Source: Shewanella sp. 10N.286.48.A6
GTDB lineage: Bacteria; Pseudomonadota; Gammaproteobacteria; Enterobacterales; Shewanellaceae
NCBI RefSeq assembly: GCF_002873135.1
Contig: NZ_MCVI01000083.1
Span: 1 to 64,000 of the forward strand
Length of the DNA: 64,000 bases
Direction: 5' to 3'
This document shows positions 1 to 64,000 of this stretch, one piece after another. Both the position numbers and the translations under genes were made by a program. The stretch's first letter is position 1, and each line of letters opens with the position of its first letter. Under the pieces are notes generated by a model. That model did not search any database and was not told the DNA's origin. It saw only the letters and a program-made list of their open reading frames with translations.

Positions 1-75
1 TTAAGGGCTTGGATGGTTAATTGCTTGGATGATTAAGGGCTTGGCAGGTGAGTAGCTAAGCGCTAATTTTGGCCA

Positions 76-101
76 TAAAAAAACCACCATTGAGGTGGTT
101 T
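76..101 (-). terminator. Rho-independent terminator after 6S RNA
   Basis: An 8-bp perfect stem (AAACCACC / GGTGGTTT) closes a 5-nt loop. On the minus strand the stem runs into a T tract (the A run at 76-83). It lies just beyond the 3' end of the 6S RNA and would end that transcript. Confidence 0.75.
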
Positions 102-112
102 GTTTTAAATTA

Positions 113-300
113 AATTGCTCCCCAGAATACCGACCGTCGGTGCAGCCCTTGAACCGTAGGTTCAAGGCGGGAAAATGTTCATATCCTAAGGTTTCTCGAT
201 ACGAGCCGAGCATACGCAATGTCAATGAAAGCATTCACCCTGGGTTTGTAAATATCGGCACAGGGACATAACCTACAAGCGAATATCCCAGGGAGCAAAA
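113..300 (-). ncRNA. ssrS: 6S RNA, RNA polymerase sigma-70 regulator
   Basis: Read on the minus strand, this roughly 188-nt stretch has the layout of enterobacterial 6S RNA. The two ends pair (CTCCCTGGGATATTC near the 5' end, GGTATTCTGGGGAG near the 3' end). The strongly conserved late hairpin CCTTGAACC..GGTTCAAGGG is present, as are GTGCCGATATTT and CATGCTCGG-like blocks that I recognise from the E. coli RNA. In enterobacteria ssrS lies directly downstream of zapA, as here. Known role: it binds the sigma-70 holoenzyme as a promoter mimic in stationary phase. The exact ends are estimates from pairing. Confidence 0.9.
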
Positions 301-358
301 CAGGGTTGAACCAGGTACCGTTAGCCATTACTAGCGGCAGTACATAATTCTAAAATTG

Positions 359-667
359 TTAACCTTTCTTGGTGGTTCGTTCAAGCAACGAGTTTTCTAA
401 CGTTGATTGTAATAACGAGATACGCTCATCCATTTGCGCCATATACTGCTGATTTTTTTGCTGCTCTTCATACAACTCATGACCAATATTTAACGCGGCC
501 ATAATGGCTAATTCTTCGCGACTCAAATTGTTGGTACGTGTTTTTAATGTAGAAAGCTGCTGCTCGACACCCTTGGCAATCGCACGCAAAGCATCCTCTT
601 GTCCCTTAGGACAATTAATCGAGTAGGTGCGCCCTAACAGGGAGATATCAATAGCACTATTACTCAT
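359..667 (-). CDS. zapA: Cell division protein ZapA
   Basis: This 102-aa protein has the ZapA layout: an N-terminal globular part opening with IDISLLGRTYSINCPKGQEDAL, typical of the family, then a long C-terminal coiled coil from about residue 70 (EEQQKNQQYMAQMDERISLLQ). ZapA tetramers bind FtsZ and promote bundling and Z-ring assembly in the cytoplasm. The usual length is about 100-110 aa, so the protein is complete. The 6S RNA gene follows on the same strand, which is the standard gammaproteobacterial arrangement. ygfB is divergent about 570 bp away. Confidence 0.93.
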   Translation of the reverse strand: MSNSAIDISLLGRTYSINCPKGQEDALRAIAKGVEQQLSTLKTRTNNLSREELAIMAALNIGHELYEEQQKNQQYMAQMDERISLLQSTLENSLLERTTKKG

Positions 668-1236
668 GCTTCGCTGAAGATCCTTATTTGTCGAAAAATA
701 AAAATTGTAGCAGGTTAACGACTTACCTCGCGATAACGCCTTAGCATTACGCTTTTACCACAGTTGATAACGGTATCAGTCTATTTGCGGACTATATAGC
801 GCTACTATTAAAAGTGCAAGGTAACTCGCCGCCTTTACGATTATTTGCTTGTTGTCTGAGCATAATTAATCTTAAAGCATAATTATGGCTAAACTCTCTA
901 CACGTTCCCTACACGTCAGGCAGGATAACTCGTTAAGCGCCTAGCTCAAGGCTAATACAAGCCGTCATTGCAATAGGCGTTACAATCGTCATTTCTATTT
1001 TTACAAATTAATGGCATCGAACAGTTTACCGTTTAAGAATACTCGCTTTGGTGCAAAACGCTTAGTTGATTGCGTTATAGACAAGACAGTTAATATCAGC
1101 TTTAGCTTTATAGCGGCGGGGTTAGTGAAGCTTTGGTCAATTTGCTATTATACTTAGCAAATCGCAATGAACAATTTGGTGGCAGTTATTAACTCTGCTA
1201 GCATTGCATCTGATTGAATATAACTGGAACAATATC
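668..1236. other. Intergenic region between zapA and ygfB
   Basis: About 570 bp between divergent zapA and ygfB. It must hold both promoters, but I see no convincing sigma-70 pair, tRNA, hairpin or conserved RNA in it. A TTG codon at 1204 opens a longer frame into ygfB, but the family N-terminus supports the ATG at 1237. Confidence 0.5.
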
Positions 1237-1812
1237 ATGGCAACCCCTCCTTCTTTATGTATTGAAAAACTAAAACAAGCGTTAGATTCAGCTGAAATTG
1301 GTCAGCATCCTGTTGAGGTGCATGGCGCATTAGTTGGTTTAATTTGTGGTGGGGTAGATCAAGCAAAATTAGCTTGGCAAAAGCCATTACTTGAATTGAT
1401 GAATGACGGTCAAGCAGTCAGCACTGAACTGCAACAACTTATTAACGAATTATTCCAAGACACAGCAACTCGCTTAAGTGATGCCGAATTTGGTTTTACG
1501 CCGTTATTACCAGAAGAAGAAGAGCTACTCAGCTTGCGCTTAGAGTGCTTAGCCCTATGGGTACAAAGCTACTTAACCGCTATTGCGCTTATTCAGCCAA
1601 AGCTTAACGGCGCATCAACTGATGTGCGCGAAATTATCCAAGATTTAGGCGCTATTGCTCAAGTGGAATTTGATGTCAGCGATGATGATGAATCAGAAGC
1701 TGCATTTATCGAGTTGCACGAGTTTGTCAGAATGGCGGCTATTTTATGCTACTCAGAGTTTGGCCCTGAAATGCCATTAGATGAAGAATCCCCATTAGCG
1801 CCGCTGCACTAA
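1237..1812 (+). CDS. ygfB: UPF0149 family protein YgfB
   Basis: This 191-aa acidic protein has the UPF0149 (YgfB/YecA) N-terminal signature, HGALVGLICGG, around residues 30-40. It ends with the family's conserved block of FIELHEFVRMAAILCYSEF followed by a short tail. I start it at the ATG at 1237 rather than the in-frame TTG at 1204, because the ATG start matches the usual length and the extra residues do not resemble the family. In E. coli ygfB precedes pepP, ubiH and ubiI; here no pepP lies between ygfB and ubiH. The biochemical role is not established in general; YgfB has been linked to antibiotic-resistance regulation in Pseudomonas. Confidence 0.9.
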   Translation: MATPPSLCIEKLKQALDSAEIGQHPVEVHGALVGLICGGVDQAKLAWQKPLLELMNDGQAVSTELQQLINELFQDTATRLSDAEFGFTPLLPEEEELLSLRLECLALWVQSYLTAIALIQPKLNGASTDVREIIQDLGAIAQVEFDVSDDDESEAAFIELHEFVRMAAILCYSEFGPEMPLDEESPLAPLH

Positions 1813-1994
1813 TTAGAATGTAGCTTTCGCCTTGGGCCGTGTTGGCTCGGGGTGAAAAGTCCTCTGGCATCACAGATACTTGAGCTCAGCCAGAACACGA
1901 ACCAGAGCTGAACTAGCTACATGGCCAATAGCAATACCATCATAACAATATTCAATTCATATCATAATTAACAAAAACAATAAGAACAGGCTTT

Positions 1995-3338
1995 ATGACT
2001 GAGTTAAACGCGAAGACAGATAGCAAACAGGCAAGTGCCCAATTACCACAGCTACCACAACAGCCACCACAACAGGTGGATATCACTATTGTTGGCGGCG
2101 CTATGGCTGGTGCCAGTTTAGCGCTGGGTTTAGCAAAATTATCAGAAAAATTATCCGCTAAACATGCAGGTCTTTTAAATCGTCCTTTATCTATCGCCTT
2201 AATTGAAGCGCAAAAAACTGATGATAATCACCCAGGGTTTGACTCGCGTTCAATCGCCATTGCCCATGGCTCAGTATTTGAGTTAACTCAGTTAGGGATC
2301 TGGCCAAGTATCGCCAGCCTTGGCAGCGATATTGAAAATATTCATATCTCAGATCGCGGTCACTTTGGCATGACCGAGCTTAACGCTGAGCAATTTGGCC
2401 TGCCATCAATGGGGCAAGTGGTTGAGCTAGCGAAAGTCGGTAAAGTCTTGTTTGATCAACTTCAACAAGCGGATATTAAATTGCACTGCCCAGCAAGCCT
2501 AACTAAGCTTGAAACCGATATGGATGGTCACACGATAACCCTTGATAACGGCCAGCAAATTCGCAGCAAGTTGTTAGTGGCTGCAGATGGTGCTCACTCC
2601 AAAGTGCGCCAAGCGTTAAAACAAGATGTGACTCAAGTTGAATTTGAACAAGTGGCGCTGGTGGCCAATGTCCAAACTGATAAACCTCACAATAGTTGGG
2701 CCTATGAGCGTTTCACTGACACTGGCCCATTAGCCTTATTACCCATGGCGCCAATAAATGGTAAAACTCGGCTGTCATTAGTGTGGGCGCTAGATGCTGA
2801 GCAAGCCCATCAGTTTAAACACTGTGACAAAGTCGACTTTTTAGCCGCGTTGCAACAGGCTTTTGGCAATCGCGCCGGGCGCTTTACTGATGTCGGCTTA
2901 CGGGTCAGTTATCCATTAACCTTATCTTACATGCCAAGACCGATTTATCATCGCACTGTGTTTATTGGCAATGCGGCGCAAACTTTACATCCCATTGCAG
3001 GTCAAGGCTTTAACCTAGGTCTACGTGATGTGGTTGGATTAATCGATGCTGTCGAAACAAGTATTGAAACCAGCATTAAAAGCAGTATTGATACAAGTAT
3101 TGAAGCTGGCATTGAAAGTTTAGATCTTGGCCACAACTCGCTTATTCATCATTATCTTGCATCAAGACAGCAAGATAGAATGGCCACCATCAACAATGTT
3201 GAGTTTTTAGTGCGTGGCTTCTCAAATCAGTATTGGCCGCTAGTGGCTGGGCGCAGTTTAGGGTTAAGATTATTGTCATGGTGTCCGCCGCTTAAAGCGC
3301 CGATTGCCCATAAAGCCATGGGCTGGAAAAGCGTCTAA
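1995..3338 (+). CDS. ubiH: 2-octaprenyl-6-methoxyphenol hydroxylase UbiH
   Basis: This is an FAD-dependent class A monooxygenase of ubiquinone biosynthesis. An N-terminal dinucleotide fold starts at about residue 29 (ITIVGGAMAGASLAL). The NAD(P)H/FAD motif AADGAHSKVR lies near residue 197. The FAD-ribityl motif GNAAQTLHPIAGQGFNLGLRD, in the GN form I associate with UbiH rather than UbiI, lies near 325. At 447 aa it is longer than the usual 390-400 aa. The excess is a Gln/Pro-rich N-terminal extension (about 25 aa) and a repetitive four-residue-period insertion at residues 354-373. ubiI follows after 58 bp, probably in the same transcript. Confidence 0.93.
   Translation: MTELNAKTDSKQASAQLPQLPQQPPQQVDITIVGGAMAGASLALGLAKLSEKLSAKHAGLLNRPLSIALIEAQKTDDNHPGFDSRSIAIAHGSVFELTQLGIWPSIASLGSDIENIHISDRGHFGMTELNAEQFGLPSMGQVVELAKVGKVLFDQLQQADIKLHCPASLTKLETDMDGHTITLDNGQQIRSKLLVAADGAHSKVRQALKQDVTQVEFEQVALVANVQTDKPHNSWAYERFTDTGPLALLPMAPINGKTRLSLVWALDAEQAHQFKHCDKVDFLAALQQAFGNRAGRFTDVGLRVSYPLTLSYMPRPIYHRTVFIGNAAQTLHPIAGQGFNLGLRDVVGLIDAVETSIETSIKSSIDTSIEAGIESLDLGHNSLIHHYLASRQQDRMATINNVEFLVRGFSNQYWPLVAGRSLGLRLLSWCPPLKAPIAHKAMGWKSV
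3054..3113 (+). repeat. 12-bp degenerate tandem repeat inside ubiH
   Basis: Five consecutive 12-bp units, each ending in a Ser/Gly-Ile pair, encode ETSI-ETSI-KSSI-DTSI-EAGI. The units differ mostly at third positions and at the charged residue. They sit just after the conserved FAD motif of UbiH and lengthen the helix or loop that follows it. Confidence 0.8.
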
Positions 3339-3396
3339 AGATTGCAAGTGCAGTAATAAAGCATCTCAGTAAACCGATTGAAGATTAAGGATTAAC

Positions 3397-4608
3397 ATGT
3401 TTCAAACTCAGACCTATGATGTAGCCATAGTTGGCGGTGGTATGGTTGGCTTGGCAACGGCAATCGGTTTAGCCGAGGCAAACTTAAACGTGGTGGTGAT
3501 TGATGCGGGCCAAACAGAGGCTGTGTCAGGTGAGCCACGCCTTCGAGTGAGTGCCATTAACAAAGCCAGTGAGCGACTACTTACCAACTTAGGTACTTGG
3601 CAGTACATTGATAGCGCCCGCGCTACCCCATATTCAAAAATGGCGGTGTGGGACAAAGACGGTTTAGGTAAAATTGCCTTTGATGCCGCCAGCATTAGCG
3701 AGCCATCCCTTGGGGCGATTATCGAAAACCAAGCCATCAGCTTTGCCTTAGCAAAACGCGCCGCTGAACTCTCGAACATCACCCACCTAGAAGGTCAGCG
3801 ACTAGAACGCATCGCCTTTGGTGAGCGTGAATCATGGCTTACCCTAGATAACGGTGACAACTTAAGCGCCGCCCTAGTGATTGCCGCTGACGGCGCCAAT
3901 TCTTGGGTGCGTAGCCAATGCCAAATCCCATTAACCTTTTGGGATTATGGTCATCACGCCATTGTCGCCACTATTCGCACCAGTGAGCCCCACGATGCTA
4001 CCGCCCGCCAAGTGTTTTTAGCCGATGGCCCATTAGCTTTATTGCCATTGTATGAAGACAATTTATGCTCAATCGTGTGGTCAGTATCGCCCCAGCAAGC
4101 AGAAGAATTATTAGCGCTATCAAGTGATGAGTTCTCAAAAGCCTTAACCGCAGCATCAGATGGTCGTTTAGGCATTTGTGAACTGGTCAGCTCGCGCCAA
4201 TCGCACCCATTACGGATGCGTTATGCCCGTCATTTTGCCCGTCATCGTTTGATTTTAGCCGGTGACGCCGCCCATACAATCCATCCGTTAGCAGGTCAGG
4301 GGGTTAACTTAGGCTTTTTAGATGCGGCCAGTATTATCGAAACCGTTAGCGAGTTACATGAAGCGGGTAAAGATCTCGGTGATTACGCCAACCTTCGCGC
4401 CCTTGAGCGCTGGCGAAAAGCTGATGCCATTGAAATGATTAGCGCAATGGAAGGGTTTAAAAGACTATTTTCCGGTAGCAATCCAGTTAAAAAAGCCTTT
4501 AGAGATCTGGGTTTAAACCTAGTTGATAATGTCGCAGGACTAAAAACAGTGTTCATCAAACAGGCTATAGGCAATAAAGTGAAACTTCCTAAGCTTTGTC
4601 GAGATTAA
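3397..4608 (+). CDS. ubiI: UbiI/VisC family FAD-dependent hydroxylase
   Basis: This 403-aa FAD monooxygenase is homologous to the preceding ubiH but carries the UbiI-type motif GDAAHTIHPLAGQGVNLGFLDAA near residues 288-307. The N-terminal dinucleotide fold reads VAIVGGGMVGLATAIGLA, and the middle DG motif AADGANSWVRS. UbiI performs the C5 hydroxylation of the ubiquinone ring in the cytosolic Ubi metabolon. Length and both FAD motifs are normal, so the gene looks intact. It follows ubiH closely, and the pair precedes gcvT as in E. coli. Confidence 0.9.
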   Translation: MFQTQTYDVAIVGGGMVGLATAIGLAEANLNVVVIDAGQTEAVSGEPRLRVSAINKASERLLTNLGTWQYIDSARATPYSKMAVWDKDGLGKIAFDAASISEPSLGAIIENQAISFALAKRAAELSNITHLEGQRLERIAFGERESWLTLDNGDNLSAALVIAADGANSWVRSQCQIPLTFWDYGHHAIVATIRTSEPHDATARQVFLADGPLALLPLYEDNLCSIVWSVSPQQAEELLALSSDEFSKALTAASDGRLGICELVSSRQSHPLRMRYARHFARHRLILAGDAAHTIHPLAGQGVNLGFLDAASIIETVSELHEAGKDLGDYANLRALERWRKADAIEMISAMEGFKRLFSGSNPVKKAFRDLGLNLVDNVAGLKTVFIKQAIGNKVKLPKLCRD

Positions 4609-4837
4609 ATTTTTTAGCTAATTCGGCCTAAAAATCCTTATATATCAGGGGATGGGCCGAGTTGGCGTAAATAAAGATATTAAAACGCCTATAGTCGCAT
4701 TAGCTAAACTAATGACAAAGTCTCAGATTAGAAAATTTCCTACTATACAAAATTAACCCTGTGGGTATAATTTTGGCGCATTTATAAAATACCTTCATTA
4801 GTTTTACCCTCAGAAGGTTCATAAAAAAGAGATAATA

Positions 4838-5932
4838 ATGGCTAATAAAACTGTACTCTTTAACAAGCACTTAGAATCAAATGGCAAGATGGTAGACTTC
4901 CACGGTTGGGACATGCCACTTAACTACGGTTCACAAATCGAAGAACATAACGCTGTGCGTCAAAACGCAGGTATGTTCGATGTATCACACATGACAGTGG
5001 TTGATGTGACGGGTACCGATGCTTGTGCATTTCTACGCAAATTATTAGCAAATGATATTGCTAAGCTTAAAGTTGCTGGCAAGGCGCTATACAGCGGCAT
5101 GTTAGATGACAATGCTGGCGTAATTGACGACCTTATCACTTATTATCTTACCGATACCCATTACCGCGTTGTGGTTAACTCAGCAACTCGGGTAAAAGAT
5201 TTAGCATGGATGGAAAAACAATCTGCAGGCTTTGAGGTGACGATTACTGAGCGCCCTGAACTTGCGATGATTGCCGTTCAAGGCCCTAACGCTAAAGCCA
5301 AAGCCGCCACTGTATTCAGCGCTGAGCAAAACGCCGCCGTTGAAGGCATGAAGCCATTCTTTGGCGTGCAAGCAGGTTCACTGTTTATTGCTACCACGGG
5401 TTACACCGGTGAAGTTGGCTACGAAATTATCGTACCTGAAGCAGAGGCTGAAAACTTATGGCAAGCACTACTCGAAGCAGGCGTACAGCCTTGTGGACTA
5501 GGCGCACGTGACACCCTGCGTTTAGAAGCAGGCATGAACCTTTATGGTTTAGATATGGATGAAACCGTTAACCCATTAGCCGCTAACATGGGCTGGACTA
5601 TCGCATGGGAACCAAGCGAGCGCGACTTTATTGGCCGCGAAGCATTAACGGCTATTAAAGCCGCTGGACCTGACAAATTAGTTGGCCTAGTCATGGAACA
5701 AAAAGGCGTACTGCGTCACGGCATGCCAGTATTCTTTACTGATGCAGACGGCGTAGAGCACCAAGGCTCAATTACTAGCGGCACATTCTCGCCAACCTTA
5801 GGCTACTCAATTGCCATGGCAAGAGTACCCCAAGGCATTAGCGATACCGCTGAAGTGGAAATGCGTAAAAAGCGCGTAGCTGTTAAAGTAATAGCGCCAA
5901 GCTTTGTCAGAAATGGTAAACAGGCATTCTAA
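4838..5932 (+). CDS. gcvT: Glycine cleavage system T protein (aminomethyltransferase)
   Basis: This 364-aa protein opens [24 protein letters not shown] and continues MFDVSHM, the hallmark start of GcvT. FGLAR-equivalent segments ([19 protein letters not shown]) in the second half also match. The enzyme moves the methylene group from the aminomethyl-lipoyl arm of GcvH to tetrahydrofolate and releases ammonia. The length is that of bacterial GcvT. gcvH and gcvP follow with spacings of 127 and 175 bp, so the complete cleavage pathway apart from the shared L protein is here. I see no glycine-riboswitch core in the 229-bp upstream region. Confidence 0.96.
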
Positions 5933-6059
5933 CCAAAGTGTTATAAATGCTTGTATTGAAGTCACTGAATAATAAAAGTGTTGCTAATGAGGTTGTTAGC
6001 CAGCACTTAAATAACACTAACGATTACGCTTTAAATTTATAGATATAGGAATTACGACA

Positions 6060-6449
6060 ATGAGCAACATTCCAGCTGAACTTAAATATGCATCATCTCA
6101 TGAGTGGATCCGCAAAGAAGAAGACGGCACTTACACTGTCGGTATCACTGAGCATGCACAAGAGCTATTAGGTGACATGGTATTCGTTGAATTACCAGAA
6201 GTTGGCGACACAGTGACAGCCGGTGAAGATTGCGCCGTAGCTGAATCAGTAAAAGCTGCATCAGACATCTATGCACCGATTTCAGGTGAAGTAATTGCCG
6301 TAAACGAAGCATTAGAAGACTCACCAGAGCTAGTAAACAGCGAAGCATTTGGCGAAGGTTGGTTCTTCCGCGTTCAGCCTTCAGACGAAGCTGAAGTGGC
6401 TAACTTGTTAGACGCTGACGGTTACCAAGAAGTGATTGACGAAGAATAA
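6060..6449 (+). CDS. gcvH: Glycine cleavage system H protein
   Basis: This 129-aa lipoyl-carrier protein has the start [33 protein letters not shown] and the lipoylation loop ESVKAASD; the lysine of this motif is the attachment site. It shuttles the aminomethyl intermediate between GcvP, GcvT and dihydrolipoamide dehydrogenase. It has the usual 127-130 aa. A strong terminator follows at 6464-6493, so transcription into gcvP may be reduced relative to gcvTH. Confidence 0.97.
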
Positions 6450-6463
6450 TCGTCGACGCTACT

Positions 6464-6493
6464 AGAAGCTCCCTTGGGAGCTTCTTTTGTTTT
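6464..6493 (+). terminator. Rho-independent terminator between gcvH and gcvP
   Basis: A 10-bp perfect stem (AGAAGCTCCC / GGGAGCTTCT) with a 2-nt loop runs directly into TTTGTTTT. It lies 15 bp after the gcvH stop codon. This suggests attenuation of the gcvTH transcript before gcvP or a separate gcvP promoter in the remaining 130 bp. Confidence 0.85.
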
Positions 6494-6624
6494 ACCTTTA
6501 AATATTTAAAGGCATTAGCGATCCTTACGTCCCGCGTATAAGTATTGCATTACAACATTTTTTTCCTAGACCAGCTATTGATGCCCTACCGCAAAATACT
6601 GGCAGATTTGGAACACGATTTCTC

Positions 6625-9528
6625 ATGACAAAGCAGACCCTAACTCAATTAGAGCAACACGAATTGTTTTTAAGCCGTCATATCGGCCCAAGCCAAACTC
6701 AACAGCAAGAAATGTTGAATTTTGTTGGCGCAGAATCGCTCGAAGACTTAACCGCACAAACAGTGCCTGGTTCAATTCGTTTACCGCAAGAATTGACCAT
6801 TGGTGATTCATGTGGCGAAGCAGAAGGCACCGCTTACATCCGCGGCATAGCTGACAAAAACAAAGTCTTTAAAAGCTATATCGGTATGGGCTACTACGGT
6901 ACAGAAGTACCCAATGTCATTTTACGAAACGTGTTTGAAAATCCGGGTTGGTATACAGCGTACACCCCGTACCAGCCAGAAATCGCCCAAGGCCGTTTAG
7001 AAGCCATTCTTAACTTCCAACAAGTGTCTATGGACTTAACTGGACTTGATCTCGCCTCAGCATCATTACTTGATGAAGCAACCGCCGCCGCTGAAGCAAT
7101 GGCCATGGCCAAGCGCGTATCAAAAGCCAAAAAAGCCAACATCTTTTTCGTGGCAGATGACGTATTCCCACAAACATTAGACGTAGTGCAAACTCGCGCA
7201 GAATGCTTTGGTTTTGAAGTTATCGTTGGCCCAGCAAGCGAAGCCGCAAACTACGAGCTATTCGGCGCATTATTCCAGTACACTAACCGTTTTGGTGAAA
7301 TCACCGACAACACTGAACTGTTCGCTAAGCTTGCTGAAAAGAAAGCGATTGTGACTGTTGCTGCTGACATCATGTCACTGGTACTGCTTAAGTCACCGGG
7401 TTCAATGGGCGCAGATATCGTATTTGGTAGCGCTCAGCGTTTTGGCGTACCAATGGGCTACGGCGGACCACATGCGGCATTCTTCGTTGCACGTGATGCA
7501 CACAAACGTTCAATGCCAGGTCGTATTATTGGCGTATCAAAAGATACCCGCGGTAATAAAGCCCTGCGTATGGCGATGCAAACTCGTGAGCAACATATCC
7601 GCCGCGAAAAAGCCAACTCAAACATTTGTACTGCGCAAATCTTATTAGCCAATATGGCGTCGTTTTACGCGGTATTCCACGGCGCCGTTGGCCTTAAAAA
7701 TATCGCCAGCCGTATTAACCGTTTAACAGACATCTTAGCCGTCGGCCTAAAAGCCAAAGGCGTTGAGTTAGTTAACAGCACTTGGTTTGACACCCTTTCA
7801 TTATCAGGCCTTGATGTTGATGCGGTTAACGCACGTGCATTATCTGCTGAAATGAACCTACGTATCGACCACGACGGTATCGTCGGCATCAGCCTTGACG
7901 AAACCACCACCCGTGACGATATCGCTCAGTTATTTGATGTCATCTTAGGTGCTGACCACGGTCTAGATGTAGCAACACTCGATGCTGAAATCATTGGCGG
8001 CGCTGCTTTTGGCGAAGGCGAGGGATCAATTCCTGCTCATCTCATCCGTCACGACAAGATATTGTCTCACCCAACATTTAGTAGCTACCAAAGCGAAACT
8101 GAAATGATGCGTTACATCAAGCGTCTTGAGAATAAAGATTTAGCCTTAAATCACTCAATGATTTCGCTGGGTTCTTGCACCATGAAGTTAAACGCCGCCG
8201 TTGAAATGCTACCAGTAAGCTGGCCTGAATTTGCCAACATGCACCCATTCTGCCCGCTTGTACAAGCCCAAGGTTACACTCAGTTAATCAACGAATTGTC
8301 AGATTTTCTCGTTAACATTACGGGCTACGACGAAGTGTGTATTCAGCCAAACTCTGGCGCGCAGGGCGAGTACGCTGGCCTGTTAGCGATTAAGAAATAT
8401 CACGAGTCTCGCGGCGAAGGGCACAGAGACATCTGTTTAATCCCCCAATCTGCTCACGGTACTAACCCCGCTTCTGCCCAGCTTGCTGGCATGAAAGTAG
8501 TCGTTACAGCCTGTGATAAAGACGGTAACGTTGATTTAGAAGACTTAAAAGCGAAAGCGGCAGAGCTTGCTGATAACTTATCGTGCATTATGATCACCTA
8601 CCCATCGACCCACGGTGTGTATGAAGAATCAATCAGCGAAATCTGTGAAATCGTTCATCAACATGGCGGTCAAGTTTACCTTGATGGCGCCAACATGAAC
8701 GCACAGGTAGGTCTTACATCACCGGGCTTTATCGGCGCTGATGTATCACACCTTAACCTACACAAAACCTTTGCTATTCCACATGGCGGCGGCGGACCAG
8801 GAATGGGCCCAATCGGCATTAAAAAGCATTTAGCGCCGTTTGTTGCAGGCCATAAAGTTGTCAAACCAGGCCGCGAAAGCGACCATAATGGCGCAGTATC
8901 AGCCGCGCCATACGGCAGTGCTAGCATCCTACCTATTAGCTGGATGTACATTAAGCTGTTAGGCACAAAAGGGGTTAAGCAATCAACCCAAATGGCGCTA
9001 CTTAACGCTAACTATGTGATGAAGAAGCTGTCGGCCCATTACCCAGTATTATTTACTGGCCGTAATGATCGCGTAGCCCACGAGTGCATTATCGATTTAC
9101 GTCCACTTAAAGAAGCATCTGGCGTCACTGAGATGGACATTGCTAAGCGTCTAAATGACTACGGCTTCCACGCCCCAACCATGAGCTTCCCTGTAGCAGG
9201 TACGTTAATGATTGAGCCAACAGAGTCAGAGTCAAAAGTAGAGCTAGACCGCTTTATCGAAGCGATGATCGCTATTCGTGGCGAGATTGCCAAAGTCGAA
9301 GCAGGCGAGTGGCCAAGCGATAACAACCCACTGCACAATGCACCACACACCATGGCTGACATTATGGATCCTGAGTTTGACTCACGTCCATACAGCCGCG
9401 AAGTGGCCGTATTCCCATCAGCAGCGGTTAAAGCGAATAAGTTCTGGCCAACGGTTAACCGTATTGATGATGTTTATGGGGATCGTAATTTGATGTGTTC
9501 TTGTGTGCCAATTGGTGACTACGAATAA
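6625..9528 (+). CDS. gcvP: Glycine dehydrogenase (decarboxylating), GcvP
   Basis: This 967-aa P protein is the long, single-chain form usual in gammaproteobacteria (about 955-965 aa). The N-terminal signature [17 protein letters not shown] is present, and the PLP-binding Lys lies at about residue 714 in [23 protein letters not shown]. It decarboxylates glycine and loads the aminomethyl group onto lipoyl-GcvH. The first ATG gives the expected length. A Tn7-like transposon begins 13 bp after its stop codon, so this gene's 3' end is the apparent TniQ/TnsD recognition target. The coding sequence itself is undisturbed. Confidence 0.97.
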
Positions 9529-9536
9529 AGATAATG

Positions 9537-9541
9537 GCTAC
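9537..9541 (+). repeat. Left target-site duplication GCTAC
   Basis: GCTAC here is repeated exactly at 36073-36077, immediately outside the inverted ends of the Tn7-like element. A 5-bp duplication is the known signature of Tn7-family transposition. Confidence 0.85.
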
Positions 9542-9606
9542 TGGTAACTGATAATAAAGTTTGTGACTATTTTAATAAAGGTTGTGACCGAAATAGAGAT
9601 TGTGAC
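9542..9606 (+). repeat. Left transposon end with three putative TnsB sites
   Basis: Three direct repeats face inward: AATAAAGTTTGTGAC at 9553-9567, AATAAAGGTTGTGAC at 9574-9588 and AATAGAGATTGTGAC at 9592-9606. They lie 21 and 18 bp apart. The AATAAAG core also occurs in the TnsB sites of canonical Tn7. The terminal bases are TGG, not the TGT of Tn7. Confidence 0.85.
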
Positions 9607-9635
9607 TAACTAAATCAGTTATCAGACGATTAATT

Positions 9636-9667
9636 AAAAAGCGAACCGGTCGGTTCGCTTTTTTTTT
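9636..9667 (+). terminator. Rho-independent terminator inside the left transposon end
   Basis: The stem GCGAACCG / CGGTTCGC has a 2-nt loop and is flanked by an A run before and nine T residues after, so it could act in both directions. It would end the gcvP transcript inside the element and shield the cargo from host read-through. Confidence 0.85.
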
Positions 9668-10264
9668 GCTTAATAATTTACTCTTCAATAACTTCTCAAA
9701 GCCTGTAATTTCCATCCTCTTCCCATTAACAGCTAAATTTAGATTTACAATGAACTTTCAAAGTAAATAGTCTGCATCTTAGTTAGAATAATATTTTGAT
9801 ATAGCTATTGTTGATTTTTAGTATGAATGATTTAAACCTTTGTTCGTTATAAATCACTTTATATCGAATTATGATTTAAAACCCCGTGTTTTATAAATCA
9901 TATGGAGAGGGATTTTGATTTATAAAGTGAAGATGTATAAATCAAATTAATCTTTTTGGGCAGGGTTGAATTATTTAAACGTCCGCTTTGTAGAAATCTT
10001 CAAGTCATTGTAAATGATAGCAACGATCTCTTGATTGCTCATAACTAACTGTCAGATAAAGTCCAAACCTATTCATCGAAACTGTAAGATCAGATATGAG
10101 CTACAACAAATTAGACAAACTATAAAAACGTTTTTATAGTTTGTCTAAATTTTAAATAGATTTCAATGGAGTCTTTAAGGCTAAATTAGGACATCTTAAA
10201 AGTACTTTGTCTGAGTTTTAAATATGCAGACACATTTCGTCATTATTACAAATTTAGTTATGTT
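9668..10264. other. AT-rich non-coding left arm with inverted repeats
   Basis: No credible gene is visible in about 600 bp. It contains four TATAAATCA-type motifs, two of them in an 11-bp inverted repeat (9914-9924 and 9936-9946). It also contains a long perfect palindrome at 10111-10148, annotated separately. The region separates the TnsB sites from the convergent end of the RloC-like gene. Confidence 0.55.
10111..10148. repeat. 38-bp perfect palindrome
   Basis: TTAGACAAACTATAAAAAC is followed immediately by its exact reverse complement, with no loop, giving 19 bp on each arm. It lies about 115 bp beyond the stop of the RloC-like gene. It could be a dimeric-protein operator or a transcript-end hairpin; no T tract follows on the minus strand. 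Confidence 0.8.
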
Positions 10265-12463
10265 CTATACCACCATCATTTTATTGTAATGCTCTTCAAA
10301 GTCAGTCCTGATGAATACATCTTTAAATTTGGTAATAAATCTATCCGAGTCGATCTCCCCTAAATCATTTATATTTACAGAGTCAGAATGTGATTCTCTG
10401 TTAATAAACCTAAAGAAAGGGGAAAATTCAGCATCTGCTTCTTCAAGTGCATCTAGAGCGGCTTTGAGCGCATCTGTTTTATGTACAAAAGAAAAATAAT
10501 ATTCGAGTATATTTCTCATTATGTTAGGTAAAACAATGTTATTAGTACTGCCATTTTGAGCGTCTTTTATAATCTGCCAGTATGACTGGTAATCATTTTT
10601 TATATCACTTCTTCCCATAGGAACAATACTACTATTAGTATTTTTAAGAACTCTAAATAAATTACATTTATTATCAAATTTATCATTACCTGCATTGTCT
10701 TTCCCTTTAGGCAAATACTTTAACATTTCATGCAGATAATAAAGGCTGTGAGTAAGTAATATTACTTGTGCATATTGGTAGCCTCGAATTAATTTTTTAT
10801 GCGTAAGAGCTCCTATCTCATAAATATAATTATGAGATAGGCTTGATATAGGGTCATCAACGACAATAATCTTCTTATTTTTTGGGGTTGAAGAATCACT
10901 GTTTACGCTTCCTTGGCATAGCTCTAAAAAGTAAAGGTAAGTAATAAGTGTTTTTTCACCTTCACTAAGCGATTTATAGACATCATTCCCGCTCGAAGAA
11001 GGACCACGGCAAAGGTAATAATGGTTATTTTCACCTGGCTGTTGTTTGATCTCAAAACCCTCTAAACCTATCGATTTAATTTGATTATTTATGCTAATGA
11101 CCGATGTTTCAATATTGGTGATTTTTTTACGGTTTTCAGCAATAATTTCGTTTTGAGCTTGTATCGCTGAAGTAAGGTCACGTTCTTCTGTTTTAGTCGT
11201 TTTAATATCTGTTTCTATTGATTCAATTAAAGTATCGTGGGCTTTTATTTCAGCATCATACTTAATACGAACCAAAGACCAAAACTTCTTTTTAATTGCG
11301 GTGAGAGATTCTTTTTTCTTTGATAATCTAGCGTTAAATGTTCGTCTAGAAGCATTATGAATATTGATGATATCATTAATTGGTTGTACTAAATCAATAG
11401 TAGATTCCAGGGTGATTTTAATACTTGGATCTGCTAGTTTTTGATTCAGTTTTGTAAGGTTTGCTTGAAGCACACCTGAAAGTTTTTCTTTAGCTAGGTC
11501 GAATTTTGTATCGTTAAGCGTCGTGTAGTGAGTTCCTGATAGTGTCTCGTTTAAAGTTTCAATTGCTTGCTTATATCCACTCTGTAGAATTTTTAACTCA
11601 CTTTTTTTTTCTTCATACGAAACGTCGAAAAGATTGTTAATATTTTCAACTAATTCATTATCAATTGCCTGTTGGCAAAACGGGCATTTTCTCTCAGCAT
11701 CATCGAGATAAATACGTCCATTATCTACCCAAGTTGAGTTTTGGAGTTTATCGACTAACTCAGCTAAATAACTATCACTAGAGCCTACAATTACTTCACT
11801 TAAAATAGTATTTGATTCGCTTGAAGCCAGGTTTAGAGCTACGGTCGGAATCATAGTTTTTGGTACAGCGCTCTTATTATTTAGTTCTTTAGATTCTGTA
11901 GATAAACTTTGAAACGTATATTCAGGTTTTTCAATTAGGGTTGTTTTTAGAAGCTCATCATAAAACGAAGCAGCCGAGCCCTTAAAGCCAACTAAGCAGT
12001 GATCTAAATCTTTTTTGTCATGCTCTTTTTTAATTTCAAAGCATTTGTTTTTAATTGCTTTTACTTGGGTGTTTTTTTTCTCTTCATGTTGAGTGCTAAT
12101 TGTTTGCTTTTGAACTCTTTGTTCTTCTAATGCTTTTATCTCTAATTCTGCTGTGCTTATAGCTTGCTCAGCCGCAACATTAGTCTCCCCTAAAGTAAAT
12201 ACACCCTCGAAGCTATCTTGCGAGAAGTTTTTTTCAACGAAATCAGTATTGTAAACTAAGGTCTCATAATCTTGTGAATTAGGTAACACATAGCTGCAAT
12301 TACTATAGTTAATACGTGTTTTATCCTGAAGGTATCTTGCTACTGTGGATTTCCCCGTGCCGTTATGACCATAAAACAGCACTATTTTCTTATTTGTATT
12401 GAGTGATACAGGGGTAGGGTTTTGAAAACTTGCCACTCCTTGTATAGAAATTGATTCAATCAT
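10265..12463 (-). CDS. RloC/PrrC-like ABC ATPase, putative anticodon nuclease
   Basis: This 732-aa protein has a split ABC ATPase of the AAA_13 type. Walker A (GHNGTGKST) is near residue 33. A long coiled coil carries a zinc-hook-like CPFC in the middle. The signature SLSEGEKT, Walker B (KKIIVVDDPISSL) and H-loop (ILLTHS) follow. The C-terminal part contains R650-x3-E654 and H692 (IMRNILEYYF .. RESHSD), matching the spacing type of the Arg-Glu-His triad of PrrC and RloC anticodon nucleases. The family cleaves tRNA upon phage infection or DNA damage. No restriction-modification genes adjoin, as is usual for RloC. Nuclease activity is inferred from the triad only. Confidence 0.72.
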   Translation of the reverse strand: MIESISIQGVASFQNPTPVSLNTNKKIVLFYGHNGTGKSTVARYLQDKTRINYSNCSYVLPNSQDYETLVYNTDFVEKNFSQDSFEGVFTLGETNVAAEQAISTAELEIKALEEQRVQKQTISTQHEEKKNTQVKAIKNKCFEIKKEHDKKDLDHCLVGFKGSAASFYDELLKTTLIEKPEYTFQSLSTESKELNNKSAVPKTMIPTVALNLASSESNTILSEVIVGSSDSYLAELVDKLQNSTWVDNGRIYLDDAERKCPFCQQAIDNELVENINNLFDVSYEEKKSELKILQSGYKQAIETLNETLSGTHYTTLNDTKFDLAKEKLSGVLQANLTKLNQKLADPSIKITLESTIDLVQPINDIINIHNASRRTFNARLSKKKESLTAIKKKFWSLVRIKYDAEIKAHDTLIESIETDIKTTKTEERDLTSAIQAQNEIIAENRKKITNIETSVISINNQIKSIGLEGFEIKQQPGENNHYYLCRGPSSSGNDVYKSLSEGEKTLITYLYFLELCQGSVNSDSSTPKNKKIIVVDDPISSLSHNYIYEIGALTHKKLIRGYQYAQVILLTHSLYYLHEMLKYLPKGKDNAGNDKFDNKCNLFRVLKNTNSSIVPMGRSDIKNDYQSYWQIIKDAQNGSTNNIVLPNIMRNILEYYFSFVHKTDALKAALDALEEADAEFSPFFRFINRESHSDSVNINDLGEIDSDRFITKFKDVFIRTDFEEHYNKMMVV

Positions 12464-12993
12464 ATATTTCTTCCGTGATTAAGGGGAATGCCTATGAGCA
12501 ATGATTCAACTTAAACTTTATCATGCAAGGAACATTCTGCGGTTTTATTCTGAGCTTAATTTATAGATGAAAATTTTAGAGCATTAACACATTAAAAAGA
12601 TAGTCCTATTTAGTAATAGGGTGTTTTCCCTCAAAGAATTAGCTGATATATACCGTTTTATATCGACCTAAAAAATAAATTGATTTTGGGATAGAATATT
12701 TTGGAATAGGTACACTGTTGATATAACTAATATGAATATCTGGAAGGTTTTTTATTAAATGCCATTATAGATACTTATTAATATGCTAAATCAGCCTGAT
12801 TTTTCATTTTTTATACTCATCAATTACTTACCTACTTTTACTTAAACTTTATTTTTTTAACATTTAATGTTTAATGACATTTTAGCCGATACCGTATAAT
12901 AAAGTCTAATTATATCATGTTCTTAGCTTGTTGTGCAGTCTTCCGTGAGTAGATTGTTTTTGCTACATTTTGCCTTTTTAAAAGAGGTGGGAA
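12464..12993. other. Intergenic region upstream of tnsA
   Basis: About 530 AT-rich bp lie between the divergent RloC-like gene and the tns operon. A weak sigma-70-like candidate for tnsABC is ATGACA at 12874-12879 with TATAAT at 12895-12900 (15-bp spacer). tnsA itself has a good ribosome site (AGAGGTGGG at about 12983). I see no crRNA-like or structured RNA. Confidence 0.4.
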
Positions 12994-13824
12994 ATGAGCA
13001 AAGTAAAAAGAAGAACTGAGGTAACAGTAAACAAAGAAACTGTTACAAAATTGAATAAATGGAAGAAGGATCTTCTTGAAAAATACCGACCTTATCTTAC
13101 CGTGCGAGATGTTAATCAAATTGGTCGACGTCATTGGTTATTTTGTCCTATTCAAAAGCGGCATGTACACCTGCTATCAGACGGTGAATACCGAACCTAT
13201 AAGAAGATCCTTTCATCTAAAAGTGTTGTAAAAATTGAAGAGCAGTATGCTCTTGATATTGATGAGACGCTTGATATTGCTATAGCTTTAAATGCAATTC
13301 ACCCACGTGATTGGGAAACGAATTTAGGTTATGTAATGACAACTGACTTTGTTGTTACATATAGAAATAAAAGTGGCTCAACATACCGTGTCGCATACAC
13401 TTTTAAGTACTGGGAGCAAATTTATGAAGAAGTAGATGCTAAGGTAAAAAAAATCAAACCTCGTACATGGCAGAAGTTTGATATCGAGCGGCAATATTGG
13501 AAAGCAAGAGGTGTTGATTATCGTGTGCTTACCGAGCGAGATGCCACAAAGGCTGAAGCATGGAATTTTGATTACTTCGAATTAGCGTATGATTTTGTGG
13601 CTTCAAAAAGTGAGCTAACTGAATTTGCTATTGGATTTGTTGAAGCTTGGTTGTTAGCACCACACAATTGGTTGCAAGATCATTTTAGGACGTTAGAAGT
13701 TAAAACTGGTAAGTCTTTTCAGCATATCCAGAGCCTTTTTCAGTATATGGGGTTGCATAATTTACTACCTATCAATTGTGATAAACATATTCGGTTGTTC
13801 CGCCCAGTGGAGCTCGAATTATGA
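12994..13824 (+). CDS. tnsA: Tn7-like TnsA endonuclease
   Basis: This 276-aa TnsA protein makes the 5'-strand cuts at the transposon ends that allow cut-and-paste transposition. The N-terminal half carries the restriction-enzyme-like core: an acidic residue before YRTYKKIL, then TTDFVVTY (catalytic Asp), then a Lys in VAYTFKYWEQ. The C-terminal half is the helical domain (FAIGFVEAWLLAPHN). The length matches Tn7 TnsA (273 aa). It overlaps tnsB by 4 bp (ATGA), the usual coupling, and is the first gene of a seven-gene run on the plus strand. Confidence 0.9.
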   Translation: MSKVKRRTEVTVNKETVTKLNKWKKDLLEKYRPYLTVRDVNQIGRRHWLFCPIQKRHVHLLSDGEYRTYKKILSSKSVVKIEEQYALDIDETLDIAIALNAIHPRDWETNLGYVMTTDFVVTYRNKSGSTYRVAYTFKYWEQIYEEVDAKVKKIKPRTWQKFDIERQYWKARGVDYRVLTERDATKAEAWNFDYFELAYDFVASKSELTEFAIGFVEAWLLAPHNWLQDHFRTLEVKTGKSFQHIQSLFQYMGLHNLLPINCDKHIRLFRPVELEL

Positions 13825-16091
13825 TTTATGTAGGTCAATTGATTAAAGTTACTAACCCTCAGCAAGAACTCTTAGTTTGTCATGTGAGCCTTGATTATCG
13901 CTTCGCTGCCGTTGCAGATGCTAAACATGTTAGTAGTAAGGATAACTTTTCTAAACCTAAACCCTGGAAAGTAACAGACTTAGTAGCTCTTATACGTAAA
14001 AAAGGCGTTGAATCTGAGCAGTTTGATTATCCAGGAGAGATGTCCTTTAGTGATAAAGAGCTTATTAAACAGAAGCGTGAGACATGGCTCATTAATCGGG
14101 ATTGGAAGCACTGGTTAACTGCACCTTTAACGACTCCTGAGCTAATTAATCAATATATCTATGGTGACGGTGTTGCTGATGAGCTTGAGGAACTGATTAA
14201 AAGTAATTTAGCTAACGCTGATTTACTAAAAGCTAAATTACTTAAGGTTAATTCCGATAAGAAGAAAGAGGTATGGACAACAAAAGGCGCTTATTACAAT
14301 GCCTTGAATCGTTATATTGTCTTTGGTTGTCATCCTAATGCATTGTTGCCCTGTAAGCTTAAAAATTCTGGCAGTAATTATAAAGTCCCTCTAAAAATTG
14401 AAGATAGAAATATTAAAAGAGGCCGTAAACCCGTTAGACAGGCAAGGATTTCAGCCCCTAATATTGGTATTACTGCTGAGCACAAAAGCAATATTGCGAA
14501 GCTAGTTAAATTTTTAAAGTCTGAAAAAGGTAAAAAAGAATATCCTAACTTTACTTTTAAGAAAGCGATTGAGCTTTATCAGTTTAACTTTGAAACAACC
14601 ATTCTAGAACGGGAAATTGAAGGTGAAATTCACCAAATTAGAATTCCGTTCGAAAGAGAAGAAGACTGCTTATCTGAAGAGCAGGTTTATTATCATTTAA
14701 AACGCATTATTGATAAACAGTTATACCTTCAAATTAAACACGGAAATATTAGTTACGAAAAAGATTTCGCTGATAGACAAGGCTCTGCATTAGAGGGGGT
14801 TATCGGATCAACTTATCGCTATGAAATTGATGCTACTGTACTTGATGTTTATGTGAGATATCCATTCGATACTACAGGCCAATACAGTATGGGGCGTCCT
14901 GTCCTTTATTTAGTTATTGATGTTTACTCAACAATGATTGTTGGGTTCTATTTAGGGTTTGATGGACCTAATTGGGAAGGGGCAGCACAAGCTTTAGTTA
15001 ATGCTTGCTCATGTAAAGTTGAATTTGCTGCACGGTTTAATTACTCAATAACTGAGGATGATTGGCCAGCTCATCACGTTCCAGTGCAAGCAGCAGTAGA
15101 TAATGGAACTGAGCAGCCCGATAAAGTGATTAGTACCGTCTTGCAGGCTGAGCTTGGTATTCGAGGTTATAGCTTTGCAGCTGTTTACAGAGGGGATGCA
15201 AAAGGTACAGTAGAAGGCGCTTTCAGGTGCTTAGAAAATAAAGGGGTTCACTTTATTCCAGGAGCTTTAAATCAACATGCCCAGCGTGGAGATCAACATG
15301 CGTCTCAGCAGGCACTTCTTGATTACGACTCAATAAATATACAGTTAATAGACCTAATCATTAAGAATAATAAATCAGCAGATAGACTTCACCGATTTGA
15401 TATTAATGCGATTCAATCAGGTATTGATATCACACCAGAAGCCCTTTTTCTGCATGGACTAAAGCAAGAAATGAATGGTGGAAGAGATGGTCGTGAAATA
15501 GCCCCTGGCCGTATCCATTGGGCTTTTCTTCCTGAGGAAGAAGCAACTGTCAGAGGGGACGGGATCTACTTTAAAGGTTTAGTGTACTTATCCGATTATG
15601 CAAAAGAAGCTGACTGGTTCAAAGTTGCCAACCTAAATGGTTCTTTCAAGATTATTGTTAAGAGACCTAAATCTTGGACTTCAAGTTTGTGGCATAAAAC
15701 GGCAGACGGTCAATATATTCGTTTCGACTTGAAAAATGTTAACAACGGTAGCCCTTTTATTGGCCAGCATTGGGAGCCAGTACAGCATTTATTAGAGCAG
15801 TTTAAAGATAAACGGCATCAAAATAAGCTAAATACTAAAAAGCTGACAATCCAAAGAAACAACTTATTAGCCGAGCTTAAGCGATTAAATGAGGATGCCA
15901 TCGAAGGTGCTGATACAAACACTTCTAAAAGCGTGCAAAGAGATATTAAGCAGCGCCAAAAGGTATTCGTTGCCGTTCAGCATGTAATCAAAGCAATTGA
16001 CCATCAATTGGCTTTGCAGGGCGATCTTTTATCGCAAGCACCTACCCAAATTCAACCTCAATTAGATTCTGACAACGATGCGTTGTTATAG
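13821..16091 (+). CDS. tnsB: Tn7-like TnsB transposase (DDE)
   Basis: This 756-aa transposase has a retroviral-integrase fold with D337 (YEIDATVLDVY), D427 (AAVDNGTEQ) and E465 (GDAKGTVEGAF), the typical TnsB spacing. The N-terminal 330 residues include HTH-type DNA-binding regions. The C-terminal tail (PTQIQPQLDSDNDALL) is the likely TnsC-contact segment. It would bind the repeats at 9553-9606 and 35937-36061 and make the 3'-end cuts and joins. Tn7 TnsB has 702 aa, so this is a complete protein. tnsC follows 8 bp later. Confidence 0.93.
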   Translation: MIYVGQLIKVTNPQQELLVCHVSLDYRFAAVADAKHVSSKDNFSKPKPWKVTDLVALIRKKGVESEQFDYPGEMSFSDKELIKQKRETWLINRDWKHWLTAPLTTPELINQYIYGDGVADELEELIKSNLANADLLKAKLLKVNSDKKKEVWTTKGAYYNALNRYIVFGCHPNALLPCKLKNSGSNYKVPLKIEDRNIKRGRKPVRQARISAPNIGITAEHKSNIAKLVKFLKSEKGKKEYPNFTFKKAIELYQFNFETTILEREIEGEIHQIRIPFEREEDCLSEEQVYYHLKRIIDKQLYLQIKHGNISYEKDFADRQGSALEGVIGSTYRYEIDATVLDVYVRYPFDTTGQYSMGRPVLYLVIDVYSTMIVGFYLGFDGPNWEGAAQALVNACSCKVEFAARFNYSITEDDWPAHHVPVQAAVDNGTEQPDKVISTVLQAELGIRGYSFAAVYRGDAKGTVEGAFRCLENKGVHFIPGALNQHAQRGDQHASQQALLDYDSINIQLIDLIIKNNKSADRLHRFDINAIQSGIDITPEALFLHGLKQEMNGGRDGREIAPGRIHWAFLPEEEATVRGDGIYFKGLVYLSDYAKEADWFKVANLNGSFKIIVKRPKSWTSSLWHKTADGQYIRFDLKNVNNGSPFIGQHWEPVQHLLEQFKDKRHQNKLNTKKLTIQRNNLLAELKRLNEDAIEGADTNTSKSVQRDIKQRQKVFVAVQHVIKAIDHQLALQGDLLSQAPTQIQPQLDSDNDALL

Positions 16092-16099
16092 GAGACATC

Positions 16100-17551
16100 A
16101 TGTTATTACCTGCAAGTTATAATAAGCACCTTGATTTAAATTTAAATAATAATCCTTTGTCGGAATCGATTCAGATTGAGCTATCGAATGAGAAGCTGAT
16201 TGATTCATTAACAATTTTACCCAATGCTCAGGAGAATTTTTGGCAGCTACCTGAAGTTTATCAAATGTCGCAACTCAGACAATTATCAGTTGTTAATTCA
16301 CCTCATCCTTATACCCAGGCTTTATATAATAAAATCATGAGTCTGAAGCTTTTTGGTTATGTTCATAGGAACCCATTCTCAGCGGACACAGTAAAAATAC
16401 ATACCAATATTTCACACTCATTACGTGAAAAAAAACTGTATAAACCTGAAAACTACCCTGGGTTAGCTCCTACAACAGCACCGTCTGTTCTTGTCTCAGG
16501 TGAATCAGGAAGTGGTAAAACTACGTTGATCAGAAGTGTACTAAGCAAGACTCCACAAGCTGTACAGCATAGCAGCTATAAGGGAACCCCTTTTAATAAA
16601 AAGCAATTGAATTGGTTATCGATTGATATGCCGGCTACAGGCTCCCCTAAAGCTTTGTGTGCTAATTTTTTTAAAGCGGTAGATGATGTACTTGGTACTG
16701 AGCATAAAAAAGAATGGGTAGATAAAAATAAATTTGGTGCTGATGTTATGTTTGGCGCTGTTCAACATGTAGCGATGAAGCATTTCTTAGGCTTAATTCA
16801 CATTGATGAATTACAATTTATTTTAGGCTATAAAAAAGCTGAACATAGCCCTTCATTGCAATTACTGGAAAGCTTATTTAATAAAATCGGCATTCCCGTT
16901 ATTTTAAGCTGTACCCGGCAAGGTGTTGATTTGTTTCAAACACTCAAAGAGGATGACCATCGTATAGGACATGATATTACTATTGTTAGACGTATGCTTA
17001 GCGATAGACAATTCGTCCTTGGTTTAAATAAGTTTGATTCTAAACATTTTAATACCCTGTTTAATGCTTTATTTCCCAGTGAATTCATATTAGATAATAA
17101 TCCTACTCGCTTCGAAGAGTTTCGATCTGAATTTCATCGATTATCATGTGGGCTTCCTGCCATTATGACTCGCTTAGCGCTTTTGCATCATGAAGCAGTG
17201 CAGCATGATTTTAATAAAGTCACCGACCAATCAAAAGGTTTCACAACACTCAGCCCTGAATTATTAAGAGTTGTTTATGATCAGCAATTTAGTTTGATTG
17301 ATCCTGCGTTAATTGCTTTGAGGAAGCACAACGCTGAAAAGTTTGAATCTTTAATACGTGATAAGTCGACTAAAAAACCTACCTATTCTAATAGCGAAAA
17401 GCTTGAAGCTGAAAATGTAGCTAAGTTACAACAAAGCAACCCTACAAAAGTTTTGAAAACAGATGATAATTCAAAAGGCACAGTTGCTAGCGTATCTAGT
17501 GACTTGTCTTCTGATGAATTTTTACAGGGGATAGGTAACGATGAACAATAA
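16100..17551 (+). CDS. tnsC: Tn7-like TnsC AAA+ ATPase
   Basis: This 483-aa AAA+ regulator bridges target selector and TnsAB. Walker A GESGSGKTT spans residues 134-142, and Walker B HIDEL has D236-E237. A sensor-1-type Thr/Arg follows in ILSCTRQG. The start is fixed by GGAG seven bases upstream of the ATG at 16100. The last 11 bp overlap the first tniQ gene. Its role, known from Tn7, is to form filaments on target DNA chosen by TniQ/TnsD and to activate the transposase. Confidence 0.92.
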   Translation: MLLPASYNKHLDLNLNNNPLSESIQIELSNEKLIDSLTILPNAQENFWQLPEVYQMSQLRQLSVVNSPHPYTQALYNKIMSLKLFGYVHRNPFSADTVKIHTNISHSLREKKLYKPENYPGLAPTTAPSVLVSGESGSGKTTLIRSVLSKTPQAVQHSSYKGTPFNKKQLNWLSIDMPATGSPKALCANFFKAVDDVLGTEHKKEWVDKNKFGADVMFGAVQHVAMKHFLGLIHIDELQFILGYKKAEHSPSLQLLESLFNKIGIPVILSCTRQGVDLFQTLKEDDHRIGHDITIVRRMLSDRQFVLGLNKFDSKHFNTLFNALFPSEFILDNNPTRFEEFRSEFHRLSCGLPAIMTRLALLHHEAVQHDFNKVTDQSKGFTTLSPELLRVVYDQQFSLIDPALIALRKHNAEKFESLIRDKSTKKPTYSNSEKLEAENVAKLQQSNPTKVLKTDDNSKGTVASVSSDLSSDEFLQGIGNDEQ

Positions 17552-18521
17552 TGTTGAGTTGCCGTATTTATTCCCTAACGAGCATTTGCTAAGTGTCTTG
17601 GCTCGGTGGTTTGATTTAACAGGGCGAAATGATTTTTTGATGACTTGCAAAAAAGTATCGTCAAACCTGACAAAATTAACGCCTTCAGCAGTTTGGCGTC
17701 CTGTTTTTCGTGATTTAGCTAGTCATTATAAAGAGACTATGCCGCTTGAGGTTATACTTAAAGAACATACTCTACTTCCTTATTATCGCTCATTCTTAAC
17801 ATCAACAGAACTTGGGTTGTTTAATGATGAACTATTAAATAGCGGGGAGAGTTTCAAGTTGCTGCCTAAGTTACAGCAAAACCTTAAGCATGCTCATTAT
17901 TGGCGGTGGTGTAAGCAATGTGCTCATGATGATTATCAAGAATATGGTACGACCTATTGGCATACCAACCACCAAGTTCCAACACTGCTTAAATGCTATA
18001 AACACGGCTGCGCCCTACAAACAACTTGCGCTGACTGCGGCTTTAATTTTCAAACATTTCAAAGATTCTGGTTACCGCATCATGACGGGTTGTGTCCTGC
18101 TTGTAATAGTGTGTGGGTAGCAAAAGAGTTACCCACTTCAGTATTGATTAATTGGATTGAATCTATAAGTTTATATCTTCAACAAAATACCTCCGCTGTT
18201 CCCGTTGAATCACTTATTGGCTTGATGAAGCGTCACTTTGGTTTTGATTCTTTTCCTAGAAATCTTCCTTTATCTTTACGTAAAGATGTTACTAATATGC
18301 AGCTGGACTTTAACCAATGGCTTAATGATGGCGTCATAGAGGCATATTTTAATCGAGATAAGCTATCGATATTAAAACCAAACCAAAAGTTATTAAATAT
18401 TGTCACTACGGTTTTTCGAGGTAACAAGGTTCCACCTATTAGTCTGTTACTAATGCTCAAGTCTCTTGGCTTAGAACATGAGTTTTTGAAATTGGTGATG
18501 GGAGATGAGCCCGATGAATAA
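17541..18521 (+). CDS. tniQ: TniQ-family target selector (short form)
   Basis: This 326-aa protein has the TniQ start LPYLFPNEHLLSVLARWFDLTG. A zinc-ribbon region follows: WRWCKQCAHDDYQEYGTTYWH, then HQVPTLLKCYKHGCAL, CADC and CPAC, enough Cys/His for one or two zinc sites. It is much shorter than Tn7 TnsD (508 aa) and lacks the long C-terminal HTH extension. It overlaps tnsC by 11 bp and the next tniQ by 8 bp. Having two TniQ proteins suggests division of labour between site-specific and alternative targets. Which one recognises gcvP cannot be told from sequence. Confidence 0.87.
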   Translation: MNNNVELPYLFPNEHLLSVLARWFDLTGRNDFLMTCKKVSSNLTKLTPSAVWRPVFRDLASHYKETMPLEVILKEHTLLPYYRSFLTSTELGLFNDELLNSGESFKLLPKLQQNLKHAHYWRWCKQCAHDDYQEYGTTYWHTNHQVPTLLKCYKHGCALQTTCADCGFNFQTFQRFWLPHHDGLCPACNSVWVAKELPTSVLINWIESISLYLQQNTSAVPVESLIGLMKRHFGFDSFPRNLPLSLRKDVTNMQLDFNQWLNDGVIEAYFNRDKLSILKPNQKLLNIVTTVFRGNKVPPISLLLMLKSLGLEHEFLKLVMGDEPDE

Positions 18522-19956
18522 GGACTTAGTTCAATATTGCCCGGCATTATTTGAAGATGAGACTTTATATAGCTGGGTTTCTCGCTGGGTTATTGATACA
18601 CCAAAACCTTATCTTGGACGAATTCTAACTGAACTTTTGGGGAGTAGAGGTAAGCAGGTTGACTCTACATTCCCAAGCTTTATCCCAGAACTTGAGAAAC
18701 TGTCGGGAATCAATGCTCATAAACTATTAAATGAACATACTGTTATTCCGTTTTTTCGAAGCTTCGTCTGTGAGAGTAATTACCACAAAGTCATATCCTT
18801 AATTTACTCCGGTGATACTAAACGTATTCATAAATATCTCTCTATTACAGCCAATAGAGTTAATGATACAAGTGAATTACTTTATTGCCCTAAATGTTCA
18901 AAATGCGACATAGAAAATAAAGGTGTTGCATACTGGCATGTAAAGCATCAATTACCTGGAGTATCTGCATGCGTTAAGCATGGACTAAAGCTAATACCTT
19001 ATGTAAAGCAACGTAGAAGCCTTCAACTACCTCCTCAAGACCTAAGTAGCTCTGTATTGACTATCGCAAGCCCTGAGTCCTTAAAGTTGGCTAAAGTGAC
19101 TGAATACTTGTTGGCTAATAGCTTTCATCAATTAGAAGGGGAAAGGCTTGCCGATATTTATCGTTACAAGCTTTTAAATATTGGTTTAGCTTCTAAATCC
19201 CTTTCTGTTAATCAAACTGAGCTTAGAACTTTACTTGAAGGTTTCTGGGCTCCAGTGATGGATGATGAAGCCATTGCAGATATATTTGAACTAGGAAAAT
19301 CACGTACATTTCCTGCAAGTATATTCTATCATTCAGAATCACAGCACCACCCATTAAAGCACATTTTGATTATTGCCATGCTATTTGAAGGTATGGAAGA
19401 ACTTCTGATGTTTGAACAAAGTGTTTTTGATTATAGAACTAAGCCAAAAACACTTACAGAGCACGAATTTGATGATAATGAAAATGTAGCGCTTAATACT
19501 TTGAGAAAAGGACATAGCTTACGCGAAGCAAGTAGGAACAGTAGCCTGAGTGTAGGGAAAGTAAAGCAAATTGCGGTTATAAATAATATAAAAATCGATA
19601 GGCGAGAGCAGTGTATTTTTGAGGGTGAAAGAGTACTGATTCTTGAAAAGTTAAAGCGTCATGAAAAAACTAAGTCTGTAGCGATAGATATGGGTTTCTC
19701 AGTTGGGGCTGTAGAGCAAATTCTATCCCAAAACCCTGATGTTGTAGAAGCTCGTTTTAAGCGCCGATATTGGATGAAGCGTTATATCCGCAGAGCTAAG
19801 CTACTCATTGCAATGAGAAATGAACCACTTAATACAAGACATGCAATCCAAAAGGCTGCGTCTGTACATTACAACTGGCTATTTAGGTATGACAAAAAGT
19901 GGCTATACCGCCATTTACCACCGAAGCAACCATGGCATAAAAGGAATAAATCATGA
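18514..19956 (+). CDS. tnsD: TnsD-like TniQ protein, candidate gcvP-site selector
   Basis: This 480-aa protein has the TniQ start YCPALFEDETLYSWVSRW. Its zinc-binding segment reads YCPKCSKCDIENKGVAYWHVKHQLPGVSACVKHG (about residues 125-160). A basic C-terminal half has two HTH-like stretches (GHSLREASRNSSLSVGKVKQI; KTKSVAIDMGFSVGAVEQI). The length and C-terminal DNA-binding repeats resemble Tn7 TnsD, which reads the 3' end of glmS; here the analogous target would be the 3' end of gcvP. I prefer the ATG at 18514, with GGGAG nine bases upstream, over the ATG at 18505. Confidence 0.85.
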   Translation: MNKDLVQYCPALFEDETLYSWVSRWVIDTPKPYLGRILTELLGSRGKQVDSTFPSFIPELEKLSGINAHKLLNEHTVIPFFRSFVCESNYHKVISLIYSGDTKRIHKYLSITANRVNDTSELLYCPKCSKCDIENKGVAYWHVKHQLPGVSACVKHGLKLIPYVKQRRSLQLPPQDLSSSVLTIASPESLKLAKVTEYLLANSFHQLEGERLADIYRYKLLNIGLASKSLSVNQTELRTLLEGFWAPVMDDEAIADIFELGKSRTFPASIFYHSESQHHPLKHILIIAMLFEGMEELLMFEQSVFDYRTKPKTLTEHEFDDNENVALNTLRKGHSLREASRNSSLSVGKVKQIAVINNIKIDRREQCIFEGERVLILEKLKRHEKTKSVAIDMGFSVGAVEQILSQNPDVVEARFKRRYWMKRYIRRAKLLIAMRNEPLNTRHAIQKAASVHYNWLFRYDKKWLYRHLPPKQPWHKRNKS

Positions 19957-20168
19957 AGAAAAAAATTCAAGGTGTCGAAATACCACAACAGGTAATTGAT
20001 GAACTGATGTACTTTTTTAAAGGTAATGAAGGTATGGTTGAGGATTGGTTAATTAGGCCTAAAGTGCCGCTAGGTGGTGTTTCACCTTTATCATTATTAG
20101 ATTCAGGTGAAGGAATTAATGAGGTTTTAGGGATGTTAGATCGTATGAAAACAGGAGATTTTTCGTAG
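19953..20168 (+). CDS. Small MbcA/ParS-like (DUF2384-type) protein
   Basis: This 71-aa protein overlaps the tnsD-like gene by 4 bp (ATGA) and abuts the next gene. The second half, with PLGGVSPLSLLDSGEGINEVLGMLDRM, resembles the toprim-like toxin-binding domain of Xre/MbcA/ParS antitoxins (motif P..lgG.sPl.lL....G...V...L). The N-terminal HTH expected in full-length antitoxins is absent or minimal. No RES toxin lies nearby; the immediate partner is a phosphatase-like gene. Its job in a transposition operon is unknown, and regulation or toxin neutralisation are the obvious possibilities. Confidence 0.6.
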   Translation: MKKKIQGVEIPQQVIDELMYFFKGNEGMVEDWLIRPKVPLGGVSPLSLLDSGEGINEVLGMLDRMKTGDFS

Positions 20169-20480
20169 ATGAATATTCTTTTTTTGTGTACATCGAATAT
20201 GCATCGCTCTCGGACTGCTGAAGATTATTTCAAAAAACAGCACCCTGATTTTGAATTCAAGTCGGCAGGCTTGAGTGAGAAATATTGTAAACAATATGGC
20301 AGTACGCTTTGTACAGTCGATTTATTAAATTGGGCTGATAAAATTTTTGTAATGGAACCTATGCATGCTGATAGGATTTCAGAGTATGCGGGAAAACATT
20401 ACCTTCAAAAAGTTGAAGTCCTCAATATTGATGATATTTATCAGTATATGCAGGCAGAGCTTATAGCTACGCTTAGTTAA
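20169..20480 (+). CDS. Small protein-tyrosine-phosphatase-like protein
   Basis: This 103-aa protein starts NILFLCTSNMHRSRTAEDYF, giving the CX5R loop (C7..R13) of low-molecular-weight tyrosine phosphatases. It ends VLNIDDIYQYMQAEL, where the family's general-acid Asp is expected. Its size and C-terminal layout recall the predicted phosphatases of COG4551 rather than the 150-aa LMW-PTP enzymes. It starts directly after the MbcA-like gene and is the last gene of the tns operon before a strong hairpin. The substrate is unknown. Confidence 0.65.
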   Translation: MNILFLCTSNMHRSRTAEDYFKKQHPDFEFKSAGLSEKYCKQYGSTLCTVDLLNWADKIFVMEPMHADRISEYAGKHYLQKVEVLNIDDIYQYMQAELIATLS

Positions 20481-20510
20481 AAGGTTTTTTAATGTATTAA
20501 AAAACCTTTT
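20479..20510. terminator. Terminator between converging tns operon and DUF2235 gene
   Basis: A perfect 14-bp stem (AAAAGGTTTTTTAA / TTAAAAAACCTTTT) has a TGTA loop; the stop codon of the phosphatase-like gene overlaps its left arm. A/T-rich flanks make it plausible in both directions. A second 10-bp inverted repeat (GAGTTAAATT, 20547-20556 and 20577-20586) lies just past the end of the opposing gene. Confidence 0.75.
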
Positions 20511-20598
20511 TCACCGGGCTTTAAACGTAATTAGGTTTTTGCTAATGAGTTAAATTATGAATAAAAGCATTGCTAGAATTTAACTCAAAAATGGAGTT

Positions 20599-22092
20599 TT
20601 AATCTTTTCGAACGAAATTCTCTTTATTTAGCGGTGGGTAAGTGTTGATTGCGCCATGATTTGAACCTAAGTACTCCAAGTATTCAGGAGTTAACCATAT
20701 AAACGGCTTATTTAAAACTTCAATAATACCTTGATCTTTATTGACTGAGACATAATTTGGACAGTTCGTTTGAAGTGAAAGAATATTGTTATTTAGGAAA
20801 AGGTTAATAACTAGACCTTGAAATGTTTTCTTTTTACCTGACTCCAAATCTTTAACTTGTTTAAGGTATTCTTGTTTTGCGCTCATTGCACTGAGTAAAT
20901 ATGGCTCCATTAATTGATTAAAGTTTAAATTGTAGTGATCTGAAGGTAATGTGTTTAATGCCTTTTTAGTAATATCAGTGCGCTTTGCATTACTATTTGG
21001 TTCTCCTAACTTAAGCCATCTAGAATCATTCATTCCTAAATTTAGTATCGATTGAACATCTTTGTTTTTATTTGGCAGGTAGATCCCTTGTTTTCCTAGC
21101 CACTTTGAAGCCAGTGTATAAGCTAATTTTTCTAATTCATCATCATTTCCTCCGCCAATATCGCTGTGTACGCCTGGTAGATCTATTTCTACCAATTTTT
21201 CTTCGTATGAAGGTTGTAATTGCTTCTTATTGAGGCGAATAATAGGAAAAAAAAGCCTTTCTTCTGATGCTGCAACAAAGTGTATTGTAGAAGTAACAGT
21301 ATTTGGTATTTCAAGCTTTAAAGCATCAACTTGTCCTGTTGCTACTGTATCAAAAAGCATAGAATACAGACGGGGTGTTGAAAATAATGAGTTTGTATTT
21401 GATGAAGTATTTTGAAAGTAGTAATCATCCACTAAATTTAAAAAGTGTCTTGCTGTTGCTGCTCCTCTGCTAAAACCAATCGCATATATATGTGGTTTTT
21501 GGTTTGTTGTACTAATATGATTTTTTAATTCGGCTAAAGCTTTTATTGCTCTTTCTTTGGAGCCTTTACCTGATATACCTTCTTGCAACTTACCAAAAGA
21601 GGTTGTTTTAGTGCCAACACCGGAGTAATACTGAACATTAATTCTAGAGTCTTTAGGGCTTAGGTTGATTAACTCTTTGTAAATTTCGGCAGGTATCGTT
21701 TTGGGTTTACTACTATCTTTGTCGTTCCAAGTTCCGTCAAAGATAAAGAAATATACTTGTCTGTTACTTTGTGAATCGAAAATTACTGGAGGGTGAAGAC
21801 TATCTATATGATTGAATGTATGTAGCCATTCATTCATTTGAGGTACAGATAAAGATATATTATCAACATTTGAACTTTTATCTGAATCTGGGATTAAAAT
21901 GCCATTTTTAACATTTATTATTGTTTGTAAATCTTCATTATTTATAGGGCATTCTGAAAAACCAACAACTTGATAGTTATTAGGTAAAATTGTTTTATCA
22001 ATTTCTATATCTTGTGATGAATTCGCTTGATCGCTTTTAATATTTTGACAGCCAATTAATAGAAATAGTGAAATAACTAAAAATTTTTTCAT
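20599..22092 (-). CDS. DUF2235-like alpha/beta-hydrolase lipoprotein
   Basis: This 497-aa protein begins with a lipoprotein signal, KKFLVISLFLLIGC, with lipobox LIGC at Cys15, so it is likely membrane-anchored. The mature part has the DUF2235 pattern: FIFDGTWNDKDSS (about residue 120), then VQYYSGVGTKT, the nucleophile elbow AIGFSRGAATARHF (GxSxG near residue 205), and a catalytic-type Asp/His segment, EIDLPGVHSDIGGGNDDE. The same fold occurs in Tle1-type phospholipase effectors of type VI secretion. No secretion genes adjoin here. It lies alone between the tns operon and the WYL gene. Phospholipase or esterase activity is inferred. Confidence 0.7.
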   Translation of the reverse strand: MKKFLVISLFLLIGCQNIKSDQANSSQDIEIDKTILPNNYQVVGFSECPINNEDLQTIINVKNGILIPDSDKSSNVDNISLSVPQMNEWLHTFNHIDSLHPPVIFDSQSNRQVYFFIFDGTWNDKDSSKPKTIPAEIYKELINLSPKDSRINVQYYSGVGTKTTSFGKLQEGISGKGSKERAIKALAELKNHISTTNQKPHIYAIGFSRGAATARHFLNLVDDYYFQNTSSNTNSLFSTPRLYSMLFDTVATGQVDALKLEIPNTVTSTIHFVAASEERLFFPIIRLNKKQLQPSYEEKLVEIDLPGVHSDIGGGNDDELEKLAYTLASKWLGKQGIYLPNKNKDVQSILNLGMNDSRWLKLGEPNSNAKRTDITKKALNTLPSDHYNLNFNQLMEPYLLSAMSAKQEYLKQVKDLESGKKKTFQGLVINLFLNNNILSLQTNCPNYVSVNKDQGIIEVLNKPFIWLTPEYLEYLGSNHGAINTYPPLNKENFVRKD

Positions 22093-22157
22093 ATGACATT
22101 CCTTTGTGATTTATTTTGCAGGTCAATATAAGGTAACTTTATATTAATACTGTTTAT

Positions 22158-22979
22158 TTAAACTTTTGGGTTTAATTGTTTTAATGGAAATAATTGCGTT
22201 GGTAAATTAAGGTGTTCTTTTGGAGCTATGTTCCAATCCATTAGAAAAAAAGGAACTATTGCCTTTTTCAATTTAATTTCTATTGTGTCACTCTTAAAAC
22301 CATAATCAAACTTAATGGTCTCTTTTTCTTTACCATCGCTATTGATTCCTATGATTATTTTTACCTCTGTATTCCAATCATGGTCCTTGTCCATAACTTC
22401 ATTTCCTTTAGGTTTTTCATTTACAAATTTAGCCGTGAATATACGACTAAGTTTGAATGTTCGATGTTCGTTTTCATTATGATCAAATGCTCTGACGTAA
22501 TCGAAGCAACCTGTTTTTATCAACGAGTGTGGTGACAGTTTCCTTTTTGTTTTCCCTTTTGAGCGTGAAAAATATTCTATATCGACTTGTTTATTTAAGC
22601 TGATAGCTCTTAAAACAGGATAAATAGTTTTTAGTTCTGGCATTACGCTAGGTATTTTGCAGCTATATGACTTACTTGCAAAACTAGGCTCACAAACGAT
22701 TGTTTGACTACCATTACTGAGAAGTTGAATTGCAGTAGCTGATTCATGTTCAAAAATAGGCGAAAAAGAATCAATAGGTTTGTAGGCTTTGAGTCCATGA
22801 TCATAAATTAAGCCTTCATTAGATCTAACTTGATAGGTTTTAAAGTCATTCGTTGCCCAAGCTTCTTTTACATCAAAGCGATTCATTAATATTTTTCTAT
22901 TCACGAACCCCATCACATAAGCGCATAAATCGATGTATTTGAGTCTTTCTTCTTGTCGTTGGGTTTTAAGATCTGACAT
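22158..22979 (-). CDS. WYL-domain transcriptional regulator (BrxR/CapW-like)
   Basis: This 273-aa protein has an N-terminal winged-helix-like region (residues 5-75: YIDLCAYVMGFVNRKILMNRFDV), then a WYL-type middle (VDIEYFSRSKGKTKRKLSPHSLIKTGCFDYVRAFDHNENEHRTFKLSRI, about 130-185), then a C-terminal oligomerisation region. This is the architecture of the BrxR/CapW repressors that guard phage-defence operons. It is transcribed divergently from the Toprim-SMC operon with 81 bp between starts. Two direct repeats there are candidate operators. The proposed role is control of that operon. Confidence 0.75.
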   Translation of the reverse strand: MSDLKTQRQEERLKYIDLCAYVMGFVNRKILMNRFDVKEAWATNDFKTYQVRSNEGLIYDHGLKAYKPIDSFSPIFEHESATAIQLLSNGSQTIVCEPSFASKSYSCKIPSVMPELKTIYPVLRAISLNKQVDIEYFSRSKGKTKRKLSPHSLIKTGCFDYVRAFDHNENEHRTFKLSRIFTAKFVNEKPKGNEVMDKDHDWNTEVKIIIGINSDGKEKETIKFDYGFKSDTIEIKLKKAIVPFFLMDWNIAPKEHLNLPTQLFPLKQLNPKV

Positions 22980-23018
22980 GTTTTCTAAAATTTATTTTGA
23001 ATTTAGTAGATAATAATA

Positions 23019-23046
23019 TATAGTGGCTACAAATGTATAGTGCCTA
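23019..23046. promoter_or_regulatory. Direct repeat in the divergent WYL/Toprim promoter region
   Basis: TATAGTGGCTA (23019-23029) and TATAGTGCCTA (23036-23046) are 17 bp apart, start to start, in the short gap between the divergent WYL regulator and the defence-like operon. They are candidate regulator sites; this is inference from position only. Confidence 0.45.
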
Positions 23047-23060
23047 TTAATAAACACTAA

Positions 23061-23864
23061 ATGAGTTTGAAACAAATAAAGCGATATTTAGACAATATTG
23101 AAAATAACAAACCAATAAACCTTTCAAAGTTTTTTAAGGTAGTTGATGCGTTGTCTTTAGAAATCTCAAGAGCGAGTGATGATGTCAAAGCATACAAGCA
23201 CAGTGGTGATCTTTATATTGTCACAGAGATTGAGGCTAAATTAAAAGAAGAACTGTATTTGCTTACTTCCTCTAATGATTGGGGTAGAGAAGGTCTTGCA
23301 CAGCAGAATCGAAGCCACGATGCTAATGTTGATGGTTCATTTATCATTATTCGAAGTTCTAACCACTTACCATCATTAATTACTATTTGTGGTAATGGTG
23401 AGGTTTTATCAGATTTCGAACAACAAAAGCAGGCTTTGCTTATCGAGAATAGGCAGAATTTTTTAAAAATAAATGAAACGATGAAGTTTATAAAAGAGTA
23501 TACGAATACTAACTTAGGACCTGAATTAGATATTATTTTTACTGAAGGGAATGCAATAAGCAATGCATTACATGAACCATTTTTATCTGGCTATGAACAC
23601 CTTTCTTTATTGCTGGATTTGGATTTAGGTGGTTTGACAATAGCTAAAAACCTAACTGAACTTTTACCAAATATCCCTATGAAATTAATACTCCCTTTAG
23701 ATATTGAAGAAAGGCTTTCAAAAGTAGTTGAAGTAAAGGCTCATGATTATTTGGAAAAAGTGTTCGGGTTAGGTAGCAACTACCCACTTTTAACTGTTGC
23801 TGCCTCAATAATTCATAAACATAAGAAAATTTTGGAACAAGAGAGTTATTTAAATGACGTCTGA
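23061..23864 (+). CDS. Toprim-domain protein, JetD/MksG-like (compact)
   Basis: This 267-aa protein has an N-terminal helical part and a C-terminal Toprim-like fold. E162 lies in DIIFTEGNAIS, and D186xD188xGG in LLLDLDLGGLTIAKNLTELL, the acidic pattern of Toprim nucleases and of JetD/MksG. JetD proteins are usually near 390 aa, so this is a reduced form lacking most of the N-terminal arm. It is the first gene of an overlapping four-gene set (11-bp overlap with the next gene). In Wadjet the homologue cleaves plasmid DNA captured by the SMC complex. Confidence 0.68.
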   Translation: MSLKQIKRYLDNIENNKPINLSKFFKVVDALSLEISRASDDVKAYKHSGDLYIVTEIEAKLKEELYLLTSSNDWGREGLAQQNRSHDANVDGSFIIIRSSNHLPSLITICGNGEVLSDFEQQKQALLIENRQNFLKINETMKFIKEYTNTNLGPELDIIFTEGNAISNALHEPFLSGYEHLSLLLDLDLGGLTIAKNLTELLPNIPMKLILPLDIEERLSKVVEVKAHDYLEKVFGLGSNYPLLTVAASIIHKHKKILEQESYLNDV

Positions 23865-26736
23865 AAATGAAATTAACATGGAACTGTTAGCACCGTCAGA
23901 ATATATTTTGAGCCGTATGGTTTACATAAATTCAGCGGGACACGCTTATTCTGAAATTAGCATAGCATGTAATATTGCTATGTTTGGTGATAATAACAAA
24001 GGAAAGACTGCCTCGTTAGCAGGGACAAAATTATTACTGTTTCCCGAAACCGATTTTTATAATTGTGAAAGAAAATTCAAGTTTGAAGGGAAGAAGGGAC
24101 TTTATTCAGCAGAAGAGTCTTATGATTTTTATTTTCCAGATCCTCGTTCATTTATAATCCTTGAGGTAGAAAACCCTCGTGGACATTTTTGTATGGTGCT
24201 CTACAAAATGAGCAATTATGGTTATGGACGTTTCTTTATTCCAGTTGAATATGAAGAGCTGAAACCCTTATTTTGGGATACAGAGAACAATACGTTTAAC
24301 ACTTCAATTAGCATTAATAGCGTAAGTCAATTTTGTAAAAAGCATAAAGGTGAGCAATTATCCGATACATCAAAAATAGCTGACTTAATGTTTGCAAGTT
24401 ATCGTCAAGGGCCTGATAGAAGCCGTTTTTGCGTAGTACCGTTGAAAGATGCTAGAAAAGAATCTATTGATGCTTTTAGAAATATATTTCAACTTGCTTT
24501 TGAAACAGGGCAATCTGAAGTCGATTCCATGCCTGAAGCTATGGCGACATTATTAGAAATGGGGCGGAGTCGCGACCAAGAAAGACTTGATGCTAATTTA
24601 ACACAACTTGCAGATGAACATAGTGTATTAGTACAAAAACGAGACTGGCTTCAGCAGGTTAAGAATACGGAACAACAATTCTCGTTAGTCACTGATTTAG
24701 CTACAACAGCTCAACAGAAACTTGAAGAGTACTCAATTGGATTCCACTCTATTAATTCTGCTTTGATTTCAGCTAAAGAAAAATTTGTACCTGAACATAG
24801 CGATATTAGTCAAAAACACTCTGATAAAGCTACAGAGCTAACAACATTAGAAACATCAATAAGTACTTTAATTCTAGAAGTTGAGAAACTAGGCGCAGTA
24901 AATACATCGAAATCTACGACTCTAGTTAATAAAAATAAACAACTTTTGAAAGGTAAGAAAATAGTTGAGAAATACCCTAGCTATAGTATGTCAGAGGTAA
25001 TGGCTGTTTTTGAAGAGTCATTAAAAAGTGAGCAAGATAATCTAGTTAATTACCAAACCGAAGAAGGACGAACGAAAAGCCTTCAAGAAAATATCAATAA
25101 AAAAAATCGATTAATTAAAGATATAAAAATACTTGAAGGGCTATTAGAAAATAAAAACAGTTCTTTATTCCATCAGCTTAACGATGACTTTGCAGCAAAT
25201 GTTTTATACACCTTAAATAATGAATTTAGAAACATAACTCTCAATTTGTCAGATGAACAACGAAATGTGATTTTATCCTTTGTAGGGCTATTTGAAAGCA
25301 ATGAAGCTGACGGTCTTGAGTTTTTAGGGCAAACATTGAGCGGTAGTAAACTATTAAAAGCTGATATGGAAACGTCCGCTAAAGATTGGGAAGAGTCTCT
25401 AACTAAAAAGCAAAATCAAATCGATGATGTTACAGGTGAAATCGATGACTTAACGAAAGCTATTAAAAATGAAAATATTGAAAAGCTTATCCAAGATACA
25501 CAAGCTGAAATAACTAAAATTGAGAATGAAAAAGCGGCTATTGGTGCTATTGAACAATTAGAAAGAGAATTAGTTGAAATTGAAAATGAAATTACCAATA
25601 ACACTAATAAGATTAGTGAAAAAGAGACTAAGCTCAAAGCTGAAGAAGATTTGAGTGTAAAAATTAGAGCAGAGTCTTCAACACTGCATAATCAGCTTCA
25701 AAAGCTTGAAGGTCAAAAATCTAATTTTGATTTTATTGAAAACCAGTTAAAGTCGGCAAGTAATACTTCAACAGCAAATCCAATTGATCAAAATAGCTTG
25801 GTTCAAATAGAGCTTACACAACAAGTTGCAATTGATGTAGTTTCATCAGCCAACACTTATAAACATAGCTTTAATAAGCTTAACAGTGAGCTTATTAGGT
25901 TGCAGAGTACATTGCCACACCCTGATTTAGATAATCATAAAGAGCATGGTTGTTTAAGAGATTGCCAAATGGTAATCGACAGTTATCAAAATTCATTTGC
26001 TACACTCCAGTACGACTTTAAACAGCTAAATGACTCAATCAGGAGCCACAATCAATTTTTAAATAATCAACTTAACGAGCTTAAGGATGCTAAAGACTTA
26101 TTAGCTACGTTCATTTCAGGTATTAATCTGGAGTTAAATACAAAAACTGTTTCGAATTTATCTGAAATTGAATTGAACATAGAATTAAACACTAGCTTTG
26201 AGTCACTGATGGAAACGTTAGGTGAACATAGTATTTTAGATGATTCCCTATTAGAGCCAGAATTCTACAATTTACTATCTACCTTTATTCATAAGTATTT
26301 CAACAAAAAAACTCGTAGATTAAAAATGAAAGATATTATTGCTGCCGTCAATTACCAGTATCGCTTGGCTGATACTGGAGAGTTGGTCACTAAGAGTCAA
26401 TCTGGCGGAACAACTACTGCAATCACAGCTTTTGTCTTATCAGTACTGTTACAGCGAATAACCTCAAATGATACCGTGTTAAGAATGCCAATCATTGTTG
26501 ATGAAATTGGAACTTTAGACGCAAAAAATACCGATGCGATTATTAATCAGATAACGACTCATGGCTTTTCTATCTATTGTGCAACACCTAAGTTTGATGC
26601 TTTGGTAAGTAAAAAGGTTGGTCATTATGTAATGATTGATCAATCAATGATTAAGGAGCCTATGGTTAAAGCTTGTCACATGAATATACTGCCAGAGCAC
26701 ATAGAAAGGTTTGGAGCGAATAGCAGTGAAACTTAA
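23854..26736 (+). CDS. SMC/MukB-like ATPase, JetC/MksB-like
   Basis: This 960-aa SMC-type ATPase has Walker A GDNNKGKTA at residues 45-53. Two long coiled-coil arms (about 210-440 and 500-620, KQNQIDDVTGEIDDLTKAIKNEN and similar) follow. The C-terminal head has the signature-like SQSGGTTTA (S850-G852) and Walker B IIVDEIGTLD with D883-E884. The signature differs from the SMC consensus LSGGE. The length fits MksB/JetC rather than full MukB (about 1,480 aa). It overlaps the Toprim and kleisin-like genes. The expected role is loop extrusion on invading circular DNA. Confidence 0.78.
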   Translation: MTSENEINMELLAPSEYILSRMVYINSAGHAYSEISIACNIAMFGDNNKGKTASLAGTKLLLFPETDFYNCERKFKFEGKKGLYSAEESYDFYFPDPRSFIILEVENPRGHFCMVLYKMSNYGYGRFFIPVEYEELKPLFWDTENNTFNTSISINSVSQFCKKHKGEQLSDTSKIADLMFASYRQGPDRSRFCVVPLKDARKESIDAFRNIFQLAFETGQSEVDSMPEAMATLLEMGRSRDQERLDANLTQLADEHSVLVQKRDWLQQVKNTEQQFSLVTDLATTAQQKLEEYSIGFHSINSALISAKEKFVPEHSDISQKHSDKATELTTLETSISTLILEVEKLGAVNTSKSTTLVNKNKQLLKGKKIVEKYPSYSMSEVMAVFEESLKSEQDNLVNYQTEEGRTKSLQENINKKNRLIKDIKILEGLLENKNSSLFHQLNDDFAANVLYTLNNEFRNITLNLSDEQRNVILSFVGLFESNEADGLEFLGQTLSGSKLLKADMETSAKDWEESLTKKQNQIDDVTGEIDDLTKAIKNENIEKLIQDTQAEITKIENEKAAIGAIEQLERELVEIENEITNNTNKISEKETKLKAEEDLSVKIRAESSTLHNQLQKLEGQKSNFDFIENQLKSASNTSTANPIDQNSLVQIELTQQVAIDVVSSANTYKHSFNKLNSELIRLQSTLPHPDLDNHKEHGCLRDCQMVIDSYQNSFATLQYDFKQLNDSIRSHNQFLNNQLNELKDAKDLLATFISGINLELNTKTVSNLSEIELNIELNTSFESLMETLGEHSILDDSLLEPEFYNLLSTFIHKYFNKKTRRLKMKDIIAAVNYQYRLADTGELVTKSQSGGTTTAITAFVLSVLLQRITSNDTVLRMPIIVDEIGTLDAKNTDAIINQITTHGFSIYCATPKFDALVSKKVGHYVMIDQSMIKEPMVKACHMNILPEHIERFGANSSET

Positions 26737-28093
26737 TCGAGATGTTTTAATCCATGCAATTATCAAGCATCAAAATGTATTTTTAAGATTGCTTGATCAT
26801 ATTGCATTAAATGATGGTGCCAATGAGGTACCAGAGAGCCTTTATTTACAGTTGTACAACAATGTTATTTGTAAAGACTCTGATGAGAAAGTACATAGTT
26901 ACCTAAGTATTGAATCGTTGAGTGAGAATGGTGTTTTTATTCATAACGATCCGAATACAGGTCAGATTACGCTTGAAAGAGTTATTGTTGATTTACTAAG
27001 TTTTTTAGATGTAAAAAGGGCTAGAGAGCTAGACCATGCAGAATTTGAAAATATTCGCGTTGCTATTGTTGCCGCTTGTGAACAAATTAAAAAGTATGAA
27101 ATTAGTTCAATCGATTATAAAGAAGCTAAAGGTACATTTAATCGATTGATGAGTGATATACATTCTAAGATAAAAGAGAATGTTTTAGCTCTGACCCACC
27201 AAGTTGATAGTATTGCTTTAGAGTATAAGTCATATGACCAAGGCGATAATGCCGTTAATGTTATAGAGCTTTATAACAAAGTTTCAAAACTTTATAGCCG
27301 TTATGTAATGCCATGTTATGACTTCATTAACCCTTCGATGGAAATGGCGCAAACACAAAGTTTCTCTATGGCGGTTGATGGATTAATTTCACATTATAAG
27401 AGTGAATTAAACCTTTATGATGAAGCAACGTTGGTTCAATTTAGAAAGAAAGCGATTACTAGCTATTACAAAGATATAGGTGTCTTAGTACGGAAACTCG
27501 ATCAATACTCAAATCACTTAAGCCAAGATCGTAGTTTCTATTTATCAATTGAAAGTGCTTTCTCACACCTTATGGAAAGTATTGAGCCGCTAAGGCACGG
27601 ACTAAAAAGGAATATTTATTTAACTAGTAAATCTGAAGTGTTTAACAATCATACGGCTCTAGATGGCCTTACAAGGCTAAAATCTAAATTTAAACCAAAG
27701 TTACAATGGCACGCAAATAAAACTAGATTACGTTTCAAAGAGTATTTATTAACCGTCAATGAAACTTCTTTTAAAAAAAAGGATCGTCAACTTAAGCCTT
27801 TAGCAGTTGAGTGTAATGTAAGCGATGAGCGAAAGCAGGTTATTAGCTTTATCATTGATAAGTTTGATGAGACTAAATCCTTACCAGATGTTCACCAGTT
27901 TTTATATAGCGAGCTAAGTAAAGCACTTTCTGACTTTGAACTCTCAGATGTTCTGTACGGCTTAGAAGTTTTTTTACCTTTCTATAGCGGGGCTGAGCGG
28001 AGTTTTCCTATCAAAAAAAAGCAAATAAATGATGAAATTCATTATTTGGAGTATGTACAGTTGAGTTATTCAGGGAGTACTGAAAATGTATGA
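26726..28093 (+). CDS. Kleisin-like subunit, JetA/MksF-like
   Basis: This helix-rich protein of about 455 aa follows the SMC ATPase and precedes an MksE-like gene, the position of the kleisin in MksBEF and Wadjet operons. The N-terminal region (LIHAIIKHQNVFLRLLDHIAL, IERVIVDLLSFLDV) looks like a winged-helix dimerisation part. The middle is coiled and helical (about 130-300), and the C-terminus could cap the SMC head. I use the GTG at 26726, which has GGAG nine bases upstream; a TTG at 26711 is the alternative. Assignment rests on context and general composition, not a recognised motif. Confidence 0.62.
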   Translation: MKLNRDVLIHAIIKHQNVFLRLLDHIALNDGANEVPESLYLQLYNNVICKDSDEKVHSYLSIESLSENGVFIHNDPNTGQITLERVIVDLLSFLDVKRARELDHAEFENIRVAIVAACEQIKKYEISSIDYKEAKGTFNRLMSDIHSKIKENVLALTHQVDSIALEYKSYDQGDNAVNVIELYNKVSKLYSRYVMPCYDFINPSMEMAQTQSFSMAVDGLISHYKSELNLYDEATLVQFRKKAITSYYKDIGVLVRKLDQYSNHLSQDRSFYLSIESAFSHLMESIEPLRHGLKRNIYLTSKSEVFNNHTALDGLTRLKSKFKPKLQWHANKTRLRFKEYLLTVNETSFKKKDRQLKPLAVECNVSDERKQVISFIIDKFDETKSLPDVHQFLYSELSKALSDFELSDVLYGLEVFLPFYSGAERSFPIKKKQINDEIHYLEYVQLSYSGSTENV

Positions 28094-28634
28094 TAAACAG
28101 TTAAGTAAAGAAATTTTTGATCAACTTACAAACGGTAAAGTAATAAATAAAACCATTCTTAATAATGCTGGTGAATTTGTTGAAAACCACTTGTTTAATG
28201 AAGTTATGGGAAATTTGAAGGATTATCGGCAGCAATATGAAATGTCTGGTTGTGACTTCGTAGAATCACCGACATTCATATTCATTAGAGACTTAGCGAG
28301 CAATCAAGAAGACTTAAAAACTGATGTTACGATGAAAGCATGCGTGTTGTTGCTGTTGATAGGCAAGTACATTACTGAAAACAATTATCGGATAACTAAA
28401 TTAACTGAATCGTCAGGTGGGCTTACAGAAGCAGATATTGAAGCCATTGAACAAATGGATGATACAAGAGAAGTGTTAGAAAGATCTTCAATTAAAAATG
28501 GTTTTAGTAGTGCAATAAAAAATATCTTAATTGACCGCAATATATTGCTGAAAAAAACTAGCGTTAATGCTTATTTATTATCTGATGCAGGTAAAGCATT
28601 TTTCGATGAAATATCAGAGCGCTTTCAAAAATAA
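28086..28634 (+). CDS. MksE/JetB-like subunit
   Basis: This 182-aa protein overlaps the kleisin-like gene by 8 bp. Its features fit the tandem winged-helix KITE-type subunit MksE/JetB: an opening IFDQLTNGKVINKTILN, an internal helix pair, and a C-terminal winged-helix-like segment (SSAIKNILIDRNILLKKTSVNAYLLSDAGKAFFDEI) reminiscent of MukE and MksE. The size is right for the family (about 180-230 aa). Identification is by size, order and this C-terminal pattern. Confidence 0.62.
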   Translation: MYDKQLSKEIFDQLTNGKVINKTILNNAGEFVENHLFNEVMGNLKDYRQQYEMSGCDFVESPTFIFIRDLASNQEDLKTDVTMKACVLLLLIGKYITENNYRITKLTESSGGLTEADIEAIEQMDDTREVLERSSIKNGFSSAIKNILIDRNILLKKTSVNAYLLSDAGKAFFDEISERFQK

Positions 28635-28653
28635 AGTCGATTAGGAATTTTTT

Positions 28654-29079
28654 ATGGAAATTTATATTAAAGCATGCGGAGTTTTAGTTGCATTTATTGC
28701 ACTCGTATACACCAGCATAAATAGTAAAAGGAATGCAGAAAAGCACCAAGTTGAGATGTTAAAATTGGAACTTGAAATTTTGGATAAGCTAAGCTCTAGC
28801 GAGAGTAATGCTTATTATCAAAAGGCTATTAATTCAGCCTCAATAAGAGCCGATAATGTATATAGAGACTTTAAACCATATTACCCTGTATATTTTAGAG
28901 TTGGATTAATTGTATATATTGGTTTTGCATTAAATGGCTTTGTTTTAATGTATTCAGAATACAGTGTATGGTGGGTGATAGCTTCTTATTCACTCTCTTT
29001 GATAGGCTTTGAAATGCAAAGAAGAGGTCTTACTCCAAATATGTCAGGAAAGCCTGCTAAATTAAAATTAAAATCTTAA
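28654..29079 (+). CDS. Small membrane protein of unknown function
   Basis: This 141-aa protein has an N-terminal membrane segment (IYIKACGVLVAFIALVYTSI), a basic/helical cytoplasmic stretch, and two closely spaced hydrophobic segments (YFRVGLIVYIGFALNGFVLMY and VWWVIASYSLSLIGFEM). I recognise no family. It starts 19 bp after the MksE-like gene and ends 34 bp before the GapS6a-like gene, so it could belong to either system or be independent. Confidence 0.6.
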   Translation: MEIYIKACGVLVAFIALVYTSINSKRNAEKHQVEMLKLELEILDKLSSSESNAYYQKAINSASIRADNVYRDFKPYYPVYFRVGLIVYIGFALNGFVLMYSEYSVWWVIASYSLSLIGFEMQRRGLTPNMSGKPAKLKLKS

Positions 29080-29113
29080 CAACTATATTAGAGATTAACC
29101 TTAGGAGGTTTAT

Positions 29114-29470
29114 ATGGATATTCTTAGTGCATCTATTTTATCAGGACTTATTTATGACGGTGTAAAGGGGGGAGCTGTTATAGGGTTTGATATGTTAAAG
29201 TCAAAATTAAAGGACTGGCTTATTGATGACTCACAAATAGAAAAAATAACCGAGTACCTTCAAGAAGCTGGTGTAAATGAAGATCTAGCACCCCATGCGA
29301 TAGAAAGAAAGATAGGTGAACATCAAGGTTTACTGGAGTTATTGAGTAATATTAAAGCTTCAGAAAATACAGTTGTTGTTGAGCAAACATCCAATATAGG
29401 TCACAACATAAATAGCATGGGCAGTGGAAATATTTCTGTAGGTAATATAGTTAATTCAAAGGATTCATAG
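29114..29470 (+). CDS. GapS6a-like small protein
   Basis: This 118-aa protein has a strong ribosome site (TAGGAGG eight bases before ATG). The N-terminal segment MDILSASILSGLIYDGVKGG, then LKSKLKDWLIDD, resembles the first protein of the two-gene anti-phage system I know as GAPS6. The C-terminal 35 residues (TVVVEQTSNIGHNINSMGSG) form a beta-rich, Asn/Gly-rich stretch. A similar stretch recurs at the start of the next protein. Only 3 bp separate the two genes, so they almost certainly act together. The family assignment is from memory of sequence style and should be checked. Confidence 0.55.
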   Translation: MDILSASILSGLIYDGVKGGAVIGFDMLKSKLKDWLIDDSQIEKITEYLQEAGVNEDLAPHAIERKIGEHQGLLELLSNIKASENTVVVEQTSNIGHNINSMGSGNISVGNIVNSKDS

Positions 29471-29473
29471 TAG

Positions 29474-32400
29474 ATGGGGGATTCTATTGTAACCCAAACG
29501 TCGGGTGTAGGTCATATTATCAATGCAGCTGAAAATGCGAATGTATCGATAGGTGATTTAAATATTACTAGTTTATCTTCTAGTGATTTACTTACTTTCA
29601 CGAAGCAATTACTTAAATTTATTACATATCGTGATTGGGTTATGGTTAAAGCATACATAGCTAGCCTTAAGTCTTTGGGATCTTTAGATGATGAATGTAA
29701 CTCACTCATTGAAATTTTGGAGTTCAGGTTTTTTCAATTAACTGGTGCTAATACAGATATAGATCCGGATTTATTTATAGATTTATTGCGTAGCCCTCGT
29801 TCAGTGAGCTTAGTTAAAGATGTTGTAGAGTCTATTTGCATTCATCACCTTTCTATTGAATCAAAAGATAATGCTAAAAACAGGTATGTTAACTCTAGTC
29901 ATAAAGGCAGCTTTTCATTCGAGGTCTTTTATGAACTGATTGCTGATAGTAAAGATTTAGATGCAATATTAGAAGGTGGAATATCAGAATTTCTTGAGCA
30001 TGAATTATGCTCATTAGTTCGATGTGCCATTAGGTGTAAGAATTTTGAAATAGCAACACAGCTTTCGAAAGCTATGTTTAATAAATACAAAAATATTAAT
30101 AGTGAAATACTATTTTCACTTTCTTTAGCATATGAGCTATATGAAGAAATTGATGGAAAGCACTATTGGCTTATTAATCATGATGTCATGGAGACGTTAG
30201 AGGAAAGAATTAGTCATTGCATATGTTTGTATAAAGAAAACTCGGATAAGCGAATAGTTCAAATAGCAGCAGTTTTATTAGCATCCACTTGGTTTCAAGC
30301 TGTTGGGTTGAGAGATATTTGCGTTGATAATATTGAAGAAGCAGAAAAGGTTACCCCTAATATACGGGACTTTATATCTCTAAATAAGGAAGAAGATAAC
30401 AACATTGTTTCGATAAAGGATATGTTGAATAAAGATGAATTAGCAATAAGTGAACAAGAGTTTACTAAGATATCTTCAGCATTCATCGAAGGCAATTTAA
30501 ATGAACGGCAAATCAAAAAATGGATTAATAGTGGCGGGAAGGTTACCTCGACAAGCGATGTTGCCGAAGAATTTATCCAAATAATTTTAAACTCAATGGT
30601 TTGTAGTAACGATGACCGCCAACATAAGTTTGATTTATCTAAAAGGCTAGAGTCGTTTATTGAGGTCAACCAAAACACTCTCAGTGAGCTAAATATTCAT
30701 GCAATTTATGAGCTCTCTTTGAATCTCTATCGCATAGACCTATCATTACATGTAGTTAAATTAGTAGAGCCTTTAATACATATTAATCCTTGGGCATCTC
30801 CAATTGTTGATATTTATGCACAATCTTTATTGGCATCTGATCAATTAGGAAAATTGGATGAATTGTTAACAAATATTAGTAAAGATAGTTTTCGGTTACT
30901 CGCTGTTAGAATTGAACGAGCACATATTTCTAATGACTTTAAAAGAGCAATTTCATTAGCAAATATTGGAGTTAGTAAGTACAAAAAGTCATGTTTTTAT
31001 TGGTCTCATTTACTTAGAGCTTATTATGCCGAAAACTTAGAGCTCGATAAAACTCAAATTGTTGTTTCTAGAATCCCCAAAGAAATTATCAATGAGTTTA
31101 GTTTTGATGGTCTTAACTTAATTCATTTAATTGCTAAGACTGACTTGAGTTTAGCTGAATCTGTAATTTTGGAATGGTTTATTGATGATCCTGTAGGTGT
31201 AGCCACTCACCTAACTAACCTTCATTTTAATAACTTGAAAAGAGACAGTAATCATACTAAGAACGTATACCCCTCGAAGAGGTGTTCAACAGCTTTTGTT
31301 TATACAAAAGGGGGAAGAACATTCACAAAATTATTAGTTGATGATTGTAAAGCAAGTGAATACCTACTAAACCCTGAAAGTCCATTGGGGGAACTGTTAA
31401 ATGACCTGGAAGTAGGGGAAGAAGCTAAAGAAGGGATATCGACTATAAAGCTAATTGAAAAACTACCGGCAATTGTCGGAGCATTTAGGATTTCTACCAA
31501 TATTCGAGATGATATAAACCCTGGAGATGATTGTTTTTATTCACTATCCATAAATGAAGATGATGGTGTTGAAGGAATGCTAAAGCAAATTGATTCAATT
31601 TCTCAAGAAAAACAAACAATCGAACATGAAATTGATGGGAAGGCTATACCAATTCTTATGAGGCTTAAGCACTCACATGAAGCTGATATAGTAAAAGGAG
31701 CTTTCATCTACTTATGTGATGGTACTAGCAATAAGTCACTTAGTCTTTTCTCAGAAGGTAAGGTTGTTGATGATGCTGTTATTCTTGACGTTCTTTCATT
31801 AGCTTATTTTTGTTTGACAGGTTTAAGCAAGGGGTTAATGAAAGCAGGTGTTAAAGTTTATGTCACCAAAGAGACTCATGACTTGGTTAATTTTTGGTTG
31901 GATGATATGGGCAGAGTAGATTTTTTGTCTATAGCTAAAGTTGGTGATGAATTTATAAAAACAACGGCAAATGACATTGCAAAAGACAGCAATATTAGTA
32001 ATCTAAAAGAGCTTATTGAAAGTTGTGAAGTATTGATACCTTCAAGCTTAAATATGCCAGAAATGTTAGCAAGTTTGAAAGATGTTGTTGATATATGTCA
32101 CTATAGCTCCCTTAAAGCTTCTATCTCCCATTCTATTCCATTCTGTTGTGTAGATCCTGCTTTCTGTCAGCTTTATACTCAACTGGATGTTATTTTAGCG
32201 GATGTATATAAGTTGGCTGTTGATGCAAAATCGGCGTCTAAATCAACAAACCTTTCTTTGGCTGAGTGCAATATACAGTTTAACTTGCCTGTACCCCTTT
32301 CTCATCAAGATGTTATTGAACTTTGCTCTAAAGAAGGCAAAGGACAATATTTAGCATCGGAGGTTATCAAGAAATATCCAGAAGGTTATTCTTCTTCTGA

Positions 32401-32740
32401 AAATGCCCTTTATGTACTTACTAATATTTGCCTTAAGTCAATTAGCTCAGCTTATTTAGGTTTAAAGGGAAGGTTTGATTTATCTGATTGGAAATATACA
32501 GAGCATATTGTATATGCTTGTTCTAGTTCATCGATGAGATCTCTGAAAGGTGATACCTGTGAAAAAAGGCTAGCTTTACTCATATATCACGTACTAGAAA
32601 GCTTTGAAACAATGGAGGACGTGACAAAATTTACTTTAACTTTCTTCAGGAGGTTTGTGCATGGACACTTTCTTGATGTAAAACAAATAGATCTTGAATT
32701 GAACGTTTTAAAGGATTCTAAAAAGGATTCAAAAAGTTAA
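29474..32740 (+). CDS. GapS6b-like protein with helical repeats and PIN-like C-terminal domain
   Basis: This 1,088-aa protein begins with a short beta motif (IVTQTSGVGHIINAAEN) like the end of its upstream partner. About 600 residues of helical, TPR-like repeats follow (VVKLVEPLIHINPWASPIVDIYAQSLLASDQ and similar). Near residues 755-900 lies a region with VVDDAVILDVLSLAYFCLTGL, YVTKETHDLVNFWL and CVDPAFCQL, spaced like the acidic residues of a PIN ribonuclease. This agrees with a toxin-type effector in a two-component anti-phage system such as GAPS6. Nuclease activity is inferred. Confidence 0.6.
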   Translation: MGDSIVTQTSGVGHIINAAENANVSIGDLNITSLSSSDLLTFTKQLLKFITYRDWVMVKAYIASLKSLGSLDDECNSLIEILEFRFFQLTGANTDIDPDLFIDLLRSPRSVSLVKDVVESICIHHLSIESKDNAKNRYVNSSHKGSFSFEVFYELIADSKDLDAILEGGISEFLEHELCSLVRCAIRCKNFEIATQLSKAMFNKYKNINSEILFSLSLAYELYEEIDGKHYWLINHDVMETLEERISHCICLYKENSDKRIVQIAAVLLASTWFQAVGLRDICVDNIEEAEKVTPNIRDFISLNKEEDNNIVSIKDMLNKDELAISEQEFTKISSAFIEGNLNERQIKKWINSGGKVTSTSDVAEEFIQIILNSMVCSNDDRQHKFDLSKRLESFIEVNQNTLSELNIHAIYELSLNLYRIDLSLHVVKLVEPLIHINPWASPIVDIYAQSLLASDQLGKLDELLTNISKDSFRLLAVRIERAHISNDFKRAISLANIGVSKYKKSCFYWSHLLRAYYAENLELDKTQIVVSRIPKEIINEFSFDGLNLIHLIAKTDLSLAESVILEWFIDDPVGVATHLTNLHFNNLKRDSNHTKNVYPSKRCSTAFVYTKGGRTFTKLLVDDCKASEYLLNPESPLGELLNDLEVGEEAKEGISTIKLIEKLPAIVGAFRISTNIRDDINPGDDCFYSLSINEDDGVEGMLKQIDSISQEKQTIEHEIDGKAIPILMRLKHSHEADIVKGAFIYLCDGTSNKSLSLFSEGKVVDDAVILDVLSLAYFCLTGLSKGLMKAGVKVYVTKETHDLVNFWLDDMGRVDFLSIAKVGDEFIKTTANDIAKDSNISNLKELIESCEVLIPSSLNMPEMLASLKDVVDICHYSSLKASISHSIPFCCVDPAFCQLYTQLDVILADVYKLAVDAKSASKSTNLSLAECNIQFNLPVPLSHQDVIELCSKEGKGQYLASEVIKKYPEGYSSSENALYVLTNICLKSISSAYLGLKGRFDLSDWKYTEHIVYACSSSSMRSLKGDTCEKRLALLIYHVLESFETMEDVTKFTLTFFRRFVHGHFLDVKQIDLELNVLKDSKKDSKS

Positions 32741-33240
32741 AGTAACTACAATGCAAAGAAGTATGTTGTGCTTAAATTATTTTGGAAACACAGTTAAAAG
32801 CGTTGTTTATCAACTTTAAAAGTGAAATGAAACATAATTTAAACTTAGCATATAATTCTGCCATTTCATGAAATTCAGTTTTTTTGTTTAAAAAGTAACT
32901 AACTGAACTTTTTTACTGTAAAAATTACAAAACAGGTGCTCTTTATCTAATTGAGGACAATAAAACTAAAAATTACTGAGATTTATTCTTCTAGGTAATA
33001 GAAGTTAAACTTGTGGGGGTCTTCTCATTTCAAAGAAATGAGGTATACCGACGCTTCGCGTCGAAAATATCCAGCTTTGTTTTTACCTATTTGCAAGGTC
33101 ATAACTTAAGGAAAAGCATCAATAAATAGGTTTTTACAAAAATAAAAATTTCTCAGCCAGTCACATAACTGACGGTTATTAATTTTCTTTATAGATTACA
33201 CATCACCCAATGTTGGGTTAATTAAATCTCGGAGAAAATT
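32741..33240. other. 500-bp intergenic region with two adjacent perfect hairpins
   Basis: No protein-coding frame is convincing. Two perfect hairpins lie side by side: CTCATTTC-AAA-GAAATGAG at 33024-33042 and CGACGC-TTC-GCGTCG at 33049-33063. A third, ACCCAA-TG-TTGGGT, lies near 33207-33220, just before the next gene. The paired hairpins could be a small RNA or a palindromic mobile unit. Confidence 0.5.
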
Positions 33241-33396
33241 ATGTCTAAGTCAAAATCAAATCAAACACCAATGACCACAAAAGCTGTTGCTCGCATTCAA
33301 AGTAGCGAGGCAAAAGCAAGTGGCGGTCAAGTGTCATCAAAAGGCTTTGCTGCAAGAGCAGCTCGTGCTGCCGCTAATAATAACAAAAACGGTTAA
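33241..33396 (+). CDS. 51-aa seed-maturation-protein-like peptide
   Basis: This short gene starts at ATG 33241 with CTCGGAG upstream and ends TAA at 33394-33396. The protein (MSKSKSNQTPMTTKAVARIQ..) is basic, Ala/Ser-rich and probably helical or disordered. Its RIQSSEAKASGGQVSSKGFAARAARAA core resembles the short motif of plant seed maturation (SMP/LEA) proteins and small bacterial relatives. A 14-bp terminator-like hairpin separates it from a HicA-like gene 48 bp downstream. The function is unknown. Confidence 0.7.
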   Translation: MSKSKSNQTPMTTKAVARIQSSEAKASGGQVSSKGFAARAARAAANNNKNG

Positions 33397-33401
33397 GGAG
33401 T

Positions 33402-33440
33402 AAGGACTAGGAAGTTGTTGACTTCCTAGTCCTTTATTTT
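33402..33440 (+). terminator. 14-bp hairpin between SMP-like and hicA-like genes
   Basis: A perfect 14-bp stem (AAGGACTAGGAAGT / ACTTCCTAGTCCTT) has a TGTTG loop and is followed by TATTTT. It ends five bases before the hicA-like start codon, which has no visible Shine-Dalgarno sequence. It may be a terminator, or an attenuator controlling the next gene. Confidence 0.75.
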
Positions 33441-33444
33441 GATT

Positions 33445-33660
33445 ATGTCCGCATACAGTAAAGATAAAGAAATTAGTAAGCTGGTAAAACACTTAATTAA
33501 ATCTGGTTGGGTGTTCAAACAAGGAAAGAAGCACGGCTTAATATATGCGCCTAAAGGTGGTCGCATTGCAGTTCCTTGTACGCCGAGTGATAGACGATCA
33601 CATCTTAACTTTAAACGAAACCTTAAAAGAATTATGACAATGGAAGTTGATTATGCTTAA
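33445..33660 (+). CDS. HicA-like (YcfA) putative mRNA interferase
   Basis: This 71-aa dsRNA-binding-type protein has the HicA pattern: SKLVKHLIKSGWVFKQGKKHGLIYAPKGGRIAVPCTPSD, then HLNFKRNLKRIM. The catalytic-type His lies in GKKHG (family usually GSHH). HicA toxins cleave mRNA and are normally paired with HicB. No HicB follows; instead the frame overlaps an ankyrin-repeat gene by 8 bp. I start at ATG 33445; an upstream in-frame TTG at 33439 has no support. Confidence 0.75.
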   Translation: MSAYSKDKEISKLVKHLIKSGWVFKQGKKHGLIYAPKGGRIAVPCTPSDRRSHLNFKRNLKRIMTMEVDYA

Positions 33661-35917
33661 AGAAAAGCGCCAACCATTTATGACACCTGTTGAAATAGTA
33701 CGCATTATCGCGAGTGCAATAGGAATTAAAGCATCGAATAAGCAGCTAGATACTTTTGCTTTCAAATATGACCAACCCTACACCTTAGCTTCAAGTTTAT
33801 TCAAAGAATCTATTTCAGTTCCTCTTTCTAAGTTCATCAATAACGACTTCTCTAAAAAATTAGAAGCTAAATTTGAATCAATGATGCGGGACTATATTGA
33901 ATTGGTTAACTCAACTCCTATGGACGGTATAACCAGAGTTGAGACTGAAGCAATTCTTGCCCGGTGGATCCTCGATACTGTTGCTGTTGAATTCAATCTT
34001 TTTATGGGAAAAGTAATTGAAGGGCCAAATTATTTAATGAGAGATAACCTTCACCCTAATGGGATCACCCAGGCGTTTGATTGGTTATCTTCAAATGTTG
34101 AGTGGTGGGATAGCTTTCTTAAATTTATTCCAAAAGAAAAACGTCATCGCTTCAAGCTTTGGAAAAGTAATGATGAACTGCCAAAGCTATCTAATATAAC
34201 AAATATTCCAGATTATCTTCCTAATTCTGAAGTTGAGGGGCATGAATGGGAAAAAATTAAAGTTGTTATTTTAGCAGCCCGTTTTATCGATAATTTACAG
34301 CGAAATTATACCGATATTTACCCTGAAAAATTAGTCAATGTTGCTGTACTGGGCTTAAGTCAAGTTGAGCAATATATATGGCATTTGAAGAGTAACAATC
34401 AAGATTGGCTAAAACCGCTAGGGGAGCAGGGGTTAGAGATTGATTACATTTTTTATAAAAAGGATAAAAATAAAGGGCTCTCTGATGCAGAGCGAAAACA
34501 ACGCTCAAAAACGTTGATTGACGAGCTTGAAGCCTCAACATTTAAGTATTCCAAATTTAATATGGGGTATTGGCTGAACTGGTATCGTGCTCGATGGCAT
34601 GCTCTGAATGGTGAGCTTAAAGAAGCAAATAGCCATTTTAAAACAACGTTTGAACAAGCTTTATTTTTTGCAGGTCCATCGATGCCTGAAATTATAAAAG
34701 AAGCCCTTAGTATTGCTTCTAGCCTTAAACCTACACCAGATAAAGCTTTCATTAAGAGGTTGAAAAACTCTGCAATCCTATTTGGTATTGATATACCTTT
34801 GCATAAGGAAGATCAAAGCCAATTAGAAGCTAATCGCTTTGATAGTGTAGTTGAGGATTGGGAATTAAAATTATATGCAGCAACATTTCAAAAACACTTT
34901 CCATCGACTTTACAGTTCAATGTAAGTTCCTCAAATGAAGCGCAACGGATAGGACCATTACTAGGTACTTTTGAGCAAAGCATTAAGCCAAACTTCCGAA
35001 GCCCAAATAAAAAAATAGTGGTTGGGGATACCTGGGGTAAGCAGGTGCCTCAAATAGTCTACTTTTCATGGATGAATTGCGTGGAAATAGTGTCTCAGTT
35101 GATTAATAAAGGTGTAAATGTAAATGCACTATCTGATTCCGATGAATCTGCATTGCTTTTTTCTATCTTGCAAATGGATGTACTGGATCATGGTTCAAGC
35201 ATGGACGATAGGCTATTCAAGCTAATAAGCTCTATTAAGCATCGTGAAAGTGTTGTTAATACGAAAACATCCAAAAAAGAACTATTACCTCTAGTCTGTG
35301 CTGTGGATACTGGCAGGCCAGAAGTAGTAGTAAAGGTTATAGAGATGGGAGCTAACGTTAACTTAAGAGGGAATACTGATAAACAATCTGCACTCTTTGC
35401 AACACTATCTAGGATTGGAATGATAAAAAGGCCTGATGTCAGTAGGGAGTTGATAAAAAACCACCCTTTAAATAATGAACTATTAGATACTATTAGGAGG
35501 CATTCCAACGGCCTTATGGGCGCTACGTTGGATGAAGTTAAAAGAAATTATGAGAGGCAATTACAAGATCCTTTGTTTAAAAAATTTACAGACTCTGGGC
35601 ATAACTTGATAGTAGACAGAGTAAAAGAGTTTATGACACTAGGTAACATGAGAGAAATCGCTAAGCTACTTATTCATTCTGGTGCTGACGCTAATGCTCG
35701 TCATAAAACCAGAATTAATGGGTTTACACCTTTGATGCTTGCGGCTGAGCTAGATGAAGTTGAACTGTTTGAAGCTATGATTTTGCATGATGGAGACCCT
35801 AAATTAACTTCTGAACATCCTGAAACAGGGAGACCATTAGATTGTAGATATATTGCTTTTGCTCATCAATCAAATCAAGTATTAAGGTACTTAGCCTCCC
35901 AACAGAAAAGGGCATAA
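33653..35917 (+). CDS. Large protein with C-terminal ankyrin repeats
   Basis: This protein of about 754 aa overlaps the HicA-like gene by 8 bp and ends 19 bp before the innermost right-end TnsB site. The first 430 residues are helical and not recognised. From about residue 470, ankyrin-type units appear: CVEIVSQLINKGVNVNALSDSDESALLF, RPEVVVKVIEMGANVNLRGN, MREIAKLLIHSGADANARHKTRINGFTPLMLAAELDEVELFEAMI. Ankyrins usually mediate protein contacts, so this may bind or neutralise the HicA-like protein. That is inference from the overlap. Confidence 0.72.
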   Translation: MLKEKRQPFMTPVEIVRIIASAIGIKASNKQLDTFAFKYDQPYTLASSLFKESISVPLSKFINNDFSKKLEAKFESMMRDYIELVNSTPMDGITRVETEAILARWILDTVAVEFNLFMGKVIEGPNYLMRDNLHPNGITQAFDWLSSNVEWWDSFLKFIPKEKRHRFKLWKSNDELPKLSNITNIPDYLPNSEVEGHEWEKIKVVILAARFIDNLQRNYTDIYPEKLVNVAVLGLSQVEQYIWHLKSNNQDWLKPLGEQGLEIDYIFYKKDKNKGLSDAERKQRSKTLIDELEASTFKYSKFNMGYWLNWYRARWHALNGELKEANSHFKTTFEQALFFAGPSMPEIIKEALSIASSLKPTPDKAFIKRLKNSAILFGIDIPLHKEDQSQLEANRFDSVVEDWELKLYAATFQKHFPSTLQFNVSSSNEAQRIGPLLGTFEQSIKPNFRSPNKKIVVGDTWGKQVPQIVYFSWMNCVEIVSQLINKGVNVNALSDSDESALLFSILQMDVLDHGSSMDDRLFKLISSIKHRESVVNTKTSKKELLPLVCAVDTGRPEVVVKVIEMGANVNLRGNTDKQSALFATLSRIGMIKRPDVSRELIKNHPLNNELLDTIRRHSNGLMGATLDEVKRNYERQLQDPLFKKFTDSGHNLIVDRVKEFMTLGNMREIAKLLIHSGADANARHKTRINGFTPLMLAAELDEVELFEAMILHDGDPKLTSEHPETGRPLDCRYIAFAHQSNQVLRYLASQQKRA

Positions 35918-35936
35918 GCGTAATATCGATTTATTG

Positions 35937-36072
35937 GTCACAAACTTTATTAAATAACAGAGCGAATTTATTTTAAATGAAGAAGTTTAGTCACAGACTT
36001 TATTAAAGGTAAGTGTAAAAATTAGCTTTAAAATTTAGCCGCTGTAGTCACAATCTTTATTACCGCTAACCA
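35937..36072 (-). repeat. Right transposon end with three putative TnsB sites
   Basis: The reverse complements of the left-end repeats occur as GTCACAAACTTTATT (35937-35951), GTCACAGACTTTATT (35990-36004) and GTCACAATCTTTATT (36047-36061). Spacings of 53 and 57 bp contrast with the tight left-end array, an asymmetry also known for Tn7 ends. The terminus is ..ACCGCTAACCA at 36072. Confidence 0.85.
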
Positions 36073-36077
36073 GCTAC
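36073..36077 (+). repeat. Right target-site duplication GCTAC
   Basis: Exact copy of the GCTAC at 9537-9541. It marks the right boundary of the Tn7-like element and the return to host DNA. Confidence 0.85.
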
Positions 36078-36233
36078 TTGGCCTCGATAATACGGCTTCA
36101 GTTTAAGCTTTTCGCTGCTCATTGACACCAGTCAACTCCGCGGCGAAAACCTCAAACTTCCTTGTCTTATCATCGGCAGTAACGCCATTATTAGTAGCTG
36201 GCTTTGTTTGACGTTTAGCTATTTATCAAAGTG

Positions 36234-36260
36234 AAAAAGCGACCTAAGGGTCGCTTTTTT
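36234..36260 (+). terminator. Terminator, probably the displaced native gcvP terminator
   Basis: GCGACC-TAAG-GGTCGC is flanked by AAAAA before and TTTTTT after. It lies 157 bp to the right of the transposon, in the host sequence that would follow gcvP without the insertion. It can also serve the small leftward gene ending at 36244. Confidence 0.7.
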
Positions 36261-36459
36261 GTTGGCAGGGTTTAAGTTTACTCTGACCCCACTTTTTATA
36301 CTTTTTGACCCGATATTCGAAAGCTTGTACGTGACCATACTCACCATTCAAGGTTTCGCATTTTTGAAGCTTGTCCCAATAAGGTGGTGGAGTATTATTT
36401 GACTGTGCATTACTACTTAGTAGTGCGGTTAAAAATATAACTATTATGCTAATTCTCAC
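36244..36459 (-). CDS. Small predicted secreted protein with repeat-derived tail
   Basis: This 71-aa frame begins with a signal peptide (MRISIIVIFLTALLSSNAQS) and continues NNTPPPYWDKLQKCETLNGEYGHVQAFEY. Its last 16 or so residues (KWGQSKLKPCQQKSDP) are encoded by a GGGGTCAGAG-type repeat and the terminator arm, so the natural C-terminus has probably been replaced. The function is unknown, and the gene may be decaying. Confidence 0.45.
   Translation of the reverse strand: MRISIIVIFLTALLSSNAQSNNTPPPYWDKLQKCETLNGEYGHVQAFEYRVKKYKKWGQSKLKPCQQKSDP
36272..36294 (-). repeat. GTGGGGTCAGAGTAAACTT repeat, copy 1
   Basis: On the minus strand it reads AAGTGGGGTCAGAGTAAACT. An almost identical copy lies in the opposite orientation at 36574-36597, forming an inverted pair about 300 bp apart. 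Confidence 0.7.
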
Positions 36460-36499
36460 AGATTATCCTTAATCTATTTCGCCTAGAACTTTAGGTAAT

Positions 36500-36525
36500 A
36501 ACATGGCCACCTATGATTATTGGCT
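36500..36525 (+). repeat. REP-like element AACATGGCCAC..TGGCT
   Basis: AACATGGCCACCTATGATTA followed by TTGGCT is a hairpin-forming member of a family recurring at 40090, 40574, 42993, 45544 and 50918. The closest relative is the copy at 50918-50943. Confidence 0.65.
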
Positions 36526-36573
36526 TTACGAGAGCATGGTTGAGTTTGCTCTCGTATTTATACCGGTTTTAAT

Positions 36574-36597
36574 AAGTGGGGGTCAGAGTAAACTTAA
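36574..36597 (+). repeat. GTGGGGGTCAGAGTAAACTT repeat, copy 2
   Basis: Inverted partner of 36272-36294 with one extra G. The two flank the small secreted-protein gene and a REP-like element. Confidence 0.7.
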
Positions 36598-36629
36598 TTT
36601 TTTGTTTATAGGCTACTTAAAACTTTACT

Positions 36630-36884
36630 TTAATTCTTGTTCTTTTTTTCTATAGTACCAGCGGTTCCAAACCACACAAAGAAAAACGAAAAAGCGCAGT
36701 ATTTTATTAATACACTATAAAACAATTGATTATCTTCACCTTTGACAGCCAAATTCCCATGGGAATAAGCAAAACCAGAAGACCAAATATCAAACGTATG
36801 AAGAATCAAAGGTATTGATATAACAAAACAAGCAGCTCTTATTGGCTATACATATTTCTTTTTCACGTCTAATTTAACCAGCAT
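36630..36884 (-). pseudogene. Small membrane protein gene interrupted by an in-frame TAG
   Basis: On the minus strand ATG at 36884 opens MLVKLDVKKKYV, then TAG (36846-36848), then 71 more residues in the same frame to TAA at 36630. These read PIRAACFVISIPLILHTFDI..SVLIKYCAFSFFFVWFG..EKKNKN. The continuation has two hydrophobic segments and a basic tail, as in a small inner-membrane protein. A single nonsense mutation is the simplest reading; I see no alternative start close after the stop. The family is not recognised. Confidence 0.55.
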
Positions 36885-36946
36885 AATAATACCTTGTTTC
36901 TAATAGTGGTTCTGGTCTTCTGTTCCCGAACAAGGGTCTTAAAGAA

Positions 36947-36969
36947 GTGGGATCAGACTTTGACCCCAC
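36947..36969. repeat. REP-like hairpin GTGGGATCA..TGACCCCAC
   Basis: A 9-bp stem with one mismatch closes a GACTT loop. It is a variant of the GGGGTCA repeats nearby. A further copy of the same style, AAGTGGGG..CCCACTT, occupies 37057-37087 next to the end of the following gene. Confidence 0.6.
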
Positions 36970-37088
36970 ATATTTTATTACGCTATCGCCCTGATGATTT
37001 GCATGCGGGCAGTTATTAAACTGGAATATGAAGTCGCAAACGTAATGCATTTTAATAAGTGGGGTTCCGTCATACTCTGACCCACTTG

Positions 37089-39947
37089 TTAATTAACTCC
37101 TAGGGCATCTGCTTTTTTTGAACTCGAAAGCTGAAAGCCTGTAAACCAGGCTAAAACAGTATCACGGTTGTTATTTAGCCAAATATTGGCTGCTTCCTCA
37201 GGGCTGTGTCCTTCGTTTTGTAGCGCAAGCAGCGCGATTAAATCATCATTTTTAATCGTAAATGAGTTGAGCAATGTTTCCAGTTCTTGAAAGTCTTGCA
37301 GCAGATCGCTACGGAAACCAATATGAATTTCGGTTTTAGGCCAGCTGATCCCATGGGCATTTGGGGGCTGGATCTTTTGATAAATAATTTCTTCCCAGGT
37401 TTGGCTATCATGTTTTACATCATTAACCCTGTGGACATTCTCCATAGTAAAAATCTGATCTGGGTAATAACAAAAGAATAAACTGGGAATGTGTTTTTTG
37501 TTATTGCGCTTTAATAGTTGGGTAAATACCTCTGCATCAAAAATACGGTATTCATAGTGGTTATCTAGTCCATAGGCAGATAATCGTCGTTGCTCTATTT
37601 TCGTAGCCTCCCAGTTTTTAGGGCCTACCCAGATGTCTCCTTTTCCATTACCGGAAAGGTCGAACATGCTTATTTTTTCAGGCGTTTTTAAGTCATCCAT
37701 AGAAAGCTGATGCTGCTTGATATTCGATTTTTGGGTGTCAAATTCGGTATAGCATAGGCCTTGACTGCCATATGAGAATGTATCACCTATGGTGATGGTA
37801 CCGTAGGCATTAACATAGCGACGAACAAGAGCCTGATTGTTTTCCATCCAAATATCAGGATGAATATCGACTAACCCGTCACTTTCGTCCATTTCATTAA
37901 ACGCATTCTTATTCGAAATACGTATTAATTTGGCATCATATTCCGTATAACGGTTGATAATTTCACTAAGAATATGCCCCTTAATTTGAGCGCCAGGCCA
38001 ATCCATTAATGCGATATTAATTTCTGTTTTATGACCATTATGACTGCTAGCGAATGGGGATTTTTCTAAGGTATTTTCTTTATCTATGGACTCTATAAAA
38101 AAGGCATAGGCAAACCCGGCCAAAATTAAGGTAAATACGCTAAATATGCCATAGGAGCTAGCTCGTGACTCTCGAGCTGATAACTTAATATTAATCGTGT
38201 TAAGGACCCCTTTCTCGATGTTAACTTGCCCCTGTGTGCCAGCGTCATTTTCGCATGAAGCGGTAATCTTACTTTGCACGTAACGGATCAAGTTTGAACA
38301 TAATAAACCGTGGTCATAGCGTATTCTGGTGTATTTATCCCTTTCAATAATCAACAGTAATAGGTACATAATTGAGCTGGATACAACGAGGGCAAATAAA
38401 CTCGCTGCGAGTGTTTCAGGGCGAAAAACGAGAGAGAAGAATACATTTGCCATACCAAGGAAAAAGAGAATAACCAACTCTTCTGGCGGGATCCGGTCAC
38501 TTTCTAGGGTTTGTAATTTATCTCCTGTATTAAACAGTTCTAATAAACTGTCCCGGTTTTTTCTTTGCTCATCAAACAAAGGTAAGGTGGCATATTTTAA
38601 TTTTTCAACTCTATCTTGTGTTTGGTGAAGCTCAGACTCGTTTGAAAACGCCCTAACAAAGCTATGCAAGGTCAGTAAAACATAGGACTTCATGTTAGGA
38701 AGAATGACATCTGAATGGGGATTTTTGTCATTTTCTTCAATAAAACTGATAACCTGCTTGTTAAAGCTGCCTAATAGTTTTTCCCTTTCTCTGTTTAATG
38801 ACGTGGCCCTTTCAAGGGCGAACGTGGCTAAAAGAACAAAAAATATGGTTGAAACAGCCAGCACATCATAATAGGTTTCAATAGGCGATACGGGGCTAAA
38901 CAGGATCCACATACCAACACTACAAACAAACACAAATAGAATTGTTAGCGACGAGCGGTGTGAATATTTCAGGCCTAAAAATATGTTAGACGCGACAATC
39001 AACACTGCGGCAACTGCCTCGTATTGGGTAAGCAGTCTACTTTGTGACAACGCAATCACAGCTACAGCCCCGACGGGCATTAAATACCATAGAGTACTGA
39101 TAGACGCGTTTTCTGCTCGGTAAACAGATAGGTCGTACAGCAAGCTACCAATAGCAAGTATGCCTATACCGACAAATGCTAATAGAATAAATATCGTTGG
39201 CGTTATAGTCGGTAGTGCCTCACCCGAATAAGCAAATGTCACAGCTAAAAGCACCGCAGACGTGATACGCGACCCAGCTTCAGTCAGGATTCCTTTCTGC
39301 AAAACATTTAAGCCTAAATTCTCTTTTTCAGAGATCTCGCTCCATACATCCATACACTTCATGCGGAAATAGCATGTCACTGCCATCGTAAAGCCACCGA
39401 GCAAAGCAAGTCCCATGGTTTTAAGCATTGGGCTGTCTAATAGTATCCAGTCGGCTAAATCTAGGTTTGGTGCGGTTAATACGACAAAACCAGAAAATGC
39501 AGCCCCTGAAAAAATAAAATCATTGATTGATACTTTAGTGCGGTCACGCCTTAAAAAACTATCAATAATAAAAAAGAGAATTGGCCAAGTTTCATAAATT
39601 AAAATGGCGATAACATCAAACTCTGTTGATAGGTCCAAAGATGCATACAGCAATAGATGGGTACTAAAACTTAACGAGCCCGTTAGTAAAGCAAGAAGGA
39701 GGATTTTTTGCTTACCTTTCACTAGGGAGGAAAGGTTAAAACTGAATTGATACTTTTTGAATAAAATAATAAAGGTTAACAGTAACGTTGCGACTGCCGC
39801 AATAAAGTGGGCACTAGCGGCAACATAAAGTACGCTTGTGACATCAATAAGGTAATTTACAATCGGGGGGTATAACATCCAAAGTACAACGGAGGTGATC
39901 ATTAAGGTGACAGGATGATATGTATATTGTTTTAACCTCGTTTGCAC
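37089..39947 (-). CDS. DMT-type membrane protein fused to an OpuAC-like substrate-binding domain
   Basis: This 952-aa protein has an N-terminal third of about ten membrane segments in the EamA/DMT style (TSVVLWMLYPPIVNYLI, LLALLTGSLSFSTHLLLYASL, and so on). Further membrane segments flank a cytoplasmic helical stretch (about 385-560) and one precedes residue 630. The C-terminal 300 residues (EINIALMDWPGAQIKGHILSEIINRY .. GDIWVGPKNWEATKIEQRRL) resemble periplasmic glycine-betaine/choline-binding proteins of the OpuAC family. A transporter-like part and a ligand-binding domain in one chain suggests uptake or sensing of a quaternary ammonium compound. No ABC ATPase adjoins. Confidence 0.72.
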   Translation of the reverse strand: MQTRLKQYTYHPVTLMITSVVLWMLYPPIVNYLIDVTSVLYVAASAHFIAAVATLLLTFIILFKKYQFSFNLSSLVKGKQKILLLALLTGSLSFSTHLLLYASLDLSTEFDVIAILIYETWPILFFIIDSFLRRDRTKVSINDFIFSGAAFSGFVVLTAPNLDLADWILLDSPMLKTMGLALLGGFTMAVTCYFRMKCMDVWSEISEKENLGLNVLQKGILTEAGSRITSAVLLAVTFAYSGEALPTITPTIFILLAFVGIGILAIGSLLYDLSVYRAENASISTLWYLMPVGAVAVIALSQSRLLTQYEAVAAVLIVASNIFLGLKYSHRSSLTILFVFVCSVGMWILFSPVSPIETYYDVLAVSTIFFVLLATFALERATSLNREREKLLGSFNKQVISFIEENDKNPHSDVILPNMKSYVLLTLHSFVRAFSNESELHQTQDRVEKLKYATLPLFDEQRKNRDSLLELFNTGDKLQTLESDRIPPEELVILFFLGMANVFFSLVFRPETLAASLFALVVSSSIMYLLLLIIERDKYTRIRYDHGLLCSNLIRYVQSKITASCENDAGTQGQVNIEKGVLNTINIKLSARESRASSYGIFSVFTLILAGFAYAFFIESIDKENTLEKSPFASSHNGHKTEINIALMDWPGAQIKGHILSEIINRYTEYDAKLIRISNKNAFNEMDESDGLVDIHPDIWMENNQALVRRYVNAYGTITIGDTFSYGSQGLCYTEFDTQKSNIKQHQLSMDDLKTPEKISMFDLSGNGKGDIWVGPKNWEATKIEQRRLSAYGLDNHYEYRIFDAEVFTQLLKRNNKKHIPSLFFCYYPDQIFTMENVHRVNDVKHDSQTWEEIIYQKIQPPNAHGISWPKTEIHIGFRSDLLQDFQELETLLNSFTIKNDDLIALLALQNEGHSPEEAANIWLNNNRDTVLAWFTGFQLSSSKKADALGVN

Positions 39948-40327
39948 TTCATTTAGCCTTATTTAGTATAATCAGTGGCATACAATACCATAGCCACCCT
40001 CAAGCATCACCTTACAAATAACAGCTAACTTAATATTTTTTTATTGATATCGGCTTCTAATAAGTGGGTACCGTCAGACTCTTGTGACTAACATTGCCAC
40101 CCACTTCAAGTGTCTAATTTTTAAGCTAATCATTCCCGATTGTTATGCCAGTGTTGGTTGCTTAGCAAAAAACTTTGATGATTTTACTATCTAGATGAAG
40201 CTTGAATAAACTGCTATAGGATTCTTGTCTAGCAGATGTTTGATGATGGATTGAAAGGTAAGCCTGATGAGGAGTGCAAGTTCATTATGTCACCGCAGCC
40301 GCCACAGAATGTCGCTATAGGAAATAA
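39948..40327. other. Intergenic region with a REP-like unit
   Basis: Apart from the palindromic unit at 40058-40115 I see no gene or regulatory element here. Confidence 0.45.
40058..40115. repeat. REP-like palindromic unit
   Basis: AAGTGGGTACCGTCAGAC at the left is answered by GCCACCCACTTCAAGTG at the right. The whole unit can fold on AAGTGGGT / ACCCACTT. It combines the two repeat types seen singly elsewhere in 36-51 kb. Confidence 0.65.
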
Positions 40328-40358
40328 AGTAAGCCCACAGTTTTTCTATGGGCTTACT
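40322..40358 (-). terminator. Terminator downstream of a small leftward frame
   Basis: AGTAAGCCCA / TGGGCTTACT, a 10-bp stem, is followed on the minus strand by TTTATTTC. It would end transcripts from the frame at 40365-40568. Confidence 0.65.
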
Positions 40359-40364
40359 CGAGTT

Positions 40365-40568
40365 TTAAAACAATTTATTACCCGCTAGATCTTCAACGGT
40401 GCCACTTTTGAGGTTGATATAGAAATGATCGGCAGGTTGTGCCTTGCGGAATTGATAATATATGCGTGCGAGTGATGCAAAGCGGGTTTTTAATGTAGAA
40501 AGCGTTACTGTTTCTAGCGTTATTGAGCCACCACTGGCTGGGTTTTGATCGATATAATCGGTTTCCAA
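40365..40568 (-). pseudogene. Probable C-terminal remnant of an unrecognised gene
   Basis: A 67-codon leftward frame (METDYIDQNPASGGSITLETV .. FYINLKSGTVEDLAGNKLF) ends just before a good terminator. It has no ribosome site, and its 5' side abuts a REP-like element at 40574. It looks like the tail of a longer protein cut off by the repeat; I do not recognise the family. Confidence 0.35.
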
Positions 40569-40573
40569 ACAAT

Positions 40574-40599
40574 AACATGGCCACCCACTCCAAGTGGCT
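40574..40599 (+). repeat. REP-like element upstream of the RAYT gene
   Basis: AACATGGCCACCCACTCCAA then GTGGCT; GCCAC pairs with GTGGC around CCACTCCAA. It is identical over 26 bp to the copy at 45544-45569. Its position about 80 bp before a RAYT-type transposase gene is typical of REP-RAYT systems. Confidence 0.75.
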
Positions 40600-40654
40600 A
40601 AATTATCAACACTGAACTAGGCTTTATTTATTGCTTAATAATCGGTGATAGATG

Positions 40655-41635
40655 ATGGCCAGACCAAGAGAAACACTCGTGAGTTTAGAAGATACGCCTT
40701 ACTACCACTGCTGTTCTAGAGTGGTGCGTAAAGCCTTTCTATGTGGTTTTGATGCAAGCTCTGGTGATAACTATGAGCATCGCCGTGAGTGGGTTGATTC
40801 TCGGATATTAGAGCTTGCGACGATTTTTGCCATTGATATTTGTGCTTATTCGGTGATGAGTAATCATTTACATGTGGTGCTAAAAGTGGATATTGATACC
40901 GCCAAAAACTGGTCTGATTTCGAGGTGCTTACCCAATGGCATAAAGGCTTTAAAGGCACATTGCTGACCAATAAGTTTGTTAAAGGTGAAGTGCTTAATG
41001 AGTTTGAGTTACAGGCTGTGAATGACTGTATTACTCAATACCGACTACGCTTGACTGATATCAGTTGGTTTATGCGTTCACTGTGTGAACCTATTGCCCG
41101 AATGGCCAATAAAGAAGATAACTGCACTGGTCGATTTTGGGAGGGGCGCTTTAAATCCCAAGCATTATTAGATGAAGCTGCAGTACTTGCGTGCATGGCC
41201 TATGTGGACTTAAACCCTATCCGCGCCAAGATGGCTACAGCCCCTGAAAGCTCCGATTACACCAGCATTCAGCGCCGGATCAACTCAGCCATGAAAGGTG
41301 AGCAACCCGCGGAGTTACTGCCTTTTGTGGGCAATGAACGTTTGGATATGCCTAATGGTTTGATGTTTAGCGTCAAAGATTACATTGTGCTGGTTGAAGA
41401 TACAGGGCGGATTATTCGTGATGACAAACGCGGTGCCATAAGCGCGAGTAGCCAGGATATTCTCAATAGATTGAATATTCCTGCTGAAAACTGGTTAAAA
41501 ATCACTACTGAGTTTGGTGCATTATTTAAAGGAGCTGTAGGGGCGTTACCTGCATTAACTGAATATTGTGAACATTTAGACCGTAAACGACGACAAGGCG
41601 CAGCTAACTGTCAGCGCTGGTTGTGCGCTTCATAA
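40655..41635 (+). CDS. REP-associated Y1 transposase (RAYT)
   Basis: This 326-aa protein of the IS200-like Y1 superfamily starts ARPRETLVSLEDTPYYHCCSRVVRKAFLCG. The HUH pair lies in MSNHLHVVLKVD (about residues 69-80), and the family segment FWEGRFKSQALLDEAAVLACMAYVDLNPIRA is near 165-195. RAYTs cut and move REP palindromes but are not flanked by IS ends. It is longer than many RAYTs (150-230 aa) because of a C-terminal extension. Matching REP-like palindromes surround it. ATGs at 40652 and 40655 are equivalent. Confidence 0.85.
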   Translation: MARPRETLVSLEDTPYYHCCSRVVRKAFLCGFDASSGDNYEHRREWVDSRILELATIFAIDICAYSVMSNHLHVVLKVDIDTAKNWSDFEVLTQWHKGFKGTLLTNKFVKGEVLNEFELQAVNDCITQYRLRLTDISWFMRSLCEPIARMANKEDNCTGRFWEGRFKSQALLDEAAVLACMAYVDLNPIRAKMATAPESSDYTSIQRRINSAMKGEQPAELLPFVGNERLDMPNGLMFSVKDYIVLVEDTGRIIRDDKRGAISASSQDILNRLNIPAENWLKITTEFGALFKGAVGALPALTEYCEHLDRKRRQGAANCQRWLCAS

Positions 41636-41776
41636 ATCATTTCTTAATTTAAAATAACAGCATTTCCCACTTGATTGATATCAAGCTTTTCTGCTGTGTT
41701 GAATTTAGTTTATGAGTTAATTTTGGCGATTAATGATGAAATATTCAGTCCTTTGGCAAGAATCACCCCATTAGTA

Positions 41777-41934
41777 AATGATTGTTGGTGTTAGCAACTC
41801 AAAATGAAAGGCGTTATGTTATAACTTCAAAATAATGGGTGGCTATGTATTTTTTAATGATTGTTGGTGTTAGCAACTCAAAATGAAAGGCGTTATGTTA
41901 TAACTTCAAAATAATGGGTGGCTATGTATTTTTT
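41777..41934 (+). repeat. 79-bp perfect tandem duplication
   Basis: The segment 41777-41855 (starting AATGATTGTTGGTGTTAGCA) is repeated exactly at 41856-41934. Each copy contains AATGGGTGGCTATGT, the reverse complement of a REP-like core. The duplication ends eight bases before a small bacteriocin-like gene and probably includes its promoter region. Confidence 0.9.
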
Positions 41935-41942
41935 CTTAAAAG

Positions 41943-42080
41943 ATGAAAGAATTGAACAAAAATGAGATAAAAATTGTAACAGGTGGCTTACCCGTTGCAC
42001 CAATTATAGTTGCCACTGTTGCTGCCGATTTGGGGTTGATAGCAGCATTTTCTACTTGGTATTATGCTAAAACGGCGTAG
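41943..42080 (+). CDS. Double-glycine-leader peptide, bacteriocin/microcin-like
   Basis: This 45-codon gene encodes MKELNKNEIKIVTGG followed by a 30-residue hydrophobic part (LPVAPIIVATVAADLGLIAA..). The leader matches the class II bacteriocin/microcin type: LN..E...V.GG, cleaved after GG by a peptidase-containing exporter. The mature part is one hydrophobic helix ending WYYAKTA. A 12-bp hairpin follows, then a small membrane protein that could give immunity. No peptidase-ABC exporter is in the window, so export would rely on a distant gene. Confidence 0.62.
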   Translation: MKELNKNEIKIVTGGLPVAPIIVATVAADLGLIAAFSTWYYAKTA

Positions 42081-42094
42081 TAATATGTTTGAAC

Positions 42095-42122
42095 AACATT
42101 GAGGGAGTGTTCCCTCAATGTT
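42095..42122 (+). terminator. Hairpin after the bacteriocin-like gene
   Basis: A perfect 12-bp stem (AACATTGAGGGA / TCCCTCAATGTT) with a GTGT loop. The T tract is short (TTTATA). It could limit read-through into, or stabilise mRNA before, the next small gene. Confidence 0.65.
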
Positions 42123-42135
42123 TATAGGGGACGCA

Positions 42136-42297
42136 ATGAGACAGGTAATATTGTTTGTAGCTTTATCTTTAAATTCCATTTTTTTATTGTATAAGATCAC
42201 CATATCAATGGATTTACTATTGTTTGCATCACTTCTGGTAAACATTTTTGCCATGATGTTTTATCTTTTAACTAAAAGCTCAGTAAAGTCTTCTTGA
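42136..42297 (+). CDS. 53-aa membrane protein, possible immunity protein
   Basis: The gene starts at ATG 42136, with AGGGG seven bases upstream, and ends TGA at 42297. It encodes two hydrophobic segments (VILFVALSLNSIFLLYKI and LLLFASLLVNIFAMMFYLL) and a short basic tail. Size, topology and position 55 bp after a GG-leader peptide fit a bacteriocin immunity protein. There is no family match that I recognise. Confidence 0.5.
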   Translation: MRQVILFVALSLNSIFLLYKITISMDLLLFASLLVNIFAMMFYLLTKSSVKSS

Positions 42298-42394
42298 TTT
42301 GTTACGGGGTCTCAAATCAAGTGCACCCACTCTTAATGGCGTAGAGGCCAACTTTCTAATCGGCTTTGATTGAGCATTAAACAAGTAGGTTAAG

Positions 42395-42502
42395 ATGCCA
42401 CGCCCTATTAGAATGCAAGTGAGCTTACAAGGCAATCCTTATTGCCACTGCTGTAGCCGTGCAGTACACCGCACCGGGCATGAGTTATATAAAGAGTATT
42501 AG
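42395..42502 (+). pseudogene. Truncated RAYT transposase remnant
   Basis: MPRPIRMQVSLQGNPYCHCC followed by SRAVHRTGHELYKEY and a stop parallels the first 30 residues of the intact RAYT at 40655 (ARPRETLVSLEDTPYYHCCSRVVRK). The catalytic part is missing, and downstream sequence only faintly resembles the next segment. It is a decayed second RAYT copy. Confidence 0.7.
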
Positions 42503-42890
42503 GTGATGAGCAGTATATAGATGGCAAATATGATTACAGAGCTGTTTATTGGTACAGGGTGAGATCGCGGACACTTACTGACCACTTCACTTTTAATTTG
42601 ACGGGCGCCTCAACCTATGATCTTATACTCTTTTTGATGAGTATTAATCATGAGCATAGATGCTTTTAGCCTGTATTTCGGCCCGCATTTAATTTTCTAC
42701 ACATAAATAGTCCTTAATTTAATTTGCTTATCCGCACAACAAGGGAAGAGTGAGTCTTGATTAAATTAGCCTTATATTCTATTGGTTAATATGATAAGTG
42801 CTTAACATGCAACACTCATTATTAAGTCCAAAAGTTACTGTTTATTTTGCATTTTCACAGTGAGCTTTAAATTGATTTTTGGGAATAAAA
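42503..42890. other. Intergenic region without recognised features
   Basis: AT-rich stretch after the RAYT remnant. The first 60 bp may be decayed RAYT coding sequence in another frame. Nothing else is supportable. Confidence 0.35.
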
Positions 42891-43064
42891 ATGTTTATTG
42901 CTGACAACAAGTTCCTAAATAACTTCACAGATGACTTAGTCTCGAAAATTGGTACATTAACGCCCGGTATATCCCAACTGATTAGAAAAATAACATGGCC
43001 ATATTATTTCGTGGTGGGCGTCAGACTTCCCACCATTTATTTCAAAACAAAATGCATTATCTAG
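42891..43064 (+). CDS. Small frame with repeat-derived C-terminus
   Basis: ATG at 42891 has GGGAA upstream and gives 57 residues. The first 33 (MFIADNKFLNNFTDDLVSKI..) look like a genuine protein start. From about residue 35 onward the sequence is encoded by a REP-like element (AACATGGCC at 42993; TGGTGGG/CCCACCA hairpin at 43013-43036). This is probably a gene cut short by the repeat. It overlaps the end of the opposing gene by 4 bp. Confidence 0.3.
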   Translation: MFIADNKFLNNFTDDLVSKIGTLTPGISQLIRKITWPYYFVVGVRLPTIYFKTKCII

Positions 43065-44209
43065 TGGCTATATCGGCGCATTATCATTGTTGATGAGTCG
43101 GTATTCTCCATAAACTTTGCAGCAGCGGGGGCTTCCATAAAGGTACTCATCGATGCGTTTGCATCTTCTAAGGAGTCCCAATGAACGATAACTCGCCAGT
43201 ACCCCTGTGTCGTCATACCTGATCTACGTGAAATAAAACCGGGTTGTTTAGACACATGGCTTTCTGCAACGGCTCTATCTAGAGGCGTAAAGTCATTAGC
43301 TGTAACACCATCGCGTAAATCGAATGTCGCGACTTCTACAACGTAATCAGAAGTGAAACCAAATTTCCCATTGTTATTCTTCCACTGGTCTTTGCTTGGT
43401 ATTGTTTCTAAAGTATCCCAATGCTCAACTATTTTTCCATTATCAATTCTAAATAGATCATAAAACGAGGTGGGTTTACCCATAAAAGTGCCTTCGCCAA
43501 CGCTTAGGACAAAATTACCTTCGCCCAATATTTTATGGTTAACGCTGTAAACCATGGGGGTTCCTGCTTGAGCTAAGGCTTTCATAGCCTCACTAAAACC
43601 ACCAAGACCATCCCCAACCATCGAATTGTGTTGCAAGTAATCTTCTGCTGCACTGTCGATATACATGCCGATTTTACTCATATCACCTTGAATAAAAATG
43701 GTTTGGATAAAATCTGCGACCAGAGCTTTGTTTTCTTCTGTTTTGTCTATATCTGTAATGTCTGTAGGCCCATCTAACTGCGAACGGCCACTAGGATTCT
43801 TGCCTGTCAGTTCCTGTAAGTTATCCCAATGCTCTACTATTAACCCATTCTCAAAACGGAAAATATCAAAACCTACTTTGGGGCCAAAGAAGTTATATTC
43901 GGTATGGAGGAACACATAATCTCCATCTTCTGCGGCTCTAACGGTATTCGCTTTTGCTGACCCCTTAGGTAGGGCACTGAGAATTTTTCCGAAACCTTCT
44001 AAACCATCTTCAACGGCTAGGTTATGCTGAATGTAGTGGGTTGAATTGATATAACCGATAGCGTTTTGATCACCCGTTTCAATACTAGAGATGACAGCAA
44101 TGGCCTTTTCTTTATTCGACATTTCTTCGGATGCTGTAACTGATGCAGCGCACAAAATGCTTGTTAATATTACTGTTGAGGCTGTAATGCGTTGTTTTAA
44201 ATGATGCAT
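43061..44209 (-). CDS. Secreted double SnoaL/NTF2-like protein with C-terminal monooxygenase-like domain
   Basis: This 382-aa protein has a signal peptide (QRITASTVILTSILCAASVTASE). Two SnoaL-like NTF2 folds follow, about residues 30-150 (HYIQHNLAVEDGLEGF .. IVEHWDNLQEL) and 160-285 (DYLQHNSMVGDGLGGF .. IVEHWDTLETI). A C-terminal segment of about 95 residues resembles antibiotic-biosynthesis-monooxygenase-like ferredoxin folds (VVEVATFDLRDG .. YWRVIVHWDSLEDANASM). Such domains often act on small aromatic or polyketide-like compounds. A LysR regulator is divergent 99 bp away and probably controls it. Confidence 0.75.
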   Translation of the reverse strand: MHHLKQRITASTVILTSILCAASVTASEEMSNKEKAIAVISSIETGDQNAIGYINSTHYIQHNLAVEDGLEGFGKILSALPKGSAKANTVRAAEDGDYVFLHTEYNFFGPKVGFDIFRFENGLIVEHWDNLQELTGKNPSGRSQLDGPTDITDIDKTEENKALVADFIQTIFIQGDMSKIGMYIDSAAEDYLQHNSMVGDGLGGFSEAMKALAQAGTPMVYSVNHKILGEGNFVLSVGEGTFMGKPTSFYDLFRIDNGKIVEHWDTLETIPSKDQWKNNNGKFGFTSDYVVEVATFDLRDGVTANDFTPLDRAVAESHVSKQPGFISRRSGMTTQGYWRVIVHWDSLEDANASMSTFMEAPAAAKFMENTDSSTMIMRRYSH

Positions 44210-44308
44210 GGTGGCTTTCCTTCATAAATTGTTCAATAAATGGTAGCCCAACCTTATCCTTTAGCTATACTTGAAATAGGTACGCGGTGTTAACAAAAAT
44301 GGAACAGT

Positions 44309-45289
44309 ATGGATGATATAGCGAATCACAGAGCACTTATCTTTGTATCAAAAACTGGATCATATAGTGTTGCAGCCGAACGTTTAGGGATTTCTAAAGT
44401 GATGATATCTCGCGCTATTAAGACGTTAGAAACTGATCTTGGGTTTCGTTTGCTAGACAGAACGACTAAAGGATCAAAGTTGACACCAAAAGGTAAAGCC
44501 TATGTAGACTTCTGCGAACCAACGATACGTAATATTGAGGAGAGTGTTCAAGCGCTGGTGGGTTATAAGAGGGATTTCAAACAAAAAGGGAGTAACCCGG
44601 CGATACGACTTAAGCTATCAAGCCCCAATACATTCGGGTCAATAGTTATAAGTCAAGTGATTAGTGATTTTCATCAAGCCTATCCGAATATTCTGGTTGA
44701 GCTCATTACTGACGATGCGTTTAAAGATATTTTTGAGCATCAGTTAGACATAGCTATCCGCGCTCACTTAACGTCAGAGTCGATACTTGAGAATACGATT
44801 TCGCGAAAACTAATAAAGCTACCTTTTACTTTTTGTTGTACGCCAGATTATTTAACTCATCACGGCCAGCCAGAGAGTATAGAAGCTTTATTTGTAAAGC
44901 ACGCATTTGTTGCCTGGACATACTTAAATCAACAAGAGAGTGTCACTATTAACCATGCTGACAATTTGGCATTTATACCGAAAAAAATCGCTTTCATAAG
45001 CAATAATTCACTTGCTTGTTTAAACAGCATTTTGACTTCTCATGGTATTGGATTTTTGCCGTACCACGTTATAAGAGACTCGTTAAAACGTGGAGAACTT
45101 GTCGCACTGTTTTGTGAGCAAACCTGTTTTGAAGCTGATATACGAGTAACTTATCTTAATTCTCAAGGACCACAATCAGTCACAGCTATGTTTGTGGACT
45201 ACTTAATTTCCAGTCCTTGGTTTACCGAGTTAAAAAATGAGATAGTCGCTTTCAACCAAAAACAGGCGCCCATTCTGCATCGATTATGA
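44309..45289 (+). CDS. LysR-family transcriptional regulator
   Basis: This 326-aa protein has an N-terminal LysR HTH (residues 5-65: ALIFVSKTGSYSVAAERLGISKVMISRAIKTLETDLGFRLLDRTTKGSKLT) and a C-terminal periplasmic-binding-like effector domain. The subgroup resembles the CrgA/PecT type, often with short effector domains. It is divergent from the secreted NTF2-like gene, the classic arrangement for a LysR regulator and its target. The effector is unknown. Confidence 0.88.
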   Translation: MDDIANHRALIFVSKTGSYSVAAERLGISKVMISRAIKTLETDLGFRLLDRTTKGSKLTPKGKAYVDFCEPTIRNIEESVQALVGYKRDFKQKGSNPAIRLKLSSPNTFGSIVISQVISDFHQAYPNILVELITDDAFKDIFEHQLDIAIRAHLTSESILENTISRKLIKLPFTFCCTPDYLTHHGQPESIEALFVKHAFVAWTYLNQQESVTINHADNLAFIPKKIAFISNNSLACLNSILTSHGIGFLPYHVIRDSLKRGELVALFCEQTCFEADIRVTYLNSQGPQSVTAMFVDYLISSPWFTELKNEIVAFNQKQAPILHRL

Positions 45290-45655
45290 AGCGCTACTGA
45301 GGCATAAACGTTTAAGTGTTCCCAATTCATAACTTAAGCGAGAAAGAGCAATAGCTTCCTTAGGAGCAAAGAATAAGTGAGGTCAGAATCTGAGGGAGCC
45401 CCACGAATTTAATAGATGATTGTGGATCCTTGATTAACGATTGCCGCGCCTTAATTCTTGCGCGCCAGTGAGACTTTAGCAGCCTCAAAGATTGATCTTT
45501 GTAAGCTCTTCATCCTATAAATTGATTTGATAAAACATTAATTAACATGGCCACCCACTCCAAGTGGCTGAATATCTAACGATCTCCTTTGCTTTCAATC
45601 AGTGGGTGCCGTTATGGTGAACGTAGGCTTAATCTCATCCCCCAACTTGAACATT
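45290..45655. other. Intergenic region with a REP-like pair
   Basis: It contains the REP-like element at 45544-45569 and, 30 bp further, a complementary CAGTGGGTGCCGTTATGG stretch. Nothing else is recognisable. Confidence 0.5.
45544..45569 (+). repeat. REP-like element, identical to the copy at 40574
   Basis: AACATGGCCACCCACTCCAA then GTGGCT, exact over 26 bp with 40574-40599. The AGTGGGTG at 45601-45608 is complementary to its CACCCACT core and could pair with it. Confidence 0.75.
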
Positions 45656-45690
45656 CAAAAAAGCCCTAATCTTTGCAAGATCAGGGCTTA
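45656..45690 (-). terminator. Terminator of glcB
   Basis: On the minus strand TAAGCCCTGATCTT-GCA-AAGATTAGGGCTT, with one mismatch, is followed by TTTTTTGAATG. It lies 48 bp after the glcB stop codon. Confidence 0.8.
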
Positions 45691-45737
45691 TTGATTGAGT
45701 GACTACATAAACACAGAGCCAGTATTAACGCTAAAGA

Positions 45738-47927
45738 TTAACCTGCTTTAGCTTGGATCCTGTATGCATGTAGTAAAGGCTCTGTATAACCAGAAGGTTG
45801 CGATTTACCTTTAAATATAAGGTCGCAAGCCGCTTTAAAGGCTACCCCGTCAAAATTAGGGGCCATATTAATGTACAGTGGATCGCCTGCATTTTGAGCA
45901 TCTACCACTGCAGCCATTTTTTTCAGTGCCGCCATCACTTCTTCTGCACTGCATAAGCCATGTTCAAGCCAATTAGCTAAGTATTGCGACGAGATCCGCA
46001 AAGTCGCTCTGTCTTCCATTAAACCTACATTATTAATATCAGGTACTTTCGAGCAACCGACGCCTTGGTCAATCCAGCGCACCACATAGCCCAGTATACC
46101 CTGAGCATTATTTTCTAGCTCAAAGGTAATTTGTTGCTGGGTTAATGTTGTCGTGTCATCAAGCAATGGAATCGTCAACAAGTCATCGATGCTAGCACGC
46201 TTACGATGCTTAAGTTGCTGTTGAACTTCCGCCACATTTATTTGATGATAATGGATAGAATGCAGTACGGCACCATTGGGCGATGGTACCCAAGCCGTGT
46301 TTGCCCCCGCTTTTGGGTGAGCCACTTTTTGTTCTAGCATGGCAGCCATTTCATCTGGCATCGGCCACATACCCTTACCAATCTGAGAGCGACCTTGTAA
46401 GCCACATTCAAGTCCAATATCGACATTCCAGTCTTCATAAGCCTTAATCCATTTTTGCTGCTTCATCACAGATTTGGGGACAAAGGCGCCCGCTAACATT
46501 GAGGTATGGAGTTCGTCACCGGTACGGTCAAGAAAGCCGGTATTAATAAAGACAACGCGCTGTTGCGCGACCCTGATACACTCTTTTAAGTTGAGTGTGG
46601 TTCTGCGCTCTTCATCCATAATGCCGACTTTAATGGTATTACGGGGGAGGTTGAGTGCATCTTCTATCTTGGTAAATAAGTCACAAGTAAATTGCACTTC
46701 TTCTGGGCCATGCATTTTAGGTTTGACAATATTCACCGATCCTTTGCGGCTATTACTGCGACCATTATTGTTACCTTTAAGGTCATGCATAGCGGCAAGC
46801 ACAGTGATCATGCCATCCAATATTCCTTCTGGTACTTCATTGCCATGTTTATCTAGTACGGCATCAATCGTCATCAAGTGGCCAACATTACGTACAAAGA
46901 GTAAGCTTCTGCCGGGTAACGTTACGGTGTTAGCGTCTGTACTAGCATTAACATTAGCAGCGGTATAAACCCTATCATCATTAAGCTCTCTAAGGATTTG
47001 TTTACCATTTTTAGTCAGTGAGGCAGCTAAGTTACCTTGCATCAAACCTAACCAATTGCGATAAACTTCAACTTTGTCTTCAGCATCAACCGCCGCAACA
47101 GAGTCTTCGCAATCCATAATGGTGGTAACAGCGGCTTCAACTAACAAGTCTTTTACGCCAGCACTATCGCTGCTGCCAATAACACTGTCTGGATCAATTT
47201 GGATCTCAATATGCAAACCATTATTAACCAGCAAAATCGCACTGGGCGCATCTGCACTACCTTGGTAACCGACACACTTTTGTGCTTGGGTTAAGCTTGT
47301 GATTGTGCCATCAGTTAACTGCATACGTAGTTGGCCTGCATCAATATAATACCGCGTTACATCAGCATGGCTGCCTTGCACTAATGGGGCTGCGGTATCT
47401 AAGTGATGTTTTGCAAATGCGATAACTTTATTGCCCCTTATGGGGTTGTATTGTTTGGTCAGCTCGGCGCCGTCTTGTGGTGATATGGCATCAGTACCAT
47501 ATAGCGCATCATATAAACTGCCCCAACGTGCATTGGCGGCGTTAAGGGCAAAACGTGCATTTTTTACTGGCACAACTAATTGTGGCCCAGCTTGCGCTGC
47601 AATTTCATGATCAACATTTTCAGTGCTAATTTGAAAATCGTCACCCTCAGGTACTAGGTAGCCGATTTCGGATAGAAAAGCTTTGTATTGGTCTGGGTTA
47701 ACGTCTTTAGCTGGGTGCTTTGTATGCCATTGATCAATTTGTTGCTGCAATTGCTGCCTTTTTTCTAACAAGGCCACATTAATGGGAGCAAATTCGGTAA
47801 TGATGTCCTCAAATTTTGCCCAGAAAGTTGCTGAATCAATGCCTGTACCTGGACAAATGTCACTATCGACCAGTTGCCACAATGCTTGTGCTACTTGTAA
47901 TCCACCTACTTGAATACGTGCTGTCAT
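45738..47927 (-). CDS. glcB: Malate synthase G
   Basis: This 729-aa enzyme condenses glyoxylate and acetyl-CoA to malate. Conserved GlcB blocks include [52 protein letters not shown] and [32 protein letters not shown] start at the ATG at 47927 (MTARIQVGG), preceded by GGTAGGG. A longer frame to 47972 adds 15 residues not seen in the family. The length matches E. coli GlcB (723 aa). With aceA on the other side of a LysR gene it forms a split glyoxylate-shunt locus. Confidence 0.96.
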
Positions 47928-48024
47928 GTTTATCCCTACCTTTAATTCCTGTGCGCTGAACTTAAAAACCACTCAAATCTATTATTAATCGTTAATTCGC
48001 AGCAAGACTTTACTCTAAATCAAA

Positions 48025-48048
48025 TTAAGCTTATTTATCCAATTTATA
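48025..48048. promoter_or_regulatory. Operator-like motif upstream of glcB
   Basis: TTAAGCTTATTTATCCAATT then TATA, about 100 bp before the glcB start. It shares CTTATTTA-N-CCAA with the palindromic element before aceA at 49126-49149. It is a candidate binding site for the intervening LysR protein. Confidence 0.55.
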
Positions 48049-48144
48049 CTTGTTATCACCAATATTCATCAAATCTATGGTAAATCACCCTTTTTTGGTT
48101 AATTTGCAACGTATCAGTAATTAAAAATCAAAATAACAACAAGA

Positions 48145-49095
48145 TTAAACGTCGCCTCTATTTATTTCATCTGCCGTTTTAGTGATTAATTGGCGCATCC
48201 ATTGATGTGCTGGATTATGTTGAAGCAAGGGGCTCCAAGCCATAGTTAATGCAATGGGGGGAATAATAAATGGCGGCGGAACAATACTCACCCGATCATT
48301 ATTGTTGTGATGACGAGCCATCTTACTTGGTATGGTTGCGATCAAATCCTGTTGCTCAGCCAACAAACACGCGGCTTGGTAATGGCGAGTAAAAACCGTG
48401 ATTTGCCGTTTTACGCCAATTCGAGTTAATGCTTCATCCACCCAACCTAAGCGCTGAACATCAGCAGGATCCATCCCTACACCAACGCCCATTCCGGTTT
48501 TACTCACCCACACGTGTTTGGCTTGCAAATAACTGTCTAAAGAAAACTTGTGTAAAACTGGATTCGTCTTACTAATCAAGCAGCTGAAGTCGTCATTCCA
48601 CAAAACTTTCTGGTGAAATGATTGCGGAATAGTGTCGAATCGATTGATCACCATATCGACTCTTCCTTGTTCTACATCAGGGAAACTGACATCACTTGGG
48701 GTCATGATGTCTAAAATAATGTTGGGTGCTTGAGTCCGAAGTTTTGCAATTAGCGGAGGTAGTAAGGTCGCTTCAGCATAATCACTAGCCATGACTCGAA
48801 AGACTTTGTCACTTTCTTGTGGGTCAAATTTGGCGCGAGGCTGTACGGCTTTTTCTAGCCCGATAATCAAGGTACTGATTATGGGTTGCAACTCTTTAGC
48901 ACGTTCTGTCGGCGTCATGCCCTGACTGGTGCGAATAAGTAAGGGATCATCAAACAAGGTTCTTAAGCGTTTTAGGCCGTTACTCATTGCAGGCTGGCTA
49001 ATACCAAGTTGGTCAGCTGCTTTAGTTACATTTCTTTCACGTAGCAAAACATCTAAATAAACAAGGAGGTTCAAGTCGATACGAGATACATTCAT
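48145..49095 (-). CDS. LysR-family regulator, probable glyoxylate-shunt regulator
   Basis: This 316-aa LysR protein has HTH residues 5-60 (LNLLVYLDVLLRERNVTKAADQLGISQPAMSNGLKRLRTLFDDPLLIRTSQGMTPT) and an effector domain with FRVMASDYAEATLLPPLIAKL. The LNLLVYLDVLL start is of the NodD/NahR-like type. It lies between glcB and aceA, divergent from aceA by 110 bp. Both genes carry a similar operator-like motif. It probably senses a shunt metabolite; this is inferred from position. Confidence 0.85.
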   Translation of the reverse strand: MNVSRIDLNLLVYLDVLLRERNVTKAADQLGISQPAMSNGLKRLRTLFDDPLLIRTSQGMTPTERAKELQPIISTLIIGLEKAVQPRAKFDPQESDKVFRVMASDYAEATLLPPLIAKLRTQAPNIILDIMTPSDVSFPDVEQGRVDMVINRFDTIPQSFHQKVLWNDDFSCLISKTNPVLHKFSLDSYLQAKHVWVSKTGMGVGVGMDPADVQRLGWVDEALTRIGVKRQITVFTRHYQAACLLAEQQDLIATIPSKMARHHNNNDRVSIVPPPFIIPPIALTMAWSPLLQHNPAHQWMRQLITKTADEINRGDV

Positions 49096-49125
49096 AAGAT
49101 GAATACCGAAAATAGTAAGTATAAA

Positions 49126-49149
49126 TTAGACTTATTTAACCAAATCTAA
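49126..49149. promoter_or_regulatory. LysR-type palindromic operator between lysR and aceA
   Basis: TTAGACTTATTTAACCAAAT then CTAA is an interrupted palindrome (TTAGA..TCTAA) in the divergent promoter region. Its core matches the element upstream of glcB at 48025-48048. Confidence 0.6.
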
Positions 49150-49205
49150 CTATTATTTTCAACGTAATCATTTGCCGCTAATCAATTTGTTAAAGGAATA
49201 TACAC

Positions 49206-50786
49206 ATGACTAACTACAGAAGTAATATCGATGAAGCTGCTACCTTGATTAATTCAGAAGGTAGTGCATGGAATGCCATCAACCCAGAATCAGTCGCTCG
49301 TATGCGTCTACAGAATCGTTTCCAAACTGGGTTAGACATCGCAAAGTACACTGCTAAGATTATGCGTGAAGACATGGATAACTACGATAAAGATTCATCG
49401 CAGTACACTCAGTCTCTAGGTTGCTGGCATGGTTTTATTGGCCAACAAAAAATGATCTCTATTAAAAAGCATCTTTTAACCACCAAACGTCGTTACTTAT
49501 ACCTTTCAGGTTGGATGGTTGCAGCACTGCGCAGTGAGTTTGGCCCATTACCTGACCAATCTATGCATGAAAAGACCTCTGTCGCTGCGTTAATTAAAGA
49601 GCTGTACACTTTTCTGCGTCAAGCTGACGCACGTGAATTGGGTGGCCTGTTCAGCCAATTAGATAATGCCAGCGAGTCAGAAAAAGCGGCGATTCAAGAC
49701 AAAATTAATAACTTCGAAACCCATGTTGTACCGATTATTGCTGATATTGACGCAGGTTTTGGTAACGAAGAAGCCACTTACTTGATGGCAAAGCAGATGA
49801 TTGAAGCCGGTGCTTGTTGTATTCAATTAGAAAACCAAGTGTCTGATGTTAAACAGTGTGGCCACCAAGACGGTAAAGTGACCGTGCCCCATGTTGAATT
49901 TCTAGCGAAAATTAATGCGGTTCGTTATGCCTTTTTAGAATTGGGTATTGATGACGGTGTGATTGTTGCCCGTACCGATTCACTAGGTGCTGGTCTAACA
50001 CAAAAAATTGCCGTAACCAATGAAGCTGGTGACTTAGGTGATAAATACAATAGTTTCCTTGAAGTGGAAGCGGTTGATGCAGCAACACTTAAAAATGGCG
50101 ATGTGGTATTCCAACAAGGTGGAAAGTTGGTAAAACCTGCTCGTCTACCCAATGGCTTATTTAAGTTCCGTGCGGGTACGGGTGAAGAGCGTTGTGTACT
50201 TGATTGTATTACTTCACTGCAAAATGGTGCTGACTTACTGTGGATTGAAACTGAAAAGCCTCATGTATCTCAAATCGGCGGCATGGTTAACGAAATCCGT
50301 AAGGTGATACCTAACGCTAAACTTGTGTATAACAACTCACCATCGTTTAACTGGACACTTAACTTCCGTCAGCAAGTATTTGATTCAATGCAAGCAGCAG
50401 GACAAGATGTTTCAGCTTACAACCGCGATCAATTGATGAGTGTTGATTACGATACAACTGAGCTTGCTATTCAAGCTGATGAAAAAATTCGTACTTTCCA
50501 AGCTGATGCTGCACGTGAAGCGGGTATTTTCCATCACCTTATCACGCTACCAACTTATCATACCGCAGCACTATCAACTGATAACTTGGCTAAAGAGTAC
50601 TTCGGTGACCAAGGCATGTTGGGTTATGTTGCTAATGTTCAACGTAAGGAAATCCGTCAAGGTATTGCCTGTGTTAAACACCAAAACATGGCAGGTTCTG
50701 ATATGGGTGATGCACATAAAGAGTACTTCTCTGGTGACCAAGCGCTTAAAGCGTCAGGTAAAGACAACACAATGAACCAGTTTTAA
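49206..50786 (+). CDS. aceA: Isocitrate lyase
   Basis: This 526-aa isocitrate lyase is of the longer bacterial subtype (about 530 aa, as in Pseudomonas). Key blocks are SLGCWHGFIGQQKM, IVPIIADIDAGFGNEEATYLMAKQMIEAGACCIQLENQVSDVKQCGHQDGKVTVP (active-site motif KQCGH) and FNWTLNFRQQVFD. It splits isocitrate into succinate and glyoxylate for malate synthase. It has a ribosome site (AAAGGA) 9-10 bases before the ATG and a strong terminator at 50841. It is probably activated or repressed by the divergent LysR. Confidence 0.96.
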   Translation: MTNYRSNIDEAATLINSEGSAWNAINPESVARMRLQNRFQTGLDIAKYTAKIMREDMDNYDKDSSQYTQSLGCWHGFIGQQKMISIKKHLLTTKRRYLYLSGWMVAALRSEFGPLPDQSMHEKTSVAALIKELYTFLRQADARELGGLFSQLDNASESEKAAIQDKINNFETHVVPIIADIDAGFGNEEATYLMAKQMIEAGACCIQLENQVSDVKQCGHQDGKVTVPHVEFLAKINAVRYAFLELGIDDGVIVARTDSLGAGLTQKIAVTNEAGDLGDKYNSFLEVEAVDAATLKNGDVVFQQGGKLVKPARLPNGLFKFRAGTGEERCVLDCITSLQNGADLLWIETEKPHVSQIGGMVNEIRKVIPNAKLVYNNSPSFNWTLNFRQQVFDSMQAAGQDVSAYNRDQLMSVDYDTTELAIQADEKIRTFQADAAREAGIFHHLITLPTYHTAALSTDNLAKEYFGDQGMLGYVANVQRKEIRQGIACVKHQNMAGSDMGDAHKEYFSGDQALKASGKDNTMNQF

Positions 50787-50840
50787 CGACTCGTTTTACA
50801 AACGATAGCAAGTGTTAAACTGGCTATCGTTTACACCAAA

Positions 50841-50870
50841 AAGCCTGAAGTATAGCTTCAGGCTTTTTTT
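50841..50870 (+). terminator. Terminator of aceA
   Basis: AAGCCTGAAG-TATAG-CTTCAGGCTT followed by TTTTTT, 54 bp after the aceA stop codon. Confidence 0.9.
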
Positions 50871-50917
50871 ATATTTTAATTTCCCGAACTAAATCACTTG
50901 GGTCTGTCTCTGAAAAT

Positions 50918-50943
50918 AACATGGGCAGCCATGATTAATGGCT
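50918..50943 (+). repeat. REP-like element at the end of the diguanylate cyclase gene
   Basis: AACATGGGCAGCCATGATTA then ATGGCT, most like the element at 36500-36525. The stop codon and last two codons of the opposing cyclase gene lie inside it. Confidence 0.6.
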
Positions 50944-51861
50944 TGTTGCCGTTTCAGGGCTTAAGGCAATGTATTTATTTCTGCCACTGTTTTTCGCCAT
51001 GTAACATGCATCATCTGCTCGTTTAATCAGTTTGTTAATATCTTCGTTTTTATCCCACTGGGCAATGCCGATTGAAAGGGTATTTACTCTGTCCAGTGAT
51101 GCAATTTTGAGCGCTCTGCAATTTTCTAGGATACGGTTAGCCAATATGAACGAATCGGTTAACGATTGCCCTGTAAGGACAACGACAAACTCTTCTCCTC
51201 CAAAGCGAGAAATAACATCTTCAAGTCTAAGGGTCTTTTTAAGCATACTTGCTATCGCCACAAGTAGTATATCTCCGATATTATGCCCCCAATTATCATT
51301 AACCGATTTGAAAAAATCTAAATCAATAAAGAACAGGGTTACCTCCATGTTTTGTCGTTTGGCTAACGACAACTTGGGATTAATGATGTCAAAAAATGCT
51401 CGTCGGTTTAGCAAGGATGTCAGTGGGTCTTCACGTGCAATTCTTTCTATGTCTTTTTGGGCTTTAATAAGTTGCCGTTTTTCGCGACGAAGCTGAAAAT
51501 TGAGTTGCGCCATTAGATTACTAAGACTGCTTATTTCTTCAATTAGCTTTTCATCTTTTAGCTCCAACATTTCAGCAATACAATAGAACGAGGACTCCAT
51601 TTTACGAAACGAACATAAAAGCCCTTGACCTTTTGTGGTTTTAAGTAGTTGCGGATCTGAGTCAAGGTCTTTTATTTGTGTCACTCGAGGGGCACCGGCA
51701 AAAAAGTCATGCCAATTGTTTGTTTCAGATAGAAAAATAGCAAACAGTAAGTGAAAGCCCCGGTTGTGACTGATTAATGTGCCATCGTAAGCAAACTCAG
51801 CGATAGCCAATACGTGCGAATTTTCTGCGATATCTATTGCAAGTTCACTGGGGATATTCAT
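50935..51861 (-). CDS. GGDEF diguanylate cyclase
   Basis: This 308-aa protein has an N-terminal region of about 120 residues (a PAS-like sensory part, ELAIDIAENSHVLAIAEFAYDGTLI) and a coiled linker. The GGDEF domain (about 140-300) has DPLTSLLNRRAFFD, the active site FGGEEFVVV and an inhibitory I-site RLED exactly five residues before GGEEF. It should make c-di-GMP with product feedback. Its start codon overlaps the stop of the upstream B12-binding protein by one base (TAATG), implying translational coupling and a joint sensor-output unit. Confidence 0.9.
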   Translation of the reverse strand: MNIPSELAIDIAENSHVLAIAEFAYDGTLISHNRGFHLLFAIFLSETNNWHDFFAGAPRVTQIKDLDSDPQLLKTTKGQGLLCSFRKMESSFYCIAEMLELKDEKLIEEISSLSNLMAQLNFQLRREKRQLIKAQKDIERIAREDPLTSLLNRRAFFDIINPKLSLAKRQNMEVTLFFIDLDFFKSVNDNWGHNIGDILLVAIASMLKKTLRLEDVISRFGGEEFVVVLTGQSLTDSFILANRILENCRALKIASLDRVNTLSIGIAQWDKNEDINKLIKRADDACYMAKNSGRNKYIALSPETATSH

Positions 51862-52928
51862 TAAGCTAACCAGGTGTTGAGCTTTTGAATCGCTTCTTTG
51901 TAATCGCTGGTGATGAAATCGGCTTTAAGCACTTCTTGCGGTTCATGGAAAAAAGACAGCGCCTGACCGCCTACAATGGTTTTAATATTTGGGTATAAGG
52001 CGTCGATTTCTTGGAGGATCTCTCGAGCCTTTTTGATATTGTAAGGCATGGTAACGCTGATGATTACGGCTTTAGGTGACTCATTTGTAATATAATCAAG
52101 AATGGCATCTTTAGGTGCGTCGGCACCAAGATAGGTTGTATCCCATTCATTTGCTTCTAACGCTGTGGCAACCATCCATGAGCCAATTTGGTGTTGTTCA
52201 GATGCCGCGCAAGTTACCAATATCTTTGGTTTAGTTATTTCTGGAAGGTCTAGGTGCATTAGCAGCCCAGTGAGCACACGATTGGTAATGGCTGTGGCTA
52301 AATGTTCGGTGGATACTGATACGTCACCATTTTGCCAAAGCAAACCTATTTGATAGAGAGCGGGCTGAGCCTCGTTATTAAAAAAACGCTCAAAGTCTTC
52401 CCATGTAGCGACTTTATTGAATGCATAGCTGTAGGCGTTACGGTGATCACCTGTAATAATATAGTGGAGAAAGGGGTTATCCATTGCAATAAACTCTTCT
52501 TCTCGGTCGCCTTTTATTAGGCTACAGCACTCATCATGGGCCCTAAGCATCCAATCGTATATTTGCACTAATTGTGCAGCCTCAATTGGTGGAATTGTCT
52601 TTAAAATCAATTGCTGCCATTTTTCGAGTTCTTCTTTAAAGTAGAGAAATGGCACCCCTTGGGAGTGATAAGCTTGATAGACCCAGGGAAGTGCTTTCAC
52701 TAAAGCGGTTCCATCACGGGATTCAATAACCTGGGAGATAAACCCAAGGTGGTTGCGGTGATTATTGATTAACAAGTCCAGCGAATTGCCATTTAAAAAA
52801 CGACTTTGTTCGGGTTTTGAAATCCAGCGATTAATTTCTACCAGCATTTCTTCACCGAATTGACAATATGCATTAATGGCTTTGTCAGTCACAGTGGCAA
52901 GTAGTGTATTGAGTTTTTGGCTATCCAT
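51861..52928 (-). CDS. B12-binding sensor protein, CarH-like photoreceptor candidate
   Basis: This 355-aa protein ends in a B12-binding module. A helical cap carries LLWQNGDVSVSTEHLAT, which contains the W-x9-EH motif of the CarH-type light-sensing B12 cap. A Rossmann fold follows with EQHQIGSWMVATALEANEWDTTYLGAD (E-x-H-x-x-G cobalamin His motif) and VVGGQ-like IVGGQAL. The N-terminal 150 residues are helical and lack the MerR HTH of CarH. Translational coupling to a diguanylate cyclase suggests that light or B12 status feeds into c-di-GMP. Light sensing is inferred. Confidence 0.78.
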   Translation of the reverse strand: MDSQKLNTLLATVTDKAINAYCQFGEEMLVEINRWISKPEQSRFLNGNSLDLLINNHRNHLGFISQVIESRDGTALVKALPWVYQAYHSQGVPFLYFKEELEKWQQLILKTIPPIEAAQLVQIYDWMLRAHDECCSLIKGDREEEFIAMDNPFLHYIITGDHRNAYSYAFNKVATWEDFERFFNNEAQPALYQIGLLWQNGDVSVSTEHLATAITNRVLTGLLMHLDLPEITKPKILVTCAASEQHQIGSWMVATALEANEWDTTYLGADAPKDAILDYITNESPKAVIISVTMPYNIKKAREILQEIDALYPNIKTIVGGQALSFFHEPQEVLKADFITSDYKEAIQKLNTWLA

Positions 52929-53402
52929 AGTTAATCCTCAATTGAACAGATACAAATTGAACTTATGCGCAAGGTTAAAAGTCGACAAAACCTAATGCTA
53001 TTATAGTCATAATAAAGCTCATTGCTGGTTATCATTGAAGCAAAAGTAGTAAAAAATTAGGCAAGTTTAAGTGATGACTGTGCCTTTGTTTGAAATGCGT
53101 TGATGAGATAACTGAGGGCCTTTAGCGCTGTTGGTTAATGCTTCGACTTAGCAAGCACCTTGCTGACTTATAGGCTAACACTTGACCTTTAACCATTACT
53201 GCTAATTTACAGTTATCTCCCCATGTTTAATTCAACAATAACTGATATTATTGGTTTTTTTCAATATTTAATTGTGGTTTATGTGATTTTTTAGAGTCAA
53301 TATAAGCGCTTATGGCTAAGCCATTTGTTACTGGCGCTTGACGCTGAAAGCTTGCCTTATGGCGGCTATTAACACCATAGGGCAAGATTTTATCGCTGAG
53401 GA
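52929..53402. other. Intergenic region without recognised features
   Basis: About 470 AT-rich bp upstream of the B12-sensor gene and downstream of the MetF-like gene. It presumably contains the sensor-operon promoter. I see no clear hairpin, repeat or RNA; in particular no cobalamin-riboswitch B12-box consensus. Confidence 0.4.
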
Positions 53403-54377
53403 CTATTTATTTAGCACAAATTGATCAATTTGATTTTGGGCTAAGGCTTGATCCATGGTGCCCTTTAGCAGTTTGTACATCAAAATTGAGGCATCAATTT
53501 CAGTTTTACGATTAGTTAAACTTTCAATATTGAGCCCTAATGGGATATTAAGCGGAATAACAGCAGCCAAAATTTGCAGCAGGTTACTGTGGTTAATCTT
53601 AATTGACTCATACAGAGGATCTTCTGCCGACAAAATACGCTGGCTGGTAGCTTCGGGTACCGACACACCTAACCAGTTGATAAATTCTAAGGTTTTAGCA
53701 CTGCCGCAAGGTGAAAATGTCAGGATGATGCGATTAGGCTTGATATTGTTTAACGCACATTCTTTGGCGTAGCTGGTTAACATATCAATGGTTGCTTGGG
53801 CGTTATACACCGCCTGAGTGATGTAGTATTCACAGCCTTGGTTTGATTTACCTAACAGGCGAATATGTTCATTTTTTTTACTTAAATGGCGCTCTGCAAT
53901 GGCCACGCCACCAAGGTAGAATGCTTGAGAGTGCGCCGCTAATACGCGGTAAGCGTCATTTAATGGTAATGAACTTGCAACCTGAGTCGATGGGGATCCC
54001 ACTAATACCAAGTCTCTGACATTATTTTGATACCAAGCGCGGGACAACCACTCACTAAAGCCCTGTTCATCAAGACCGGCAACGCTCTTATAAGCAATAA
54101 CTGGCTTGCCTGACTTTTGATTGATTAGCTGAGCGTAAGTACCAGAGTCATGAGTGGCTTTAAAGGGAAAAGGCCTTGGGGTATCAATGCGGCTGGTTTC
54201 ATCCTGAATATCGTAGATGATCAAACCATCAAAGTTTATCTCATCAAGGCGAGCTAACAATTTATCAGCGATAATACTGACCGATTCAAAATCAGTATCG
54301 ATTTTTGGTGGGGTTGTACCAATAAAATAGATCCCACGGTGATGATCGGATGAACGCTGTTTTAATGATTTCTTCAT
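53403..54377 (-). CDS. Methylenetetrahydrofolate-reductase-like protein
   Basis: This 324-aa protein looks like a divergent member of the MetF/FAD-linked reductase family. A TIM-barrel start (GIYFIGTTPPKID), IYDIQDETSR, RDLVLVGSPST, FYLGGVAIAERH and NRIILTFSPCGSAKTLEFINWLGV follow the order of MetF strands. The canonical TxxxxGG.F start is replaced and the N-terminus is basic. It is unlikely to be the housekeeping MetF. No methionine-pathway genes adjoin. It could use another C1 carrier or substrate. Confidence 0.7.
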   Translation of the reverse strand: MKKSLKQRSSDHHRGIYFIGTTPPKIDTDFESVSIIADKLLARLDEINFDGLIIYDIQDETSRIDTPRPFPFKATHDSGTYAQLINQKSGKPVIAYKSVAGLDEQGFSEWLSRAWYQNNVRDLVLVGSPSTQVASSLPLNDAYRVLAAHSQAFYLGGVAIAERHLSKKNEHIRLLGKSNQGCEYYITQAVYNAQATIDMLTSYAKECALNNIKPNRIILTFSPCGSAKTLEFINWLGVSVPEATSQRILSAEDPLYESIKINHSNLLQILAAVIPLNIPLGLNIESLTNRKTEIDASILMYKLLKGTMDQALAQNQIDQFVLNK

Positions 54378-54599
54378 GTTTAGCCGTCTAGATGGATGTT
54401 ATCTCCATTGTGTCTTAAATTTTGACCCTTGTTAAGGCCGAAAAAGGGTATTTTTTGAAATAATTAATAACCACTTAAATTAGTCGGCGATAAGTTTTAA
54501 CTCAGATGATTTTATCTGTCTGTGGGTTTGAATATAGAGCAAGCAGAGTCACATTTTCCCTATTAGTTGTGGTTAATGTACTTGGCTGAGGAGGTGATT

Positions 54600-54755
54600 T
54601 TATTGAGTTATCGCTGCGCCGTTTAATGCCGCAATTCTGGCATCGGTTGATAAATTGATGAATTTAGGTGCGGCAGTAACCGCTAGAATGGCAAGAATAA
54701 TGATAACGACTACGAGCTCAATTAAGGTAAAACCCTTATTATGGTTAAGCGCCAT
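54600..54755 (-). pseudogene. Truncated MSHA-type type IV pilin
   Basis: This 51-codon leftward gene encodes [20 protein letters not shown] followed by [20 protein letters not shown].. and ends after TQ. This is the prepilin peptidase site (G|FTLIE) and N-terminal helix of an MshA-like pilin, but the globular domain is missing (full length about 150-170 aa). No other pilus genes are near. It is most likely a truncated copy, or possibly a very short pseudopilin. Confidence 0.6.
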
Positions 54756-54993
54756 GGCTCAAAAATCCATTTATTCAGTTTATTATTTGGCAGCGATGTT
54801 ATTTCAAATGGGCTGCTACCCCTACTTATCTACTTGAATAAAAGGTTTTTTATTTATAAGAGTTTAGTATTTTTGACCTCCCTTTAATTAGCCTGTGACA
54901 TAGTGTCGCAGTTTGTTGGTTTTAAGTTGAAACCTGTTCTGGTTAATTTATAAATGTCCGCACAAATATTATAGGTTTGTCATAGGACTGTTT

Positions 54994-57027
54994 ATGTACC
55001 ACTCTAAATTGATGATTTCTATCGCTGTCGCTTTAGGTTTTTTATCCACTTCCTTCGTTCAAGCCACTGAGGCTAATCCCACAGACACTCAGGCTGTTGA
55101 AACCACCCAAGAAAAAAAACACAAGCAGCACTGCGATAATAAAAGCTGTGATGACTACCTTGTGGTGACTGGGGAGTTAATGCGCGATCCTGCCAAAGTT
55201 GTCACCGATCCCAAAAAGCCCAGATTACCGCTGCCCGCTTATGACGGTGCAGGTTACTTAAAAACCATCCCCGGTTTTAGTATCGCCAGAAAAGGCGGCG
55301 CAGGTGGCGACCCTTCTTTAAGAGGCATGGGCGGTTCACGCATCAGTATTGTTGATGATGGCCAGCATGTTTATGGCACCTGTGGCGGACGTATGGATCC
55401 GCCAACAGCTTATATTTATCCAGAAGCCTATGATGCCATTACAGTGATTAAAGGCCCACAAACAGTAAAATATGGCCCAGTAGGTTCCGCAGGGACGGTA
55501 TTATTTGAAAAAGATCGCCATAGCTTTAGTGAGAAAAGCCTTGAAGGTCGCGCCAGCGTAACCGGTGGCAGTTTTGGCCGTGAAGATTACTTAGTCGAAA
55601 TAAAAGCAGGTACTGAAACCCATTACATTGATTTTGATGCTAATAAGTCTAAAAGCGATCATTATCAAGACGGTGATGGTACCACCATTCAATCCCTTTA
55701 TGACCGTAATAATTACAATTTTGCTTTAGGTTGGACCCCCGACGAGTCAACCGTGGTTGAGCTTGCTTATGGCAGCTCAAGCGGTGAGGCTGAGTACGCT
55801 GACAGAACCAATAAAGCTCGTGTGATCGATAATGAAAATGTCACCTTTCTGCTGCAAAAGGATGTTGATTTTTACTGGCTGAATAATATTGATTTTCAGT
55901 TATATAGTAATGAAAACGATCACGTTATGGATCAGTTTGACCGCGGCGTAAATGCAGGCACTAATGTCAGACGAAAAACCGCAGGTGGTCATTTATCGTT
56001 TGATATTTCAGCCAATGTAAAATGGGAAACCATTGTCGGGCTTGACTATATGGACAGTAAGCACAAAGGACGCAGCATCAATCAAGCAGAAGATAATGGC
56101 CTAGATGATTTATTAGCAAAACCCTTTATGCAGGACATGGCTTATATCAATACCGGCTTATTTGTTGAATCAAGTTATCAGCTTAACCAAGGTAAAATCT
56201 TGACGGGGCTAAGAATGGATCAATGGCAAACCAGTTTATATGTGGCCCACCAAGGCAGCCGTGATGATGACTTATTCAGTGGCTTTGTTCGCTACGAGTT
56301 TGAGACTGATAAAAGCCAATATTATATTGGCGGCGGCCATGCCCAACGTATTCCTGACTATTGGGAGTTCATGAAGGCAGACAATAATGATTTGTCACTT
56401 AAGGCATTTGATTTAGATGCTGAAAAAACCACCCAGCTTGATGTTGGCTGGATTTATCAAGACGATATTGAAATATCCACGGCGTTTTATTACGGCAAAG
56501 TGGCAGACTACATCTTAATTGATGCTAATACTGCCAAGACCGCAGCTTACAATATTGATGCAACGATTTGGGGCGGCGAATTAGGCCTGCTATATCCATT
56601 TACTGATCAATGGTCGGCGCAAACCACCGTCAGTTATAGCCATGGTGAGAATGACACTGACAATACACCACTAGGGCAAATATCCCCTTTAGAGGGTCGT
56701 ATTTCAGTGAATTATGAAGCTGAAAATTGGACCGCTGGGTTATTTTGGCGGATGGTTGCGGCGCAAGATAGAGTCGCAATTGGTCAAGGTAATATCTCAG
56801 GACAAGATCTGGCTGAAAGCAGTGGTTTTGGCACATTGGCCATCAATGGCTCTTGGAAGCATGATGATATTTTAGTGAGTTTTGGTATTGAGAACTTATT
56901 TGATATTACCTATGCCGAACATGTTAGTCGCTCTGGAGCGGGTAATGACATTCCTGGTAGTTCACCACTATTTCAAGTTAATGAGCCGGGTCGAACCGCT
57001 TGGGTAAAACTTGATTACAATTTTTAA
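54994..57027 (+). CDS. TonB-dependent copper receptor
   Basis: This 677-aa outer-membrane receptor has a signal peptide (LMISIAVALGFLSTSFVQA). A His/Cys-rich segment after the signal (KHKQHCDNKSCDDYLVV) could bind metal. The plug domain has GGDPSLRGMGGSRISIVDDGQHVYGTCGGRMDPPTAYIYPEAYD, a block typical of OprC/NosA copper receptors. A beta-barrel follows, ending WVKLDYNF with the usual terminal aromatic. It probably imports copper or a copper complex with TonB energy. An RND-type efflux operon lies downstream but is separated by 260 bp. Confidence 0.87.
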   Translation: MYHSKLMISIAVALGFLSTSFVQATEANPTDTQAVETTQEKKHKQHCDNKSCDDYLVVTGELMRDPAKVVTDPKKPRLPLPAYDGAGYLKTIPGFSIARKGGAGGDPSLRGMGGSRISIVDDGQHVYGTCGGRMDPPTAYIYPEAYDAITVIKGPQTVKYGPVGSAGTVLFEKDRHSFSEKSLEGRASVTGGSFGREDYLVEIKAGTETHYIDFDANKSKSDHYQDGDGTTIQSLYDRNNYNFALGWTPDESTVVELAYGSSSGEAEYADRTNKARVIDNENVTFLLQKDVDFYWLNNIDFQLYSNENDHVMDQFDRGVNAGTNVRRKTAGGHLSFDISANVKWETIVGLDYMDSKHKGRSINQAEDNGLDDLLAKPFMQDMAYINTGLFVESSYQLNQGKILTGLRMDQWQTSLYVAHQGSRDDDLFSGFVRYEFETDKSQYYIGGGHAQRIPDYWEFMKADNNDLSLKAFDLDAEKTTQLDVGWIYQDDIEISTAFYYGKVADYILIDANTAKTAAYNIDATIWGGELGLLYPFTDQWSAQTTVSYSHGENDTDNTPLGQISPLEGRISVNYEAENWTAGLFWRMVAAQDRVAIGQGNISGQDLAESSGFGTLAINGSWKHDDILVSFGIENLFDITYAEHVSRSGAGNDIPGSSPLFQVNEPGRTAWVKLDYNF

Positions 57028-57289
57028 TAAAAACCGGCAGGCTTGTTACATTTAATAAGCCTGCATCATTGCGCACTTTGGGTGAAACCTCTGCTTTAAT
57101 GATTGATACAGCTGCCGACAAACTTGTCCCTAGCTGCAATACATTGCTTTTATTCACATAACCTATGTAAAGCTATGCAAAGTTACCCTTTGGCAGTTTT
57201 CTTTATAAAGTGATCTAATTAAAATCAATCACGTAACATCTAAATAATATTAAATCATATTAAATCATATTAAATAATAATAAACGAAA

Positions 57290-58699
57290 ATGGATTTCCA
57301 GTTAATGAAAACACGCTATACGCTAGTGGCGGTTGCAACTTCGCTATTCATTTTATCTGCCTGCAGCAGTTCATCCTATCTTGACGAGTCTTTGGTTAAA
57401 CCTGAGCTGCCTGCGTCGTGGCATACCGACGCCAAATCATTAAAAGACAATCAAAGTTGGGTAACACCAATCGCTACCGATCAGTTATTAGAACTTATCA
57501 GTATTGGCCTGAACACCAACCAGCAGTTAATTCAGTTAGCTCTTGAAGTCGAGGTTAACAAGCAGCAGCTTAATGTCAGTGATGCCAGCTTTTGGCCAGA
57601 GTTAAGCTTATCGGCTAATAGTGCTAGAGGGGGAAATAGTGATGCAACGTCTAGCTCCAATAGTCTTAGTCTTGATGTTAGCTATGAGCTAGATATTTGG
57701 GGCAAGTTATCCGATAGCGCTAAAGCCTCAAAACTGAATTTACTCACTGCTGAGGCCAATTATCAGCAAGCAAGGGATGCACTGGTTGCTGATGTGGTGA
57801 TTGCCTACTACAAGGTAGTGACCTCAACAGAGCTCGTTAAGCTATTTGAGCGTCGCACCGAAAATGCCAAACTTAATTTTGACATCATTGAGTCGGGTTA
57901 CCTGCAAGGGTTAAACACCGCGCTGGATGTGTATTTAACTCAAAATGAGTTTCACAGTGAAAACTCAAACCTGTTGGCACAGCGCAGTCAGCGCAATAAA
58001 GATATTAGAACCTTAGAGCGCTTATTAGGCGGCTATCCAGCAGGTAAATTACTGATAGATGAAACACTGCCGCTATTGCCACAAGGGATTAAAATTGGCG
58101 TCCCCAGCGAGCTCGTTAAACGTAAACCACAACTGCAAGCCGCTTGGTATCAGTTGCTCGCTCAAGATGCCGTCGTGGCCTTTACTCAAAAGCAGCGTTA
58201 TCCAGCCTTACGTTTAGGGGCTGATATTGGCACCGCCAGTAATGATATTGCTAACTTATTAAGTGGTGATTACAGTTCATGGTCAGTATTTGCCGGTATT
58301 ACCGCACCGATTTTTAACGCCGGTCGCTTAAAGTCACAAACCGAGCAGCAAAAGCTGAAATTAAAGCAGCAAGAGCAGCAGTATTTAAATACTTTGTTTA
58401 GTGCCTTTGAGCTAGTTGAAAACAACCTTGATCTTGATGCCAGTTTGCAGCAGCAATATCGCTCAACTTTACAAGCGCAAGACAATGCCCTCCAAGCTGA
58501 AACCCTATCATTTGAGCAATACCAAATCGGCCTTGTCAGCTATACCACAGTACTGGATGCCCAAAATCGTGCCTTTGTGGCCCAAAGTTCGGTTATCAGC
58601 TTAAAAAACCAAATCATTGCCAACCGTATCGGATTACACCTTGCTTTAGGTGGCGATTTAGATGCCAGTGTGACAGAAGAAGAAAAATATGATGAATAA
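57290..58699 (+). CDS. RND efflux outer-membrane lipoprotein (NodT/OprM family)
   Basis: This protein of about 469 aa has a lipobox (SLFILSAC, Cys near residue 25), so it is a lipid-anchored OMF channel protein. Two OEP repeats are visible (LNVSDASFWPELSLSAN .. SYELDIWGKLSDSAKASKLN; and PALRLGADIGTASND .. ITAPIFNAGRLKSQTEQQ). It forms the outer-membrane trimeric duct of a tripartite pump. The gene overlaps the adaptor gene by 11 bp. An alternative start at 57305 (MKTRYTLV) gives a more usual signal peptide. Confidence 0.9.
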   Translation: MDFQLMKTRYTLVAVATSLFILSACSSSSYLDESLVKPELPASWHTDAKSLKDNQSWVTPIATDQLLELISIGLNTNQQLIQLALEVEVNKQQLNVSDASFWPELSLSANSARGGNSDATSSSNSLSLDVSYELDIWGKLSDSAKASKLNLLTAEANYQQARDALVADVVIAYYKVVTSTELVKLFERRTENAKLNFDIIESGYLQGLNTALDVYLTQNEFHSENSNLLAQRSQRNKDIRTLERLLGGYPAGKLLIDETLPLLPQGIKIGVPSELVKRKPQLQAAWYQLLAQDAVVAFTQKQRYPALRLGADIGTASNDIANLLSGDYSSWSVFAGITAPIFNAGRLKSQTEQQKLKLKQQEQQYLNTLFSAFELVENNLDLDASLQQQYRSTLQAQDNALQAETLSFEQYQIGLVSYTTVLDAQNRAFVAQSSVISLKNQIIANRIGLHLALGGDLDASVTEEEKYDE

Positions 58700-59951
58700 G
58701 AAATACCTGATCCCAGTAAGCATTGTTGCGGTTGCGGTTGCCACTATTATGGTGATTACCTCAAACCCACCTACCACTAAGCGTGGCAAACCGATGGCTG
58801 TAGCTGCCATGTCGGTTGAAACTCAGGTGCTTAAGCCACAAGATTATCAAATTCAGGTGAGCAGTTTTGGGGTGGTAAAACCGCGCACCCAAAGCTCGTT
58901 AGTGACGCAGGCTTCAGGTCAAATTCTATCTATTAGCCCCAACTTTCGTGAAGGTGGTTTTTTTGAAACTGGCGAAGTGTTAGTTGAGCTTGATGATAGA
59001 GATTATCAAGCTGAAGTTAAAATTGCTGAAGCTGGGTTAATGTTGGCTAGGCAACAATTATTAGAAGAACAAGCACGTACTAATCAAGCCTTAGCAGATT
59101 GGCAGCGCCTGAGTAATGGCCGCGAGCCGACATCGCTGGTGTTGCGTGAGCCGCAATTAGCTGCAGCGCGAGCGGCAATGCTATCTAACCAAGCGAAACT
59201 TGAACAAGCCAACTTGGCCTTGGAACGTACCCAAGTTGTTGCCCCCTTTTCTGGGCGAATTTTAGAAAAACATGTTGATGTAGGCCGGGTGGTTTCGACC
59301 AATAGTCAGCTGGCAACGATTTACGCCACCGATTATGTGGAAATACGTTTACCAATCAATAACAGTGATTTAGCACTGGTAGAACTACCTGAGCAAGGTA
59401 AGTCTGTGGTGGCTAAAGTGAGTTTTGAGTCTGACTTAATAGGCCTGCAAAAATGGGAAGGGCAGTTGATTCGCACCGAAGGTGCAATCGATAGTAACTC
59501 GCAGCAGTTGTATGTGGTAGCGCAAATTGATGATCCATTTGATTATCAAGCTAATCAGCAAATGCCACTGAAAATTGGTCAATACCTGACAGCCAATATT
59601 GCCGGTAAAAAGCTGAGCCAAGCGATCGTAATCCCGACTAAAGCAATCTATCAAGGTAGCTATGTGTATGTGGTTAATGATGGCAAGTTATTACGCAGAG
59701 AAGTGACCATTAGATGGCAAAACAGCCAAGATTCGGTAGTTAGAACAGGTTTGAAAAGTGGCGATGAACTGGTTATTACCTCCCTTGGACAAGTGAGTTC
59801 AGGCACCCCTGTCACTGTTGTTGGCGCAACGAATAAAGTTAAACCACAGCGAGGCCCAAGAGGTGAGGGCAGAGCCGATGGCAAGTCTCGCAGTAAGCCT
59901 GATGGCGAGCGTAAAACCAAACCTGCTAGTAAAGAGGAGTCACAGCCATGA
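58689..59951 (+). CDS. RND efflux periplasmic adaptor (MFP)
   Basis: This 420-aa membrane-fusion protein has an N-terminal anchor (YLIPVSIVAVAVATIMVIT) and a lipoyl-like half with ASGQILSISPNFREGGFFETGEVLVELDDRDYQAEV. A helical hairpin (residues 100-165) is followed by VVAPFSGRILEKHVDVGRVVS, a beta-barrel and a membrane-proximal domain. The C-terminal 40 residues are unusually basic and hydrophilic (RGPRGEGRADGKSRSKPDG) and may be disordered. It overlaps both the OMF gene (11 bp) and the pump gene (4 bp). Confidence 0.92.
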   Translation: MMNKKYLIPVSIVAVAVATIMVITSNPPTTKRGKPMAVAAMSVETQVLKPQDYQIQVSSFGVVKPRTQSSLVTQASGQILSISPNFREGGFFETGEVLVELDDRDYQAEVKIAEAGLMLARQQLLEEQARTNQALADWQRLSNGREPTSLVLREPQLAAARAAMLSNQAKLEQANLALERTQVVAPFSGRILEKHVDVGRVVSTNSQLATIYATDYVEIRLPINNSDLALVELPEQGKSVVAKVSFESDLIGLQKWEGQLIRTEGAIDSNSQQLYVVAQIDDPFDYQANQQMPLKIGQYLTANIAGKKLSQAIVIPTKAIYQGSYVYVVNDGKLLRREVTIRWQNSQDSVVRTGLKSGDELVITSLGQVSSGTPVTVVGATNKVKPQRGPRGEGRADGKSRSKPDGERKTKPASKEESQP

Positions 59952-62900
59952 TTGCTTGGTTTGCTAAAAATCACGTAGCGGCCAATTTATTAATGTTGTT
60001 GCTGCTGGTATTAGGTTTAGGTTCACTGTCAACGCAGATCCCACTTGAAGTGTTTCCGACAGTTGAGTCTGAAAGGATCTCTGTTCGAGTATCGCTTCGT
60101 GGCGCGACCCCTGAAGATGTTGAAAAGGGGGTAACAATTCGTATTGAAGAGGCGGTGCAAGACCTTGAAGGTATAGAAAAAATCACTTCTAGCTCTTCAG
60201 AGGCATCATCGCAGGTCACCATTGAAGTTGACAGTGGTTACGACCCCCGAGAAATGCTAGCGGACATTAAAAGCCGCGTCGATGCCATTAACACCTTTCC
60301 GGTTGATGCCGAAAAACCTGTCATTGCCCTTGCCCAGCGTAAGCGTGAAGTCATCGCAGTAACGGTAACCGGCAAATATAGCGAAAAAGAAACCATCGAG
60401 TTTGCTGAAGTGGTGCGCGATGAATTGTTGCGCCTAGAGGGTGTCACCCAACTAGATTTAAGCGGGGTGCGTAACTATGAAGTGTCATTAGCCTTATCGC
60501 AAAACAAATTACGCCAGTACAACTTAACTCTGAGTGAAGTATCACGGGCGATTAATGCCTCTAGTACTGATATCTCTGCGGGTAATTTAAAAACTCAGGG
60601 TGGCGACATTTTACTGCGCTCTAAAGGCCAAGCTTATTACAAAGATGAGTTTGCCAATATTGCCATTAAATCTGCCGCTGACGGCACCATTATTCGTTTA
60701 GGCGATATTGCAAATGTGGTTGATGGCTTTGAAGAAACCCCTGTAAGAACTCGCTTTAATGGTCAACAAGCAGCATTTATCGATGTGTATCGTATTGGTC
60801 AGCAAAGCGCGATTGATGTGGCTGATAAAGTGAAAGACTACATTGATTCTCGTCAGGCAACCTTGCCTGAAGGCTATGGCCTTAGCTATTGGGATGACGA
60901 TTCAGAAATCGTTAAAAACCGTATTGCTACCCTAACAGGCAGTGCGCTGCAGGGCGGCATACTTGTGTTGCTATTACTGACATTGTTTTTACGTCCTTCA
61001 ATCGCCATATGGGTATTTATTGGTATTCCAGTTTCGTTTATGGGCGCATTCATTGTGATGCCATTTTTTGATGTGTCGTTAAACGTCATCAGCCTGTTTG
61101 GTTTTATCTTGGTATTGGGGATTGTGGTCGATGACGCCATTGTCACTGGCGAGAATATTTACACCCACCTTAAGACTGCGCCCAATGGCGAGCAAGCGGC
61201 GATTCTTGGTACCCAAGAAGTGGCCGCACCAGTGACCTTTGGCATCTTAACCACAGTGACCGCTTTCTTACCTATGTTGTTTATCGAAGGCACTCGCGGG
61301 GCGATATTTGGTCAAATTGCGATAGTGGTGATCCCAGTATTATTGTTTTCGTTAATCGAATCTAAGTTTGTGCTACCCGCTCACCTTAAATATATTAAGA
61401 TGCGCAGCGAGAAGGAAAATTATAATAAGTTTGAGATTTTTCAGCAAAAGTTTGCTGATGGATTTGAACGAGCAATCATTCAGTTCTATCAACCATTTTT
61501 ACGCATAGCGCTAAAGCATAAAACCGCCACCTTGAGCTTATTTCTCAGTGTGTTGTTAGTGATAGCGGCACTGTTGGCCACGGGGTGGACTAAGTTTACC
61601 TTCTTCCCGCGCATTCCCAGTGAAACCGTCAGGCTTAACTTGACCATGCCAGCGGGTACCCCATTTGAAGTGACCAATGGCCATATCATTAGCATTGCTG
61701 CAAAAGCGGAGGCGCTGCAAGAAAAGTATCGTGATGAAGAAACCGGTGAAAGCGTGATCATTAATATTTTGGCCACAACGGGTGGTCGCGGCGGTAGCTC
61801 AAATGCAGGTGGGGTTCGTTTTGAAATAACCCCAGCAGAGAAGCGTGAATCAGATATTACCTCTAGGCAACTATTAACTGAATGGCGTAAAAGTGTTGGT
61901 GAAATTCCTGGGGCTGAGTCAGTGACTTACCGCGCTGAAATTGGCCGAAGCTCTGATCCTATTGATGTGCAGCTCAGTGCAAACTCCCTTGATACCTTAC
62001 GTGAGATTGCCGATCAGGTTAAACAGCATTTAAAAACTTACCCGACAGTATTTGATATTGCCGACAGTTTATCTAACGGTAAAGAAGAGCTGCTAATTGA
62101 GTTAACCGAGCAAGGTAAAGCGCTAGGGCTCACTCGACAGGAAGTATCAAGTCAAATAAGAAGCTTTTATTTTGGCTCAGAAGTGCAGCGCATCCAGCGT
62201 GGCCGTGATGATGTGCGAGTAATGCTGCGCTTGCCGCTAGATGAACGTCAGTCATTAGATGACCTTAAAAAGGTCCTGATTACCACCAGTCAGGGCGCGC
62301 AAGTGCCGCTTGGTCATGTGGCTAAAATGACCTCAGGTAAGAGCCCATCAAGTATTCAACGCATCGATCGTTATCGGGTGTTAAATGTCACTGCCGACGT
62401 GGATAAAGACAATACCAATATGACTGTGCTACAAGCAGATCTTAAGGTGTACCTTGATGGTTTAGTGCAGCAATACCCTGGAGTAAGGCACTCACTTGAA
62501 GGCGAAGCTCGTGAACAGCGAGACAGCTTTGGGTCGTTGCAATGGGGCCTAGTGTTTGTGTTGTTTATGATTTATAGCCTACTCGCAATTCCGTTTAAGT
62601 CTTACATTCAGCCATTAATTGTGATGAGCGTGATCCCCTTTGGCTTAATTGGCGCAGTACTCGGTCATTGGTTAATGGGCTCGCCACTGACCATTTTCAG
62701 TATATTGGGGATGTTGGCGCTAGTGGGCGTTGTGGTCAATGACTCTTTAGTGCTGGTGGACTTTATTAACAAAAAACGCGCCGATGGTATGCCATTAGCG
62801 GAGGCGGTATTAACCGCAGGTACCAAACGCTTTAGACCGGTTATGCTCACCAGTTTAACCACGTTTATCGGCCTAATGCCGCTATTATTAGAGAAGTCGA

Positions 62901-63091
62901 CCCAAGCGCAGTTCTTAATTCCAATGGCGATATCATTGGGCTTTGGGATTATCTTTGCCACCTTTATCACCTTGATTTTGGTTCCGGTAAATTACCTTGT
63001 GGTTGAGCGCTTAAAGGGCAATAAAGTTGATAATGCCAGTCTAGATCAAGAGTTTGAAAATAGCTTTGGCGCTGCTAAGGTTAAGGTATAG
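59948..63091 (+). CDS. RND-family efflux pump (AcrB/HAE-like)
   Basis: This 1,047-aa inner-membrane transporter has twelve membrane segments in two repeats. TM4 carries GIVVDDAIVTGENIY with the proton-relay Asp pair, and TM10 has GVVVNDSLVLVDFINKKRADG. Porter-domain motifs such as PLEVFPTVESERISVRVSLRGATPEDVEKGV match HAE-type multidrug and lipid exporters. Length and both halves are intact. With the lipoprotein channel and adaptor it makes a complete tripartite pump. The substrate cannot be predicted; proximity to a copper receptor alone does not imply metal export. Confidence 0.93.
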   Translation: MIAWFAKNHVAANLLMLLLLVLGLGSLSTQIPLEVFPTVESERISVRVSLRGATPEDVEKGVTIRIEEAVQDLEGIEKITSSSSEASSQVTIEVDSGYDPREMLADIKSRVDAINTFPVDAEKPVIALAQRKREVIAVTVTGKYSEKETIEFAEVVRDELLRLEGVTQLDLSGVRNYEVSLALSQNKLRQYNLTLSEVSRAINASSTDISAGNLKTQGGDILLRSKGQAYYKDEFANIAIKSAADGTIIRLGDIANVVDGFEETPVRTRFNGQQAAFIDVYRIGQQSAIDVADKVKDYIDSRQATLPEGYGLSYWDDDSEIVKNRIATLTGSALQGGILVLLLLTLFLRPSIAIWVFIGIPVSFMGAFIVMPFFDVSLNVISLFGFILVLGIVVDDAIVTGENIYTHLKTAPNGEQAAILGTQEVAAPVTFGILTTVTAFLPMLFIEGTRGAIFGQIAIVVIPVLLFSLIESKFVLPAHLKYIKMRSEKENYNKFEIFQQKFADGFERAIIQFYQPFLRIALKHKTATLSLFLSVLLVIAALLATGWTKFTFFPRIPSETVRLNLTMPAGTPFEVTNGHIISIAAKAEALQEKYRDEETGESVIINILATTGGRGGSSNAGGVRFEITPAEKRESDITSRQLLTEWRKSVGEIPGAESVTYRAEIGRSSDPIDVQLSANSLDTLREIADQVKQHLKTYPTVFDIADSLSNGKEELLIELTEQGKALGLTRQEVSSQIRSFYFGSEVQRIQRGRDDVRVMLRLPLDERQSLDDLKKVLITTSQGAQVPLGHVAKMTSGKSPSSIQRIDRYRVLNVTADVDKDNTNMTVLQADLKVYLDGLVQQYPGVRHSLEGEAREQRDSFGSLQWGLVFVLFMIYSLLAIPFKSYIQPLIVMSVIPFGLIGAVLGHWLMGSPLTIFSILGMLALVGVVVNDSLVLVDFINKKRADGMPLAEAVLTAGTKRFRPVMLTSLTTFIGLMPLLLEKSTQAQFLIPMAISLGFGIIFATFITLILVPVNYLVVERLKGNKVDNASLDQEFENSFGAAKVKV

Positions 63092-63464
63092 CTCAGGTTA
63101 TAATTCAGTGGCGATTTTAATCGCAAAATATAGCGTTGCCAGTAATGAAATGCCCTGCTGGCGACGCTTTAAGCGTGATAAATGTGTCGGCCTAAAAAGT
63201 TCAAAATATTTATCACGAGATAAAAAACAAAAGTAAAAACAAAAATTATTGCAGCAGAAACGCTTAATATGAAGGTAATTGATAGCGATTAGTGATTTTT
63301 CGATGTTTGGTTGCATCTCAAGATAATCAGCAAATCAGGCATTCATACAATCAGGTAATCAGCCAATTATATAATCAGATATTTATACAGTCAGCAAATC
63401 AGGCATTTATACAATCAGCTTATTGGTGTTAGCCTAAATTCAATTACTGCAAATACTCTTACAG
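63092..63464. other. Intergenic region with a short direct repeat
   Basis: About 370 bp between the converging pump and kinase genes. A 27-bp direct repeat starting CAGCAAATCAGGCATT occurs at 63328-63354 and 63392-63418 with one mismatch, within a stretch rich in AATCAG. No terminator with a clear T tract is seen. Confidence 0.5.
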
Positions 63465-64000
63465 CTAACCTGCAAGCTTGGTGACCTGTTTTATTTTCTC
63501 GATAAGAACATGCTTTTCAAATGGTTTTGCCAAATAATCATCCATTCCTGATTCATAACATTTCTCAATATCTTGATCCAGTACACTGGCGGTAAGTGCA
63601 ATGATTGGCAGCCGTTGCACAGATGGGTTTATTTGCTCCCACTCTCTGATTTTTTGGGTGGCAGTAAAACCATCCATAATGGGCATCATACAATCCATTA
63701 AGATTGCATCAAATATTTTGCCATCACTAATAAAATCAAACGCCTCAAGCCCATTATTAGCAATTACGAAGTTATAGCCCGCTTGCTTGACTAGCACTGA
63801 GGCGACCTTTTGATTAACGAGGTTATCTTCAACAATCAAAATCATGCCGTGAATGGTGCGTGGTTGTTCTTGCTTATCAATACCATCATTGGCGGCTTTT
63901 TTTTCAGCTGGGGTGACTTTGTTGCGCAGAGTACGACTTTCGATGCCATTACGAATGGCATCGCTAAAGCGCCTGCCAAGCAGTGGTATGGTGATAGAGG
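63465..64000 (-). CDS. Hybrid histidine kinase, C-terminal receiver domain (partial)
   Basis: The reading frame is open from the window edge at 64000, so the start lies outside. The visible 178 residues include a linker (ITIPLLGRRFSDAIRNGIES) that resembles the end of a sensory kinase. A complete response-regulator receiver domain follows (ILIVEDNLVNQKVASVLVKQAGY, phospho-acceptor Asp in DAILMDCMMPIMDG, then PIIALTASVLDQD and the Lys in YLAKPF). The receiver ends the protein. ATG at 63845 is internal, not the start. BarA-type hybrid kinases often carry such receivers. Confidence 0.8.
   Translation of the reverse strand, partial: SITIPLLGRRFSDAIRNGIESRTLRNKVTPAEKKAANDGIDKQEQPRTIHGMILIVEDNLVNQKVASVLVKQAGYNFVIANNGLEAFDFISDGKIFDAILMDCMMPIMDGFTATQKIREWEQINPSVQRLPIIALTASVLDQDIEKCYESGMDDYLAKPFEKHVLIEKIKQVTKLAG

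Follow-up and report, generated by a model that had tools for sequence, protein, structure and literature searches.

A Tn7-like transposon downstream of gcvP in Shewanella, with a TnsD selector probably exchanged between transposase cores

In Shewanella sp. 10N.286.48.A6, a segment with matched ends follows directly upon gcvP, raising the questions of whether it represents an intact transposon, how it reached this position and whether gcvP serves as an attachment site for related elements. The stretch of DNA analysed here (the window; 64,000 nt of contig NZ_MCVI01000083.1) was confirmed to contain a complete Tn7-like transposon at 9542-36072, measuring 26,531 bp (26.5 kb) and composed of the features listed in Table 1. 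This agrees with a first-pass annotation, as the transposition genes (recognised by Pfam or by a match to 7pik), the target duplication and both ends are all present. The tnsA, tnsB and tnsC genes and those of two TniQ-family proteins are arranged in one operon in the order tnsA-tnsB-tnsC-tniQ-tnsD. As had been annotated, the gcvP stop codon is followed by 8 bp and then by the first copy of the 5-bp duplication GCTAC. The left terminus reads TGGTAACTGATAATAAAGTTTGTGAC and the right terminus, in inward reading, TGGTTAGCGGTAATAAAGATTGTGAC, corresponding to TG/CA ends that each carry several putative TnsB sites. The repeat AATAAAGNNTGTGAC (one mismatch at most) was found seven times in the window, compared with 0.20 occurrences expected, a count reached in 0 of 100 shuffles; six copies are located at the element ends, three on either side as annotated, and the seventh lies at 10738 within a cargo gene.

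Table 1. Features of the gcvP-associated Tn7-like element and its flanks (window coordinates)
Feature	Position	Strand	Basis
gcvP, glycine dehydrogenase; last codons presumed target	6625..9528	+	Pfam GDC-P 4.8e-189; motif distances
Left target duplication GCTAC	9537..9541		Single copy in empty site L081
Left (gcvP-proximal) end: TG terminus, three TnsB-type repeats (9553, 9574, 9592)	9542..9606	+	Sequence
Putative intrinsic terminator just inside left end, pointing away from gcvP	9636..9667	+	Sequence; presumed role
Cargo AAA_13 ATPase, PADLOC candidate system PDC-S06 (2.1e-252)	10265..12463	-	Pfam, PADLOC
tnsA	12994..13824	+	Pfam Tn7_TnsA-like_N 9.3e-16
tnsB, transposase	13821..16091	+	Match to solved Tn7 TnsB 7pik, 1.7e-36
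tnsC, AAA+ regulator	16100..17551	+	Pfam AAA_22 and TniB
Short tniQ, 326 aa	17541..18521	+	Pfam TniQ 5.3e-10
tnsD, 483 aa, presumed gcvP target selector	18505..19956	+	Pfam TniQ and TnsD, 1.2e-15 and 2.6e-19; kinship tracks gcvP
Cargo short ORF, partial LMWPc match (3.1e-6)	20169..20480	+	Pfam
Cargo protein with Tle1-like catalytic domain (4.7e-21)	20599..22092	-	Pfam
Cargo WYL regulator (-) and putative Wadjet/Mks-like four-gene operon (+)	22158..28634		WYL, MksE, weak JetD
Cargo GapS6-type pair: HetE-N protein and GapS6b	29114..32740	+	Family scans
Cargo ankyrin-repeat protein	33647..35917	+	Family scan
Right end: three TnsB-type repeats (35937, 35990, 36047), CA terminus	35937..36072	-	Sequence
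Right target duplication GCTAC	36073..36077		Sequence
Hairpin then T run, presumably displaced gcvP terminator	36235..36261	+	Sequence

The first-pass annotation had proposed a search for a relative with an empty site, and such a site was found in L081 (genome G265), where the gcvP stop codon is followed by AGATAATG and then GCTACTTGG, continuous across the junction. The first 60 bases of the L081 right flank are identical to the right flank in the window, and the joined window flanks match L081 at 315 of 339 aligned positions. A near-copy of the element is present after gcvP in Colwellia psychrerythraea ND2E, its tns DNA being 97.5 % identical over 6963 bp, compared with only 72 % identity between the two gcvP genes (1448 bp aligned). 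A second near-copy was identified at gcvP in G074 (TnsD 94 %). The ND2E near-copy begins TGATAAC, and verified elements start with TGA, TGT or TGG; the TGG terminus, which had been annotated as unusual, was therefore rejected as a special trait.

Although the tnsB product yielded no Pfam or NCBIfam match, it was recognised by its similarity to a solved structure (Table 1). The window TnsD has only one near full-profile relative by sequence in the PDB, namely Tn7 TnsD (8glu, 8.3e-32), which also ranks first by fold (2.3e-9). Pfam, alignment and fold reveal a TniQ domain with a CCCH zinc finger and a C-terminal extension, as in the Tn7 TnsD family; the residues of this finger (C128, C131, C156 and H159; motif as given in PMC2918618) are invariant across 33 relatives. 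The short TniQ may serve a second targeting route. Pfam scans of 17 element proteins, a set without overlapping antisense ORFs, returned neither TnsE nor any Cas family, and no CRISPR-like array was present among the direct repeats. The cargo probably includes anti-phage genes (Table 1). Family scans assigned no function to a 960-aa and a 460-aa cargo gene; the 460-aa protein had no PDB sequence match, and the single PDB match of the 960-aa protein was weak and taken as chance.

A survey of 394 genomes of the order, in 271 of which gcvP was found, supports gcvP as a genuine attachment site. Among the best 32 TnsD relatives, 21 follow gcvP and share its strand, ten are located elsewhere and one is undecided; gcvP-sited TnsD relatives were found in eight families. 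Neither outcome named in the first-pass annotation as refuting, related elements at unrelated sites or a discontinuous empty site, was thus observed. The ten include G426, in which TnsD and gcvP are on different contigs and the gcvP contig continues for 76 kb. The gcvP contig of G102 stops soon past the gene, giving no placement. Exact 5-bp duplications were present in 10 of 19 elements examined at gcvP (11 with G088), and the duplicated 5-mers differ between elements; in eight of the 19, the right end was absent from the fetched stretch. In most elements, a terminator is present at the end nearest gcvP, and tandem stacking was seen for some. Among 30 Shewanella genomes examined, nine have end repeats after gcvP, five of them without a TnsD match (G012, G040, G051, G330 and G367), representing either remnants or carriers of other selectors; in G012, no tns gene was found within the 39 kb fetched. 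Other rearrangements near gcvP were observed in G019 and G426. Outside the order, at class level, the fetched stretches of G452, G601 and G773 (TnsD match E<=1e-40) contained no gcvP, and a plasmid search matched 225 records, every one below 60 % identity.

The elements at gcvP were found to keep a near-constant distance from a coding motif of this gene. In 26 of 28 ends, the left end starts 54-59 bp from the motif GDRNLxCxC (about 58 bp for the window element), whereas the distance to the stop codon varies; the two outliers are G050 (91 bp) and G131 (168 bp). This list excludes G367, whose end lacks the initial TG, and the G102 remnant, and where no duplication had been verified, the left end was set by eye at TG. 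For the ten verified cases, the standard deviation was 1.17 to the motif compared with 2.46 to the stop codon (r -0.94), with a permutation p of 3.5e-4 that near-copies render generous. A near-constant motif distance combined with a variable stop distance suggests that TnsD probably reads the gcvP coding sequence, as Tn7 TnsD does that of glmS. GDRNLxCxC is conserved in any case owing to protein function, which counts against arguing from this distance. An analysis of base conservation anchored at the left ends was dropped, as a jitter of 1-2 bp blurs it.

Phylogenetic comparison of TnsD placed gcvP-sited elements as 15 of 17 members of clade I and seven of seven of clade II. The site labels, among which G426 carried 'unknown', require four changes on this tree compared with 11.3 in shuffles, and as few were seen in 0 of 500 shuffles. 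Clade I also includes G219, with an open 486-aa TnsD, sited away from gcvP. The TnsD proteins of elements with TAGACAAAC ends were placed clearly with clade I, whereas their TniQ proteins group with that of the non-gcvP element G165 (98/98), as do their TnsB proteins (G074 was left out of the TnsB, TnsC and TniQ trees). For TniQ, a single clade of the TAGACAAAC-end elements and clade I was not rejected by the AU test (p 0.08), a lenient value since the groups were named after the trees had been seen. One TnsD clade sits on two unlike TnsABC cores, indicating that the selector was probably exchanged between transposase cores.

The element is a complete Tn7-like transposon that very probably reaches its chromosomal site by protein-guided homing. 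TnsD most likely binds the conserved 3' coding part of gcvP, at the codons of GDRNLxCxC, and via TnsC would direct TnsAB to insert about 58 bp beyond this motif. Insertion would fall between the gcvP stop codon and the gcvP terminator, in one orientation, leaving gcvP intact, with the element supplying a putative terminator just inside its gcvP-proximal end; the element is presumably active at present.

Other readings of the site choice were considered against this model. The region past gcvP might simply be a tolerated hotspot, occupied by chance landing or inheritance without targeting, as the rearrangements in G019 and G426 and the 10 of 32 best TnsD relatives located elsewhere could imply. 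Near-copies occupying this site in hosts whose gcvP genes have diverged strongly, the narrow motif distance, the different duplicated 5-mers and the link to TnsD kinship render this very improbable. A CRISPR-associated route, its guide or Cas genes having been lost or acting in trans, is brought to mind by the type I-F3 CASTs, which are common in Shewanella, chiefly at rsmJ (PMC12452197); with an intact TnsD and neither a Cas family among the scanned proteins nor a CRISPR-like array, this reading was rejected as very improbable.

The short TniQ, alone or with an unseen partner, could instead be the reader of gcvP: its ORF was present in 21 of 21 gcvP rows examined (broken in G359, 185 aa; G074, where the contig ends within tniQ, was excluded) compared with one of eight non-gcvP relatives (G165). 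This protein, however, lacks the large C-terminal extension that usually marks direct target readers in dual loci (PMC10293859), and in the TAGACAAAC-end elements it groups with the non-gcvP G165 whereas TnsD groups with clade I, making such a role unlikely. With TnsD as the preferred reader, we consider it likely that gcvP provides elements throughout the order with a distinct Tn7-type attachment site, and that its TnsD specificity is a portable module moved between cores with non-sister TnsB/TnsC and different ends, the resulting elements competing for, and stacking at, a mark about 58 bp past the gcvP coding motif.

Few chromosomal landing sites read by a protein are known for relatives of Tn7, and gcvP would be a further one. 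TnsD clades that share one target across different cores would offer a natural experiment on DNA reading by TnsD and its coupling to TnsC. As gcvP was found in 271 of the 394 genomes, its downstream region could come to serve as a mild insertion point in marine bacteria. The first-pass suggestion that the site is undescribed holds for the main texts of the literature searched, supplements being out of reach, in which no gcvP attachment site for Tn7-like elements was found; the main text of PMC10293859 contains no occurrence of gcv.

Among known systems, the element resembles Tn7 in its TnsA, TnsB, TnsC and TnsD proteins, its TG/CA ends with several TnsB-type sites, its 5-bp duplication and its insertion just past the stop codon of a conserved gene. 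Tn7 TnsD is described as covering +23 to +58 of attTn7, inside glmS (PMC2918618); in the window, the start of the gcvP motif is about 58 bp away from the element end. The window element differs from Tn7 in being located at gcvP rather than glmS, in possessing a second, short TniQ, in yielding no TnsE in Pfam scans and in its other end repeats. The type I-F3 CASTs of Shewanella occur in the same genus, likewise combine a Tn7-like core with defence cargo and insert beyond the end of a gene (PMC12452197), but they are RNA-guided and mostly at rsmJ, whereas no Cas genes or array were found here. Tn7017-type elements (TniQ-targeted parE site) and Tn6230 (yhiN) also lie past a gene, at chromosomal sites that a protein selects or is presumed to select (PMC11406308), although their target genes differ and Tn7017 is a CAST. 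The dual TniQ-TnsD Tn7-like elements, of which 998 loci are described in PMC10293859, resemble the window element in pairing a small TniQ with an adjacent TnsD longer than 400 aa; that study reports few examples suggestive of tniQ/tnsD exchange between transposons, whereas here a TnsD clade is found on unlike cores.

The first-pass annotation had described a complete Tn7-like element past gcvP, and this was borne out: 8 bp separate the gcvP stop codon from the left GCTAC, the element follows, and the second GCTAC lies directly past its right end. The element has TG/CA termini, three 15-bp repeats per end and an operon in the order tnsA, tnsB, tnsC, tniQ (326 aa) and a TniQ/TnsD gene (483 aa; product designated TnsD). 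Allowing at most one mismatch, AATAAAGNNTGTGAC occurs seven times in the window, six of them at the element ends (0.20 expected; as many in 0/100 shuffles). TnsB had no match in Pfam or NCBIfam family scans and matched the solved Tn7 TnsB at 1.7e-36. A PDB fold search with the predicted TnsD model (mean pLDDT 85.9) ranked Tn7 TnsD first (E 2.3e-9), the N-terminal part being aligned, with TM scores of 0.74 (target length) and 0.50 (query length). Among named sequences, the closest relatives of gcvP come from Shewanella (90%), which makes this very probably the genus of the host. Among the cargo, the operon with the WYL regulator looks like a divergent Wadjet/Mks system, of which the 960-aa and 460-aa genes gave no firm family match; excerpts of PMC8649781 describe defence genes as a cargo class enriched in Tn7-like elements.

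Features of the window and siting of related TnsD genes in the coded genomes (G numbers)
Feature	Position	Remarks
6S RNA gene	115-297	minus strand
gcvP	6625-9528	
Tn7-like element	9542-36072	26,531 bp
Tle1-like catalytic domain protein	20599-22092	between tns operon and defence genes
WYL regulator + four-gene operon	22158-28634	MksE 7.5e-13, JetD only 5.4e-6
GapS6-type anti-phage pair	29114-32740	HetE-N protein + GapS6b match, 1042 bits
PDC-S06 ATPase		cargo of window element
Ankyrin protein		cargo of window element
TnsD gcvP-sited, one contig		G000, G050, G078, G083, G088 (two), G107, G128, G131, G143, G169, G186, G205, G212, G256, G337, G359, G368, G409
TnsD gcvP-sited, two contigs		G004, G074 (left end and remainder on separate contigs)
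TnsD elsewhere		G008, G064, G165, G175, G219, G229, G336, G363, G381, G426

A continuous empty site, as had been anticipated for a close relative, is present in G265, a genome of the same genus (gcvP protein 96% identical), in which the gcvP stop is followed by AGATAATG and GCTACTTGG with the element absent; the first 60 bases of the right flank are identical to those of the window, and the joined window flanks match this site at 315 of 339 aligned positions. To detect target duplications, 19 elements were screened for a TG at the left end paired with an inverted counterpart, identical 5-bp sequences flanking the two. Ten showed an exact 5-bp duplication (the window, G004, G078, G083, G128, G169, G186, G205, G256 and G409), and closer inspection added an eleventh in G088 (GTTTG, in common with G186); for the remaining eight, the right end was not found within the stretches fetched. 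The first ten 5-mers are all distinct, which suggests that the bases at the insertion point are not themselves read.

The attachment site is real and recurrent. In the host's order, gcvP was present in 271 of 394 genomes, and the TnsD profile matched 49 of the 394 at E<=1e-10. Siting of the best 32 matches (E up to 1.4e-60; 31 genomes) placed 21 on the gcvP strand and downstream of that gene and 10 elsewhere, with one (G102) undecided, in keeping with the earlier proposal of gcvP as the attachment site. The gcvP-sited group extends over eight coded families (f1, f2, f6, f9, f16, f20, f21 and f25) plus Colwellia. The tns operon of Colwellia psychrerythraea ND2E is 97.5% identical to that of the window over 6963 bp, while its gcvP is only 72% identical over 1448 bp aligned; its left end lies 10 bp past the gcvP stop. 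In G074, from another family, one contig end holds gcvP and the element's left end, together with the first cargo gene and the beginning of tnsA, and tniQ/tnsD (TnsD 94% identical to that of the window) are at the end of a different contig. TnsD lies 29 kb from gcvP in G359 and 38 kb in G368, where an intervening second element is possible. In a class sample, 6 of 369 genomes matched at 1e-40; three of the six fall outside the order, and the stretches fetched from these three contain no gcvP.

Paired end repeats were found directly past the stop of 9 of 30 same-genus gcvP genes; five of these nine genomes had no TnsD match in the order-wide search, and tns genes were absent from the 39 kb fetched in G012, suggesting that some end-repeat sites are remnants or carriers of other selectors. 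In G012 (stretches L068 and L069), left-end repeats adjoin gcvP and are followed by luciferase-like, LysR, ArsP, LRR and TonB-receptor genes.

TnsD tracks the site, with gcvP elements clustering by TnsD kinship. Clade I of the TnsD tree comprises 17 rows (15 gcvP, the undecided G102, and G219, sited elsewhere; support 99/97) and clade II is entirely gcvP-sited (7/7; 100/99), other-site rows falling between them; site labels change four times versus 11.3 in shuffles (as low in 0/500), and a single gcvP clade was not rejected (p 0.24). Four clade I elements (G050, G143, G212 and G359) carry TAGACAAAC repeats, and their TnsB clusters with non-gcvP rows. Forcing this group into clade I was rejected on TnsB (p 1.1e-4) and TnsC (p 0.003), the short TniQ giving no rejection (p 0.08), and forcing its TnsD among other-site rows was rejected (p 4e-8), in tests that involve several long branches and constraint groups named after the trees were seen. 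TnsD has thus probably been exchanged between elements.

Past the right duplication, a hairpin and T run were observed in the window, G078, G083, G128, G169, G205 and G409, and sequence resembling the flank of its genus in G004. G088, G186 and G256 have further left-end-type repeats at this point and are read as apparent tandem elements; the second gcvP-sited TnsD of G088 is part of a tandem array, at a distance of 46 kb. In that genome (L027-L029), the stack downstream of gcvP comprises no fewer than two tns operons and three end-repeat sets. An intrinsic terminator was found within 250 bp inside the left end in 17 of 21 elements, compared with 34 of 623 interior windows, and may replace the displaced gcvP terminator; the other four are the TAGACAAAC group, where the repeat region is a palindrome followed by T. 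The clade I relative in G219 (contig C12, L218 ~14959 to L219 ~1710) lies away from gcvP, with a second end set 4-5 bp further on, forming a tandem pair at another site. G019 (L071 349-1096) has two copies of the gcvP 3' end: the full copy keeps the native flank, and a fragment ~330 bp on (97% identical, 349 bp compared) bears a transposon left end.

Position and kinship together suggest that TnsD directs homing to gcvP. In 26 of 28 left ends, 54-59 bp lie between the start of the element and the first base of the R codon of GDRNLxCxC, a conserved motif near the gcvP protein C-terminus; the exceptions are G050 (91 bp) and G131 (168 bp). Across the ten duplication-verified elements, the motif-to-end distance was 55-59 bp (sd 1.17), compared with 5-13 bp (sd 2.46) from the stop, and tail length correlated negatively with stop distance (r -0.94; permutation p 3.5e-4, which is generous because related elements are included). 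The suggestion that gcvP is an undescribed attachment site stands for the literature searched, in which no such site turned up, including the main texts of PMC10293859, PMC8649781, PMC11406308, PMC6360697 and PMC12452197; sites named in excerpts of PMC11406308 are glmS, tRNA genes, parE, guaC, yciA, ffs, rsmJ, comM and yhiN. According to excerpts of PMC2918618, Tn7 TnsD covers +23 to +58 of attTn7, inside glmS, and Tn7 inserts ~20 bp past the glmS stop, a geometry like that between the gcvP motif and the elements described here.
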